Origin: Ischnura elegans
Lineage: Eukaryota > Arthropoda > Insecta > Odonata > Coenagrionidae
Assembly: GCF_921293095.1 (NCBI RefSeq)
Contig: NC_060247.1
Coordinates: 109,821,111-109,885,110, forward strand
DNA: 64,000 nucleotides
Direction: 5' to 3'
The position numbers and the translations under genes were made by a program. A model generated the notes under the pieces. The model ran no database searches and was not told the DNA's origin. It saw only the letters and a list, made by a program, of their open reading frames with translations. Positions 1 through 64,000 of this stretch are shown in pieces (position 1 is the first letter of the stretch; each line of letters begins with the position of its first letter).

Positions 1-481
1 GCTTAAATGATTGAGCTCCGAGAAGTTATTCGGGAGATATCGACCATGGTAAATAATTTCCTAGTATAATTTAATTAATAATGGTTTAAGCCCGGTAATG
101 TAAGCGCTTATTTTAAAATTTACCATCCACGAATTTTATTGACGATGGAAAAACCTTTCAAGTAAGCATGCAAAAAGCATTCGCTTAAAATCATCAGTCA
201 CGGCTTATCTTCTATCTATTAATTATTTCAATAAATTCCATAAAATCAAAATATCACGTTACGAACTGGTTTTGTCTATCCTGAATATCATTGTTATAGG
301 TTACTGCAAGTGAAATTAAAGGGCATAGCCGAATAAGAGGGTGAAAAGTCCCTCCTCCAGGATTTTTCCCAGACTTGGGGCATAGGATTTGGGATCAAAA
401 AGGACTAACATCCCCACACTTCCAGCCCGCTAGAGGCCCACCAGGGACGGCTAGCTCGAAAATTTGATTTCCACTCTTTTT

Positions 482-1555
482 TAAATATCTCGGGGTAGAA
501 AACATATTTTTCAATGAAGTGTGCGGCATTTGAATTGCTTTCTTAATGTAGCAGATGCATAATTTTTTAACAACTTTTCAGTGGCATAAGGAGAAATTGC
601 GTCGATTTGTAAATTTCAAACGCTAGTTTTCATAAAATATTTTTGAGAAGGCCAGAAAGGAAAAAAAAAGAGTTTCGAAGGATTATTTAAATAGCTTTCG
701 GCTAATGTAATGAAAAAAGTATATTTAGGTGGTGGAACAATTCGAAAAAAATAAAATATGCGATTTTGGAAATTATTTGCTGTTTTTTCCATGACCTGTT
801 CCCCCATAACTCCTGTTTCATACCATCTTGCACATATTTATACCTCTCACTTGCAAATATTTAATCCTCCTGGGTATGCTATTTCAAATATAAAAAAATT
901 CCAGGCACCCAAACCCCTTCCACACCCTTCAAAACATAAATATTTATTCAGCGTCCACGTGGACCTACTAGTCAGATATACCAAATTGAAAAAAATCATT
1001 TAGACTACCCGACCTACGCTTAACCCTTGGGATTTTATCATAGGTTAATGTTAGGCAAGTGCTTAAGTCAAAAGTACAAAATGTTCAAGTTTTCAACTTT
1101 TTTTTGCAGTTGGCATACAATTAACAAAAAAACTTATGAACAATATCTGTTCAAACGGATTTTTGGTGAATTTTCACTAAACAATTATATTCGTCTTCCT
1201 CTAAATCTTCATTGGTAATGTCATAATATTTTCCTTCCTAATGTTGAATAGCATTCAAAAGTGATAAATTTGATAATTAACATTATCACGAATGTCAATT
1301 TCTGTTTACACCACTAAGTATAACTTATTTCCGCATGAAATTCGGATCGCTTTGCCCGCCAGGTACGCGAGTGGCGACTTTCGGAAAAGCCATTTGAATG
1401 CGCGGTCGGTGAAAGGATATCTATAGACCGACTTATGATTCCTTTTTTGTAATATTCATGGTCGAAACAATGCTGGATCCTTCAAAAATATTCTAGATAA
1501 AATCTCGGCCGGTCTTGCAATACTAGTAGCAATACTTGTGCAATACTAGTGCAAT
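482..1555. other. AT-rich stretch, no gene seen
   Basis: Downstream flank of G4; aligns with 20230-21060 downstream of G3. Both copies carry frame-breaking differences, so the short open frames here are not conserved proteins. Confidence 0.5.
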
Positions 1556-1556
1556 A

Positions 1557-1855
1557 CTAATAATAGTACCGCCCATTGGTTAAATAATAAATTATTGCTG
1601 CTACATGAGCGCAACACCCTACAGTTCGATTACCGTTTTCATAATCACAGCAATATCGTAATATACTGTCTGGTCCGATCCCATTTGCTATATATTCTAT
1701 ATAACAATTATATTTCGCCTTATTTTTATGTCTAGATGGCACTGAAACTCTCAATATCCTATCGTTATCTTGAAAATAGGTAACGTTCAGCCTATTGTCA
1801 TTATCCAGAATTTCAGCTAAATTTGATAGGATCTGGCTTAGCTGAAAACTCCCAT
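1557..1855 (-). pseudogene. Transposon relic with SWIM-type zinc finger
   Basis: Open frame reading RVSVPSRHKNKAKYNCYIEY, then RYCCDY, RTVGCCAHVAAI and YYLTNGR. The C-C ... C-x-H spacing is the SWIM finger seen in MULE-like and other transposase proteins. No DDE region is visible. A second copy lies at 21070-21360. Confidence 0.5.
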
Positions 1856-1915
1856 TTCATAAAAATATGTCGACGCGGGCGGGATCAGATTTAATAGAGA
1901 TATGAAAGATATTTA

Positions 1916-2170
1916 TCAGTGAGCCGGATATAAGATATTTGAAACAATAAAAAGCAAACATTTAAGGTGGTTGGGCCTCCTGAGAAGGAATGTCACCAAT
2001 ATGACCAGTGTTGAACACCCAATTGTAGAAGTCCTCGAGAAAGACCTAGACTGAGCTGAAGAGACAGAGTAATGAGTGGTGTAAGAAGACTTTGAGCAGA
2101 GATAGAAACGACGGTAGACAGAGAAGAGGGGAGGCTGGTCGTTTGGAATTCTACATACCAACTTGGTTTT
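1916..2170 (+). pseudogene. LINE C-terminal relic
   Basis: Plus-strand reading with stops: ETIKSKHLRWLGLLRRN and onward to TEKRGGW. This is the HLRWLGHxxRR motif that follows the reverse transcriptase in many arthropod LINEs. Unit II copy at 21430-21680. The repeat at 2200-2440 follows directly and may be its 3' UTR. Confidence 0.5.
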
Positions 2171-2199
2171 GCATGTAGGAGTGTATGAAGTAGCGTAAA

Positions 2200-2440
2200 G
2201 TTCTGGTATTACTTACGCAGAATGGTTAGTACACTCAATTTGCTCAGATGTAAACTGTCGCATCGTCACGAGATACGCAGCATAATTTTTTTTGCGGATA
2301 GGGACTAGATCTAAGCAAGCGGACACTATTTTATTTTCCTTCAACGACGTTAATATACGAGTAATCTGTTCAGCGATAATACTCGACGACGCTTTAATTT
2401 AGGTCTTGACCCTAAGGTCTCGAGGTGACATAACGCTCAC
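2200..2440 (+). repeat. Dispersed repeat R, copy 1
   Basis: Starts tggtattacttacgcagaat and ends near the word ctaaggtctcgagg. Four further copies (14955-15275, 18220-18450, 21710-21955, 30355-30690) share order and orientation. Two copies follow LINE C-terminal relics, suggesting a LINE 3' UTR. Confidence 0.6.
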
Positions 2441-2997
2441 GCTCATCATTGATGCTGTCCAAAGGCTTCACCAAACATTTTGAACCCAGATCCTTTTGAT
2501 TTCCATCCAAGCGCTCTTCACATCTAGGCTACCATGCTCCGATGTTATTTTAAATGCAATGGCTATAAGAAATAACTGATGAAAATGCTAACAACTTAAG
2601 ATACATTTACTTCCAAAGCCAACCAAGAAAGATGCACATTTCTATAAATTTTTTATTTTTTAATCTATCATTTCGAAGGAAATATTATTGTATTTGGTAT
2701 TCAGGTTTTGTACGCGTTCAAGGTACTAAAACTTAAAAATAGGCCGATAATTACATAGTATCTCATTTATTTGTTTAAAAAAATACAGAGCTGCAATACA
2801 AAAGTATTTTGCGTCAAAGATTAGAATATTGTTTATGTCGCCAAATGTGTAAAAAAATAAAATATTCTACAGCTTTGATGATGCATGTTAGTACCATTCA
2901 GTAAGTTCCTCATAAGAAAGTTAGGAATACTGGTTGGTACGGATGTATCACTTCATCGGGTCGTATAATTTTCGGAAAATGTCTTTCACTTTTTTCT

Positions 2998-3124
2998 TCA
3001 ATAATTTTTGTCACACGAATCCAAACTGCTCATTTGGGACTTCATCCTCGACACATGAGTTTTGACTTTCGGTGAACACGATTCTCCCTCTCCCTCTGAA
3101 CATTGGAAAAATTCAGCTACATTC
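2998..3124 (-). CDS. G4 exon 6 (terminal)
   Basis: 127 nt after TTTTTTAG; encodes NVAEFFQCSEGEGESCSPKV and ends SLDSCDKNY with stop TGA at 3000-2998. Three Cys aligned with the other genes; the family has a C-x7-C ... C ending here. Confidence 0.75.
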
Positions 3125-6100
3125 CTAAAAAATAATTTGGGATGAATAAATAACTATGTGCACGCATCAATAAAGTACATAAATAATAGACATAAATTTA
3201 CATGAGCGAAAAAATTAATATTTATAATAATATTTTTTTTATTCGGGGAAATTCAGGAAATGATAAATAAGGCATTAGGACAACAATGAGATTAAATGAG
3301 CTTCTATTGCGATAGAAGCTAATTAGGTCAAGTATCTTCAACTGAAACAAAGCAGTAGAAAAGGAACCATTACATATTAGTCGTATTAGATACTTTTTTT
3401 GCTGTAGAGAAAAACTTGACTATCTTCATCATAAATTTTTACCATATTAAATGGTGAACTGATGCTACCGACTGCGTCATTTTTAGAACGGGGAAAGTTA
3501 CACTGAGTTTTCTGTTTTTTCACTTACTGGCACACGTTATCCTTGGTGAAAGGATCATTTTCTTCTTCTTCCGAGTCACACAAAGCCAAAATATTCAGAT
3601 CATCCATGAATGACAGTTTGGTTTTACATTTTTTCCACATTCCCCTAAAACATTCCTTGTCCTCTTCTTGTACTGAGTTTTAAACAAAAGAAATGTAAAG
3701 CGGTTAGGATTCATAAAACATTTCTCGATATCTTCTTATCAATGAAAACAATGGAAGTGGACAAAATATTACCATTCATCATATCACCATCATTTTCACA
3801 TAGTGTGATCAAAGTGGTTTCCAACATCTCTGCTATGAGAGGAACCATATCTATTGATTTATTTGAGATGTTCCGTAAAGATTCGGCGTCGTTCCTCATG
3901 CATTGAGTGAGCAAATCTTGCTTTCTGTGAAGATAGAGGAAATGTCAAAGGCATAACTCCGCTACAACAAAAATGAAAATACTTATAAAAGTTACAGTCA
4001 GTGGTATGCCCGATTGTAATCACCGGATAATTAATGGGTATTGATTAGAATAGATTAGATTTATGGCTATTAAAATGGATGTAATACTTACCACGGAATT
4101 TATTACTCATTTTTAGGCAGGAATAATTATATTGGTATTTATGTGGTAAAGTGCGAAAAATCTTTAACTTAAAAAAAAATTAACTTTCTTTTTTGATGTA
4201 TCATCTACTCTATAAAACTCCCTTTCATAGACAAAATTTAGGAGCCAAAGTTGAAAACATTGGCATAAAAATGCGATAAGTTTATAGAAAAACTAATTTC
4301 GTTTAATTTTTCATTCGTTGGTTATAGGTATGCTTGATTTTTTCATTATAATTTATTTCCGAAAGGGATGATATTGTTTTGATTCATTTTAAGTTTATAT
4401 CACGGTAATATCCGATGGAATCGTATAAGCAATTTAGTGATACTGATAACTTGTAAATGTAATTAAATTATGCATAGATATCATTATGGAGGATAGGTAG
4501 GTATTCCAACTGGCAAAGTATGATTAAACAGTGACATAGCAAAGGAAAGGAAGAGTGACGAAAATTGTGTTTTTTTATGTTATAAATTAGCAAAAATGCG
4601 ATATTTTGGTTTATTATTGCTTGTAACAGCTGCAACATCAACCGAGCTTGATTAAAGCGATAATTTGACTTGTAAAAGTCCGAGTTTTTTTTAAAACAGT
4701 AATAATAATAATAATGCTCCTATTGTTATTGTTTTCAATTTTTTATGAATGATTTTTAATTATTATTTAGGTTATTATAATTTAAATATTTTTATTTATT
4801 AAATTTTATTATTTTTATTGTTTTTAAATCTTGGACTTCTTTAAAGACAGAACTTCTTGGAACCAGTGGTGGATTATAGCTGGCATGGTTACATGTACAC
4901 TTTTTTATTATATTTTATTCCCGAAAAGGATAATATCGTTTTTTATGTACTTTAAGTTCCCACATCATTATACGATGGAATCAAATAAGCATATTAGTGA
5001 TAGCAACAATTGATAAATGTCTAGAATAAATATATGTCTGTAAAAAAAGCCAGACACCCAAGTTTGAGGAGCTCTATCGTCCAAACGAGGCAATCAATTT
5101 CAATGCAACAAAAAGCATACAAAAGAAAATTTATTTCTACCTTGGATCATTAACTAATAAAAAATTCCTTCTCAAAGTATTTCCTGTACTTAATTATTTC
5201 TAAAAAAAGTACCCGGTCTTTACGCGTATAATTAAGTTCCCCAACTTTTTGGAAGTTTTCGTTCCAATAACTTGGAATTGTGATATAAGAAGCCATATCG
5301 ATAGTGACCATAATTTAGTTATGATGAAATGCCACCTTAAATTTAAAAAGTTGAAGAAAGCCGTGGAAAACATATGGCAGGTTGAAATATTGAGGGAGGT
5401 TCAGGATCAACTGGCTTTTAAAGAGGCTGTAGAAAATAAAATAGGGGAGGATACGACCGACAAACCAATGGAAGAGAGTTGGAAAACTATTAGAAGTGGT
5501 CTGCAGGCGGCAGCTGAGGAAGTTCTTAGTAGAAGAAGAGTCGTTATGAAAAAACCATGTATCACGCAGGAAGTATTAGATCTCATTGAAGAAAGAAGAA
5601 AATACATGGCTGCGAAAACAGAGGAAGGACAGAATCGTTACAAGAGGATAAGGAACGAAATATGTCGTAAAGCGCGGAAGGCTAGATAAACGTGGATGAA
5701 AAGCATTTGCGAAGACGTGCAAAACAATCTTAAACATGGGAAAGTAGAGGCCGCATATAGGATAGTGAGGAACCACTTTAAGGAAAGGGGCGTAAGATGT
5801 AATACCCTAAGGGACACAATCGGAGAACTATTGATTGAAAACGAAGAAAAAGAGAAGAGATGGAAGGAATATCTGGAAGATTTGTACAAAGGAAGTCACC
5901 TCAGAACGAATGCTATCGAAAACGAGAGGGAAGTGGATACCGATGACATGGTAGCCCCAATTTTAAGATCGGAATTTGATGCGGCTGTAAGAGACCTCAG
6001 GATAAATAAAGCGTCTGGCATTGATGACATTCCTGCAGAGCTAATTAAATATTCAGGAGAGAAGACGTTGAACCAGCTATACAAAAAAAAGCATTAGTGA

Positions 6101-9100
6101 AATGTATACGACAGGTGAGATACCAAAGGATTTCGAGAGGAACATTATAATCCCTATTCCTAAGAAGAAAAGAGCGGAGAAGTGCGAAGATTTTAGGACC
6201 ATAAGCCTTACTACACATGCGTCGAAGATACTGACAAGGATCATCTATAGAAGAATAGAACGAAGAGCAGAAGAGTTCTTGGATGAGGACCAATTTGGAT
6301 TCAGAAAAAACAAAGGCATAAGGGAACCAATATTGGCCCTAAGACTGCTCATAGAGAAGAGAGTGGAAATGAACAAGCCAATATTCGTTGCGTTTGTGGA
6401 CTTAGAGAAAGCATTTGACAACGTGGATTGGAGCACGATGCCTGGAATCCTAAAAGAAAATGGGGTTCTTTATAATGACAGAAGAATCATCTACAGTTTA
6501 TACAAAACCAAGTAGCCGTGATAAAATCAGGGCCCAGCTGTGAAGAAGCAAGAATTAAGAAAGGGGTGTGACAAGGCTGTACATTGTCACCCGTAATTTT
6601 CAACGTTTACATTGAGAAAGCTATTAATGAAATCAAAGAAAAGGAATTGGGAGTGAATATCCATGGAGAAAAAATTAGCATGCTAAGATTTTCCGATGAC
6701 ATAGCCGTTATAGCAGAAACAGAGAAGGATTTGAAAAATATTCTGGTTAATATGGGTAGGGTAATGAGTAGATATCAACTGAAAATAAGCACGAAGAAAA
6801 ATAAGATCTTATTATGCAGCAGAAGAGAAGAAGTCAAGACCAACATTAAGATAGGGAGGCAAAAACTGATAGAAGTGGATGAATTCAGTTATTTGGGAAG
6901 CAAGATAACTAGTGACGGGAGAAGCAAGAAAGAAATTATCAGCAGAATAGCCCAGGCAAAGGGAGCATTCCACCAAAAGAGAGACCTGCTTACAGCGGGA
7001 AACTTAAATATGGTAGTAAAGAAACAATTCATAAGAACCTACATCTGGAGTATGCTCCTATACGGAAGTGAGGCATGGACAATGACCGCAGCGGAGAAAG
7101 CAAGGATAGAGACCTTTCAAATGTGGTGCTACAGAAGAATGATGAAAATCAAATGGATGGACCGAGTTAGTAACGAGGAAGTCCTAAGAAGGTTAGGAGA
7201 GAAGAGAAGCCTCATGAAAACCTCAATAAGAAGACGGAACAACCTTATAGGCCACATCTTGAGACATGATGGCCTGGTGAAGACAATCGTCGAATGGCAA
7301 GTGGAAGGCAAGAATGGAAAAGGAAGACCTCGGACAAAATATATGGAACAAGTAAAGAGAGATGTGAAAGAGAAGAATTACGTAGGTGTGAAAAGATTAG
7401 CTGATAGGAGAACTGAGTGGAGAGCTGCGTCAAACCAATCCTAGGATTGTTGACCAGTGATGATGAAGATGATGATGAGGTCTATTATTGACAATTTGCA
7501 GAAAACAAATTGTTTGTACCGCGAAAATTGACGGATTTGTATTAAACAACGCAAATGTCTGCTAACTTCGAAACCTCGGGTCGAGCTCCTCAAACTCGTG
7601 TGTCTTGTTTTTTTTACAGACAGTGGTAGGCAGTGTGCCGTGAGGCTAATAGAACCAGTGGCGGCTTCCCCCTCTATAGTTTTTGGAAATATTGAAAAGA
7701 TGGTTGTCTGCGATGAATGGTATTATTTAACCAGCTGAGCAAGCTTAAAGGAAAAATTATTGCTGGATACCCACCCCCCCAAAAACACTTGTGATATCAC
7801 ATCAAAACTCAGGCCTATTATCGCGAAGAGTTGTTGCATACCACCAATGCGTTAGGGAAAGTACGCACTCAAATAAGGGACCATTACCCACCCCTGCTTG
7901 GAGTAAATGAAATATTAATCATAACCTGCACATGTGCTTGCATGAGAGACATTTGGTATCGGGAAACATTCTTAAGGTCTCGTTCCTTTGCTCTTCCGTA
8001 TTCTCCCGTCGATAGCATTCGGTAGCAGCTTTCGCCCTTACCTGAAAAAAATACAAACATCAGATGGAAGCAGTGAAGCTAATTTGCGACTTTTAGTGGA
8101 ATTAGTAACGTGTCAATCTTGTTAAAAATCAAACTTATATCCATCAGATAAACATTATGAAAAGATTATGAAGAGATGTGCATGAAAATTTTGAAAGTTT
8201 TCTCAAATAACAAAGAAAATGTAAAATGAAATCACGCGCAGATTTACTATAATAGGTAGCACATTATATAGCAACGTATATTTCAAAAAATTCATTTTTC
8301 AGGTATTTCATCATTGAAATTAAGGCTAAAAATACCTTATTGCAGTAATACAAGGTCGTTTTCTGCATTATTTGACATAAGAATACGAATTTCGTATTTA
8401 TCCCATAATACACAAGTAGAGTGCGTATAAATTATTGCGTGCAACATAAGAAAATGTAAAAAAGGCAATTTGGACAGGAAATATTTTTCCTTAATACATG
8501 ACTACACTCCGGATGTAAAATCCACTCGCCTAACCCGACAGAGGGATTTTAAGTTTTGACCGATTGATTCAGTGTTCGATTTTTTATTGTTAATAGCAAG
8601 ATTAAATCAACAAATTTATATCTTTGGCATTACATAGCAACTAAAATAAACAAGTTCACTATCATAATTTCAAGTCGATTCTTCATCATCTCACTAATTC
8701 CTAACCTTATTTACAATTATTTGGGAATTATATCCATAAAAGAATAGCTTAATGAATTAAATATGTGTATAAGAAGTTCATGTGATGATTCCTCCAAACC
8801 AGGAAGAGTAACGACTCGGCTTTTTCACTTTTCTTCCACCATGTGTAATGATGAACTCCTCTTTGTTCTCAGCCTTCTTGACAGGCTTTTCCATTGAAGT
8901 CGACGACGTTTTTTCTAATATAAGTGTTGTCGTCGACATTGCTGCACCTTCATGTTGAGAAATCTCCAGCGGGTACAGACGTTGTAAGGGACGATTGATG
9001 TAGATAATCCCCTTAGCGCTATAAATCTTGATTTTTGCAGACCTCACGGTCCCATCTTTTCCACTGTAGAGCTCCTCAATTTTCCCAAGAGGCCACTCGA

Positions 9101-9318
9101 ACCTCTTCTTGTTGTCACATCCAACGAGTACCACATCTCCCACAGAAGTGGGTCGAATGTTAACTTTCTTCTTCTTCTGGATGAGAAGGGACAGGTACTA
9201 TTTTCGAAAATGATCCTTCAGCTGGGTTTGAAGGTTCTGCATTTTTCGGTAGCTCTGTTCCAGTCCTTGGGTAAAATTTCCTTCAGGGAAACCTCCTGGC
9301 ATTGTAAGACATTGCAAG

Positions 9319-9417
<99 letters not shown>

Positions 9418-12132
9418 AGGATCATTTCCATCTTCGGTAATGGTTGTAAGTGGACGGTCATTGATGGTGGCAGCCACGCTTGCGATACAGGTGCGGAACT
9501 CATCAAATGACAACTTGCTCTTGCCGATCATCCTCTTCAGGAGGCCCTTGACACTCCTTATGAGTCGTTCCCAGAATCCACCCCACCATGGTGCTGCTTC
9601 ACAGAATCCACAAGAATGTCGTTGGGGAGCGGGACTGGCTACTAGACCTGCTGCTGTAGGAATATCATCTTCCTTCTTGGACTTCCAGTTTCCCTTTTTG
9701 TCCTTCCTCCTTTCGTAGATTGAGAGGTAACAGGTTCACTGGAGTTGAATCCTGCTTTAGCCAGGTCGGTCTGCTGGACACTTCGTACCTCCACTCTCAT
9801 AAATTCCATTAGCGCCTTGAGTTGGTTGCCTTCAATTGTGCTAAATGAGCTTCTATGCCAAGCACGAAGAATTTCTTCACTAAGGCCTGACTCCACTAGT
9901 GGGAAGATAAACGTCTCCGGATTCACTTTCCCTAACTCCAAAGCTTCCAGTGATCGCAGATGAGAACTGAGTTTGAAGTAGTATGACGAAAGGGTCATTT
10001 CTTCCTTTCCATTTGTATTCGTGATGACCAAATTCAAGAGCTCTCGAATGTAAACTTGTAGCAACAAATCTTTCCTTCCGAAACGTTATTTTAAGGCCCT
10101 TCTGACATTGGGGTAGTTTTTAGTATCGGCTGGATATCTTTCCCTAAACTCCGTAGTTTCTGTCCCCTTCTCCATAGCCTGTGATAGATACTCCACCTTA
10201 TCTGAATCCGCGAGTGGCTCGTCGTCATGAATATTTCGGAAATGAGACCACCATCCAAGCCATGACTTCAACTTCCCGTCAAACTTCTGGAGCTCAATCT
10301 TGGGGAGTTTGAAGCTTCTTTTGCTAACTGATCCTGCGTTACTAATGTTGTCCATTTCCGTTAAGGTCGTTGCTGAAGGCTGGATAGGATTGATTATACT
10401 CTCACACTTCCGTTGAACTACGGTGAATCGTCTTCGTAAATTCATTACTACTTGCATTTCATCTGCCAAGGCTTCTTCGGATGCTTCTGATTCCTCTAAT
10501 TCCTTAAGGATGGTGTGGCATATCTCCTCCCATTCCCTCACAACGTCGTTCATCAGGGTGAGCTCGACTTCCAAGGCAAGATGATCAGGTTCTTTATCCT
10601 TGAGGGCAAGGAGCTTCTCGATGTCGGTCATCAACCTAGTAAGCTGTATCTTCAACGCGTTCCTTCCTCTAATAAGCTTCTACATTTATTTAGCGGCAAC
10701 TGCGCACTCTTGCGACCGGGATACTTAATTATACGGCGCACAATAATAATCCGTTGATATCTGGAGCCACACTGGAATGACGCTGCTGTTCACTCCATTT
10801 CAGATGGGGAATTTAACCACGGTGAATGACACTCAAAGGGGTGCGTGACCCTTATGTTTAACGTCTTCATCGTATGTATATTCTCCCACACTCTGGCTGC
10901 ACACTTGAACGTTGACGATTGGCCACTTCAGGTACTTATCACGAAAAAACGCTCTGATCACTGAATCTCGATGGGACCTCCAAAAATGTAAAATCCACTC
11001 GCCTACCCGACAGAGGGATTTAAAGTTTTGACCGATTGATTCAGTGTTCCATTTTTATTGTTAATAGCAAGATTATATCAACAAATTTATATCCATGAAA
11101 TTACATAGCAACGAAAATAAACAAGTTCACATTCATAATTTCAAGTTGATTCTTCACCGGATATTAGCGATCAAACTTATACATTGCCGATCTCAGCAGT
11201 TGATCAGTATATAGTAGAGATCGAGAGTTTAACGCATCACGCTTTATCAGTCGGCGAAAATTTAGAGGACGCCTCACTAAGAGGAAATTTAAGTCTTATT
11301 TATAAAAATAAACTAGACGAAGGCTACTCTAACATTACTACTGCACTGAGAATGTTAGCCTATTCTTTACGAAAGGCGCCAAGAGGACCACGGCTTAACG
11401 TCCCATCCGACGGACGGAATGTTGCGCTTGAAAAGTCTTCCGCGTATAATTCAAGCATGGATCGGGCAGTCCCTGAAAATTCTCTTTCACCGCCGGGATT
11501 TGAACCCGAGCCCACGGGGTGGGAAGCAAACACTCTAGCCACCACACCAACCCGATCTCCCTAATACTTTACATTCTTGTGGTGGGAGGAGTGAGAGAGG
11601 GGAAGTAAACGGATCCCCCTCCCCTGACAAAACTCCTACTTCCGGCCCTGAGTGTGGGAACAACCACTATGGGGACCTCTATGGGACCTCTATGGGAACA
11701 ACCCATTCGGAGAACTCACATCAATCTCCATTTTGCATTTGAGGAGTTGTGGGCTCATTGTAGGTACCGGTATCGGATCAGAGATGACAATAGCTGCAAA
11801 CGTAATGCAAGTACCTGTAAGGTAAAAAACAATGAAAGCAAATGGGGGCGAAAAAGAGTCTTGACAATTAGATCAAGAATGTTGCACAAAGGCAATTTTT
11901 CAATACAGAGCGGCTACAATAGAAAAGTTTTGTCAGAAGGTAGTATCCGATTTCCATATACAATAGTAAGATTTAATTTAATAGAAGATGTTACCAGCCA
12001 AATATTGAATTCATTGAACTTGCTTGTGTCGAATGCATGGTCGTTTTGCGTGAGAAGTGGGTTAAAAAGAAAAGAAATTTCAACAGAGCACTTACCTCCC
12101 ATTATACTACATCGATCTTTTTGCTGATGCAT
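2998..12132 (-). CDS. G4: secreted cysteine-rich protein, DUF1397 / 27 kDa hemolymph protein-like (6 exons)
   Basis: Exons in transcription order: 12132-12096, 11814-11720, 8041-7926, 3924-3773, 3672-3528, 3124-2998. The joins keep frame (phases 1,0,2,1,2) and give 223 residues. Exon 2 carries a hydrophobic signal core (CITFAAIVIS) followed by DPIPVP. The mature part has 14 cysteines: one in exon 2, CxxCxxxC-R in exon 3, two in exon 4, four in exon 5, three in exon 6. Sequons: RNET in exon 3, NIS and NKS in exon 4. Family knowledge: DUF1397 proteins are secreted insect hemolymph proteins of similar length and cysteine layout, of uncertain function; the assignment here is by pattern, without a search. 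Oddities: the exon 3 donor is GTTATG where G3 has GTAATG; intron 2 holds a BEL/Pao element and intron 3 an RTE LINE. A TTTATT (AATAAA on the minus strand) at 2766-2771 could be the poly(A) signal. Confidence 0.72.
3528..3672 (-). CDS. G4 exon 5
   Basis: 145 nt, acceptor CTCAG, donor CA|GTAAGT. Encodes an acidic stretch, then CFRGMWKKC, ALCDSEEEE and a last Cys before the split Gln. Two codons shorter than the G3 copy in the acidic run. Intron to exon 4 is only 100 nt. Confidence 0.77.
3773..3924 (-). CDS. G4 exon 4
   Basis: 152 nt after CTTCACAG; donor G|GTAATA. Encodes KQDLLTQCMRNDAESLRNIS and on to the motif CENDGDMMN. Two Cys (exon residues 8 and 42), sequons NIS and NKS. Differs from the G3 copy at four residues. 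Confidence 0.77.
3925..5030. other. G4 intron 3, AT-rich part
   Basis: Long runs of A/T and a short taataa run at 4701-4714. Aligns with 23479-24560 in G3. No coding signal. Confidence 0.5.
5033..5240 (-). repeat. Short dispersed repeat
   Basis: Reverse complement matches 15450-15677 closely (words gagctcctcaaact and ttttttacagac). Partial copies at 7555-7624 (plus orientation, as 15450-15677) and 24565-24650 (minus orientation). Class unknown. Confidence 0.5.
5249..7480 (+). mobile_element. RTE-type LINE, 5'-truncated, inactivated
   Basis: Reverse transcriptase motifs in order: KASGIDDIPAELIKY, IIPIPKKKRAEKCEDFRTIS, DEDQFGFRKNKGIRE, FVDLEKAFDNVDW, LSPVIFNVYIEKAI, LRFSDDIAVIAET (catalytic box FSDD instead of FADD), then YGSEAWTM and FQMWCYRRMMKIKWMDRVSN. 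The element ends in a TGATGA-type trinucleotide tail at 7457-7480, typical of RTE elements. Damage: in-frame stop near 5687, frameshifts near 6090 (A-run) and 6510, and a stop near 6568. No endonuclease domain is seen. It lies in G4 intron 3 and has no counterpart in G3. Confidence 0.85.
7926..8041 (-). CDS. G4 exon 3 (CxxCxxxC-R module)
   Basis: 116 nt after a TTTTTTTCAG acceptor. 38 codons plus two bases; Cys at exon residues 9, 31, 34 and 38, and an N-E-T sequon. The donor is AG|GTTATG, with an unusual T at +3 of the intron; splicing may be weak. Confidence 0.72.
8042..8508. other. G4 intron 2, part nearest exon 3
   Basis: AT-rich; aligns with 24849-25525 of G3 apart from the 202-bp foldback found only there. 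No coding signal. Confidence 0.5.
8514..8685 (-). repeat. BEL/Pao 3' LTR
   Basis: 172 bp; begins tgtaaaatccactcgcc on the plus strand and ends gattcttca. Differs from the other LTR at a modest number of bases and small indels. Confidence 0.88.
9319..9416. repeat. (GA)n microsatellite
   Basis: About 48 GA units with one interruption, inside the integrase remnant of the BEL/Pao element; read through it gives a Ser-Leu repeat. Confidence 0.95.
10965..10982 (-). other. Primer binding site, probably tRNA-Gln
   Basis: Minus strand reads TGGAGGTCCCATCGAGAT, four bases inside the 5' LTR. It matches the complement of an animal tRNA-Gln 3' end, from memory, with one mismatch. Confidence 0.55.
10987..11156 (-). 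repeat. BEL/Pao 5' LTR
   Basis: 170 bp, followed on the minus strand by a primer binding site. Same ends as the 3' LTR. Confidence 0.88.
11375..11568 (-). mobile_element. tRNA-derived SINE, family 2 (unit I)
   Basis: Minus strand carries an A-box-like TGGTGGCTAGAG and a perfect-looking B box GGTTCAAATCC. The matching copy at 28085-28282 sits in the same intron of G3, so it was present before the duplication. Confidence 0.65.
11720..11814 (-). CDS. G4 exon 2 (signal peptide core)
   Basis: Acceptor TTACAG at 11820-11815, donor GAT|GTGAGT. 95 nt, phase 1 in and phase 0 out. Encodes TCITFAAIVIS, then DPIPVPTMSPQLLKCKMEID with the first conserved mature cysteine. Aligns base for base with 28400-28494 of G3. 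Confidence 0.72.
12096..12132 (-). CDS. G4 exon 1 (start codon)
   Basis: ATG at 12132-12130, then 12 codons and one base before a consensus donor (G|GTAAGT). Phase 1 matches exon 2, the junction codon being GGT (Gly). A second in-frame ATG at 12102-12100 would give a 14-residue leader starting MGGTCITFAA; the first ATG gives a 24-residue leader with K and R in the n-region. A TATA-like GTTATAAG (12146-12139) lies only about 10 nt upstream of the first ATG, which slightly favours the second start. The partner exon in G3 was not found. Confidence 0.5.
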
Positions 12133-12189
12133 GACTCGCTTATAACCACGATTGGCAAATGAAATGAAATTAAAGTCGTTACAGGGAGC

Positions 12190-12765
12190 GGAATCTAGAA
12201 AAGAAACGAATTTGGATTTAAACCCAGGGAGCTAAACTCAGGGTCGAAACGAAATCGGAGTCAAAACTACTTCGGGTTGAAACTAAACTAAAACTCTGGG
12301 ACGAAAAGAAACGCCGACAATTTTCGCACCGGAGCGACCACGTTCTTCACCATCGAAGGGTTTTGTTTCGACCCACACACCGAGTACGAAGCATGGTTGA
12401 ATGAAGTACAGGTTTGGCCTGCCGCCATTAGATGCAAGGGGCACTCACATTTTCACCACTAATAGGAGAACGGTGAGCACAAAATGGCCATTAATGTTTA
12501 AGCTCAATGTTTTAACCTCTTTACACGCATGTCAAACGTAATGGGTCGAAACTATTCCCTCTTTTCTCCCTCCACTCAACTTCTGGGATCGGAACTTAGT
12601 AATGAGCGGCGGGGTTTCGATTAATTTAGTTTCGTCCGGGGTCGATCCTAAACTCCTTGGGGATTTCAATTTCGTGCGGGAGCGAAACTAAACCTAGGCC
12701 TTGCATTTTCGTTTCCCTCCGGGTCGAAACAAAACATTTTCGTTTCGTTTCTATTGCCAACTCTG
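12190..12765. mobile_element. Possible TIR element upstream of G4
   Basis: The left part holds repeated gggtcgaaac-type words and the right part their complements (gtttcg ... gggtcgaaac). The ends are roughly inverted, without a clear target duplication. Confidence 0.35.
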
Positions 12766-12769
12766 ATTA

Positions 12770-14455
12770 TAACCTACCCTAAGTACTTGAAATTTTCATC
12801 CTATAAAAAGTTGGCCGTGATCAACATTTTCCTTTACTTTGAATTTGAAAATTTTACTTCTGAGTTTATTCAAACAGAAATCATTTTATTCATGTATTTA
12901 ATACGGAAGAAATAGTTTTTTTTAGAATTCGCAGGTAGGGAAAAAAAACGTTCGTTAAACTATAAGAAGGCCGGAAAAATTTGTTTGAATGTCGTTTTTT
13001 GTATCATTTATATCTAAAAGAGTTGAAATTTTTTGAGGCAAATTTAATGCTGGGAAAATTTATATGTGCCAAAAATTGAGTCCGGAGTACTTGTAAATGT
13101 GAATAGTATATTTATTTTACATGAGAAGTGAATGAAGATAAACCTTTAGAGAGAACATTTACGCACTTCTCTAATTCTCTCTTGAAGCCGATTAGGAGCT
13201 AGTGCTTTACTAATGCGTAATATTTCAAAAGTAAATACATGTTCAGTTAAACTATTCAAGTTTATTATGGGGTAGCATACTTTAGCAACTTCAATTCTCT
13301 TTAAAGTGATTTTGCTCCTTTTTGCATCAGGTTTTTTTTATTTCAATTTTGTGTTATCCGGAGTGCTTTTCTATGGCATACGTTTTTCTCAAGCATTCAA
13401 AAGCTCCACTCGTGATAGCAAACTTCACTATTTCCCTGATTAAATTACTATTTTCAGACGCTGCAAATTTGAAGTTATCGAAGGGAAACAATCAACCACC
13501 AAGAACAAATTTTCTTGCTTCACAACCTTTGCTTGGCAAATGGAAACTGTTGAGATAAATATAAAATGTATTTGCGTATCCGATTGGAATTAATTAAGAT
13601 CTAGGATAATCAAATTTTAAGTTGTTTTAAACGTTGAAAGACGGAGTAAATTCTTTTCAAGTAGACCTGAAGAAACTGCATGCTTTTGCCTAAGAATAAG
13701 TTCCCAACTTCGCTAGTTAGAAATGATCTCACTTTTTCCGCAGTTGGTCTGGCTTCTTTTCCACACACTTCTAAAATAGTGACCATTTTTTCGACATAAT
13801 GAGCCATCGCCCTGTAGTATAGACTTTTCGGGCCTTTTCGTTTTTTCTGTCTCAATTATACTCAAACAGACGACAAATTTCAAATATTTTTTTTTGGTGC
13901 AAATGAAGATAAAAAATGGTGCCGATAAATATTTTCTTTGGGCATTAGATGTGAGAGTGAGAGAACCCATAATCTCTTTAAATGAGTGAGTATTTTCAGT
14001 TTAGTCAGGAAAAACTAGTTAATAAATACAGTGACTTTGTCACAGAGGGTTTTTCGGGTTACAACATTGAGTCTTTGAAAAATACGCCAAAAACGAGTAA
14101 GATGGCATCAATATATACTTTATTTTAATAAATGCTAGCAGAAATTCATGTTGGGAATTAAAATTCACATGTCCTACACCAAAAATCCACGCACCCACTT
14201 TACCTTAGGGTGTTTTCCATACACCGCGGAAGGCCCCCGAAATCTCCGGGACACCCCCCAATTTCAAAATCATGGTGACGCTTTTGAATTAATTTTTTCT
14301 CACAAACATGCGGACCCTAAAAGGGAAGAGGAAGGGTGCAATTCCGATAATTTTAGGGATAATAGGTGGTGCAAGATCTGATGCTTTTCCGACGAATATA
14401 GCCTTCTTTGATAATAGGTGGTAGATTACACAGCATTACATTTGGTCCTTTACTG
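12770..14455. other. Intergenic, no gene recognised
   Basis: AT-rich. Open frames at 13322-13558 (plus) and 13610-13970 (minus) lack start context, homologous motifs or splice support. Confidence 0.4.
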
Positions 14456-14459
14456 GCCC

Positions 14460-14950
14460 ACGATTAGGATGGATTCTTCATAGGATTGCCACCAGATGAG
14501 CTGTTGTGCCTGAACCGACGTTTCAATGTCAAACTCTGATATCGTCCTCAGGGCGTTGAGTTGAAATATCAGCTCCGTGGGAACAAGCTCCCCCTGGTAG
14601 GAATCCCGTGAAGCATTCATCTACAAAATATTGCTGTTGCAAAGGTATACAATGGAATCAACGAATCTAAATAACATGATGTAACACTTTCCCGGCGGAC
14701 AGAATAAATAAACTTTTCACGAGTCTCCGTTCGGGTAAGAAAATGCAAGATCGACGACGTTTCGTGTTCCTTGTTTTTTCGGGTTGGGTTTCTGGTAGCC
14801 TTGAGAATTGGTGACGAGACCTAACCCGTAACGTGGGAGATCTCACGCATTATTATCCGCGCGGAAACTCGAGATAAATTTATATAACCTAATTAGCAGT
14901 TGGCGAGACGAAAAACCATTGGTTTACGTGGCCACAGGAGTAATAGAAGC
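14460..14950. repeat. Duplicated repeat block (left part)
   Basis: Aligns with 29500-29874 (words cactttcccggcggacagaa, gggttgggtttc, cgcgcggaaactcgagat). Contains the motif discussed under the hammerhead-like finding at 14512-14575. Confidence 0.65.
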
Positions 14951-14954
14951 CGTG

Positions 14955-15275
14955 GTATTACTTACCGAGAATGGCTAGTAGACTCAGTTTCGTCATCCTT
15001 CCTTGTGGGTGTAGCATTGTCACAGCATGTGCACCTCAAGTGTGTCTTGCAGATAGGGGATGGATCCAAGAAAGCAGGCACAATTTATTTCTCGTTCAAC
15101 GACGTTCAATACGAGTATTCAGCGATAACACTCGACTACGCCATAATTTTGGACTTGACCCAGCGGGCAGACACTATTTTATTCTCGTTCTCCGACGTTC
15201 CATGCATGTGACTGATAACAAACAACGGCTAAATGATTCAGGTCGCGGCCCTTAGGACTCGAGGAAAGCAAATTA
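14955..15275 (+). repeat. Dispersed repeat R, copy 2
   Basis: Shares gtattacttaccgagaatgg, tcgttcaacgacgttcaata and ctcgaggaaagcaaa with the other copies. Part of the longer block 14460-15310 that recurs at 29500-30790. Confidence 0.6.
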
Positions 15276-15449
15276 ACGCGCAATAGTTCTCAAGGATAAA
15301 AAAAGACAATTCAATCTTCTTTGATCTTCAGTCGAGTCTCGCATCGGCGCCTGTATAAAAAATTTGTTTTCGGCAAACTGTTTATACCAGATTTGGCTTT
15401 CTTATATCAAAATTGCAAGTTACAGGAACAAAAACAAAGGGAATGCTTA

Positions 15450-15677
15450 GCGCTCAAAGTTGGGCAACTTGATTTTACGCGCAAAAAAACGGGTACTTTA
15501 TTGAGGAAAAAATATGTGCAGGAAATACTATCGAGCCGAATGTTTCTAAAAGTAATTTAAACAACGTAAAAATAAATTCCATTTCGTATGACTTTTTTTG
15601 TTGCATTGAAATCGATGGCTTCGTTTAGACGCTAGAGCTCCTCAAACTCGGGTATCCTGCTTTTTTTACAGACCGTA
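15450..15677 (+). repeat. Short dispersed repeat, second copy
   Basis: Plus-orientation copy of the repeat at 5033-5240, ending at the same ttttttacagac word. Confidence 0.5.
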
Positions 15678-15996
15678 TGTCCTATTTGAGGGCACTATTA
15701 ATAATGTCACATACGTTCACTCCGCCGTGCTCTACGAGGTGAGCGCACATTTTACCACAGAAACTCAGTCATTTACGACTGAATCTGAAATCGGTAAGAA
15801 GGGATCAGTGGAAAAGTATTTCGAGTGATCGAGTGGGAAGGTAAAGAGCCCTGTAATTTTCCACGAAACTTTTATTTAACCCAACCAGTTTAGACACATA
15901 GTCATTATCAAAAGGTAACACAGTAGCATAGATGGAAATAAGGGAGAGGAACGGGGTCACGAGCCCACTAGCACCCGCCCCCCAGACGATTAAAAG

Positions 15997-17398
15997 ATCA
16001 TCATCATCATCACTGGTCAACAATCCTAGGATTGGTTTGACGCAGCTCTCCACTCAATTCTCCTATCAGCTAATATTTTCACACCCACGTATTTCTTCTC
16101 TTCTACATCCTTCTTTACTTGTTCCATATGTTTTGCTCGAGGTCTTCCTTTACCGTTCTTGCCTTCCATTTGTCCCTCGACGATTGTCTTCATCAGGCCA
16201 TCATGTCTCAAGATGTGGCCTATAAGGTTGTTCCGTCTTCTTGTTAAGGTTTTTATGAGGCTTCTCTTCTCTCCTACTCTTCTTAGGACTTCCTCGTTAC
16301 AAACTCGGTCGATCCATTTGATCTTCATCATTCTTCTGTAGTACCACATTTCGAAGGCCTCTATCCTTAGTTTCTCCGCCGCGGTCATTGTCCATGCCTC
16401 ACTTCCGTATAGAGCATACTCCAAATAAAGGTTCTTATAAATTGTTTCTTTACTTCCATATTTAAGTTTCCCGCTGTAAGCAGGTCTCTCTTTTGGTGGA
16501 ATGCTCTCTTTGCCTGAGCTATTCTGCTGATAATTTCTTTCTTGCTTCTCCCGTCACTAGTTATCTTGCTTCCCAAATAACTGAATTCATCCACCTCTAT
16601 CAGGTTATGCTTCCCTATTTTAATGTTAGTCTTGATCTATTCTCTTCTGTTAAATACTAATATATTGGTTTTCTTCGTGCTTATTTTCAGTTGATATTTG
16701 CTCATTACCCTTACCATATTAACCAGAATATTTTTCAAATCCTTCTCTGTTTCTGCTATAACAACTATGTCATCAGCAAATCTTAGCATGCTAATTTTTT
16801 CTCCATGGATATTCACTCCCAATTCCTTTTCTTTGATTTCATTAATGGCTTTCTCAATGTTAACGTTGAAAATTACGGGTGACAATGCACAGCCTTTCCG
16901 CACTCCTCTCCTTATTCTTGCTTCTTCACAGCTGGGCCCTGATTTTATCACCGCTACTTGGTATTTGCATAAACTGTGGATGATTCTTCTGTCATTGTAA
17001 AGAACCCCAATTTCCTTTAGGATTCCAAGCATTTTGCTCGAATCCACGTTGTCAAATACCTTCTCTAAGTCCACGAACGCAACGAACGTTGGCTTTTTCT
17101 TTTCCATTCTCTTCTCTACGAGCAGTCTTAGGGCCAATATGGCTTCCCTTATGCCTTTGTTTTTTCTGAATCCAAATTGGTCCTCATCCAAGAACTCTTC
17201 TGCTCTTCGTTCTATTCTTCTATAGATGATCCTTGTCAGTATCTTCGACGCATGTGTAGTAAGGCTTATGGTCCTATAATCTTCGCACTTCTCCGCTCTT
17301 TTCTTCTTAGGAATAGGGATTATAATGTTCCTCTCGAAGTCCATTGGTTTCTCACCTGTCGTATACATTTCACTAATGATTTTGTATTGCTGGGTCAA
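15997..17398 (-). mobile_element. RTE-type LINE, same family, 5'-truncated
   Basis: Antisense copy of the family at 5249-7480. The frame 17398-16637 covers palm motifs including QFGFRKNKGIREAI, FVDLEKVFDNVDS and an intact FADD box; 16594-16026 continues the C terminus after a break near 16630. The (TGA)n tail reads on the minus strand at 16013-15997. Confidence 0.85.
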
Positions 17399-17400
17399 CG

Positions 17401-17471
17401 TCTGCTATAACAGCTATGTCATTGGCAAATCTTAGCATGCTAATTTTTTCCCCATGGATATTCACTCCCAT
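17401..17471 (-). mobile_element. Extra RTE fragment abutting the previous copy
   Basis: Repeats the segment around the catalytic box (compare 16751-16829) in the same orientation directly at the 5' end of the longer copy, with an N for the first D. Either a second truncated insertion or a rearranged 5' end. Confidence 0.7.
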
Positions 17472-17479
17472 GCCTTTAG

Positions 17480-17960
17480 AAGATAGGCTAGGTTTTTAAT
17501 ATAGTCCTGTTATAATAACGTTCGTTTTGTTTTGTGTAATCAGTAATAGAGTTAAATATAGAGGTTATTTGAGAATCTTTTCTTTCACTCGTAAATACCC
17601 ATCTCAAGAGTTATTTCCCCAGTAAAATAAAGAAATGGCAGCGAACCGAGATGGTATGACGCGAAATTCAGAAAACCATTAAGACGGCAGAGAGCATGCC
17701 AATCAAAGTTGGAAATAATCCGAACTGATTTATCCGATTAATCGCGAGTTAATAATGAACAAATATAAGCCGTTTACAGGAAACATAGAAGATAACTGTC
17801 GTTATTATATATGGAACTTATATTTTTATATTGATAACTTTTATATTTAAATAAAAAGTGTATTTACTACAGTAATAATAATATGTTGCCTTTACTCCCA
17901 AATTTTAGTAGACAGTTTGCCTGTTAGACCCTTGTGCCCTTGTGAAAGAGATCTATGGCG
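17480..17960. other. End of unit I, no gene
   Basis: Aligns with 31600-32010 (words gttttgtgtaatca and atggcagcgaac). Very AT-rich past 17800. Confidence 0.55.
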
Positions 17961-17979
17961 AAAGTAATTACTGCAATAA

Positions 17980-18215
17980 AAAGCAAACGCTTAAGGAGCT
18001 TGGGCCACATATTAAAAAGAAATAACAACAATATGATAGAACAGATTTTTAATGATAGATCTGATCGTAGAAGAGAGCGAGGATGATCTTGCCTGCGTTG
18101 GAGATACCAAGTACTAAGGGTATTGAGTCTTGGAGCATAAATACAGACGACAGGCGATAGATAAGAACTGAGGCGGGTCTTTTTGGAGGCTTAAAACCAG
18201 CGTGTGCCGAAGGAG
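17980..18215 (+). pseudogene. LINE C-terminal relic
   Basis: Reads KSKRLRSLGHILKRNNNN and onward with stops; same motif as 1916-2170, again followed by the 3' repeat (18220-18450). Sits at the junction between duplication units. Confidence 0.45.
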
Positions 18216-18219
18216 TAGT

Positions 18220-18450
18220 GTTAGACGTAGTATTACTTGCCGAGAATGGTTAGTAGACTCATCTTCGTCATCCTTCCTTGTGGGTTTGGCATTGTCCCAG
18301 GATACGCACGTTTGTGGTGGATAGCGACTCAATGCAAGTGAGCTGAAATAATTTGTTTCTCGCTCTACGACGATCAATGCAAGTAGCCTGTTCACCGATA
18401 ACACTCGTCGACTCGATAAATTAGGTCGCGGCCCTTAAGTCTCGAGCAAA
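18220..18450 (+). repeat. Dispersed repeat R, copy 3
   Basis: Shares gtattacttgccgagaatgg and the ctcgagcaaagcaaa end; the middle is shortened. Confidence 0.55.
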
Positions 18451-18514
18451 GCAAACTGGGGGCGCCACCCCAGGTCATACCATCCCCCCAAAGCATATTC
18501 CTAGTTACGCCACT
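18450..18514. mobile_element. Fragment end of a CAGTGGCGTAACTAGG-type MITE
   Basis: Ends cctagttacgccactg, the reverse complement of a common hAT-like TIR. The other end was not found. Confidence 0.35.
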
Positions 18515-18960
18515 GATTATATCCATCAAATAAAGATTATTGTAAGAGTACACACTCTACGTTCTTGAGTTTGTTCAGTGTTGCTTTCGATGTAAATGTA
18601 GACGATAGATGTGGGATCACATTTAGGTGTGGCTGTAATACCTTGCAATACCTTGCAGCATGGAACAACACCGAAAATACCTTGCAACATGGAACCCGGT
18701 CGCGCTAGTATTTTTATAATGATATGACGAGGTGTGCATCGTAGTTATGAAAGACTGCCCAAATAACATAGGAAAGTGGAATGAAACATGTAATTGTACG
18801 CGCAAATTTATTCGAAAAATTGGTACACCAAAGAGCTGGATATAAAGTTTAAAACTTTGAGTTTTTCAGGTATTTTATTATTGTGAGACATGTTGAAAAT
18901 TGTCATTGCATTAATTTAAGATATTTATCTGTATTATTTACGGTAATGTGCGTGGAATAG
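18515..18960 (-). pseudogene. Vestige of a third DUF1397-like gene unit (intron remnant)
   Basis: Resembles the intron just upstream of exon 3 in G4 (8140-8350) and G3 (24945-25370): atatccatca, atgaaa...ttgccc/aaataac, tttttcaggtattt and following bases. The exon 3 that should adjoin it near 18515 is missing, replaced by a MITE end. Confidence 0.45.
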
Positions 18961-19327
18961 CCAGCGACGGGCCTTTACGGCATCTTCCACATGTGTGCCG
19001 TCAGTCATGAAATGAAACAGAAGAGAAGCAAATGTCTTTAGCCGGATTTGTCTACCTTGCCGAAACTCCTAAGTGGTAAAAATGCCTGGTTAGCTTGAAT
19101 GATTGAGCTCCGAGAAGTTATTCGGGAGGTATCGGCCGTGGTAAATAATTTCCTTGTATAGTTTAATTAATAATGGTTTAAGCATGCTGATTGATTTAAT
19201 GAAAACACCTTGATTACGTCTAGAATTTAAATGTGGCCGTGACAGATTACTTATATTAAATGCGTTTTACCTCAAGAATTGTGAGATAAATGAAACGAAT
19301 GTTATCATCTTAAGTAAAAAAAATCCT

Positions 19328-19735
19328 AAGAATGGTTTAGCACAGCGCTCCATTCTGCTCTCCTATCCGTTAGCCATTTCATAGTGATAATGGCGTATTT
19401 ATTCTCTTATGCATCCTTCATTACCTGCCCTAAGTAATTCATTCGGTGTCAATCCTTGCCCTTCTTCACTGCCACCTGTCCTTAAATGATAGTTTACATC
19501 AGACCATCATGCCTCATAATTTGGCCAACTAAGTTGTCTCGTCCTCTCCTTCTTATGAGACTTATTTTTTCTCCTACTTTTCATATCATTTCCTCATTAC
19601 TAACTCGGCCGACCCATTTTACCTTAATCATTCTTCGGTATCATCACATTTTGAATGCTTCCACTCTTGCCCTCTCTGCACCTGAGATCTTCCAAGCCTC
19701 GCTCCCATAGAGAAGCATGCTCCATCGTATTAAGT
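19328..19735 (-). pseudogene. RTE LINE C-terminal fragment, diverged
   Basis: Minus-strand words equivalent to the YGSEAW ... CYRRMMKI ... DRVSNEE ... GHILRHDGL region of the longer copies, with many changes. Lies within the unit-II-only segment 19184-19858. Confidence 0.65.
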
Positions 19736-21069
19736 TTTGTAATCCTCAAATAAATGCTACTGTTGAAGTGAAATCTCACTACTTGTATGGAAATGGTGAC
19801 TTGATGTGGCTCGTAAGTTCTAATAAACCTACACTTTAGCAACATAAGTATTAAATCGTCCCGGTAATGTAAGAGTTTATTTTAAAATTTACCATCCACG
19901 AATTTTATCGACGATTGAAAAACCTTTCAAGTAAGCATGCAAAATGCTTGCACTTTAAATTATCAGTCACGGCTTATCTTCTATCTATTTGTTATTTCAA
20001 TAAATTCCATAAAATTAAAATATATCACGTAACGAACTGGTTTTGTCTATCCTGAATATCATTGTTATAGGTTACCGCAAGTGCAATTAAAGGGCATAGC
20101 CGAATAAGAAGGTGAAAAGTCCCTCCTCCAGGATTTTTTCCGGACTTGGGGCATAGGATTTGGGATCAAAAAAGGACTAACATCCCCACACTTCCAGCCC
20201 GCTAGAGGCACACCAGGGTCGGTTAGCTCGAAAATTCGATTTCCACTCTTTTTAAAATATCTCGGGGTAGAAAGCATATTTTTAAATGGGGTTTGCGGCA
20301 TTTGAAGGCTTTCTTAAAGTAGCAGATGCATAATTTTTTAACATTTATTTAGTGGCATAAAGAGAAATAGCGTCGATGCGTACATTTCAAACGATAATTT
20401 TCATAAAATATTTTTGAGAAGGCCAGAAAGAAAAAAAATGAGTTTCGAAGGATTATTTAAATAGCTTTCGGCTAATGTAATGAAAAAAGTATATTTAGGT
20501 GGTGGAACAACGCGAAAAAAATAAAATATGCGATTTTGGCCATTTTTTGATGTTTTTTCAATGACCTCTGCCCCCATAACACACGTTTCATACTATCTTG
20601 CACATATTTAGTCCTCTCACTTGCACATATTTGGTCCTCCTGAGTATGCTTTTTTCAAATTAAAAAAATTCCAGACACCCAACCCTTCCATACCCTTCAA
20701 AACTTAGAAGGGAATTGATTGGGAAGTGTACGATATTTATTCAGCGTCCTCTAGGACCTAGTAGTCAGCTATACCAAATTGAAAAAAATCATTTAGACTA
20801 CCCGACCTACGCTTAACCCTTGGGATTTTATCATAGGTTAATGTTAGGCAACTGCTGAAGTCAAAAGTACAAAATGTTCAAGTTTTTAACTTTTTTTACT
20901 GCTTGCGTACAAATAACAAAAAAAACATACGAACAATATCTGCTCAAACATGGATTTTTTGTGAATTTTCACTGAACAATTTAATCGTCTTCCTCTGAAT
21001 CTTCATTGATAATGTTATAATATTTTCCTTCAAAAATATTTTAGATAAAATCTCGGCCGGTCTTGCAAT

Positions 21070-21360
21070 TTTAACTTAGTATCGGCCATTGGTTAAATAA
21101 TACATTATTGCTGCTACATGAGCGCAACACCCTACTGTTCAATTATCGTTCGCACAATCACTGCAATATCGTAATATACAGTCTGTTCCGATCCCATTTG
21201 CTATATAATCTATATAATAATTATATTTCGCCCTATTTTTATGTCTAGATGGCACTGAAACTCTCAATATCCTATCGTTCTCTTGAAAATAGGTAACGTT
21301 CAGCCTATTGTCATTATCCAGCATTTCAGCTAAATTTGATAGGATCTGCTTTAGCTGATA
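21070..21360 (-). pseudogene. SWIM-finger transposon relic, unit II copy
   Basis: Same reading as 1557-1855 (RVSVPSRHKNRAKYNYYIDY ... RYCSDCAND), continuing to GCCAHVAAI after a stop. The shared position shows it predates the duplication. Confidence 0.5.
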
Positions 21361-21429
21361 ACTCCCATTTCATAAAAATATGTCAACGCGGGAGGGATTA
21401 GATTAAATGGAGAATTGAAAGATATTTAA

Positions 21430-21680
21430 CAGTGAGCAGGATATACGATATTTGAAACAATAGAAAGCAGATATTTAAGGTGGTTGGGCCTCTTGAGAAG
21501 GAATATCACCGATATGACTAGTGTTGAACACCCCCTCGAGGAAGACCTAGACTGAGCTGGAGAGACCAATGGGTGGGGTAATGGGTGGGGTAAAAAGACT
21601 TTGAGCAGAGATAGAAACGACGGCAGACAGAGAAGAGGGGAGGCTGGTCGTTTTGAAGGCTAAATACCAACTTGTTTTGC
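21430..21680 (+). pseudogene. LINE C-terminal relic, unit II copy
   Basis: Aligns with 1916-2170, with a short deletion and a small local repeat near 21570-21595. Degenerate. Confidence 0.5.
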
Positions 21681-21709
21681 ATGTAGGAGTGTATGAAGTA
21701 GCGTAAAGT

Positions 21710-21955
21710 CCTGGTATTACTTACGCAGAATGGTTAGTAGACTCAGTTTGCTCAGATGTAAACTGTCGCATCGTCACGAGATACGCAGCATAAATTTTTT
21801 TTTTTTTTTTTTTTTGCGGATAGGGACTTGATCTAAGCAAGCAGACAATATTTTCTTCTCGTTCAACGACGTTATTATACGAGTAATCTGTTTATCGATA
21901 ATACTCGACGGCACTTTGATTTAGGTCTTGACCCTAAGGTCTCGAGGTGACAAAA
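21710..21955 (+). repeat. Dispersed repeat R, copy 4
   Basis: Unit II counterpart of 2200-2440, with a T-run expanded to about 20 bases at 21795-21815. Confidence 0.6.
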
Positions 21956-22537
21956 ACTCATGCTCATCATTGATGCTGTCCAAAGGCTTCACATAACACT
22001 TTGAACCCAGATCCTTTTCATTTCCATCCAAGCGCTCTACACATCTAGGCTACCTCGCTCCGATGATATTTTAAAGGTGATGGCTATAAGTAATGGTGAA
22101 TGAAAATGCTTACAACTTAAGATACATTACTTCCAAAGCCAGCCAAGAAAGGTGCAACCTTTTTATATATTTTTAATTTTTTAATCTATCATTTCGAAGG
22201 ATATGTTATTGTACATGTTATTCAGCTTCTGTACGTGTTCAAGGTACTAAAACTTAAAAATAGACCAATAATTACATAGTATCTCATTTATTTGTTTTTA
22301 AATTTACAGAGCTGCAATGAATAGAGTTTTTCTTAGGAAAAAATATTTTTCATCACAGATTAGAATATTGCATATGTCGCCAAATCTGCAAAAAAATTAA
22401 AATATTCTACTGCTTTGATGATGCGTGTTAGTACCATTCAGTAAGTTCCCAATTAGTAAGGTAGAAATACAGGTGGGTACGGATGTATCACTTCATCGGG
22501 TCGTATAATTTTCGGAAAATGTCTTATACTTTCTTCT

Positions 22538-22664
22538 TCAAAAATATTTGGCACACGAATCCAAGCCGCTTATTCGGGACTTCATCCTCGACACACGAGT
22601 CTTGACTTTCGGTGAACACGATTCTCCCTCTCCCTCTGAACATTGGAAAAATTCAGCTACATTC
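22538..22664 (-). CDS. G3 exon 6 (terminal)
   Basis: 127 nt; starts NVAEFFQCSEGEGESCSPKV and ends GLDSCAKYF, stop TGA at 22540-22538. Same length and cysteines as G4. Confidence 0.76.
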
Positions 22665-25600
22665 CTAAAAAAATAATTTGGGATAAATAAATAACTCTGT
22701 GCATGTATCAATAAAATACATAAATAATAAACATAAATTTATATGAGTTAAAAAAATAAAAAATATTTATAAAAAATATTTTTTTTATTCGGGGATGTTC
22801 AGGAAATGATTATTAAGGCATGAGGACAACAATGAGAATAAGTGAGCTTGTATTGCGATAGAAGCTAATCAGATCAAGTATCTTGAATTGAAATAAAGCA
22901 ATAGAAAAGGAACCATTACATATTAGTCGTATTAAATACTTTTTCTTCTCTAGAAAATACTTGACTATCTTCATCATGAATTTTTACCGTATTAAATGGT
23001 GAACTGATGCTACCGACCGCGTCATTTTTAGAACGGGGAAAGTTATACTGAGTTTCCTGTTTTTTCACTTACTGGCACACGTATTCCTTGGTGAAAGGAT
23101 CAGTTTCTTCTTCTTCCGAGTCACACAAAGCCACAGTATCCAGATCGTCCATGAATGACACGCTGGTTTTACATTTTTTCCACATTCTCCTAAAGCATTC
23201 CTTGTCCTCTTCGTCTTCTTGTACTGAGTTTTAAACAAGAGAAAAAAGGTAAAGTGGTCAGGATTCATAATACATTTCTCGATATCTTCTTATCAATGAA
23301 AACAATGGAAGTGGATAAAATATTACCATTCATCATATCACCATCATTTTCACATAGTGTGATCAAAGCGGTTTCCAACATCTCTGCTATGAGAGGAACC
23401 ATTTCTGTTGATTTATTTGAGATGTTCCGTAAAGATTCGGCGCCGTTCCTCATGCATTGAGTGAGCAAATCTTGCTTTCTGTGAAGATAGAGGAAATGTC
23501 AAAGGCATGACTCCGCTACAACAAAAATGAAAATACTTATAAAAGTTACAGTCAGTGGTATACCCGATTGTAATCACCGGATTATTAATGAGTAATGATT
23601 AAAATAGATTAAATTCATGGCTATTAAAATAGATGTATTACTTACCACGGAATTTATAGCTCATTTGTTGGCAAAAAGGACAATATTGGTATTTACGTGG
23701 TAAGGTTGCCAAAAATCATTCACTTTCTTTTTTTATGTATGATCTACACGATAGCATTCCCTTTCATAGACAAAATTAAGGAGCAAAAGTTGATAACATT
23801 GACATAAAAATTGCGATAAGTTTATAGAAAAACTAAATTAGTTTAATTTTTCTGTCGTTGGTTATTGGTATGTTTAATTTTTTCATTATGATTTATTCCC
23901 GAAAAGGATTATATTGTTTTGATCTATTTTAAGTTCATATCACGTTAATATCCTATGGAATCGTATGAGCATATTAATGATGCTAATAACTGATAAAGGT
24001 AATTAAATTATACATAGATATCGTTATGGAGGGTAGGTACTCCAACTGGCAAAGTATAATCAAACAGTGGCATAGCAAGCTAAAGGAAGAGTAACGAAAA
24101 ATGTTTTTTTATGTTATAAATTAGAAAAAATGCAATATTTTGGTGTATTAATAGCCTGTGACTGCTGCAACTTAATGTGAGCTTGATTAGTGTGATAATT
24201 TAACTTGTACAAGACCGAGAAATTTTTTGAGAACAATAATAATAATAATTTATTATTATATTTGTTTTCAATTTTTTATAAAGCATTTTTATTTAGTATT
24301 TAGGCTATCATAGTATTTTTATTTATTATATTTTAAATATTTTATTCATTAAATTTTACTGATTTTATTGTTTTTCATTCTCGGATTTCTTTAAAGACAA
24401 AACTTCTTGGAACCAGTGGCGGATTACAGGGATGGTTATATGTACCTTTTTTTTTAATTATATTTGATTCCCGAAAAGGAAAATGCAGTTTTGTTTATGC
24501 ACTTTAAGTTCCTCTCACGATGGAATCAAATAAGCATGTTAATAATAGCAACAATTGATAAAGATACTACTGTCTGTAAAAAAAGCAAGACACCCGAGTT
24601 TGAGGAGTCTGTATTGTCCAAACGAGGCAATCAATTTCAATGCAACAAAAAGTGAAACGTCGAGTAAGAAAATGTTACCTACGCAGCAATTCCCGAAAAC
24701 AACCACCAACATTGATAAAAAATTATCATTACCTGCACAAGTGCTTGCAAGGGAGACATTTGGTATCGGGAAACATGCTCAAGGTCTCGTTCCTTTGTTC
24801 TTCCGTGTACTCCCGACGAATGCATTCGTAAACGGCTTCCCCCCTCACCTGAAAAAATACAAACATCAGATGGAAGCACTGAAGCTAACTTGCGACTTTA
24901 AGTGAAATTAATAACGTGTCAATCTTGTTACATATTATGCTTATATCCATCAGATAAATATCGTGAAAAGAATATAGTCTGAGGTTTCAGGCGAGATGGA
25001 GTGGAAACGTGACATAATGAAAATGAAAAAGCAGGAGCAATTTCCACAAATTACATTTATTAAAACGACCGGTTTCGCTTTTCAGCATCATCAGGTCTAT
25101 GATGCTGAAAAGCGAAACCTGTCGTTTTAATAAATGTAAAATTGTGGAAATTGCTCCTGCTTTTTCATTTTCATCGTGAAAAGATTTTGAAGAGATGTGT
25201 ATGAAAATGTTGAAAGTTTGCCCAAATAACAAAAAAATATCAAATGAAAATTCGCGCGCAAGTTTATATGAAATATATCATGGAGTAACGTTTAGTTAAA
25301 ATATTTGATTCTTTTACGTATTTTATCATTGAAATTCAGGTTAAAAATAAGTTATTGCAGCTATACAAGGCCGTTTTCTGCATTATTCGACATAAGAATG
25401 TGCAAATGTCCTATTTATCCCATAAATACTGGACGAGTTCCTAGAAAGTATTGCCAAAAACATAATACAATATAATAAAATACATTTTGGACGCGAAATA
25501 TTTATTCTTAATATTTGACTGCACTCCGAATATCAGTGATCAAACTTCTAAATTGCCGATCTCAACAGTTGAAGAGTTTATATTTGAGTTGAGAGTTTCA

Positions 25601-28494
25601 AGCACCACGCTTTATCAGTCGACGAAAATTTAAGGTCGTCACATCAAGAGATATTTTGTCTTATTTATGAAAATTAAGTAGAGAAAGGCTACTCTATTAT
25701 TACTACTGCACTGAGAATATTTATAATGCTGCCAGTTACAGTGTCATCTGGAGGACTAAGTTTTAGAAAACTCAAAATCATCAAAAACTACACGAGGAGT
25801 ACAGTGGGATAATAGTGAATATCTAATTTAAGGACAATAATAGGTAACTGAACGTAAGCAAGCATTCTTTGTCAACTTGACGACATCATCAGTACAAGCA
25901 GCTAAACATGCTCAAAGAATTCAAGTTTGAGGCAAAATACATAGAAAATATTTGCGTAGTTGCAATTGAGTCACAATACAGACACATTATTTGAATTAGT
26001 CATGTTTAAGTGTATTGTATTGCGTTACTAAAAGCACTATTCTGTGTAAGTGTAATTCATGTAGTACTACGTATCAGTGTATTGTAGAAGACTAGAGAGA
26101 GTGAAGTGGGTGGGTTGAGTGAGGGATGAGGAGGTGCTGGAAAGAGTTCTGCATCTACATCTACACAATACCCCGCAAGCTGCCTAAAAGGCGTGTGGCA
26201 GGGGGTGTTAGGACACCAGCCGTTTACAGCTAAAAAATGAAGTGCTCTAACGTAGTTGGGACTAGCGTTTATTAGAGTCCTTAATGGTTCGGGGGAAAAA
26301 CAAATTCCCATGCATATTTGCTCGGCAAAACATCTCTCTTAATTTATCGCTTCTGTCGAACCTGGAAATATAATGGGGCTCTAATATTATGTTCTCCGTG
26401 TCGCTCTTGAAAATATCCATTCTTAATTGTTCAAGCAATCTAAGCCTAGCGCGCAGCCTCCGAGTCGCCAGCGGCTCCCAGCCTAATTCGCATACCATCT
26501 GGGTAACACTGTCTTAACACCGGTAGCAGTTTTTGACGATACGCGCAGCCTTCCTTTGTACATATTTTATTCAGCTCGCGGATTAAATCTTTCTGCACCG
26601 GATCACATACGCTCGCGGCATATTCAAGGTGCGGTCGGACGAGTGCGAAATAGCACCTTTCTTTTATATGATCTTAGGTTTTCCCGGCGTATCAGTTGCA
26701 GAAAAGTTTCTCGGGTTTTCCACCGGTTGACATGGGAGACATGGACGACATCAGCCGGTGGAAAACCCGAGAAAATTTTCTGCAATCTTTCTTTTACTTT
26801 CTTATCCGAAAATCTTTCCACAATACGCTTGACGAATCCTAATTTCTTCAGGGCTATGCCGCAAATATTCTTTATTTGTGTTCCCCACGTGAGGTTCGAG
26901 TTGGGAAGGAAATAAATATTATTGAGAACTGTATAGAAGAGAAAGGGGAATCGGATCGGGCATATTTTAGGAGGGAAGGGGATTTTAAGTACAGCAGACG
27001 AGGGAACAGTGGAAGGAGCAGGGGCGCAGCAAGGAATTAGGGCTGGGGGGTTTAGGCACAACTAATACTGGGGTGTCTGGGGGTGTGGAATACTCGCCAG
27101 GGAAAACGGGAGGTGCGGTGGTACTAGTTTAGAAAATTTTCAAGATAAATGGTTCAAAATGGTGAGTTTCACGGCTTTCGGAGGGATTTTATTTACATTT
27201 ACACTATTCTGTAAGTAACATTAATCCAATTAAGTAAAATGGATTTAACTTTTAAAACATTCTGAGCTCCCCCCTCGCTGCACCACTGGGAAGGAGAATG
27301 AGAAGAGTAAGAAGAAGGCTAAAGATGACGGACGAATTGAGGTTAGAAAGGATCTGGTTCTGGGTCTGGAGAAGGAAATCAAAGAGGGAGCCTTGTACAG
27401 AAGGATGAGACGACCTTGGTGTTTGTGACCTGGCAGTGAAAGGCAGAAAACCAGTTGATGAAGTGCATAAGTGTTATGAATAAGTGTCCGCTTCCACTTA
27501 GATTAATTTTCTGAATATCGTGCACCTATTCTCTATTTATTTTTTCAGTGGTTCTCTTTTATTGATCTGTAATGAAATGATATTTTGTAATCAAAGTAGA
27601 CCGGGAAATAAAATGTGATTCTTAAACATGGAGGACACAGCTATCTCTACTCGAATAAAATCATTTTAATCCTTCCAATGAATCATGTTTTATGAAAAAT
27701 GAATTAATCATGTATACTATGAATGTTTTAGTATTGTTAAGTTTTTAAAATAATTATATGGTTCCTCTAAATAGGGCTAAAATTATGAAAATCCGATGAC
27801 GAGATACACTCGTCATTGCGCGGTTTGGCGTCGAAAGTTCATGACGAGCTAGACTCGTCATTACAGTGCAAGGGGTTAATAAATAAAACTTATTAATAGC
27901 ATGCATGCGGTGTGTGATTTCAACCACTGTATCTCTGAAAATAGTTTACGGAGGTATTGCATTAATTGGTGGTATGGAATGTTATTTGGAGGAGGCGACC
28001 GACCGCTTAGGTCATTTGCGCCATGAGGGAAGGGGTAGGTAAGGAAGGGTGGAGAGAAATCCGGCGTCGGCATCAGCCTATTGTTAACGAAAGGCGCCAA
28101 TGGGACCACGGCTCAACGTCCCATCCGACGGACGGAGTGTTGATCTTGAAATGTCTTCCACGTAGAATTCAAGCAGAGATCGGTCAGTGTCTGAAAATTC
28201 TCTGCCACCGTCGGGATTTGAACCCGATCACGCCGGGTGGGAAGCCACCACTCTAGCCACCACAACAACCCGATCCCCCTAATATATTTCATTATTGTGG
28301 TGGGAGGAGTGAGGGAGGGGGAGTATATGGATCTTCCTCCCCTGATAAAACTCCTAGTTCCGGCCCTGAGCGTGGGATCAACCCATTCGGAGAACTCACA
28401 TCAGCCTCTGTTCTGCATTTGATGGATTGCGGGCTCATTGTAGGTTCCGGTATCGGATCAGAGATGACAATCGCTGCGAACGTAATGCAAGCAC
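22538..28494 (-). CDS. G3: secreted cysteine-rich protein, DUF1397-like, tandem paralog of G4
   Basis: Exons: 28494-28400, 24848-24733, 23478-23327, 23223-23073, 22664-22538. All splice sites, phases and cysteines match G4; identity is high in introns too. An exon 1 like that of G4 was not found above 28500, where the two units diverge. An in-frame ATG at 28513-28511 would give MVFYFTGACITFAAIVIS, but those first residues coincide with the polypyrimidine tract and AG acceptor used in G4 and G2, and G4 has ATT there. An upstream exon 1, possibly displaced by insertions, is therefore the likelier start. Consensus donors throughout (GTGAGT, GTAATG, GTAATA, GTAAGT) suggest this is the intact copy of the pair. 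Possible poly(A) signal (TTTATT on the plus strand) at 22287-22292. Confidence 0.72.
23073..23223 (-). CDS. G3 exon 5
   Basis: 151 nt, acceptor CTCAG, donor CA|GTAAGT. Encodes QEDEEDKECFRRMWKKCKTS and ALCDSEEEE, with four Cys. Confidence 0.78.
23327..23478 (-). CDS. G3 exon 4
   Basis: 152 nt after CTTCACAG; donor G|GTAATA. Encodes KQDLLTQCMRNGAESLRNIS and ends CENDGDMMN. Same two Cys and sequons as G4. Confidence 0.78.
24733..24848 (-). CDS. G3 exon 3 (CxxCxxxC-R module)
   Basis: 116 nt after TTTTTTCAG; donor AG|GTAATG. Encodes VRGEAVYECIRREYTEEQRN, then ETLSMF and CLPCKHLC-R. The RNET sequon is kept. Confidence 0.77.
24972..25173. mobile_element. Foldback (hairpin) insertion
   Basis: Arms of about 75 bp (25017-25092 and 25099-25173) are near-perfect inverted repeats. 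Flanked by an 11-bp duplication TCGTGAAAAGA (24961-24971, 25174-25184). Absent from the matching G4 intron near 8158. The centre holds gatgatgctgaaaagcgaaac in inverted form. Confidence 0.75.
25185..26085. other. G3 intron 2 and interspersed sequence
   Basis: 25185-25725 aligns with unit I (8160-8508 and 11157-11360). The remainder is unit-II-only and unassigned. Confidence 0.45.
26086..26146 (+). pseudogene. Scrap of the 29.9-kb-type LINE
   Basis: Reads LERVKWVG then VRDEEVLERV, like MERVKWTERKRNDEVLDMV at 29.95 kb. Cut by the CR1-like fragment that follows. Confidence 0.45.
26150..26930 (-). mobile_element. CR1/L2-like LINE 3' fragment with hairpin insertion
   Basis: Minus-strand words YFALVRPHLEYAASV, VCELGWEPLATRR, RSDKLREMFCRAN and NLFFPRTIKD mark the end of a LINE reverse transcriptase; LTWGTQIKNICGIALKKLGF lies further upstream. 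Frames are broken. Related 3' fragments are at 42006-42310 and 63805-64000. Confidence 0.7.
26688..26792. repeat. Hairpin inside the CR1-like fragment
   Basis: Arms ctcgggttttccaccgg and ccggtggaaaacccgag with flanking gcagaaaa / ttttctgc, separated by about 30 bases. Confidence 0.7.
27019..27288. mobile_element. hAT-like MITE, copy A
   Basis: Ends CAGGGGCGCAGCAAGG / CTCGCTGCACCACTG, flanked by a perfect 8-bp duplication GGAAGGAG (27011-27018, 27289-27296). 270 bp, non-coding. Same family as 56907-57183. Confidence 0.85.
27300..28084. other. No gene; possible piggyBac-like end at 27797-27884
   Basis: Contains two small palindromes (gacgagatacactcgtc, gacgagctagactcgtc) followed by gtgcaaggggttaa, a layout seen at piggyBac-like ends with TTAA. 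No transposase. Confidence 0.35.
28085..28282 (-). mobile_element. tRNA-derived SINE, family 2 (unit II)
   Basis: Counterpart of 11375-11568; the B-box region is shortened (tcgggatttgaacccgatca on the plus strand). Confidence 0.65.
28400..28494 (-). CDS. G3 exon 2 (signal peptide core)
   Basis: 95 nt between TTTACAG and GAT|GTGAGT. Encodes ACITFAAIVIS then DPIPEPTMSPQSIKCRTEAD. Reading on upstream to 28513 gives a possible alternative ATG start without exon 1. Confidence 0.72.
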
Positions 28495-28524
28495 CTGTAA
28501 AGTAGAAAACCATGAAAGCCAATT

Positions 28525-29495
28525 CAATTCACTCCCTGGTCTCTGGTCTTATTTGGATACCGCAGTGCTATAAAACGACCCTTTTCGGCAGTCCTTCAAA
28601 TAGGTATGGGGTGGGGGAGTGGAGGCCATGGGACACAGCTGACGGCTCGTGCCTAGAAAGTTTGTTTGTCAACACTGGAAGCACGTTTCCCTACGTTTAG
28701 TGCACGATTTAAGTCCATTTTCCTTAGTAGAAAATGGAATGTACTCAAAGAAAGAAGTCTTTCACTATACCTCTTGCAGCGCCCCGCGATTCTATAATAA
28801 GAGTAATTCTCATCAATTTTTGTTAATTTTATTTTCCGGTGACTATTTTCTATTACTCTAATAACGATCATCCAGATATGAAATTTAATTTGGCCATGTT
28901 GCATCGACATGCTTGCCGCGTCGTCGTACTCTCCGCCGCCGGCGCGCCGCGGCAGCCAGAACCCGAGTCGACGGCACGGAAAAAACGATGTAACATTCGG
29001 GGTTGCCAATTGGTGCAAGGTTTTACTTTAGATTCACAATATAGAAACTTCAAAGAACAACATGATATAAACTACTTAGTGTAAGTCGATGATAGTATCT
29101 ACTTTTTCTCTACGTTTATGTAAAAAAATGGGCTGAAAACAGGCTCCGCCATTTTGTTATAAATCTATGGTTATTGATGAAACAAAATCTTTAAAAACCC
29201 TTCAAATAGAAGAAAAAGATTTGAAAATTAAGATGGTGAAACATTTTTTTCGATAAAACTATTCATAAAATCACTGCACGAGGATAGAGTTGGCAATTTT
29301 CAGAAAAAATCGAGGGTGGTCGTTTTTCGCTAAATTTGTTCAACTTTGACCTCACATATATTGCTAACGTGAAAACACAGGAAAAAAATAATCTGGAAAG
29401 CAATGCACAATTTAGTTGAGAATATATTTGCGACGTTTCATCTTCCTAGCTGAAAAAAATCGTTTTTGAGGGTTTGGTCAGCTTTTTTCGATTCT
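28525..29495. other. Upstream region of G3, no exon recognised
   Basis: Exon 1 of G3 would be expected here or further upstream. No ATG plus phase-1 donor resembling 12096-12132 was found. Frames at 28653-29018 lack supporting motifs. Confidence 0.4.
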
Positions 29496-29499
29496 AGCC

Positions 29500-29874
29500 C
29501 ACTGTGCGACGTTTCAATGTCTCTCTCATCGTCCTCAGGGCATGGAGTTGAAACGTCAGCTCTGGGGGAATAGCTCCCGTGAAGCATTCATCTACACAAT
29601 ATTGGTTTGGCAAAGGTATTCTAGGGAATCAATGAATCTAAATAGCATGATGTATCACTTTCCCGGCGGACAGAATAGATGAACTTTTATCGAGTTTCCG
29701 TTCGGGTAAGAAAATACAAGATTGGCAACGTTTCAAGTTCCTTGTTTTCTTCGGGTTGGGTTTCCGGGTAGCCTTGAGAATTGGTGACGAGACGGAACCC
29801 GAAACGTGGGTGATCTCACATTTTATTGCCCGCGCGGAAACTCGAGATGATTTTATTTAACCTAATTAGCAGTT
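29500..29874. repeat. Duplicated repeat block, unit II copy (left part)
   Basis: Aligns with 14508-14905. Interrupted after aattagcagtt by the LINE at 29875. Confidence 0.65.
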
Positions 29875-30289
29875 CTACGGTGCGGAATCGTGGACACTGA
29901 GGAAAGAAGACGAGAGAAGATTGGAGGCATTCGAGATGTGGGTATGGAGAAGAATGGAGAGGGTGAAATGGACGGAGAGGAAAAGGAATGACGAAGTGCT
30001 GGATATGGTTGGCGAGGAGAGACAGCTTTTAGATGAGATACGGAGGAGACAGAAGGTATGGATGGAGTTAGTGCTTAGCGGTGAGGGGATGTTGAAAATG
30101 GTGTTAGAGGGTAGAATGTTAGGGAAACGAGGGAGGGGAAGGAAAAGAATAGGATTTTTAGATAGATTGAAAGAGAGTAGGCCTTACTGTGAGTTAAAGA
30201 AGGCAGTGCTGGAAGGAAAGGGAGGCTCCCAGATCACTTCTTGCGTACTCCATGGAAACCTACCTTAATCGGTAGAATACTATAATAAT
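29875..30289 (+). mobile_element. 5'-truncated LINE insertion
   Basis: Flanked by an 11-bp duplication AATTAGCAGTT (29864-29874, 30290-30300); unit I has the uninterrupted site at 14890. Encodes YGAESWTLRKEDERR, EAFEMWVWRRMERVKW and GKRGRGRKRIGFLDRLKE, and ends in an ATA-type tail. A second copy is at 49675-50001. Confidence 0.85.
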
Positions 30290-30354
30290 AATTAGCAGTT
30301 GGCGAGACGAAAAACCTTTTTTTTTGGTTTACGTGGCCACAGGAGTAATAGATG

Positions 30355-30690
30355 ACGTGGTATAACTTACCAAGAATGGCTAGTAGACTCAGTTTCGTCA
30401 TCCTTCCTTGTGGGTGTAGCATTGTCACAGAATGTGCACCTCAAATGTGTCTTGCAGATAGGGGATAGATCCAATTAAGCAGGCGCAATTTCCTTCTCGT
30501 CCAACGACGTTCAATACGAGTAATCTGTTCAGCGATAACACTCAACTACGCTATGATTTAGGTCTTGACCCAGTGAGCATACACTATTTTCTTCTCGTTA
30601 TCCGACGTTCTATGCAAATAGTCTATCTACCGATATCAAACGACGGCTCAATGATACAGGTCGCGACCCATAGGATTCCAGCGAAGCAAA
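30355..30690 (+). repeat. Dispersed repeat R, copy 5
   Basis: Shares tggtataacttaccaagaat and tccaacgacgttcaatacga; counterpart of 14955-15275. Confidence 0.6.
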
Positions 30691-30920
30691 CTAACGCGCA
30701 ATAGTTCGTAAGGATAAAAAAAGATAATTTAATCTTCTTTGATCTTCAGCCGGGTCTCGCATCGGGTTACATCGGTGCCAAGGTCGTATTTGAGGGCACT
30801 TTTAGCCCTTAATTGGTCGCGAAAGTACATATTGACCAGACTGGATTTTCTGAGATGATTTTTACATAAAATAAAGCCCAAAATCCACTAACTCTTGTTT
30901 TACTTTGTGCTATTCCATTA

Positions 30921-31112
30921 TAAGTTTTTCCTGGATATACACAATTACGTATACCACTTATTTTTTATCAGAGCCCGGATATCAATGAATTATCATCATC
31001 TTCAGGCGCTAATTAAAAAGCGCTTGAAGATGATGATAATTCATTGTAACCCGGGTCGCGCTCTGATAAAAAATAAGTGGTATAAGTAATTGTGTGTATC
31101 CAGAAAAACTTA
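30921..31112. mobile_element. Foldback element
   Basis: Near-perfect inverted arms of about 90 bp (30921-31009, 31020-31112) around a 10-base A-rich loop. The inner arms read cttgaagatgatgataat. Confidence 0.75.
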
Positions 31113-33940
31113 AAATAACGCTGTTAGAATTTTTATTTTTTCTCTAGTCTATTATTTCTCGTACCGCTGAGTAAAGTTGGATTTTCAAATTATTCCGCTG
31201 TTTCGTTGCCACCGATGTTTTGACCCGACGCGACAGTGTGCGTATCAGATTTACTCCGCCTTTGACTGGACGCTTTATTCTTCTAGTTTACATCGATTGA
31301 ATTTAAGTTTAATTTATGATTTCTTAAAATGTTGTTACGCTCAATACGTTTCCCAATTTTTATAAAATCCATGCTTCATAAATATTGATATTGCTTTCCA
31401 TGCACCGGCCGTAATGTATGAATTTTTACTGTGTTTTAACTGCAAATTTAGCAATAAAATGCACATACATTTTATTGTAGAATTATTCTAACACTACTAT
31501 ATAATGCAAAGTTAGTAATTATAGTAGTGTTAAAATAACAACAATATATTGGTAATATTTTTTTAATCGCAGAGTCTTAAGAGATTGGCATGATTTCTAA
31601 TACATTCCTGTCATCATTACGTTCGATTTGTTTTGTGTAATCAAAAATAGAGTTAAATGGAGAGGGCATTTGAAAATTTTTCTTTCGCTCGTAAATACCC
31701 GTGTCAAAAGTTATTTTCCTCGTAAAATAAAAAAGATGGCAGCGAACAGAGATGGTATGACGCGAAAGTTAGAAAACCATTAAGGTGATAGAGAGCATGC
31801 CATGCAAATATGGAAATAATCCGAACTGATATATCCGATTAATCGCGGGTAAATAATGAAAAATATAAGCTGTCTACAGAAAACATAAAATATAAGTAAC
31901 TTATATATGTAACTTATTTATATTTTACGTTAAGAACTTTTATATTAAAATAAAAAGTAGATTTACAACAGTAATTGACATATATTGCTCTTACTCCCAA
32001 ATTTTAAAGACCCTTCGCTTGTGCCCCACCACCCACAAAAAAATCATGAATCCGCCCGTGTATCGTTAATTAGTGCCTTGGAGTGTAGGTCTTTGAGAAA
32101 TAAATATGAAGTTTTTGGCCAAATTTTCGGTAGATTTAATACGTTTTTTTTAACAAATCATATTCATTGAAAAAAACAAGCCCCGATGAAGGTAGGTATA
32201 AAAATGTACCGAAATGTGGCAAAAAGTTTTGCAATAAATTCTTATATGCCTACACTCTTAGACACTAATCAGCGTTAAAAATCGAGGTCAAGAAAAAATG
32301 ACAAAAAAATTAGTGTATTATCTTTGAGTAAAGATTGGTAGATGGCAGGTGACGTCACTACTTTGTTCCCAACATACCTCGAGCGTCTAAATGATAACGT
32401 CGTATAGAGTCACGTGACTTGCTCACGATTAGAGAATCGTGAACTATTTCTGTGAATTAGGAAATCAAGAAAAATCATTCAATAGAAGCTCATTGACCTT
32501 TGATATTTGCGTAAAGTTGATTATATTTTAATGCATTGTATTTTATTTTAACGTGTGTTCAATTTTTCCCTCCGCGTTCATTGATGTGTAAATTTCCCTC
32601 TTCACATAATATTTATGTTTTATACTCGTATGTTGCGAAGAGGATACCATAGATGGTTTCTTACTGTTTTGCGGAGACTTATATTCTTTTCAACTCCTCT
32701 TTACAGGGTATTCATCGCGTTATTTAAGATGTTTACAGCTAGAAATTGAATTTCATTTCTAAGGATGAGATGCTAGTAATAATGTGGATCATTTTCTCTT
32801 TGAGGGTCATTCATTAATTTTGATCGAAGCCTGAGGGGTAGGAAATTTAAATTCACTAAAATGGAGTAAGGATTATATATTTATTAACTGATTTTCCTTG
32901 ATTTATAGTGAATTCATCGGAGTTGGAAGGAAAAACCTGATTTTTGCTGGACCCTCATGATCTAGGCCAGGTGTCGTGATCAATACTACTTACCAAATTT
33001 AGGGTTCGCTGAACTTCTAAATTTTATTTTTGCCTTGGGAGATGCCAATTTTTAACGACATCAGTGATGCATTTTAACTGAAAGGTTTTATTTCATAGAT
33101 AAATTATCAATATTTGTTGATAGTTTTGCATAATTATCTAGTCCAAAATTAAATTTCATCCATCAAAATCATCAAATGTATTTGCAATACCTGTATCTAT
33201 ACCATATAAAGTGAAATAAAATATTAAATAGTTGAAAATTTCTATAGGGGTTTCTTATTTTGTGCGGCAAGCCAAATAAAAATTCTGTAATTTGTCCCTC
33301 GGTGTTTTAAGGACTAATTACTATTCTGGTAATTGGCAATTTTGCTTATTGATACAAAAATTTGATCCCGTGAAATATTGCTGTACTCAATATTTAAAAT
33401 TTTTTAAAAAGCTGCTTCGTTAATAGCACCATAGTGGATTGAAATTTTTAAGGAAACGAATGTCAGTATAATAATTAAAAAATATCTTTGTAAAGTTGAA
33501 ATCACTTCCTTTTAGGTCTTTATCTCGGTTTAAAAAGTACTTCATGTTTAAACTGAAATTTTTGTTTCTGTGAATTTTTGGGAGCATATTTATCCTCCAT
33601 TCTGGCGAAAGTTATGCCACTTAATTTTCTACTCATACAAAAATTTCACAGGTTTTAAGTTGGTCGGGTCGGATTGATGGACAAATTTTTCTTTGAAATA
33701 ATCAAATTTTTATTCGTAAATTGCATGGAACTTACATAATATATACAATTATTAGCGGCAAGTTCTTTTTCAATTTTCGTTTTAATTGTGTACAATGAAA
33801 AAATAACACTCAGAAATTACTTGTTAAGTACATTCTTGAGTTCAAATGGATTTTATGAATTCAGTTTGACAGAATAACTCAAGTTTTTCATACTTTTTAA
33901 GGTTAGATGAAGTAAAGAGAGCCTTTTAAAAGTTGATGAC
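31113..33940. other. Intergenic between G2 and G3, no gene
   Basis: 31600-32010 is the right end of unit II. The rest is AT-rich with frequent stops in all frames. The G2 poly(A) site should lie below 33947. Confidence 0.5.
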
Positions 33941-33946
33941 TGATGG

Positions 33947-34076
33947 TTATGCGAGATATTCACCGCATGTTTCTGAATTTAAGAGCAGGGAGGTGGTAGT
34001 GGCATGAGTGTTTTTGACAGCGTCAGAGCAGGAATCAGCAGCCGTTTCTGTGCATTTTAAGTACTCTAAAAGTGTC
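33947..34076 (-). CDS. G2 exon 6 (terminal)
   Basis: 130 nt after AAAACAG; encodes TLLEYLKCTETAADSCSDAV and ends SETCGEYLA, stop TAA at 33949-33947. One codon longer than in G3 and G4. Confidence 0.73.
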
Positions 34077-37000
34077 CTGTTTTGATGAAATAGCCAAATA
34101 TGTATGTATATGTATAACTAGGTAAATGGATATACATACAGTAATGCATAGTTATAGAATTAATAAAAAGTAAAAGTTAGAATTGATGTTGTTTTTTACA
34201 AAGTTATAGCTTGATCGTTGACAGTGAATTCTTTTGAAATCGTTATCATTTTATAATTAATCATTCATGGAATTTGATATTTTTTAACTGAAAATATCCC
34301 TAATGGTAAAGCTATAAAATCTATAAACGTGTAATAATATTCTTATTATTTCAGAGTATTCCAAATTATTAATTTCTTCATTTCAAGAGGTTTTTTTGTG
34401 GAATACATCATCAACCACCTTGTAAATATTGGATTTAGATGATGTTTAACTTAGAATATTAAAATTTTCATACTTACTGACAGGTAAACTTCCTGTTGTC
34501 TTCCCCATACTCTGTATTTTCTTTGTCGCAAAAGGCAAGGTCTTCCATATTATTGAATGGACTTATATGGGATCCACAGGATTTCCTACTCTCCTTGTAG
34601 CAACGGCCGTCTTCTCCATGGCTGTATCCTGTGAATTGCATCGTTTTTAAATGTTGGGTGACTCATTTATATTAATTTAGAAAATGGATGGTTAATAGAA
34701 ATGTAAGCGAATAGTTAAGCACTTAATGAAATGTTGGCTAATTGGATCTGGGGCGTAAAAAATGCGAACTGGACGCCGTCTATTTTACAAGGTTGATCTA
34801 TAAAGTCCACAATTTTCTATAACTCTGTAAACCAGACTTTAGAACATAATCTTGTTTCCATTTTACACTTATGATTCTTCAAAATGTCACAAACAGAAAA
34901 TAACACAGGGAAACACTTACCTGCTGACATCAACGACTCATTCTCACAGAACTTTATGATAACTTCTTCGAATAAACGTCCAAAAAATGGTACCATTAAC
35001 CTAGATTTGTTAGAAAGGTCCTTCACGTTGCCGGTAAAGGTTCGAAAGCAGTTCAAGAAAGTTTCTTGCTTCCTGTAGAAAATAAATTCATAGGTAAATA
35101 TTCATGAAGTCATTATTTATGTGATATTTATTTTTTATGGTATTATATCGCAATACATGCCACCTATTACGGCAATGAAATAGTTTGTCTTAGGGGCAAA
35201 AGATGGCATACAGATGCCTGGAGAGACATGAGTGACTGAGTGGTACCCCAGAAGGGGATGTACCGTGTGGGGGATTGTATTGCCAAGCACGGGCGGGGGG
35301 CCAAGGCTGTATAAAAGATCTATGGGCTAAGGGTGCTTCGGAAGGGGAAGGGAGAAGAGACAATAGTGTGTGAAGGGACTGGAAGGGACGGCGGGACAAC
35401 CAACAGTCACAACAGAGCGACCGTGGGTGTACGGTGCCTACTCCACGAATGTACGAACGATTCCAAAACAGCCGTAACAACGGTATAAAAAACTAAAATA
35501 CAGTCCATTTTAAATCTACGACGTTTTATTTATGTTGACAAGCCGAAGGTGCAACACCATTGTGAACTGTTTAATCTCATGGAGAAAAAACTTCAAGAAG
35601 CTAAATATCAAAATAATTTAAATGAATACGTATAAATGATGAACACAATTTTTGATTTTGAAATTTATCATAAATAAACTCAATAAAATGCAGCTAGCGA
35701 AATTTTCGGAAGAAAAGTGATCCATTCAAAATTTTCATAAAAAGAAAATCAAATTTTTACTACTGCGGGAAAATCTTCGGAATCCGTAAATATGTTCACC
35801 GCATATGAGCACGGCGGCTTTTTGTAAGACTTATTCGTGAACATGACCAGTGGAGCCATCTTAGGAGTTTTTAGGATGAATGCTACACATTTATTTTCTT
35901 TATTTATTTTCTTATTAAATATCGTATTTCAGGATTCAGCTTAAAATTAAGCACGTTTATTAAAAAAATATACACAAAATCTTGCGCCAGCATTCCTGAA
36001 GACCTTCTCATCCTCTTGAAAACGCTCCCAATAGGAGTGAAACGCCGAGTAAGAGAATGTTACCTACGAATCAATAGGGTGGTTTCCTATTATTTTTTTA
36101 TTGCCTTAATCGAAAGATTATTACTCCTGGAGTACGTATTTCACGCTTTTAGATTTTTAAATGACAATATCTATTTTTCGCGATTAAATGAAAAGTGAAC
36201 ATTTTCAAGCGCGCGAAAACGCGACGCTCAAGTATGAATGCCGGGAAATATCTCCGTACGTCGTATTTCTGGTTCCCCCTCCCGCCCGGTGAGGTGACCT
36301 TGAGGCGAGGCTTAGCGCTGATACGTCGCAGGCTGCCAGCGGGTAGCTGAGTACCTTGCTGAATGGTAGCGCTTGGCTTAAAAAAGGTTTATTAATACCT
36401 TATCAAACGAAGAAAACTTTCCGACCTTAGCCAGTTTTAGTAGGTGATTATTAAGACATGTTTCCCTGAGCTCTGTGCCTCATGCATGCATTGGTAACCT
36501 CAGACGATGTATAACTCCTATCCTCTCGTGTAGAAACTAGGTCCCTGTGACGTCACGTGGAGTGGAATCGCATGGGCGCCAATCTGGCCTTTTTCAAATG
36601 AGGATAAAATTTGACCCTTGCCATTCGTCTAAACCGGTATTTCAAAAACCAAATAATTTGTGTATTATGAATACACTAATGGTGGGTAACGAATCGCAAT
36701 CAATACCTTTCGTTTTCTTTGATGAAGGAAACTACCCTATTCCCGAAGCAACCATCAATATTACTGAAGACCTATAGAGGCATAAGAAATCTCTTGAATG
36801 CAAATGTATTTGCGATAAAATAGTCACACTTGATATGGTACTTTTGTGAGTAACATAATTTTATTCGTGTATCATAAGGATAACGGCAATTAAATTTATG
36901 AAACATGATAGTAGGAAATAATATCACTATCAGCGGGGTGCCTCAGCCTATCAGATCGTTCGAGGGCATTCATTTTGGTTTTATAGTCGCTGAGGGTAAG

Positions 37001-40000
37001 AAATTCAAAGTAGAATAAATATGTAGATAATATCATGCAGGATTTTTCAAAAAGAATATACGTATTTCGAGTGCATATATTTATTTAACTTTAAGACGTG
37101 AGAATATGAAACTTTACACCCGTATTTACGAACTTCTCAAGTTTAGAATACGGATGTTTAATGTGTCCCATCAGCTGTACGAACAATATCACATCGATGT
37201 TCAAATTCCTCCCATCCTGGGGTAAGTATGTCCTTCGTCGCTGATGTTATGGCAGTACGGATTCGGATCTTAACCTCTTTCAGGTTCTGTGATAGTGGCG
37301 GTACATAAGCGTGGTCTTTAACGAAACGCCACAGGAAGAAGTTACACGGTGTCAAATCCGGTGACTGTGGAGCCCAACTGAGACATGCTCTAAGTTGCCG
37401 GCTCCTTGACGACCAATCCGACGGCTCGATAGAGTTTCATTCAGATGTTCACGCACTTGGCGGCTCCAGTGAGTGGTTGCCCCGTCGTGACGATCGACAG
37501 TTTCCTCAAAATAATACTTTGTAGTACGTATATTCTATTTGAAACATCCTGAATTTTCCAACGAGACATTTGAAAGGTGCACTACGTGAAACCAATCTTA
37601 GGATCCTGTTAACGATTATGTAGGGTAAACCTCAGCAAAAATCACTAGGCCTCGCGAGGATAATACAATATATAAACATAAAATAAGAAAGTATAAAATG
37701 TACCAAAAAGTAAAAAAAACTAGCTTTTAATCTCTCAGAGAATTAAGCGTTGGTGCTGAGAAAATGTAGTAAAATTGTGAAGTGTTGAGAAAATTTAAAA
37801 CTGTTTTTCCAAATGGGAATTTAGTGAAGTAATTGAAGCACAATGGAACACAATTTCAATTTTTTTAATAATCGGATATCGCTTTGTCAACAGAAACAAA
37901 CAAGTGTGCCAGATTTGAAGCCGATCCGACGATGGAAAGTGGATTAAAAATCAATCACAAGACTCCATCGATGAAACAAACAGACGAAGCAAGTTTAGAA
38001 AAAGAGTGTAAAAATGTCAGCAAAACTCGATAATTATATCGCTAACCTGAGATAGTGAATACATTACAGACTCTATCGACAATTTTTGTACTATTTTCAT
38101 AAAGTCAGTTGATTTATCTGACTCTCTGTGAGCGGAGCTCCGTGCGACGAAAGAACCGAAATGAATCATGGCAGTCTGCTCGGGTTTTCCAGAGTATCCA
38201 CGTTAGCATGGCTACCAATGTAATTTAGTCGGTTTCCATTTTCAGGGGCTGACTCAATTCTACCATGTAGATTGGAGCGGAGTCGGTTTTCAAAACGTAG
38301 GAAGTCAAAATTAATTTGCCATTGAAAGTTTCGCGGGTGGTCGTCGTGGTGATCAAAATATTTTCGTCCAATTCCGTCCCACCAATATTTTCGTGGCGAA
38401 ATAGTCCAAAAAGTTTTCAATCACCATTCCATGGACAGCCATGTTAATCACGACCCGGTGGAAAACCCCAATAGCCTCTACGCCGTGAAAATGCCTTGGT
38501 GCGACCTCGGTGGCGGTGGGGTAAAGTCCTCGCCTGCCAATCCGTAGGTCGTGGGTTCGAATCCCGCCTGGGTAGGTGATCCCTATCCAGGGCATGGATG
38601 TTTGTGTTGTACCTACTTGTTAATATTGGATACCCTCTTTTTTGTAAAAGGCCGTCATGTGCTGTTTAAGGGGAAGTTGATAATAAATAAATAAATAAAA
38701 CATACCGGGGACTACTTATCCGAAAAGACCAGTTCATTTCATAGTGCCGGCCTCGGTGGCGGCGGGGTAAAGTCCTCGCCTGCCAAACCGAAGGTCGCGG
38801 GTTCGAGTCCCGCCTGGGTAGGTTGCTCCTATCCAGGGCATGGTTGTGTGTGATAGTTGTTGTTTCATGTTATACCCTCCGATGTAAAAGGCCTTGTGAG
38901 CTGTTTTCGGGGCGATGGAAATAAATAAATAAATAAATAGTGATCAGAAACCTTTTTAGAAGTTTACTCTCTCAAGTTTTACCTTATTTTTCTCTCTTCT
39001 TCTTTGGACTCATGATTTATTTTTTATTTGAATTCTTGTAATTTATTATCATAAATTTTTCTTTGTTCCAACCTTGTGCATCACATTATACATTTGAATG
39101 TCTAAATTATTTTTCTGCTATTGGATATTTACTATAATTACATAAATCGGCACCAGCTGCTTCCTTAAGCAAACACAATACGGTATTCCTAATTCAAATT
39201 AACCAATGGGGTACATATACTGTATTCTAATCTATTGTTCGAAACTTTGGTAGCTGCAGAAAACATCAACTGGTGCGAGCATCGGCAAATTCCCTAAAAT
39301 ATCCACCAACGTGCATATCGCGGAACCAAAGTTTCGAAGTCCTGCCGGGATAGAGCGATACCACTTCGATTACCTGCAAAAGTTCCTGCAGTGAACGCAT
39401 CTGGTAGTGTTGTACATGCGATACGTCTCCAGCAATTTATCTTCTTGGAATTCGCTATGAACGCAGTACATGAGCACCTCCACGTCGATCTGGAAGAGAT
39501 TCAGTCCTGTTAATTCATTATGCTTACCCCTTCAAATAAAATACGTCATGAGAGCGGAGACTTCGGCAGTGTGCGATTGACTTCTTCATTTTCGATTACT
39601 ACCGCATCCGTTTCTGTGGCGAAGACAACTGTGTCGCTGGCACAACTGTCAACGTCTTCGTCTGTTTCTATCAATTTTCGCACTCACCATGTAAAACCCA
39701 CTTACCGCCAGTTCTTGGCGAACAGTTACAGCTAGAACTGGCGGCAAAGGGGCCCTCTAAAATGAGGGCGAAAATTGTGAGCCTCCATCTTCGACCTGAA
39801 GACAGTTGCAGTATTTCCTGCGAAACTGTTCTCTTCGCTTAGCAACCGATGCGGTAGTAACCGAAAATGTAGAACTTAAAGACACCATTTCTGCAGTGTA
39901 TTCAGTGCATTCCAGTTCAGTGCATTTCTTTAGACGATTTAATGCATAGAAAATAAGCGATATGGTTGAATCTTAAATGTGGCAATTTTTATATCAACTT

Positions 40001-43000
40001 TCGATGAACTGAAGTAAATAAAAAAATTAAAATTAGGAAAAAATGCCCAGCATTGGATTTAAAGGGATAAAAATTGGATATAAATATCAAGAATTTTGTT
40101 ACAGCGTTTCCCCTGACAAACTTCATCTCACCGGAAATATGGAAGCCATTCGATACATGGCAATTACAAGGTGAATTGTTGAAAATTTCCCATTGAAATT
40201 ACTCAAGGAGCAGTTGGACTTCACAAGCACGGCGATTCATATCCACGACAACGGACGTTGTCGTGGATCTGAACAATTCCAAAAGTCTACATGTATCTTC
40301 CTTTGTTTTGAATATCCCTGCGCTATATAGCTAAATTTTCACACTAAACAACTGCATTCATCATTGATCCCGGCTCTATGACTTCCACAAGTAATAAAAA
40401 TGTTTTGTCCCTAAACGCTGTAGCCACAACTTTCCATTGCTGAAGGCTTATTTGAATTTTCTTGATTGATTTGATTAATTTGTGTGCACCCGTGATCGTT
40501 GGTTTGATTAGGTTGTCATATTGATTTCATGAACTATCTCCAGTCACGAAGGATAACTTTTTTATATCATCTCCAGTCACAATGGATCGAAAAACTTTTT
40601 CTATTTTAGTAGAGCAAAAGTCATTAAAGCTCCAAGCTGAAGACACTCGAGTTTTGTGGATGTCGCTCCGTAATTCGCACAAAGCGGTAGAATCAATTGA
40701 GGCAGTGTTTTTTATGTCACTGCTTCTCGTCGAACACTGGTAACTTAAGCTCAAAAATGAACTAGAAAGACCCGCAATTGCCCGCAACCAGATTGTCGTT
40801 TTTAAAGCGTTTATAATGCACGATCAGATGCCGGAAAGAACTGACCTCATAGATCCAAGTAAAGAAGTTGATTTTCAAGGTGTTTTGGCTATTGATTCGT
40901 AGTAAATGCTTTATGCATGTTGCGACTACTTCTCCACCGTTCCTACACTAGCTACGTCAAGGGAAAGACCACACTTATTACAGAAACCTACGAATAGCTA
41001 GGAGGCCGTTAAATGTATTGAAATAGTGTAAAAATTTTCAAATTTGGCTTCAGAAATCTTGTACCAGAGCTCATCGATGCCAACCTTCGACCGAAGACAA
41101 ACGATTTTTGCAATAGCTCGCTAACACTTTTGAAGGTGTTTCTCTTTCATGTTAAAAAAATTAGGTATATCATCACGTTACTTTTTGGCAGATCCAAACG
41201 TTCCCCGAACAATTCTGTTCGTTTTTTCAACAATGGACTGCCATGTGGGTAAACTTTTCTCGGGATACCCTCCGGGTTAATGTTTTTAAGCCACCTACAG
41301 TCACAGAGATAGCAAATCTTGATGCAGTTGACCAAATTATTTCGAATTTACAGTTAAAGAACTTCATTTATTTAAAAAGGCAACATAAGGAAATTAGACT
41401 GTATAATATAGGTGCGATAAAAGAATTGGCATCGTATTTTATTTTATTATTATTATTAATTTTTTATATATGTTTTTATTTAACTAAATATATTACAACA
41501 ATTAGACTTAGCAACCAAATATTAAATAAATCAATATTCAACCCAGATGATGAGTGCCGAGAGGGTACTTGAAACGTTGGCCGTTATAAAAACATTAACC
41601 CGGTGGGAATCCCGACAAAAGTTTATCCACATTATTCGCTGGGAAAGCATAAAAACATAATGGACTGCCATATTCCAGGTATATAATGAATATCCTGTTA
41701 AGGGAGGGCTGTTTTTTTTTCAACTTCTGATTGCTATCCATAAACACCATACAAACGACTGTCGGGTATCGCATGCAGAAGGTACCTCTTCGCAATCTCT
41801 GTACATGTTCAGTCATTTGCGAGCATAAGTTGTTAGTTAAGTAACGGATTCATAAGAAAGGCCACCTCAGTTTATTCTCTTACCAAATGTGATATGCGGT
41901 GCTACAACTGCAAAACTATGCGAATGACTTTCACTTGCGCTCAGCATGACCTATATGCCGGTAAATGAGTGTTTTAAAATCAACAGTGGCTGTAGATGAG
42001 ACGGATTAAATATCTACATCTACTCACAACCCCCGCAAACCGCCTCAATGAGCGTGTGGCGGGAGGGGAGGGGGTTAGGACACTAGCCGTAAATAAAAAA
42101 GAAAAGGGAATACGCTAAGTTCCTCCTAACATTATAATTATTCCTTCATATTATTATTGTTCGGGAGAAAACAAATTCCCATTCCTATCCGTCCGGCAAA
42201 ATATCTCTCTTAATTTATCATTTCAGTCGGAACTGGTAATATAGTGGGTTTTTAATGTGTTGCTCTCTGCGAGTAGCCTCTTGCGTCCCTAGCGGCTCCC
42301 TATAACTCCTGAAACGAAGCAGCAATCAAATCAATCGATGCTCCAACAAAAAACCAGGTAATCAAGAAAATTCTGACCAGCCTTCAACAATTGAAAGTTT
42401 ATGATATCGTTTTTTTTTGGATCATACAGGTCAGATTACTTGCAGATGGGGACAACGATCGACGCATCTGCTCATTGTTAAGCATTAAGCCAATTGCGCA
42501 GAGCCATTAAAAAAAAGAAAGTCATACTGACTTCTGGAAGTGTTCTTATTAATTTTAGTTGATAGACTTTTCCAAACTCAAAACAGCCTTCCATTCAGTG
42601 CCGCAAGATTTGGCTAGGGCTGTATCTAACCACTCTTCAGATGGAATAAATGCAGCATAATTTTTGTCTTCACTTAAGTTATGCTACAATTTTTTCGCTA
42701 TTGTAGTGTGTACAGTAGGCCGGCCCTTATTTTTCAGAATTGGGAAAAGTTATGTTTTCCTGGTCTTAAAATGATCCAAATGAGGTATATATTCACGTGT
42801 TAAAATTTGGTTACTTTAAAATAACGGCAACCCGTGCCCCAAGGGCCCTAAGTACTAAGGACCCTCAATTGAGTTTTTTGGGGTCAAAAAAGTGCTATTC
42901 CTATGTAAAACGTATAAGTAAAGCCCAAAAGGGCCAATTTTCTGTTTGTTTTGACCTATCTCTAAGCGTTTAGGAGATATCGCCCGTCGCAATGAAAATC

Positions 43001-44959
43001 TCCCCAGGGCGCCACCCCGCACCGCGGCACCGCTGAGGTACTTACGTCCCGCACCACTTACTAGAGACTTCCCCTCAACCCCCTCCCCGCCCTCGGCAAA
43101 GACTTCGCTCGCACTGCCAAGATCTAGCCTCTGAAGAAATGTGCTTACCTTAGAAAAAATTTAATTGCCATAACAATACTTCCAATCCAAGAGATCAATT
43201 TATTTTCACTCTGTCCATGAATTTCGGTACATTAACCAAAATAAAATACATTTTCATAGTATTTCTAATTATTCTGACACTGTTAGGAGCGGAGAACCAC
43301 ACCTTTTACTTGCCTCTTGAACATATTGAAATCTATTCCACCAATAACTGCATTTCGTTCTCCTCTTCATTTGCGTAAGAATTTTATTTCTTCAGCCCTA
43401 GCTCAATTATCCGAGAGATTAACTGCACTTTCCTCCTCGTGCGTCAAAAATTCAATGATAATGCTCCTTGCAATTTCAAACAAATAATCAAGTTTTGTTA
43501 CGAAAGATTCTCTTCTCTTCATCTCTACTGTAGTTCGCGCTCTCTTTATGTCGTTGCACGTTCATCCATTCTTTGCGTCATTTTTCTAACTTTTCAATCG
43601 CCTTATTTATCATAATAACAAGAATTCTAGTTTTGTACCTTGATTGAGACGCATTTCTCACGGTTTTTCTCGCACTAGGTCTTACAAATTTCGAACCCAT
43701 TAGGTGATAGAAAAAACACACAATACTTATCTCACTCTAGGTAAATTTGAGCCGAGTATTTCTTCACTTTCTTTTCCAACCAGTTCAATGCCTGGATTTA
43801 GTCTTGATTACATACCATTCCTTGTTGGTTTATTCTTAAAATGAACGTCACGTTCATGATTAAGTATTTATTTCACCAATTTTTTCCTTAGATCCTAAAA
43901 ACTTAGCACATTCCATCCTTTGCACACTATACACAGTAACTGTTTCTCCACAGTCATCTACATCCGTGAACTGGCTACCTCGTTTCGTCTTCCTTGCATA
44001 TTTCTATCTACTGTTGGAGCCCTGGATGCCCTGCGCTTTCCCTTCATTCCTTTATAATTCATAGACACAATTGTATCACAAGCTTATAATATTTTGTACA
44101 TAAAGAGCACTTTGGAACAAAGCCTGCTGGAATGGTTCGCGGCCGTATGGCGGCAAAAAATCAAGGTTTAATGGGTTGGTACCCAGTACATGGGTCGGCG
44201 TTGAAGGGTTAAAATTGACATTCTAGGCTTTAACAACATTAATCATGATACAAGAGGAACAACCTATTCAATACTGCACCACTAGCATGTAAATCTTGCC
44301 ATCAGGAGCAGTCTTTGCCGAGGGAGGGGAGGGGGTTGAGGGGAAGTCTCTAGTAAGTGGTGCGGGACGTACCTCAGCAGTGCCGCGGTGCGGGGTGGCG
44401 CCCTGGGGGGATTTTCATTGCGACGGGCGATATCTCCTAAACGCTTAGAGATAGGTCAAAACAAACAGAAAATTGGCCCTTTTGGGCTTTACTTATACGT
44501 TTTACATAGGAATAGCACTTTTTTGACCCCAAAAAACTCAATTGAAGGTCCTTAGTACTTAGGGCCCTTGGGGCACGGGTTGCCGTTATTTTAAAGTAAC
44601 CAAATTTTAACACGTGAATATATAACTCATTTGGATCATTTTAAGACCAGGAAAACATAACTTTTCCCAATTCTGAAAAATAAGGGCCGGCCTAGTGTAC
44701 AGTGTACACTAACTCCATTCTTTATCACAACAATTCAATCTGTTAGGAACGGCAAATAGCTGACGAAAGTAGCATCAATTATAATGTACGTCGCAGTTAT
44801 AGCGTGAAGCCATTTTGCATGCACCGTAAAAAAGACGACCGTGTATCAACAGCAAAGATTCTATTATATTTACCTCAGAAGAATTTCGGCACCGTTCAAA
44901 TTCTAAGTCTGGACTGGGCGCTGGAGTTGCATAGCAGAGTGCTACGAAAAAGAATGCGC
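33947..44959 (-). CDS. G2: secreted cysteine-rich protein, DUF1397-like (5 recognised exons)
   Basis: Exons: 44959-44874, 39489-39374, 35072-34921, 34628-34478, 34076-33947; about 210 residues plus an unrecognised exon 1. Exon 2 gives a strong signal core (AFFFVALCYA) followed by TPAPSP. Later exons repeat the G3/G4 plan and phases with clearly diverged residues, so this is an older paralog. Fourteen cysteines align; NTT in exon 3 and NKS in exon 4 are possible glycosylation sites. Introns 2 and 3 are long (5.4 and 4.3 kb) and hold a 2-kb long-TIR element, two SINEs and a mariner-like fragment. No ATG lies in the signal frame directly upstream; the nearest near-cognate codon is TTG, behind a CAG acceptor, so the start is probably on a further upstream exon, as in G4. 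Confidence 0.7.
34478..34628 (-). CDS. G2 exon 5
   Basis: 151 nt, acceptor TTCACAG, donor CA|GTAAGT. Encodes YSHGEDGRCYKESRKSCGSH, AFCDKENTEY and a last Cys. Four Cys aligned with G3 and G4. Confidence 0.77.
34921..35072 (-). CDS. G2 exon 4
   Basis: 152 nt after TTTTCTACAG; donor G|GTAAGT. Encodes KQETFLNCFRTFTGNVKDLS, NKSRLMVPFF and FCENESLMSA. Cys at exon residues 8 and 42, NKS sequon. Confidence 0.78.
35090..35560 (+). other. GC-richer block, possible solo LTR or promoter-like repeat
   Basis: Contains ctgtataaaagatc (35309-35322) and a later tttattta. Sharply richer in G than its surroundings, inside G2 intron 3. No paired copy in the window. Confidence 0.25.
35580..37140. other. G2 intron 3, no gene
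   Basis: A short word shared with 24650-24690 (gaaacg-cgagtaagaaaatgttacctacg type) sits at 36040-36070; no other structure was recognised. Confidence 0.4.
37150..37510 (-). pseudogene. Tc1/mariner-like transposase C-terminal fragment
   Basis: Minus strand reads DGATTHWSRQVREHLNE, then TPCNFFLWRFVKDHAYVPPL and FEHRCDIVRTADGTH. The D-G-A-x-x-H-W and S/T-P-x-(D/N)-FFLW words are standard for this superfamily; the usual catalytic D of PDLxPxDF is N here, and frames shift. Truncated, without TIRs. Confidence 0.7.
37520..38490. other. G2 intron 3, no gene
   Basis: Nothing recognised beyond scattered AT-rich words; the frames at 38166-38595 run into the SINE and are not supported. Confidence 0.4.
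38496..38699 (+). mobile_element. tRNA-derived SINE, family 1, copy 1
   Basis: tRNA-like head (ctcggtggcggtggggtaaa, B box GGTTCGAATCC), body ending with the words taaaaggccgtcatgtgctg, and an (AAAT)n tail. Confidence 0.8.
38748..38939 (+). mobile_element. tRNA-derived SINE, family 1, copy 2
   Basis: Same head, with B box GGTTCGAGTCC, body and (AAAT)n tail as copy 1, about 50 bp downstream in the same orientation. Confidence 0.8.
39374..39489 (-). CDS. G2 exon 3 (CxxCxxxC-R module)
   Basis: 116 nt after CTTCCAG; donor AG|GTAATC. Encodes IDVEVLMYCVHSEFQEDKLL and ends CVHCRNFC-R. Cys positions 9, 31, 34 and 38 equal those of the other three genes. Confidence 0.76.
39585..39876. mobile_element. 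Foldback element beside G2 exon 3
   Basis: Ends cgattactaccgcatccgtt and aaccgatgcggtagtaaccg are inverted repeats. An inner palindrome is ccgccagttct ... agaactggcgg. Confidence 0.6.
39880..41220. other. G2 intron 2, no gene
   Basis: Holds a perfect 13-bp hairpin at 40241-40268 (atccacgacaacg, 2-base loop). No coding signal. Confidence 0.4.
41230..42000. repeat. Long dispersed repeat, copy 1 (Penelope-like?)
   Basis: 41446-42250 aligns with 63240-64000 in direct orientation. 41237-41290 and 41585-41640 are inverted copies of an aaacttttctcgggat ... ccgggttaatgttttta word. Confidence 0.6.
42006..42310 (-). pseudogene. CR1/L2-like LINE 3' fragment
   Basis: Minus strand gives KRDILPDG and EFVFSRTI, like REMFCRAN and LFFPRTI at 26.3 kb, and the same cgtgtggcgggaggg 3' region. 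Confidence 0.5.
42716..44694. mobile_element. Long-TIR DNA element, non-autonomous
   Basis: 1,979 bp. Terminal inverted repeats 42716-43104 and 44310-44694 start TAGGCCGGCCCTTA and match almost perfectly over 385-389 bp. Flanked by a perfect 8-bp duplication GTGTACAG (42708-42715, 44695-44702). The 1.2-kb interior has no long frame. Inserted in G2 intron 2. Confidence 0.88.
44874..44959 (-). CDS. G2 exon 2 (signal peptide core)
   Basis: 86 nt between TTTGCAG and GAG|GTAAAT, phases 1 and 0. Encodes AFFFVALCYATPAPSPDLEF then ERCRNSSE. The Cys sits five residues before the exon end, as in G3 and G4. Confidence 0.65.
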
Positions 44960-44999
44960 CTGCAAAGATTTTGAAACGCAAAATAAAAATCAGAAAAAA

Positions 45000-46085
45000 A
45001 TGATTGTTAAAAAAATATTTTGCAATTCTCTTATTTTGTCTTCATCAGCTACCTCTTCTTCAGCCAGTATTACGAAAACGTGTAAATGTTGAAGGTCAAG
45101 TGAACACAAAAAATTTACTTAAGTATGCTTGCTAGAACTAGAGCATAGTCATCGGTAATTGAGGAAAGGTAAAATTGATTTAATTATTAACGGTGTAAGT
45201 GAACCAATATTGCCTAAAAATATCTTTTACAATAAGTTTTATTCTAAATAAAAGAGTACAAATTCAATTTTGATTTGTAACGACGTACCGCTGGTGCTAT
45301 TCGTGGAACCTTGATTTTTATAGAGATTTTCTAAGATCTCATTTTTCATAGGAAAGTGAGAATTTGTTCTTGTTTTTGTCACCATTATTTTGTAAATTTC
45401 TCTAATTTTTCAGTATTGTAAATTTTCTAATGTCTCTAAAACTAAAAAAGGTGTTATAATACGTGTTTTCTGAACACAAATAAGGAATGCTATCTACATA
45501 ATGCTATAAGGAATGGTATTTGAAGGATATAACGAGGCACCAGCTGCCAAGCCAATTATGGGGTTTAGGTGGTCCAATATTTATCTTATTATGCTAAAAT
45601 GCAAATAAACGTAGAGAGAAATGCAGAAACCTGCAAAAGACAGTTTAACAACCCTTATTGTGGAGGAGCAATAATTTTATTGAAAACAGTAATCAGTTCA
45701 TGAATGAAGACAATACAAAGCGCAGGTAATCGATGAAAACAATAGAATGTAAAGCTTTTGAAGGGGAAAGGATGTACCGATCCCGCTAGAATAGCCGGAC
45801 GTATTTAGTTTATTTTCGTGACATGACGTAGCGATTCGTGGAGAGATAATGAGTTTCTAATTACTCCAGCAAAATAGGGGTGAACAGAAATCTATGTAGT
45901 GGATAAAGAATCGTTTCAGGCATGATGTGGTGGAAAAACGATATATCAGTGATAAAATATCAAACACAAATAGTATTTTCCACATTTTAATGTACAACAC
46001 CGCAACTGACCATGCTTTGGACACTATAATGTAATTCTCAAGGAATTGAAATAGACACACTCACATATATTTATTCTTGGGATGA
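45000..46085. other. Upstream of G2 exon 2, no exon recognised
   Basis: G2 exon 1 should lie upstream of 44965. No ATG plus phase-1 donor stood out. Confidence 0.4.
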
Positions 46086-46086
46086 G

Positions 46087-46530
46087 TCGATTCCAAATGC
46101 TTATTTTCGATTCCACCCATTCTCGGGTATGGAATCCGAGTCGAAAATCGATCGGCTAAAGTCGATTCCAATTCCAGGAAGATAAATATTTTGTTCATAG
46201 ACAATAAGTTGGGGGGCATAAAGGCCGCCAAACACCTGAGCCATTGAGAACTGTGCATTATTAAGTTAACAGTTTATATCTGGAGCAGTTGAAATGTTTA
46301 TTATTTTATTAAAGCCATGGATATATTACAATAATTTAATCCACTATTTTAATGAGTTTACTTTTTAGACCACTTCAATGTTTTTATTACTTAATTCGAT
46401 TCTATTTTAATGACCGCAATACAAATGACAAATCAATATCCCTCCTGTTAATATGAATAAGTATCGGTGGAATCGGAATCGAGAATAGATTTGAAAGAAT
46501 CGGAATCGAAAAAATTGGAATCAAATCATC
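46087..46530. mobile_element. Possible TIR element with gattcc-rich ends
   Basis: Left end gtcgattccaaatgct ... cgattccaattcc and right end ggaatcggaatcgag ... ggaatcgaaaaaattggaat are roughly inverted. Confidence 0.35.
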
Positions 46531-46547
46531 CATACAGTCTGTATCCC

Positions 46548-46858
46548 GTGGGGTGGCGCACGGTCCCGCCGGCTACCTTAGTCGGTCCCATAGTTTTTAT
46601 GGTCTGTCCTTTCTTCCCCCGGCGCTCGCGGACCGACTCAGGTAGCTGGCAAATCAGTGCACCACCCTAGAGTCTGTATAATGAGGGAGGACAGGAGCGA
46701 CCATAAAAACTGTATGGGACCAACTAAGGTAGCTGGCGCACGGGGCCACCACCTACCTAAGACGGTCCGCGAGCCGTGAGCGCCGGGGAGAGGAAGGGAC
46801 CGACCATAAAAACTATTGGACCGACTCAGGTAGCCGGCTGGCCCGTGCGCCACCCTAC
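46548..46858. mobile_element. MITE with GGGTGGCGCACGG ends
   Basis: The left end ggtggcgcacggtcccgccg and right end ccggctggcccgtgcgccac are inverted, and internal partial copies of the same word lie between. No clear target duplication. Confidence 0.55.
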
Positions 46859-47951
46859 GGCTTGCAGACTATAATGTATAGCAGAGCCATGATAACATGA
46901 GGAGGAGGATAACAACCGAACCCCACATTACGTTTTGCATAAATGGAACGTGAATTAAATCCAGATTTCGCATTAATTTTCCCGTTCGCGCCGCCGATGA
47001 CCGATTGGTACAGTAATTTCGCGCAAAGTTCTCCTACCGAATAATTTATTGATAATTTTTTCAAACGAATCTACCTTTAAAATTGCCGTATTACGAGATA
47101 AATAGAACATTTGATCTCAAAGCTTGATGGCGGATGCCCGATGCCCGATTTCAAAACAGATTTCAAAAAAGTACTAAAAACTAGCTCAGCTAATAGTGTA
47201 GTATGCAACTAGGGTATAAACGTATACTAATTAGAACGGGAAGCATTCGTTACACATCAAATAATAGTAAAAGCCAACGCAAAAGGTATTTGAAATATAG
47301 TAGCGATACATTCGTCGGAAAGGCCCCAATTAAAAGCAAGGCGGGGAAACACATCTACCCCGATGGCTAGAAATTGTATCTTTTTTTCCCAAAATCTATT
47401 TTAACACTCGTAGAAAGAATTAAAAAAAAATTATGATGCATGGTTTTAAAGTTATAAATGCTATTTGGAAATTTAAATAAAAGATACATGAAAGGCATGA
47501 AACAGTTCGGTACAAAGCAAGTTCTTCTGGCAGATTTTGAATGAAATTCTTAATATAATCGAAAACAAATAAAATTGAAACTCTTACCAAGTATGCATGG
47601 TAGAATGAAGGATACACTTCCCATAGTTGATTTGGCCTTTTCTCAGAAACTGTACAAGGAAAACACAACAAATTTTGTTAGCTCTGTATTGTTGATGGAA
47701 CTCCTGATTCGAATTTCTCAATGTCACGTCTCAGAGCACTGGATATAAGCAGTCTGCTGCGAAAATATTGTCGTCCAACACTGCAGTCGTAGTCACTGAG
47801 GTCGAAATGTCAAGACCTTAGGAGAATTTATCGTGAACGCATATCTCACTGCTGAAAAAATATGAGTAGAAAAAATCATTCCGGGGCAAGGAAGGCACGT
47901 AGCCTGAATATTGCTTCGGATGGGAGATTGGGTGGTAAGTGAAAGTCCCTT

Positions 47952-49155
47952 AAGGTGCGTTTGCACTGTATAACATGTTAGACGTAACAAGTTACTTGTA
48001 ACATTTGTTTTATAGTGAAGCGGTGCCAAAAATGCACCAATAACATATTACAGAGTGAATCGCAATGGCAACCACGGGCAACAAATTAGGTATCAGGGGA
48101 GCCCTTCGAGGATACAACATACCGGGCCCGGGAACCAAGCCCGTGGCTTATACGCCCAGACACCCGGGGAGGGGGAGGAAAGGAGGAGAAAAGGAAGGAG
48201 GCGCCGCCGCGATAGGAGCCCTTCGACGCCTCTGGGAAAGGAAAGGGAAGGAAGGGACGGGACGAGGGAACGACACCTCAACGTTATAGAAGCGAATAGG
48301 GGTCTACTATTAGCGAAACCAAGCTTACGTAATTAATGTGCTAGCGATTTTAGTGGGTTTTCCTATAAGGAAGAAAAATCCATCGATCAAATCGCTAGAA
48401 GGCAACTACGGACAATGACACTTTGCTTGCTCTCGGAAAAAAATATTGCGCCAGTGACCTATTGAATGACGGGACGACCGAGATAGCAGGACGACCGAGA
48501 TTTTTTATTCGGAAAACTAAGAACGGACGGTCATTTTAAGAACTTTCTTCGAATGACGAACCAGGATTTAGAACTATTAATATCTCTTATTGGCAAACGG
48601 ATTGGTAAAAAAAGGTAAACCACCTTTCTCTGAAGGTGCGTTTACATTATGTACACATATGTTTTACGAAAAAGTTATAAATCCGTGTGACAATTTACAT
48701 GTGGTATTGTGTTACAAAAAAGAATTCGTGTTACATAACAAGTTTTTGGTTTCTCGCACGAACAGGTAAAATTTGTTACGTGTTATAGAAAAGAGGTGAG
48801 GCGCATGGTGGGGATAGCTAGTTGACGGTTAGGCTGCGACTGAATCTGTTTCATGTTATTTGTAAATATTTGGCTCCGCTGGACTCTTGTTATAAAAAAA
48901 TGTTATATAAAACAAATGTTAGAACTAGCTTGTTACATGCAGCATGTTTATATAACATGCTACATAGTGTAAACGCACCTTAACATGTTACAAATTTTCC
49001 CACGCGCGTGAAGCCAAAAACTCGTTATACAAACAAGAATGTTTGTTTTGTTACACAGCATTACTGTAACTTGTTACACGGATTAGTAACGTTTTCTTAA
49101 AATATGTTATATGTAACTTGTTAATATATCATGTTACACAGTGTAAACGCACCTT
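47952..49155. mobile_element. MITE with AAGGTGCGTTTRCACTG ends, apparently nested
   Basis: Left ends at 47952 and 48633, right ends at 48981 and 49155 (agtgtaaacgcacctt). One reading is an intact 349-bp MITE (48633-48981) inserted in a larger relative (47952-49155). Subterminal taacatgtta and ttgtaac words recur. Confidence 0.6.
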
Positions 49156-49462
49156 CAATGACACCTTGTCATTCTGAACGTTCCGGAAAACCATAGATTT
49201 CAATAAATCAGCAGTATCTTTCGTGTGCATAGAGTTAAAAGTTAAATAATTCGTTGCTTATGGGCATACTCAGTGGACCAATGGGGGAGCACCCCCATTG
49301 GGTTGAAACATACCCTTGATAAAATTGACATTTTTGGAGGTTGCCACTTTGTACAGAAGTATTCAGTTATATTTTCCGATATATTTACGTACTTTACAAA
49401 TTGAAATGCAAATTAGTTCTGAAATTAGAGCCTATTTCACACGCTTTTGTTATGTTACAATC

Positions 49463-49633
49463 CAGTGGCAGACGCAGAGAGAGAGATTGAATAAACAATG
49501 TGGCCGCCTATAGCCACTTGGGTATCCAATTTGCGCTAGATGGACTGGTGATAATTTTTTCTGACCCCTACTATTGCTGGGAGATTGTCCCCACTTAGGC
49601 CCCCCTTGTCCCTATCCAGGATCCGCCGCTGGG
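49463..49633. mobile_element. Degenerate hAT-like MITE
   Basis: Ends cagtggcagacgcag and ggatccgccgctg resemble an inverted CAGTGGCGGATC pair. No matching target duplication. Confidence 0.35.
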
Positions 49634-49674
49634 CATGCTTAATGAAATATAACTACACAGAGTGGAGAAAATTA

Positions 49675-50001
49675 TTATTATTATTATAGTATTCTACCGA
49701 TTAAGGTAGGTTTCCATGGAGTACTAAAGAAGTGATCTGGGAGCCTCCCTTTCCTTCTAGCACTGCCTTCTTCAATTCACTGTAAGGCCTATTACCTTAA
49801 AATCTATCTAAAAATCCAATTTTTTTCCTTCCCCTCCCTCGTTTCCCTTACATTCTACCCTCTAACACCATTTTCAACATCCCCTCCCCGCTAAGTACTC
49901 CTCCCACCCATACCTTCTGTTTCGTCCGTATCTCATCTAAAATCTGCCTCTCCTCGCCAACCATATCCAGCACTTAGTCGTTATTTTTCCTCTCCGTCAA
50001 T
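49675..50001 (-). mobile_element. 5'-truncated LINE insertion, second copy
   Basis: Antisense copy of the family at 29875-30289, with the (ATA)n tail at 49671-49688. Flanked by TGGAGAAAATTA (49663-49674) and TGGAGAAAAATTA (50002-50014). Confidence 0.8.
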
Positions 50002-50014
50002 TGGAGAAAAATTA

Positions 50015-51900
50015 TGTCACGAAATTTTAACCCTGAATAGCTGATTCCAGTAGGAAACAAAATTACAATTGATGTTTAGGTAAAAAACTACGGAAACATT
50101 CAGCGCACGGATCGGCCGCGAGGTTTTCCTGCTGCAGGGTAGCCATGAAAAAATCAAAGGGAAATGCAGGTAAAGGATTCGAAGTCATGAGTGTTCCACA
50201 GCATCCAGAAACAGGGAAAACTCGCGGCCAATAGGAGGTCTTGGTTGAATGTTTCCGTAGTTTAAAAATGGCGCGTCTTCGACCTAAGAATCACCGGTAA
50301 TATTGGTAAAGATTTGAATCAATTAATTCAAGGTTAAAATATCGTGACAAATTTTTTCTCCCGACTTTTACATAAAAAATTGAATGCCAGAGTATAGTTG
50401 TCCCTCGGCTATTGGTCTCTTCAGCAGATGTACCACAGGTAGTTGCGACATGGGAAAAAATTCGTGGGAGGGGGCGTAAAAGGAGGGAATGGAGGCTGAA
50501 GCTCTTGGCTCCGAGCCTGAAAGAAGGCTATATTTCAGTCAAGGTGAGGAAATTATGCGCCGGAATATGAAGAAATATGTGTGATGGAAACTAATGGTGT
50601 TATTTTGACTAAAGAGTGGAAGCTAAAATTTCTGAAACGGTACTAGTCCACCTGGCAGTAATAAAATATGAAAAGTTTTCAAGTCAACTTTGTGGTTAAT
50701 GTTTGGAGCATTGTTTTGTTTTTTTTCTATGAATAGATATAACATATTGTAGCATGTAAATTAATTTTTTTACGTATAATATGTAGAGTAAAGATAAGAG
50801 GCTTTGTTTGCTTAGGAGATGTTAAAAAAGTGGCTTGTCTTAAGGTTATGTTGTATTACTTGTATTATTCTGAGATTAGCGGCTTTTGTAAAACATTCTA
50901 TTAGGATGTGGCGCGATGCATAGAATTGTCGGCCTTATTGGATATGCTTTCTATCCTCTTACTAGTCGACAGAATACATCTTCATGACTCAAACTTCTCC
51001 ATGTAAAAGTGATTTCAGACATAGTTAGCTTTGGTGTATGCGACGATGTATATTTTATATATTTCGCGGATAGGAAAGTTTATGTGTAATATCTTTGGAC
51101 TGGACCATTTTAGAAAACCGGTTCTTCCGAATTTCGGTAGTATTTGCTACCATTTACGTTTGAATTACCAGTTTACCGCTTAAGTTTTCATCATTACCAG
51201 GTCAAAATTATTCTATTTATCAAAAAACTTGTACTTTTCGTGTCGGTGTATATGTCTCATTGTCGATAATAAGCTTAAGCGAGAAAGTGTTCTGTATATT
51301 TTTCCTATAATTTTCGCTTCGGTGAGTCCACTTTGGTCTCCACCATTCTTTGGTTTTAAAGTCTCCATTTTCTTTCCTTTCCCCACATTCTGTGGTCGTT
51401 AATGCTCTATGTCTTCCTCGGTGTGAGCGATGGCTTACCTCCATATGCGATATATTAAATACACCAATGCATCAGATCCAGTGCGGGACCAAGAGTTGCC
51501 CCCAGGTACAGGAAATAGGCGCTAGGGACACGTTTGAAAACGTTATGAAGAATGTAAACCCAAGAAAATATGGTCGAGTTGTTCGTATGATTTCCCTTTT
51601 ATGGCTCGTATTCATAAATATTGCATTCAGGATTCTTCACTCACGCGATTCAATTGATTCCAAGCGATTGCAATATATAGCGCCTCGCTAGAATACATGT
51701 CAACATTTGTATTAGCCTGTAATAGATACGCTACGAGGGGAAGGTAATCGTTTAATGCTGAAAAAAGCTCGATGCATATTTTATTAAGCTCAATGAATTA
51801 ATATTAAGCTCAATTATACACCCAATAGTATGAACAAAAAACGCATTTGAATATTTACCAGTGAAACGTACTCCTTTCAAAACGAAAAGCATCGGCTTGA
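50015..51900. other. Intergenic between G1 and G2, no gene
   Basis: AT-rich. The frame at 51350-51691 lacks any recognised motif. Confidence 0.4.
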
Positions 51901-52049
51901 TACCGGGGTCCAGTGGTCACGGTGATCGAATACCATGCTCAAGTTCCAAGGTCGATTCTCGTCTTAGGAATTCTTGATTTAGTAATTTCCTTACACTTTT
52001 TCTTTTACACACATTAGGACTGCTACTGTACCTAGTGGAGCCTCCTATG

Positions 52050-52379
52050 CATGGGCTTAGCCAGCGAGGGGCAGCGGGGGCAGCTGCCCCCCCCCCTAGA
52101 AGCAAAAATCGCAAAAGTCTTTAAGCAAAATCAGTATTGAATTGAAACGAAAGCATTCAACAAATTTTCTTTAAATCCACATATATAAGTATTAGTATTA
52201 GATATGTAGCTAAAATGCAACAATTTTTTCAAGGAAATAATCTCAATTATACAGCGATGTCATAGTTTTCTTAAAATGTTGGTTTCATTCACATTTTCCA
52301 AGGTAATATGTCAAGACTTAGCTTGCCCCCCCTAGGCTATGGCTTCCCTCCCATAGTTATGATCCTGAGTACGCCCTTG
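52050..52379. mobile_element. hAT-like MITE
   Basis: Ends CATGGGCTTAGCCAG and CTGAGTACGCCCTTG, flanked by a perfect 8-bp duplication CTCCTATG (52042-52049, 52380-52387). 330 bp, non-coding. Confidence 0.78.
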
Positions 52380-52539
52380 CTCCTATGGTATTATAAACTC
52401 TATGCTCATATTAATTGGGTGCTTTCCATTCAACGACACACGTTGACACAAATCGACTTGCATCGCGGTTTTCGTGTTCCATTTATTGTGACACAAGCCA
52501 ACAAACGATTACGCGCAGGATTTGGAGAGTTATAAACAG

Positions 52540-53541
52540 TTCCCGTGAGCCGACACAAGTCAACGCGTGAGACGCATGAATTGAAAGCACCCATTGCAGT
52601 GTCATGAGAAGGTGCAGCGCAACAATTAATATTGCCAATATGCTCGAAAATTTCTATTTGACGCCTCTTGGTAATAGAATGATAAACTGAGACCCTGGGT
52701 CCCAAAATAGCACAAGTAATATAGCAAAGCTTTAAAACAAACCGCAATATCTTCTCTGCGACCAGGGCCTTTCATCTTTGCCATTTATCTTAAATTTTAT
52801 CAGTGAATAAACGTGCTACAATATGTGATCCATGAGCATTTACCAGCCGTGAATTCCTTTCAGCTCTTTAGCACTTATATGTTTAAGAGTTATGACGAAC
52901 CAGCGAGTTGGGAATTCAAAGTTAATTAGAAATATGTACTGGTAAAAGGTACATATTTTTCGCAGAGAGGATGAGACAATTTTATTTTTGGCGATTTTAT
53001 TAACAAATAAAAGCAAGAAATAAGGGGAAAATAAAGGTTATAATAATAATTCATGATTTTAAGAGAAACTATTTTCTAGTTTCCGAATGCTATTGATTTT
53101 TATAAAGTATTAAATTTGTTTAATTACTGGAAATATGTAAGTGATGAAATCTGGAATACATTTATATTATTTTACATATTAAGGCACTCGTTGAAGTACA
53201 TTTATATATAAGTGCTTATTACTTGATATTCGCAAACACCGAGCTGCCATATTGGTAAAACTTGTTTTAATACAAAATTACAAGGTGACATTAAATATAA
53301 ATATTTTAAGTGCTGCAATCAAGTTTTGATTACACATTTAAAGATTATATTTGTGATGTAAATGAATACACGCCATTTGAGTAGACAAAATATTTTATTT
53401 ATATTTCAAAAGTAATTTGCTTCAGAAAATCTGTTTCATTGGCGAAGGCAAAACATCAGTTTAATTCTTAGAAACATAAGAACTATGCTTGTCAAATTAT
53501 GCTGCTGAATGGGCGATCCGCAAGTGTTGCATATCTTTTCT
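52540..53541. other. 3' flank of G1, no gene
   Basis: AT-rich; the G1 poly(A) site should lie below 53542. Confidence 0.45.
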
Positions 53542-53668
53542 TCATACAAACTCGGAGCAGGTTGGCAAGTTTCTGAATTGGGATACAAGACTTCTTACGG
53601 CACTCTGAACATCCGAGGAGCAGGATTCGGCACCCCTCTCAGTACATTCCAGGAATCCATGGAATCCC
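53542..53668 (-). CDS. G1 exon 6 (terminal)
   Basis: 127 nt after CGTCTCAG; encodes GFHGFLECTERGAESCSSDV and ends LPTCSEFV, stop TGA at 53544-53542. The C-x7-C ... PTC ending most resembles the C terminus of DUF1397 proteins as I know them. Confidence 0.75.
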
Positions 53669-56600
53669 CTGAGACGATTAAAAGGTGAAATAGTTAAGAT
53701 CTTACACACATGTAGTGCTAATTACAGTAAAACTCTGTTCATTTTATCTTTGCGGGTGAGCTGGTGTGGCTAAAGCAAGTGGGGTGGAATTTTCTCGCCA
53801 CGTGATTTTCTCTTTGTCAATCAACAGACAGCAGGCGTGGCCTAATATTTCGGAAACATAGGCGTGGCCTCAGTCAGCCGCTCTCAGACCTTTGCCGTGT
53901 TAACACTTTGAGACCGACCGTCATCTATAGATGACGCGCCGGTCTCTGCCCAGTACCGAGCGTCATTTACAGATGATGGCAGACTGTGATCGGCAAAATT
54001 TTCGGGTCTGGGCAAAGTTAAAATTTTTATCTTCGGGCTGAAAGTGTTCATATCGTGTATCTGCTAGTGGAGCTGCGTTGCCAAACCTCACTTGTTTTCC
54101 CTGCATGTCTTTAGATATGCCTTTCACCAACGGTGCGGTATTCAGCTTAGTAGTTGACAATGTCATGGTCATTTGTGAAGGGAATAATCTCAATATCTTC
54201 CAAATGAGTAGGTACCTCGGCGCCGGTCCCAAACTACCTGTGGCCACCCATGGCTCATGCGTTTTTATTTTTCGTAACACTGAACTAACTTGGGTGTCTA
54301 TGTACATTTGGCAACGTCATGTTCGTTCCTGGTCTCTCCCTCTCTCGGTACTACCCTTCCCTCATAAGCGAAGCCCTCTCAGAGTGTTTTAGCCCACGCG
54401 AAAGCATAATGTGAACACATTAAAACAGTACATGATATGGTTGTGTTGCTCATAATGCCACCGAAACCAATAAAACTATGAAATGAATTTTAAATTTTTG
54501 CTGCCTTTGATCATTGGGTATGTTTTCTGCGTTGCTAAGTATAGAAAGGGAAGGAAATTACATTTATGGTGCTACAATTTACATAGCATAAAACTGAGAT
54601 TTCCTAACGTGAATTAAAATGTTTGAAGCATAAAAAAGATAGTTGCTATTTCATCATTTTTTACCCATAAGAAAGTAAGAAATAGAACTCTCAAGCCTTG
54701 CAAAAAATAGTGTCGTAGAATATAACGAATTAATAGGATCTATGAAAAATGAAATATCACATTTGAAAAACTACTTTTTACGTCAGTTGCATGATGAATG
54801 TGAATTTTTTTAACAAAATTAAATGCTGTGAATCATTAGAAGAAATTGTTTGATTCAAAATAAAGAAATATTTATCAAAGTTGCATCGGGAGTAATTTTT
54901 ATGAGCTTTACTTTATGAATACGTCTTCATGAGGAAACCTTTGAGTTCCGGATGTGAAAATATTGAACTATGGTTTTATTTTTATGTAAAATACCTCGAA
55001 CGACCCACAAAAAACTTACCTGCAGAGGACACCTGCATCGATTGCACTGTATTTTGGGTTTGAAGAGTCACAGAAGGCAGCTTCGTCAGCCTCACGTATG
55101 AAGTTCAAAAAAGATATGCAGGCACGCCGTTTTTTCTGGAAGCACGCACTGCTTTCCTGGTCTCCGAAAACTGAAATATTATGTGAAAATATCAGTTTAC
55201 AAAGTAGGGTAGGTAAGCGAAGAGGTTATTTTTAGTAAAGTAAATCAACATTAAATTTTTTTAATAAAGAACAACGTCTTAATCGCGAACTGGAAAGATT
55301 ACAACTTTTGTCAGTAAATGTTTGTTCAATTAACTTTGAAATAAACAAATTTGTTGTTATGCGTTCTCGTTGTAATCATTCACCTTCGTTCAAATGATCG
55401 CAGCGCCGCCATCGGATTTTTGTTGCCATTTTTTGAAGTCGTTAATTTATTTAATCTATATATATAAAAGAAAGTCGAAAATCGTGTTAGTTATTCCTCG
55501 TTCACATTACGATCGTCCGAGCCATCGTCGGAACTATCGTGCATTCACACAACGATGGTTAAAACCTGTGCTGCCCTCTGGTGCTGACATCTAAAGTGAA
55601 CGGGAAATTGACGGTTAGCAAAGCTGTTGAGGTATGCATGGACACGATATTACTGTCTTCAACGTGTATTTACCGAATAATTTTTCTTCCGCCCATATTC
55701 TTCCTTCTTAGGACAAATCCATGAAATGTCCACGAAAAAAATAGAGCTTCACGAGCATTTCGTCTTTCTCTTGTCGCTCCGTTTCCGGTCTCCCAGCGCC
55801 TAACCATCGTAAAGTGGCAACGTTCGGAACTACGTCAACTATAGTCAGAACTTGCATTCACACGGCTAGTTCGGTCAACTATCGTTAGGACGACGGCTTC
55901 GACGATCGTAATGTGAATGAGGCATTAGAACACTTAAACTCGAGAACGGCTGCACCGGTTTTCGTGACATTAGGCTCTTTGGATTCGTCTCAGCCCCGGA
56001 TAACATTTAGGACATTAAAAAATAGGAAAAGTTCACAAAAAAATTCAACTTTTTCTTAGAGATATGTTTTTAGGAATTGATTGTTAAGACGGTCAAAAAA
56101 ATAAGATTTTTTTTTCGTTTTTTACTAATGTATTGACTGATCATTTTAACAATATTAAACAAATTTAAATGTTCTAACATGTTAAAAATATTAAAGTAAT
56201 ATTAAAATAGTATTAAAATAATTGAATTAGAGGTAAGCTCAGCTCGAATTGAGTTGTCAACAAACACATAACTATTTTCGTCTGAAGATTTTCACAGCTT
56301 CTTTTATCTATGTTGGTGGTGGTTTTCGGGTATTGCTGTGTAGAAAACACATAACTACCGTGTGTGTAAACAAATCTCCAAGCAATTGTTGATTATCAGT
56401 AATTTCCGTGTACTCTGCATGAATTCAAACCTTTTGACTTTGTAATAAACGAAGACGAAGTCACCAAGTATCTATCTGAATATTTAAAGTCCTTGGACGC
56501 ACCTGGCTTATCACGGCACGATTTACAGCTAAAGGTAGGCTCTGCGTTCATGATCTTTCGAAACCTAAACCAACCAAAACTATCCAACGGAACGTGTTTG

Positions 56601-59600
56601 ATTATTAAAAAAACTGACAATGAAAGTGATTCAAGCCACTATATTCAAAGGAAAATTCAAAGATGAGGAAGTTCTCAATCCGAAGATTCCATGATCCCAA
56701 CTTATATGCCCTTTTGAGCTTAAACGTATTCAATTTCCAATTCGTGTTGCATTCGTGATATCGATTAACAAATCGTATGGTCAGTCTTTCAGTTTTTGTT
56801 CTGTTTGTTCTCATGTGTTAGTGAAAACCCATGATTTTCTTATGGTAAATAATATGTGGTATGTTTACGAGTCGGTAAACCATCCGCTGTTTTTCTTCCT
56901 TCGCTTCAAGGGCGCAGCTAGGAATTAAGGATAGGCGCAGCTAATACTGGCGGGTCTGTAGGGTATAGAAAACTCGCCAAGGTAAGCGAGAGGTGTGGGG
57001 GCCCTCCCCAGACATTTTTTAGGATAAAAGGTTCAAAATGGTAGGTTTTGCGGCTGTGTGAACAGTTAAATATTTTGTGACTCATCCGTCCTCCTAATAT
57101 TAATAACCAAATGTTTTATAAAAAGATTCTCTGAGCTTTTGGGGGGGTTTTAACCCCCAAAACCCCCCCTCGCTGCGTCCCTGCTTCGCTTCGCTATATT
57201 TATTTTGCTTCATTCGCTTTATCTTGCGCCTGATAACAAAACAAAAATTGTTGTTTATCAGAAGGCGCTTGACGCAAGACATTAAACCCGAATGTGTAGG
57301 GCTCACCGTGGTGCGTTTACGCATGCAGCACGTTTACGCAGTGCATTTTTTCCAAACAGAGATACTATAAATGGCGCGCCTAAAGTCATTTGATACGAAT
57401 GCTGCTTCATAGGGGCTTTTCTTACACTATTTTGAGCATCAGCCAAGCGTCGGTTTAGCGTTGCGTTAACCTGCCCCGTGAACGAGCCAAGTTTACGCTA
57501 CGGACTTAGACCTAAAAACATTTTTTGACGGTTAATAACACAAATAGCCAACAACTGAATGCGTATAATTTTTATGTCATAAATATTTTCTCATTTAATT
57601 TATAATAAATCAAATATAATTAAAACGATACAGCCGCTCTTTATTTATGAATGGTGCAACTAAACTATAAGTTCATTGAATGTTAGGCGGTACGAAGTTC
57701 GCCGGGTCAGCTGGTTTAATATATTTCATTTTAAATTCAGAACAAAATCGAAATTCCCTCAAAACCACAATAAAAGTTTTTTAAATATCGCATTGCGATC
57801 TAGTTCTTAGTTATTCTGAAAATTTCAGCTCGATAGGTAATCGGAAAGTGACTTGAAATTGAGTGGCAAGATTTGACCCGGACATGATGAAAAACAACAA
57901 AATGAGTTTATAAAGTCGTTAGAATATAAGCATATGAGTCATATTTTGGTGTAGATACATTACCAGAACTCAGAGTAGACTCTATCTCACAAAATGAAGT
58001 GAGTCCATCCCTTGTAAACTGAATGAGAATAGGAACCATTATTTTTGACCTGTTTGAAAGAAGCATAGCTTCTTCTGCGGCTGCTTCTATGCAATGATTA
58101 ATCTCGTCGCGTCTCCTGTGGGGATAATGGAAGGAAGAACACATTAGGTACACTTTCTGCAACAAAAAAAGTTGGGTTTTAATCAAATTTGATAGGTTTG
58201 GAAGCCTACAAAATAGAAATACTCAAAGTTAGAGGTGACCCCGGAGTGTATACTTGGCACTGATTGGAAGCATTTCGATTGGTTATCATTTAGAACGGTA
58301 GATTCGAATTGGTTAGCGACGTGATTGAATTTATTTGTACATGAAAATATTCCGAGTGGAAGCATTTGAAATATGCTGCTACCGAAGTATGATGAAGATA
58401 AGATGGATCAACCGAGTGAGTAATGAGGAAATATTAAGAAGAGTGGGAGAAAAGAGAACTCTTCCAAAAACCTCAAGGAGTAGGCGGACAGTGGCGGATA
58501 CATATGGGGGGCGCAGGGGGCGCGCGCCCCCCTTTGCGGGGCCTACCGCATTCCCTAATACTGCAGAACCACAATAACAACTTTTTTACCGTAAGATGGC
58601 AGTGTCATGTATAGGCGTAATATCAGTTTAAATAAAATTTTGTTAAACTTTGCATGTGATTTAATGTTTTGAAATTACGATAAAGGTAAAGGTAGCTCAA
58701 GATATCTTATGCGCCCCCCCCCCCCTTCAGTTATTTCTATATCCGCTACTTTAGGTAGGACAGCTTAGTTGGCCACATAATGACATATGAGGCATGATGA
58801 CCTGATGAAAAAAATCTTAGAAAGACAAGTGAAAGGGAAGAAGGCAAGGGATGTCCCCGAATGAGCTACAGAGAACAGTTTATAAAGGATGTAAAAGAGA
58901 TAGAATATAGAGATAAAAGAGAAGAAAACGAGAGGCTTAAGTTCTCCAACGTTTCTACCTGACCATAAATGGAAAATTCACAGTAGTTAGTGATTTTTAT
59001 TTACTGGATTGTGCTTTCCTAAGATTAACGACTGTAAGGATTAAGGTTGATAGGGTAACTGGTTTGGTGATGCAAAATAACGGTTTCGATTAAAATCGAA
59101 CTTCCTGTTTTAAATTTCAAGGATCGAGGAGATTTTTTTACATCTCTAATGTGTATTTTTAGTGTCTTTCGAATGTAAAATAAACATGTTTTTAAAAAAC
59201 TATACATAAAGAAAAGAACCGTCGATTTTTTTTATTAATCGATCTTCCGGTTTAAATTTCGATTTTTGTTGAAAAGTGGTGTTTACTATTTCGATTAAAA
59301 ATCGGTCGTTAGAAGAATTAATTTTGACCGACCTGTTTCCATCACTAATCTGGTTCATTTTTCAATACTTTATTGCTATGCAAGTAATTTATCCTTGGTG
59401 AGCGGCTAATTTATTGTTTTCTCCCGTTTCGGAGATTTTCCTTCCAACAATAATACAAATTATAACTAATAACTTCAGGCTTTACTTTGTGAAACCTCTC
59501 CATACTGGAAGTAAGGAAATAAAACTTTGTTAGGTTCACTATTATTTAATTATGGGCACGACCCGGGTTTCGTAACTTGGATACATCGGTAGGTGACTGA

Positions 59601-62230
59601 TCTTGCATTCATCATACATTTATATACAAAGTACACAAGTGGCAGTGAGGACATCTATCGGAAAGGAAAAGGACTGGTTGAAAGGGTGGGGGTGAGGGTT
59701 AAACACGGAATAGAATAGTGAGAGGGGGGGGGGGGGGGTAAGGGGGAAAGGGGCAGCCTTGATTTGGGACGAGAGTTTTCCCTGTGAGGATAGGTATCTG
59801 ACCAGCCAGGGGAGGGCGGGGTTAAAGTCCGGGGCGGGGTCCCCTGGCTGGTCAGATACCCTGAAGTATTCATCCAGAAACACCCTGTACACATGTAGCC
59901 AGGGTTGGGCCGATTTTCTCGTTTTAGATACGGTTGTCGGAAGAGCTGTTTGAAGGATGAAGGGAGAGGATAGGCGCCCCCCTTATTGAAGTTATTCCCA
60001 TAATTAGCTATTTCTATACGGTCCTCTATCAGCCGAGGTGAATATTTTTTTTCCGACGATGATTTCTGACGCTTGGAATTATTACGGTCTCGGAGAATGA
60101 GAACTTTATATACAAGGAATCGAACCTCTTTAGACCCGAAGACGGGAACTGGAAAACGACAGACATTTATCCATTTAATCACCACGAAAGCCGTCGTACC
60201 AATCGCTAGAAATAATAATAATTTCATTTATTTTTCGTGAGCACCTGGTCCATGAGAGAAAAAACTTAACATCACTTTTAGCAATTTCAGAATCTATAAA
60301 CGAATTAAATAAAAAAAGAATAAAAATTCAAACTAATGCACCCAGTGAGGACCGCCGTAAGTATGGGTATCATCCAATATTACAATATTGTCAACTTGAG
60401 GGAAAGATCATACTGTGCATTGATTAAACGTGAGGTGATTTTGACGATTTTCGGACCTTCTCCCTTGGTGAGATATCGCGAGATTTGGGTCGACCCCCTC
60501 CCACTTAACTCACGTTGGGTCAAAATGCGCATTTTCCGTGTGCATACGTTAATCTATGCATCATTTCGTTTGATTTATTAAAAAACAATTTTAAATAATG
60601 AATTAAAAACTTTTGGGCTATGTCGCCGCGTCAATTGTTGGGTGGCCCCCACGTTTCCCGACCGATGATGGTCGCTTTCTCAAGGGATTCTGAAGAGTTG
60701 GGAATTTCAATTCTTTTATATAGCTATCTGTGTCAGGAGGTGGGAAGTTTGAAGAGTTGGGAACTTCAATTTTAAATAAATAAAAGCAATTTAGAAAAGA
60801 AACAATGAAAAAAATATTTTCATTTAATGTTAGTTGAGAATAGTATTTAAGATTACTAATTGTAAGTTCGCATTTTCACACCGTTTCCTGCGGCAAAAAA
60901 TTACGTGTTACTTGGCTGGACTCTCCCTCTCCCTCACGTTAGATTGGGTGAGGAACGGCTTGGCCCTCTCTCCCCCGTAAATCTTTAAGGTCCATAAAGA
61001 TTGCGGCCAATAGATTGCATAGCAAAATACGTTTTTAGGCTGATAATTTTTAATGCGGGGATTCCAAAAACATTTATATGAAAGCGATACTTTTAATAGT
61101 TTCTGATGTACAGTCTGGGACGTGAAAAAATACCAATTTTCGCTCCCTTATAAGAGCGTATGTGTCCATGACATAAAAACAGTAATTTCATGAAAATTAA
61201 AGCACAAATGTGGAGTTTTTCGTCCTAACTCCACAGGAAAGGTACACGTAAAGGATGAACCGAAAGTCCCTTTACAACTGACCTTCTCATTGATTTGTTA
61301 AAAACTATATAATTTCCACTACAGCCGAAATACTGGAAACAATACCTCTAAGTTGGGACACAGCAAACAACATACCTCTTCCAACCTTCTATTTCTAGAA
61401 CAGTCACCAAGCAAAAATTAAAACCCGTCTCCATGGGGGGTAGGTATTGCTTTCAACCTCAGTAACCGTTTATACGGTGCTAATATCGGTGGCCACTCAA
61501 TTACGAGTCAATATACAATGCCATTCGCACCCCTTTATGGTCCATAGGGACATAATTGTCCCATAGAATTAAAATAACACTAATTCCCAACCCATAAAAC
61601 TATACTAACCCAACTAATACAACTAATATAACTAACCCATAAAAAAACACTAATTTTGTCAAAATTAAATCTTAACAGCGAAGTTTTCCACACAAACTCC
61701 ATCGGCTATACAAATAAGGGACACCGAAAGTTTCGTTATAATTGACCTTCTCATTGAATTGTTATAAAATATCAAATAATTCTCGCTTCGTAAACTGCAT
61801 TTCAAGTGAAAGTTCGTCACAATGTGGTGACTGCAATATCTATACGATATCACAAAAAGAATTTAAAACTAGAAGCCAATAGCCTATTCTTCAATAAGTA
61901 GAAACAATTATTACTACCCACTCATTTAATTTTGAGAGAATGTAAAAATTTGGTACACACATGTCATTTGGACCTTAAAGGGTTAAAACGCCTCACATAT
62001 TTAATGGGTGCCCCGTATTATAATCAATTCCACATTATACATTTAGCATTATCATTTCTGTCAAAGGAAGTTCGTTTCATTTTAATTTTGAGTGTTTTCT
62101 TAAATCCTACTCACCTGCACATGTTTCGGCATTTGACACACTTTGTATCGCTGTGCAATCGCCTCGTCTCGTTCATGCTCTCCTCTGAAAATAAATCTTC
62201 AATGCACTTGTTAACGGCCTCAAATTGGCT
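53542..62230 (-). CDS. G1: cysteine-rich protein, DUF1397-like, 5' partial (4 recognised exons)
   Basis: Exons: 62230-62115, 58115-57964, 55170-55020, 53668-53542; 181 residues. Lengths (116, 152, 151, 127) and phases equal those of G2-G4, and the cysteine pattern is kept. Signal-peptide exons were not recognised between 62230 and the window end; with introns of up to 5 kb elsewhere in the cluster they may lie beyond 64000. The exon 3 NET and exon 4 NRS sequons are kept. The Helitron and a LINE fragment with a MITE lie wholly within introns. It is the most diverged member, yet all donors and acceptors fit consensus and no stop interrupts it, so it is probably functional. Confidence 0.68.
53890..54000. 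other. Palindromic block in G1 intron 5, possible piggyBac-like end
   Basis: gttaacactttgagaccgac followed by tcatctatagatga and cgccggtctc. Layout like that at 27797-27884. Confidence 0.3.
54010..55010. other. G1 intron 5, remainder
   Basis: No gene recognised; the plus-strand frame 54078-54392 has no supporting motif. Confidence 0.4.
55020..55170 (-). CDS. G1 exon 5
   Basis: 151 nt after ATTTCAG; donor AG|GTAAGT. Encodes FGDQESSACFQKKRRACISF and AFCDSSNPKY, ending GVLC-R. Four Cys. Confidence 0.77.
55491..55926. mobile_element. MITE nested in the Helitron
   Basis: Ends cctcgttcacattacgatcg and cgatcgtaatgtgaatgagg are inverted. Splits the Helitron 5' region between gtgttag and aacactt. 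Possible TTA duplication. Confidence 0.65.
56390..56880 (+). pseudogene. Helitron helicase fragment
   Basis: Reads PFDFVINEDEVTKYLSEYLK, LKVGSAFMIFRNLNQPKLSN, GTCLIIKK, then after frame changes MPFELKRIQFPI and INKSYGQSFSF. The K-S-x-G-Q-S word is helicase motif VI-like (normally NKSQGQ). Confidence 0.75.
56907..57183. mobile_element. hAT-like MITE, copy B, nested in the Helitron
   Basis: Ends CAAGGGCGCAGCTAGG / CTCGCTGCGTCCCTG with a perfect 8-bp duplication CTTCGCTT (56899-56906, 57184-57191). Body aligns with 27019-27288. Confidence 0.85.
57964..58115 (-). CDS. G1 exon 4
   Basis: 152 nt after CCCCACAG; donor G|GTAATG. Encodes RRDEINHCIEAAAEEAMLLS, NRSKIMVPIL and FCEIESTLSS. Confidence 0.77.
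58340..58960 (+). pseudogene. RTE LINE C-terminal fragment, split by a MITE
   Basis: Reads VEAFEICCYRSMMKIRWINR and VSNEEILRRVGEKR before 58488 and resumes at about 58755 with LVGHIM-like and HDDLMK-like words. Same family as 5249-7480, more diverged. Lies in G1 intron 3. Confidence 0.7.
58489..58751. mobile_element. hAT-like MITE inside the LINE fragment
   Basis: Starts CAGTGGCGGATACATA and ends TATATCCGCTACTT; very C- and G-rich subterminal parts. Flanks taggcgga and taggtagg agree only in part. Confidence 0.6.
59000..62110. other. G1 intron 3, remainder, no gene
   Basis: Holds a perfect 21-bp-arm hairpin at 59789-59859 (ggtatctgaccagccagggg arm) and C- or G-runs at 59725-59738. The 190-codon minus frame 60227-59655 crosses these and is not supported. 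Confidence 0.45.
62115..62230 (-). CDS. G1 exon 3 (CxxCxxxC-R module)
   Basis: 116 nt after CTTTTCAG; donor AG|GTGAGT. Encodes SQFEAVNKCIEDLFSEESMN and ends CVKCRNMC-R. Confidence 0.75.
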
Positions 62231-62234
62231 CTGA

Positions 62235-63235
62235 AAAGGAAACGTAATATATAGATTGACGATATTTTGAAATACTTGTTACCGCTACTCCCGCCGTTTT
62301 TGACAGTGATCATTAGATCTCAACCAAGGACTAATTTAATGGACAGATTAATATGTTACAAGATATTAATACATTAATGACATTGGGAAACCCACTTTCT
62401 TTTCTTTTATCGGTGATTTGTTTTTGACTGACTTTTCTTTTGGCCTCTGAATATGAAAGTTGTTATCTGTCACGTCACTTTTTTAGCTCTTTTTGTCTCA
62501 TACGTCATAAAAAATTCAAATTAAGGAATGTAAAGTTACATCTTACCTTATCTAATGTCCGTAGAGGAAATTTTTAGGTAAAGATATTTTAACGAATGGT
62601 TTAGTGATGCGCGTGAAATGGGAAAAAAATCAGTGCATGCAATCCCCTCAACATCGAAAACCCCCAGGAAGTAAAAGTGCGTGCCATCGTCTCACTATAG
62701 TATCTCCTGCATAATTAGACTCCTATGCACTTATCGCTAGTCTATTTCAGCGTCAGCCACCGGTCACAAGTCTGATAGGGCTTATGTCGTGCAATTGGAG
62801 AGCCTCCTGTGATCGACGCTCAATCTAGCAGTATGTGGTCACAATGACACAAGGTTTTGTGAAAACACTTGACGTGCTAGAAGAAAACTAATAACAATTT
62901 TGAAATCAGTATGTCTATTTTAGTATAAAGCAGCTCAAAATTGGAAGTCGACCGTAAATGTGATGAGAAATGTTCCCCAGTGTAACCACGATAATCGTAT
63001 AATCTAAACCTTTTCCGAATACGAATTAAATTTTACAGGCAGAGTCGTACACAGGGCGCTGGGCACCGTGCTGTAATCAAACAGCCACCTCATTCATGCA
63101 TTAATGACACTTGAACTTCGACTCCATGTGCGAATAAATATAGTACTTACATAGGAAAAATATAACACTCAGTCATAGCATTAATAGAGGCAGTAGGAAG
63201 GATACTGGAATATAGATCAAGGTTTAATCATGTAC
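62235..63235. other. Upstream of G1 exon 3, no exon recognised
   Basis: Signal exons of G1 were looked for on the minus strand and not found. Confidence 0.4.
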
Positions 63236-63239
63236 TTTG

Positions 63240-64000
63240 TTTTATTATTATTATCATTTTTTTATATATGTTTTTATTAAACTAAATATATTACAACAAT
63301 GAGACTTAGCAACCAAATATTAAATAAATCAATATTCAGCCCAGATGATGAGTGCCGAGACGGTACTTGAACGTCGGCCGTTATAAAAACATTAACCCGG
63401 TGGGAATTCCAAGAAAAGTTTGCCCACATTATTCGCTGGGAAAGCATAAAATCATAATGTACTGCCATATTCCAGGTATATAATGTATATTCTGTTAAGG
63501 GAGGGCTGTTTTTTTTTCAACTTCTGATCGCTATCCGTAAACACCATACAAACGACTGGCGGGTATCGCATGCAGAGGTTACCTCTTCGCGATCTCTGTA
63601 CATGTTCAGTCATTTGCGAGCATAAGTTGTTAGTTAAGTAACGGATTCATAAGAAAGGCCACCTCAGTTTATTCTCTTACCAAATGTGATATGCGGTGCT
63701 ACAACTGCAAACTATGCGAATGGCTTTCACTTGCGCTCAGCATGACCTATATGCCGGTAAATGAGTGTTTTAAAATCAACAGTGGCTGTAGATGAGACGG
63801 ATTAACTATCTACATCTACTCACAACCCCGCAAGCCGCTCCAATGAGCGTGTGGCGGGAGGGGAGGGGTTTAGGACAGTAGCGGTTAATAAAAATGAAAG
63901 GGAAGACGCTAAGTTCCTTCTAACATTATAATTATTCCTTTATATTATTATTGTTCGGGAGAAAACGAATTCCCAGACCTATCCGTCCGGCAGAATATCT
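63240..64000. repeat. Long dispersed repeat, copy 2 (cut by window end)
   Basis: Direct copy of 41446-42250, including the agatgatgagtgccgaga word and the CR1-like 3' region from 63805. Confidence 0.8.

Follow-up and report, generated by a model that had tools for sequence, protein, structure and literature searches.

The DNA examined here raises the question of whether a series of short, repeated coding segments in the damselfly Ischnura elegans represents a set of genes and, if so, to which protein family their products belong. Odonata, the order of this species, branch near the base of the winged insects. The window, which is the whole stretch of 64,000 nt that was analyzed, covers positions 109,821,111 to 109,885,110 of contig NC_060247.1, and the array within it is probably located on chromosome 2, given as 148.00 Mb in a table of the genome paper (PMC9975421). 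The evidence below points to a tandem array of paralogs that probably encode divergent, helical, 14-cysteine relatives of the DUF1397 / 27 kDa hemolymph proteins.

An all-versus-all comparison of open segments identified families of exon-like sequences on the minus strand, with copies in each of four co-oriented genes, named genes 1 to 4 by position. Joining the segments at GT-AG sites produced four cores of 179-182 residues with 13 cysteines apiece, and the reading frames of genes 1, 2 and 3 become complete with two extra exons, the fourteenth cysteine being encoded by exon 2. Genes 1 to 3 are complete with six coding exons each and gene 4 is represented by its last four exons, giving 22 coding exons in the window (6+6+6+4), all on the minus strand, rather than the 20 counted in the first-pass annotation of this DNA. 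Gene 1 consists of exon 1 (14966..15017), which carries the start codon and the first part of a signal-like segment, exon 2 (11720..11814), which encodes the first mature cysteine, exon 3 (7926..8041), exon 4 (3773..3924), exon 5 (3528..3672) and exon 6 (2998..3124). The corresponding exons of gene 2 are located at 30371..30422, 28400..28494, 24733..24848, 23327..23478, 23073..23223 and 22538..22664, and those of gene 3 at 47588..47624 (37 coding nt), 44874..44959 (86 nt), 39374..39489, 34921..35072, 34478..34628 and 33947..34076. Gene 4 comprises exon 3 (62115..62230), exon 4 (57964..58115), exon 5 (55020..55170) and exon 6 (53542..53668), and exon 6 ends in a stop codon in every gene. Exons 3 and 4 measure 116 and 152 nt in all four genes, exon 5 is 145 nt long in gene 1 and 151 nt in the other three, and exon 6 is 130 nt long in gene 3 and 127 nt elsewhere. 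The running end phases are 1, 0, 2, 1, 2, 0 in the three complete genes, whose proteins are 223-230 residues long and begin with a hydrophobic segment. All reading frames are intact and the introns are GT-AG. This gene-by-gene comparison bears out the earlier description: four genes run in the same direction on the minus strand, and their exon lengths, phases and cysteines correspond. The limits proposed for the cluster, 2998 and 62230, are also borne out, as they coincide exactly with the outer boundaries of exon 6 in gene 1 and exon 3 in gene 4, respectively.

The cluster had been described as hidden; however, all four genes already exist as NCBI gene models. The translations of genes 1, 2 and 3 are letter-identical to LOC124154354 isoform X2 (P0002), LOC124154355 (P0001) and LOC124154356 (P0008), respectively, and the gene 4 core is contained within LOC124154358 (P0003). 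This agreement of three joined models and the containment of the fourth exclude chance and indicate that the exon models are right. All four NCBI entries are named "uncharacterized protein" and have no precomputed Pfam domain. The first two exons of gene 4 were not found in the window, where the best matches to them (81% and 93%) are the exons of gene 3 itself, and they presumably lie beyond the window end. A further exon between exons 3 and 4 was considered and rejected; scanning the short intron of gene 2 (45-260 nt, GTA/GTG donors) returned two mechanical candidates, one with a good pyrimidine tract, and no extra exon common to all four genes was present among the tblastx matches listed between genes.

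A protein search with the four cores returned seven proteins, all from Ischnura elegans. Four relatives are not encoded in the window, namely LOC124154361, LOC124154365, LOC124154366 and LOC124154354 isoform X4 (P0004), the last sharing 60-67% identity with the proteins of genes 1 and 2. The other three have the 14 cysteines in common with the window proteins and are 29-31% identical to isoform X4, with LOC124154361 differing in its longer N-terminus. As the first-pass annotation had proposed, these are 14-Cys proteins, the 14 cysteines being invariant in 8/8 I. elegans members. Sequence prediction places 3, 3, 4 and 3 N-glycosylation sequons in the four window proteins and 3-6 across all eight. 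The AlphaFold model of the gene 3 protein is all-helical (mean pLDDT 79.7, pTM 0.71), with residues 1-25 below 50.

Assignment of these proteins to DUF1397 (PF07165) was examined against the Pfam profile, for which the curated cut-off is 25.7 bits. The Pfam family that scores highest with P0004 is DUF1397 (22.0 bits, with residues 41-208 covering profile positions 28-194 of 207), and the same holds for P0001 (18.3 bits) and for the gene 2 core (20.2 bits); at E ≤ 1, DUF1397 is matched by two of the eight full-length members. The score of P0001 is close to the 17.9 bits that the same protein obtains with the vATP-synt_E model. No DUF1397 match was obtained at E ≤ 10 for the cores of genes 1, 3 and 4. 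A consensus-like sequence and six cysteine-preserving shuffles gave no DUF1397 match either. The search against PF07165 thus yields sub-threshold matches, and no scanned member reaches the cut-off, the best being P0004. The word "member" is therefore too strong for these proteins, and of the earlier assignment to the DUF1397 / 27 kDa hemolymph family it is the homology, supported by the profile-profile comparison below, that stands, but not formal membership.

For the profile-profile comparison, 25 DUF1397 proteins were aligned from 120 listed of the 208 found, the listed ones carrying PF07165. hhalign aligns the eight damselfly proteins with the 25 DUF1397 proteins along 179 collinear columns, at a score of 43.2 (E 2.6e-5, probability 74.8). 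The best control scores were 21.05 in 50 column shuffles with cysteines fixed and 20.1 in 50 full shuffles, the shuffled columns being those occupied in five or more of the eight damselfly proteins, and the reversed alignment scored 17.4. Changing the match-column rule lowers the pooled score to 38.0 (probability 58.4). Profiles built from single branches of the damselfly family score lower against DUF1397 (29.7, 21.0 and 31.6), indicating that the homology rests on the pooled profile.

The cysteines provide a second line of comparison. On the hhalign alignment that scores 38.0, ten cysteine pairs coincide, and MAFFT likewise aligns ten cysteine columns, including an N-terminal one outside the hhalign segment. 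Of the 12 cysteines invariant in the 25 aligned DUF1397 members, 11 have a counterpart in the damselfly proteins: ten by hhalign, one of which is unaligned in MAFFT, and the N-terminal one by MAFFT. Matching spacings in the damselfly and DUF1397 proteins are 8, 33 versus 34, 17, 8, 7, and 20 versus 21, and the two groups have in common an end block C-x8-C-x7-C-x20/21-C and, in most proteins, a C-RK-x6-C motif. There are also differences. The spacing between two aligned cysteines is 6-7 versus 10, and MAFFT sets that pair four columns apart; the first cysteine spacing is 13 in the damselfly proteins versus 21-25 in the 12 DUF1397 proteins compared. Three cysteines beyond the DUF1397 set are present in all eight damselfly proteins and one DUF1397 cysteine, Cys143 of P0051, has no counterpart in any of them. 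Longer DUF1397 proteins also have a C-terminal tail, which the damselfly proteins lack.

Predicted structures were compared through their helix/loop strings. The AlphaFold model of a DUF1397 protein (mean pLDDT 72.0) contains a succession of helices as in the damselfly gene 3 model, and the two models are the same in helix or loop state at 144 of the 178 positions aligned, a value reached in none of 168 circular shifts (best 136). Loop positions number 33 and 39 in the two models, and 19 of them coincide. No solved structure matches either the damselfly or the DUF1397 model with confidence. Besides the aligned cysteines and their motifs, the likeness to the 27 kDa hemolymph protein and the 27 kDa glycoprotein includes a collinear profile alignment and the same order of predicted helices.

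The main alternative is that these proteins form an odonate-specific, cysteine-rich helical family without common descent with DUF1397, in which similar cysteine spacing arose by convergence in helical bundles. The sub-threshold Pfam scores are in keeping with this idea, as are the protein searches with queries A1 (E ≤ 0.01) and A2 (E ≤ 10), which returned only I. elegans proteins with a method that needs shared exact words, and the score of P0003, P0005, P0006 and P0007 taken alone, which at 21.0 is not above the best shuffle. However, the pooled score exceeds all 100 shuffles (at most 21.1), half of which held the cysteines in place, and the alignment is collinear throughout with agreement of the predicted helices, making an unrelated family unlikely and common descent with DUF1397 the likelier reading of the sequence comparisons.

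In the favored reading, the window holds part of a tandem array of paralogs, in which every complete gene has six coding exons and encodes a small cysteine-rich protein. The N-terminal hydrophobic segment is presumably a signal peptide that would direct secretion, and the chain that follows it is predicted to fold as an all-helical bundle held by the 14 cysteines, which probably form seven disulfides. The several sequons carried by each protein may be glycosylated. The family would be a damselfly branch with 14 cysteines within the 27 kDa hemolymph protein superfamily, partly duplicated in recent times, that kept the helix order and most of the cysteines, with three gained and one lost. Should this link be real, proteins of the DUF1397 type would show more plasticity than the Pfam model does, and the extra cysteines would offer a way to see which disulfides matter in this orphan family; the damselfly database entries, uncharacterized and without a domain, give no sign of a family relationship that is distant but open to testing.

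A possible, though doubtful, function by analogy would be that of a stable circulating extracellular factor produced by blood cells or fat body and used in stress or infection. Published studies report that a 27 kDa hemolymph protein is increased in Galleria under fungal challenge (PMC4224417) and that a "27 kDa glycoprotein precursor" is a marker of a Bombyx blood cell cluster resembling oenocytoids (PMC8914287). Other studies place a DUF1397 protein in the peritrophic matrix of the mosquito midgut (PMC5865745), include DUF1397 among centipede venom families (PMC5869384), describe its recruitment in the scutigeromorph lineage (PMC6878950), and report that the salivary glands of a louse contain a 27 kDa hemolymph protein (PMC12106848). 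Since DUF1397 proteins are reported in the midgut lining and in centipede venom, kinship with this family does not imply a hemolymph role, and a general-purpose stable extracellular protein would fit all of the reported contexts.

A second alternative concerns the organization of the locus, in which one or two long transcription units, rather than four genes, would use the copies as alternative sets of exons. In NCBI, P0002 (X2) and P0004 (X4) are filed as isoforms of the single locus LOC124154354, yet the two proteins are quite different and resemble different paralogs, a pairing that reflects either two annotations merged into one or a transcription unit common to both. P0004 has no identical exon in the window, with the better pieces at 71-74% among the matches listed, and an additional copy of exon 1 is located upstream of gene 1 at 18239-18292 on the minus strand. 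This copy resembles exon 1 of genes 1 and 2, has a GC rather than a GT donor, and may serve as an alternative first exon or be a remnant. These observations lend the alternative-exon arrangement some plausibility; however, every copy in the window has separate exons 3-6 with a stop codon of its own, three also have separate exons 1-2, and genes 2-4 carry three distinct locus numbers, so that such an arrangement is very unlikely.

Within the tandem paralog array, genes 1 and 2 arose by recent duplication, with dN 0.080 and dS 0.122 by NG86 and a dS of about 0.10-0.12 across methods. The description of the family as still expanding in the first-pass annotation finds partial support in this pair and in the related proteins encoded elsewhere in the genome. 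That the array is partly decaying, with some copies drifting without function, is the least probable of the alternatives, as although the gene 1/2 NG86 ratio of 0.66 (bootstrap range 0.37-1.41) and the YN00 estimates (dN 0.086, dS 0.097) are compatible with neutrality, the frames and GT-AG introns are preserved, and when the 57 gene 1/2 changes were placed at random, just 0.0032 of 5000 trials kept every one of the 14 cysteines and were free of stop codons, suggesting that some constraint probably remains. Identity between genes 1 and 2 is uneven, at 98.1% in exon 1, 86.3% in exon 2, 84.5% in exon 3, 97.4% in exon 4 and 92.9% in exon 6, with exon 5 differing in length, as if parts of the genes had undergone conversion.

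In genes 3 and 4 the N-termini are identical at 38 of 41 residues, but the cores are only 30% identical. A segment of gene 3 intron 2 (41430..42206, minus strand) is 94% identical over 777 columns to 63229..64000 (minus strand), which lies upstream of gene 4 exon 3 and is presumably part of gene 4 intron 2; the match stops sharply at 41430 / 63229 and reaches the window end on the other side. Short pieces of the same gene 3 segment also match 26153-26335 in gene 2 intron 2. The sharp breakpoint in intron 2 together with the near-identical 5′ part (41430-42206, 44874-47624 and 63229-64000) suggests exchange of a cassette between paralogs, and the simplest reading of the sequence is that exons 1-2, encoding the putative signal peptide, were exchanged or copied between genes 3 and 4, with the break lying in intron 2. 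Insertion of a mobile element into both introns was also considered and would explain the 94% segment but not the matching exons. A more speculative proposal, which at present seems improbable, is that an old hemolymph protein was turned into a fast-turning-over array of 14-Cys, putatively secreted factors, in which the exon 1-2 cassette is swapped while the cores diverge, as in defense or venom-like families engaged in an arms race.

The introns of the array also contain sequences related to mobile elements. Gene 1 intron 3 harbors a reverse transcriptase element at 6087-7473 on the plus strand, with an RVT_1 match at 6572-7441, and an inverted relative of this element is located at 15997-17383. 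The repeat listing contains no copy of it in gene 2 intron 3, which is about 1.25 kb long. In gene 1 intron 2, the region 8781-10679 on the minus strand includes a DUF5641 match (8781-9197) and a DUF1759 match below its cut-off (10089-10679), both domains presumably being parts of BEL/Pao-type retroelements. Finally, gene 3 intron 2 contains a pair of inverted repeats (42699-43104 and 44310-44711) that are 97-98% identical and about 1.2 kb apart, perhaps representing the ends of a mobile element.
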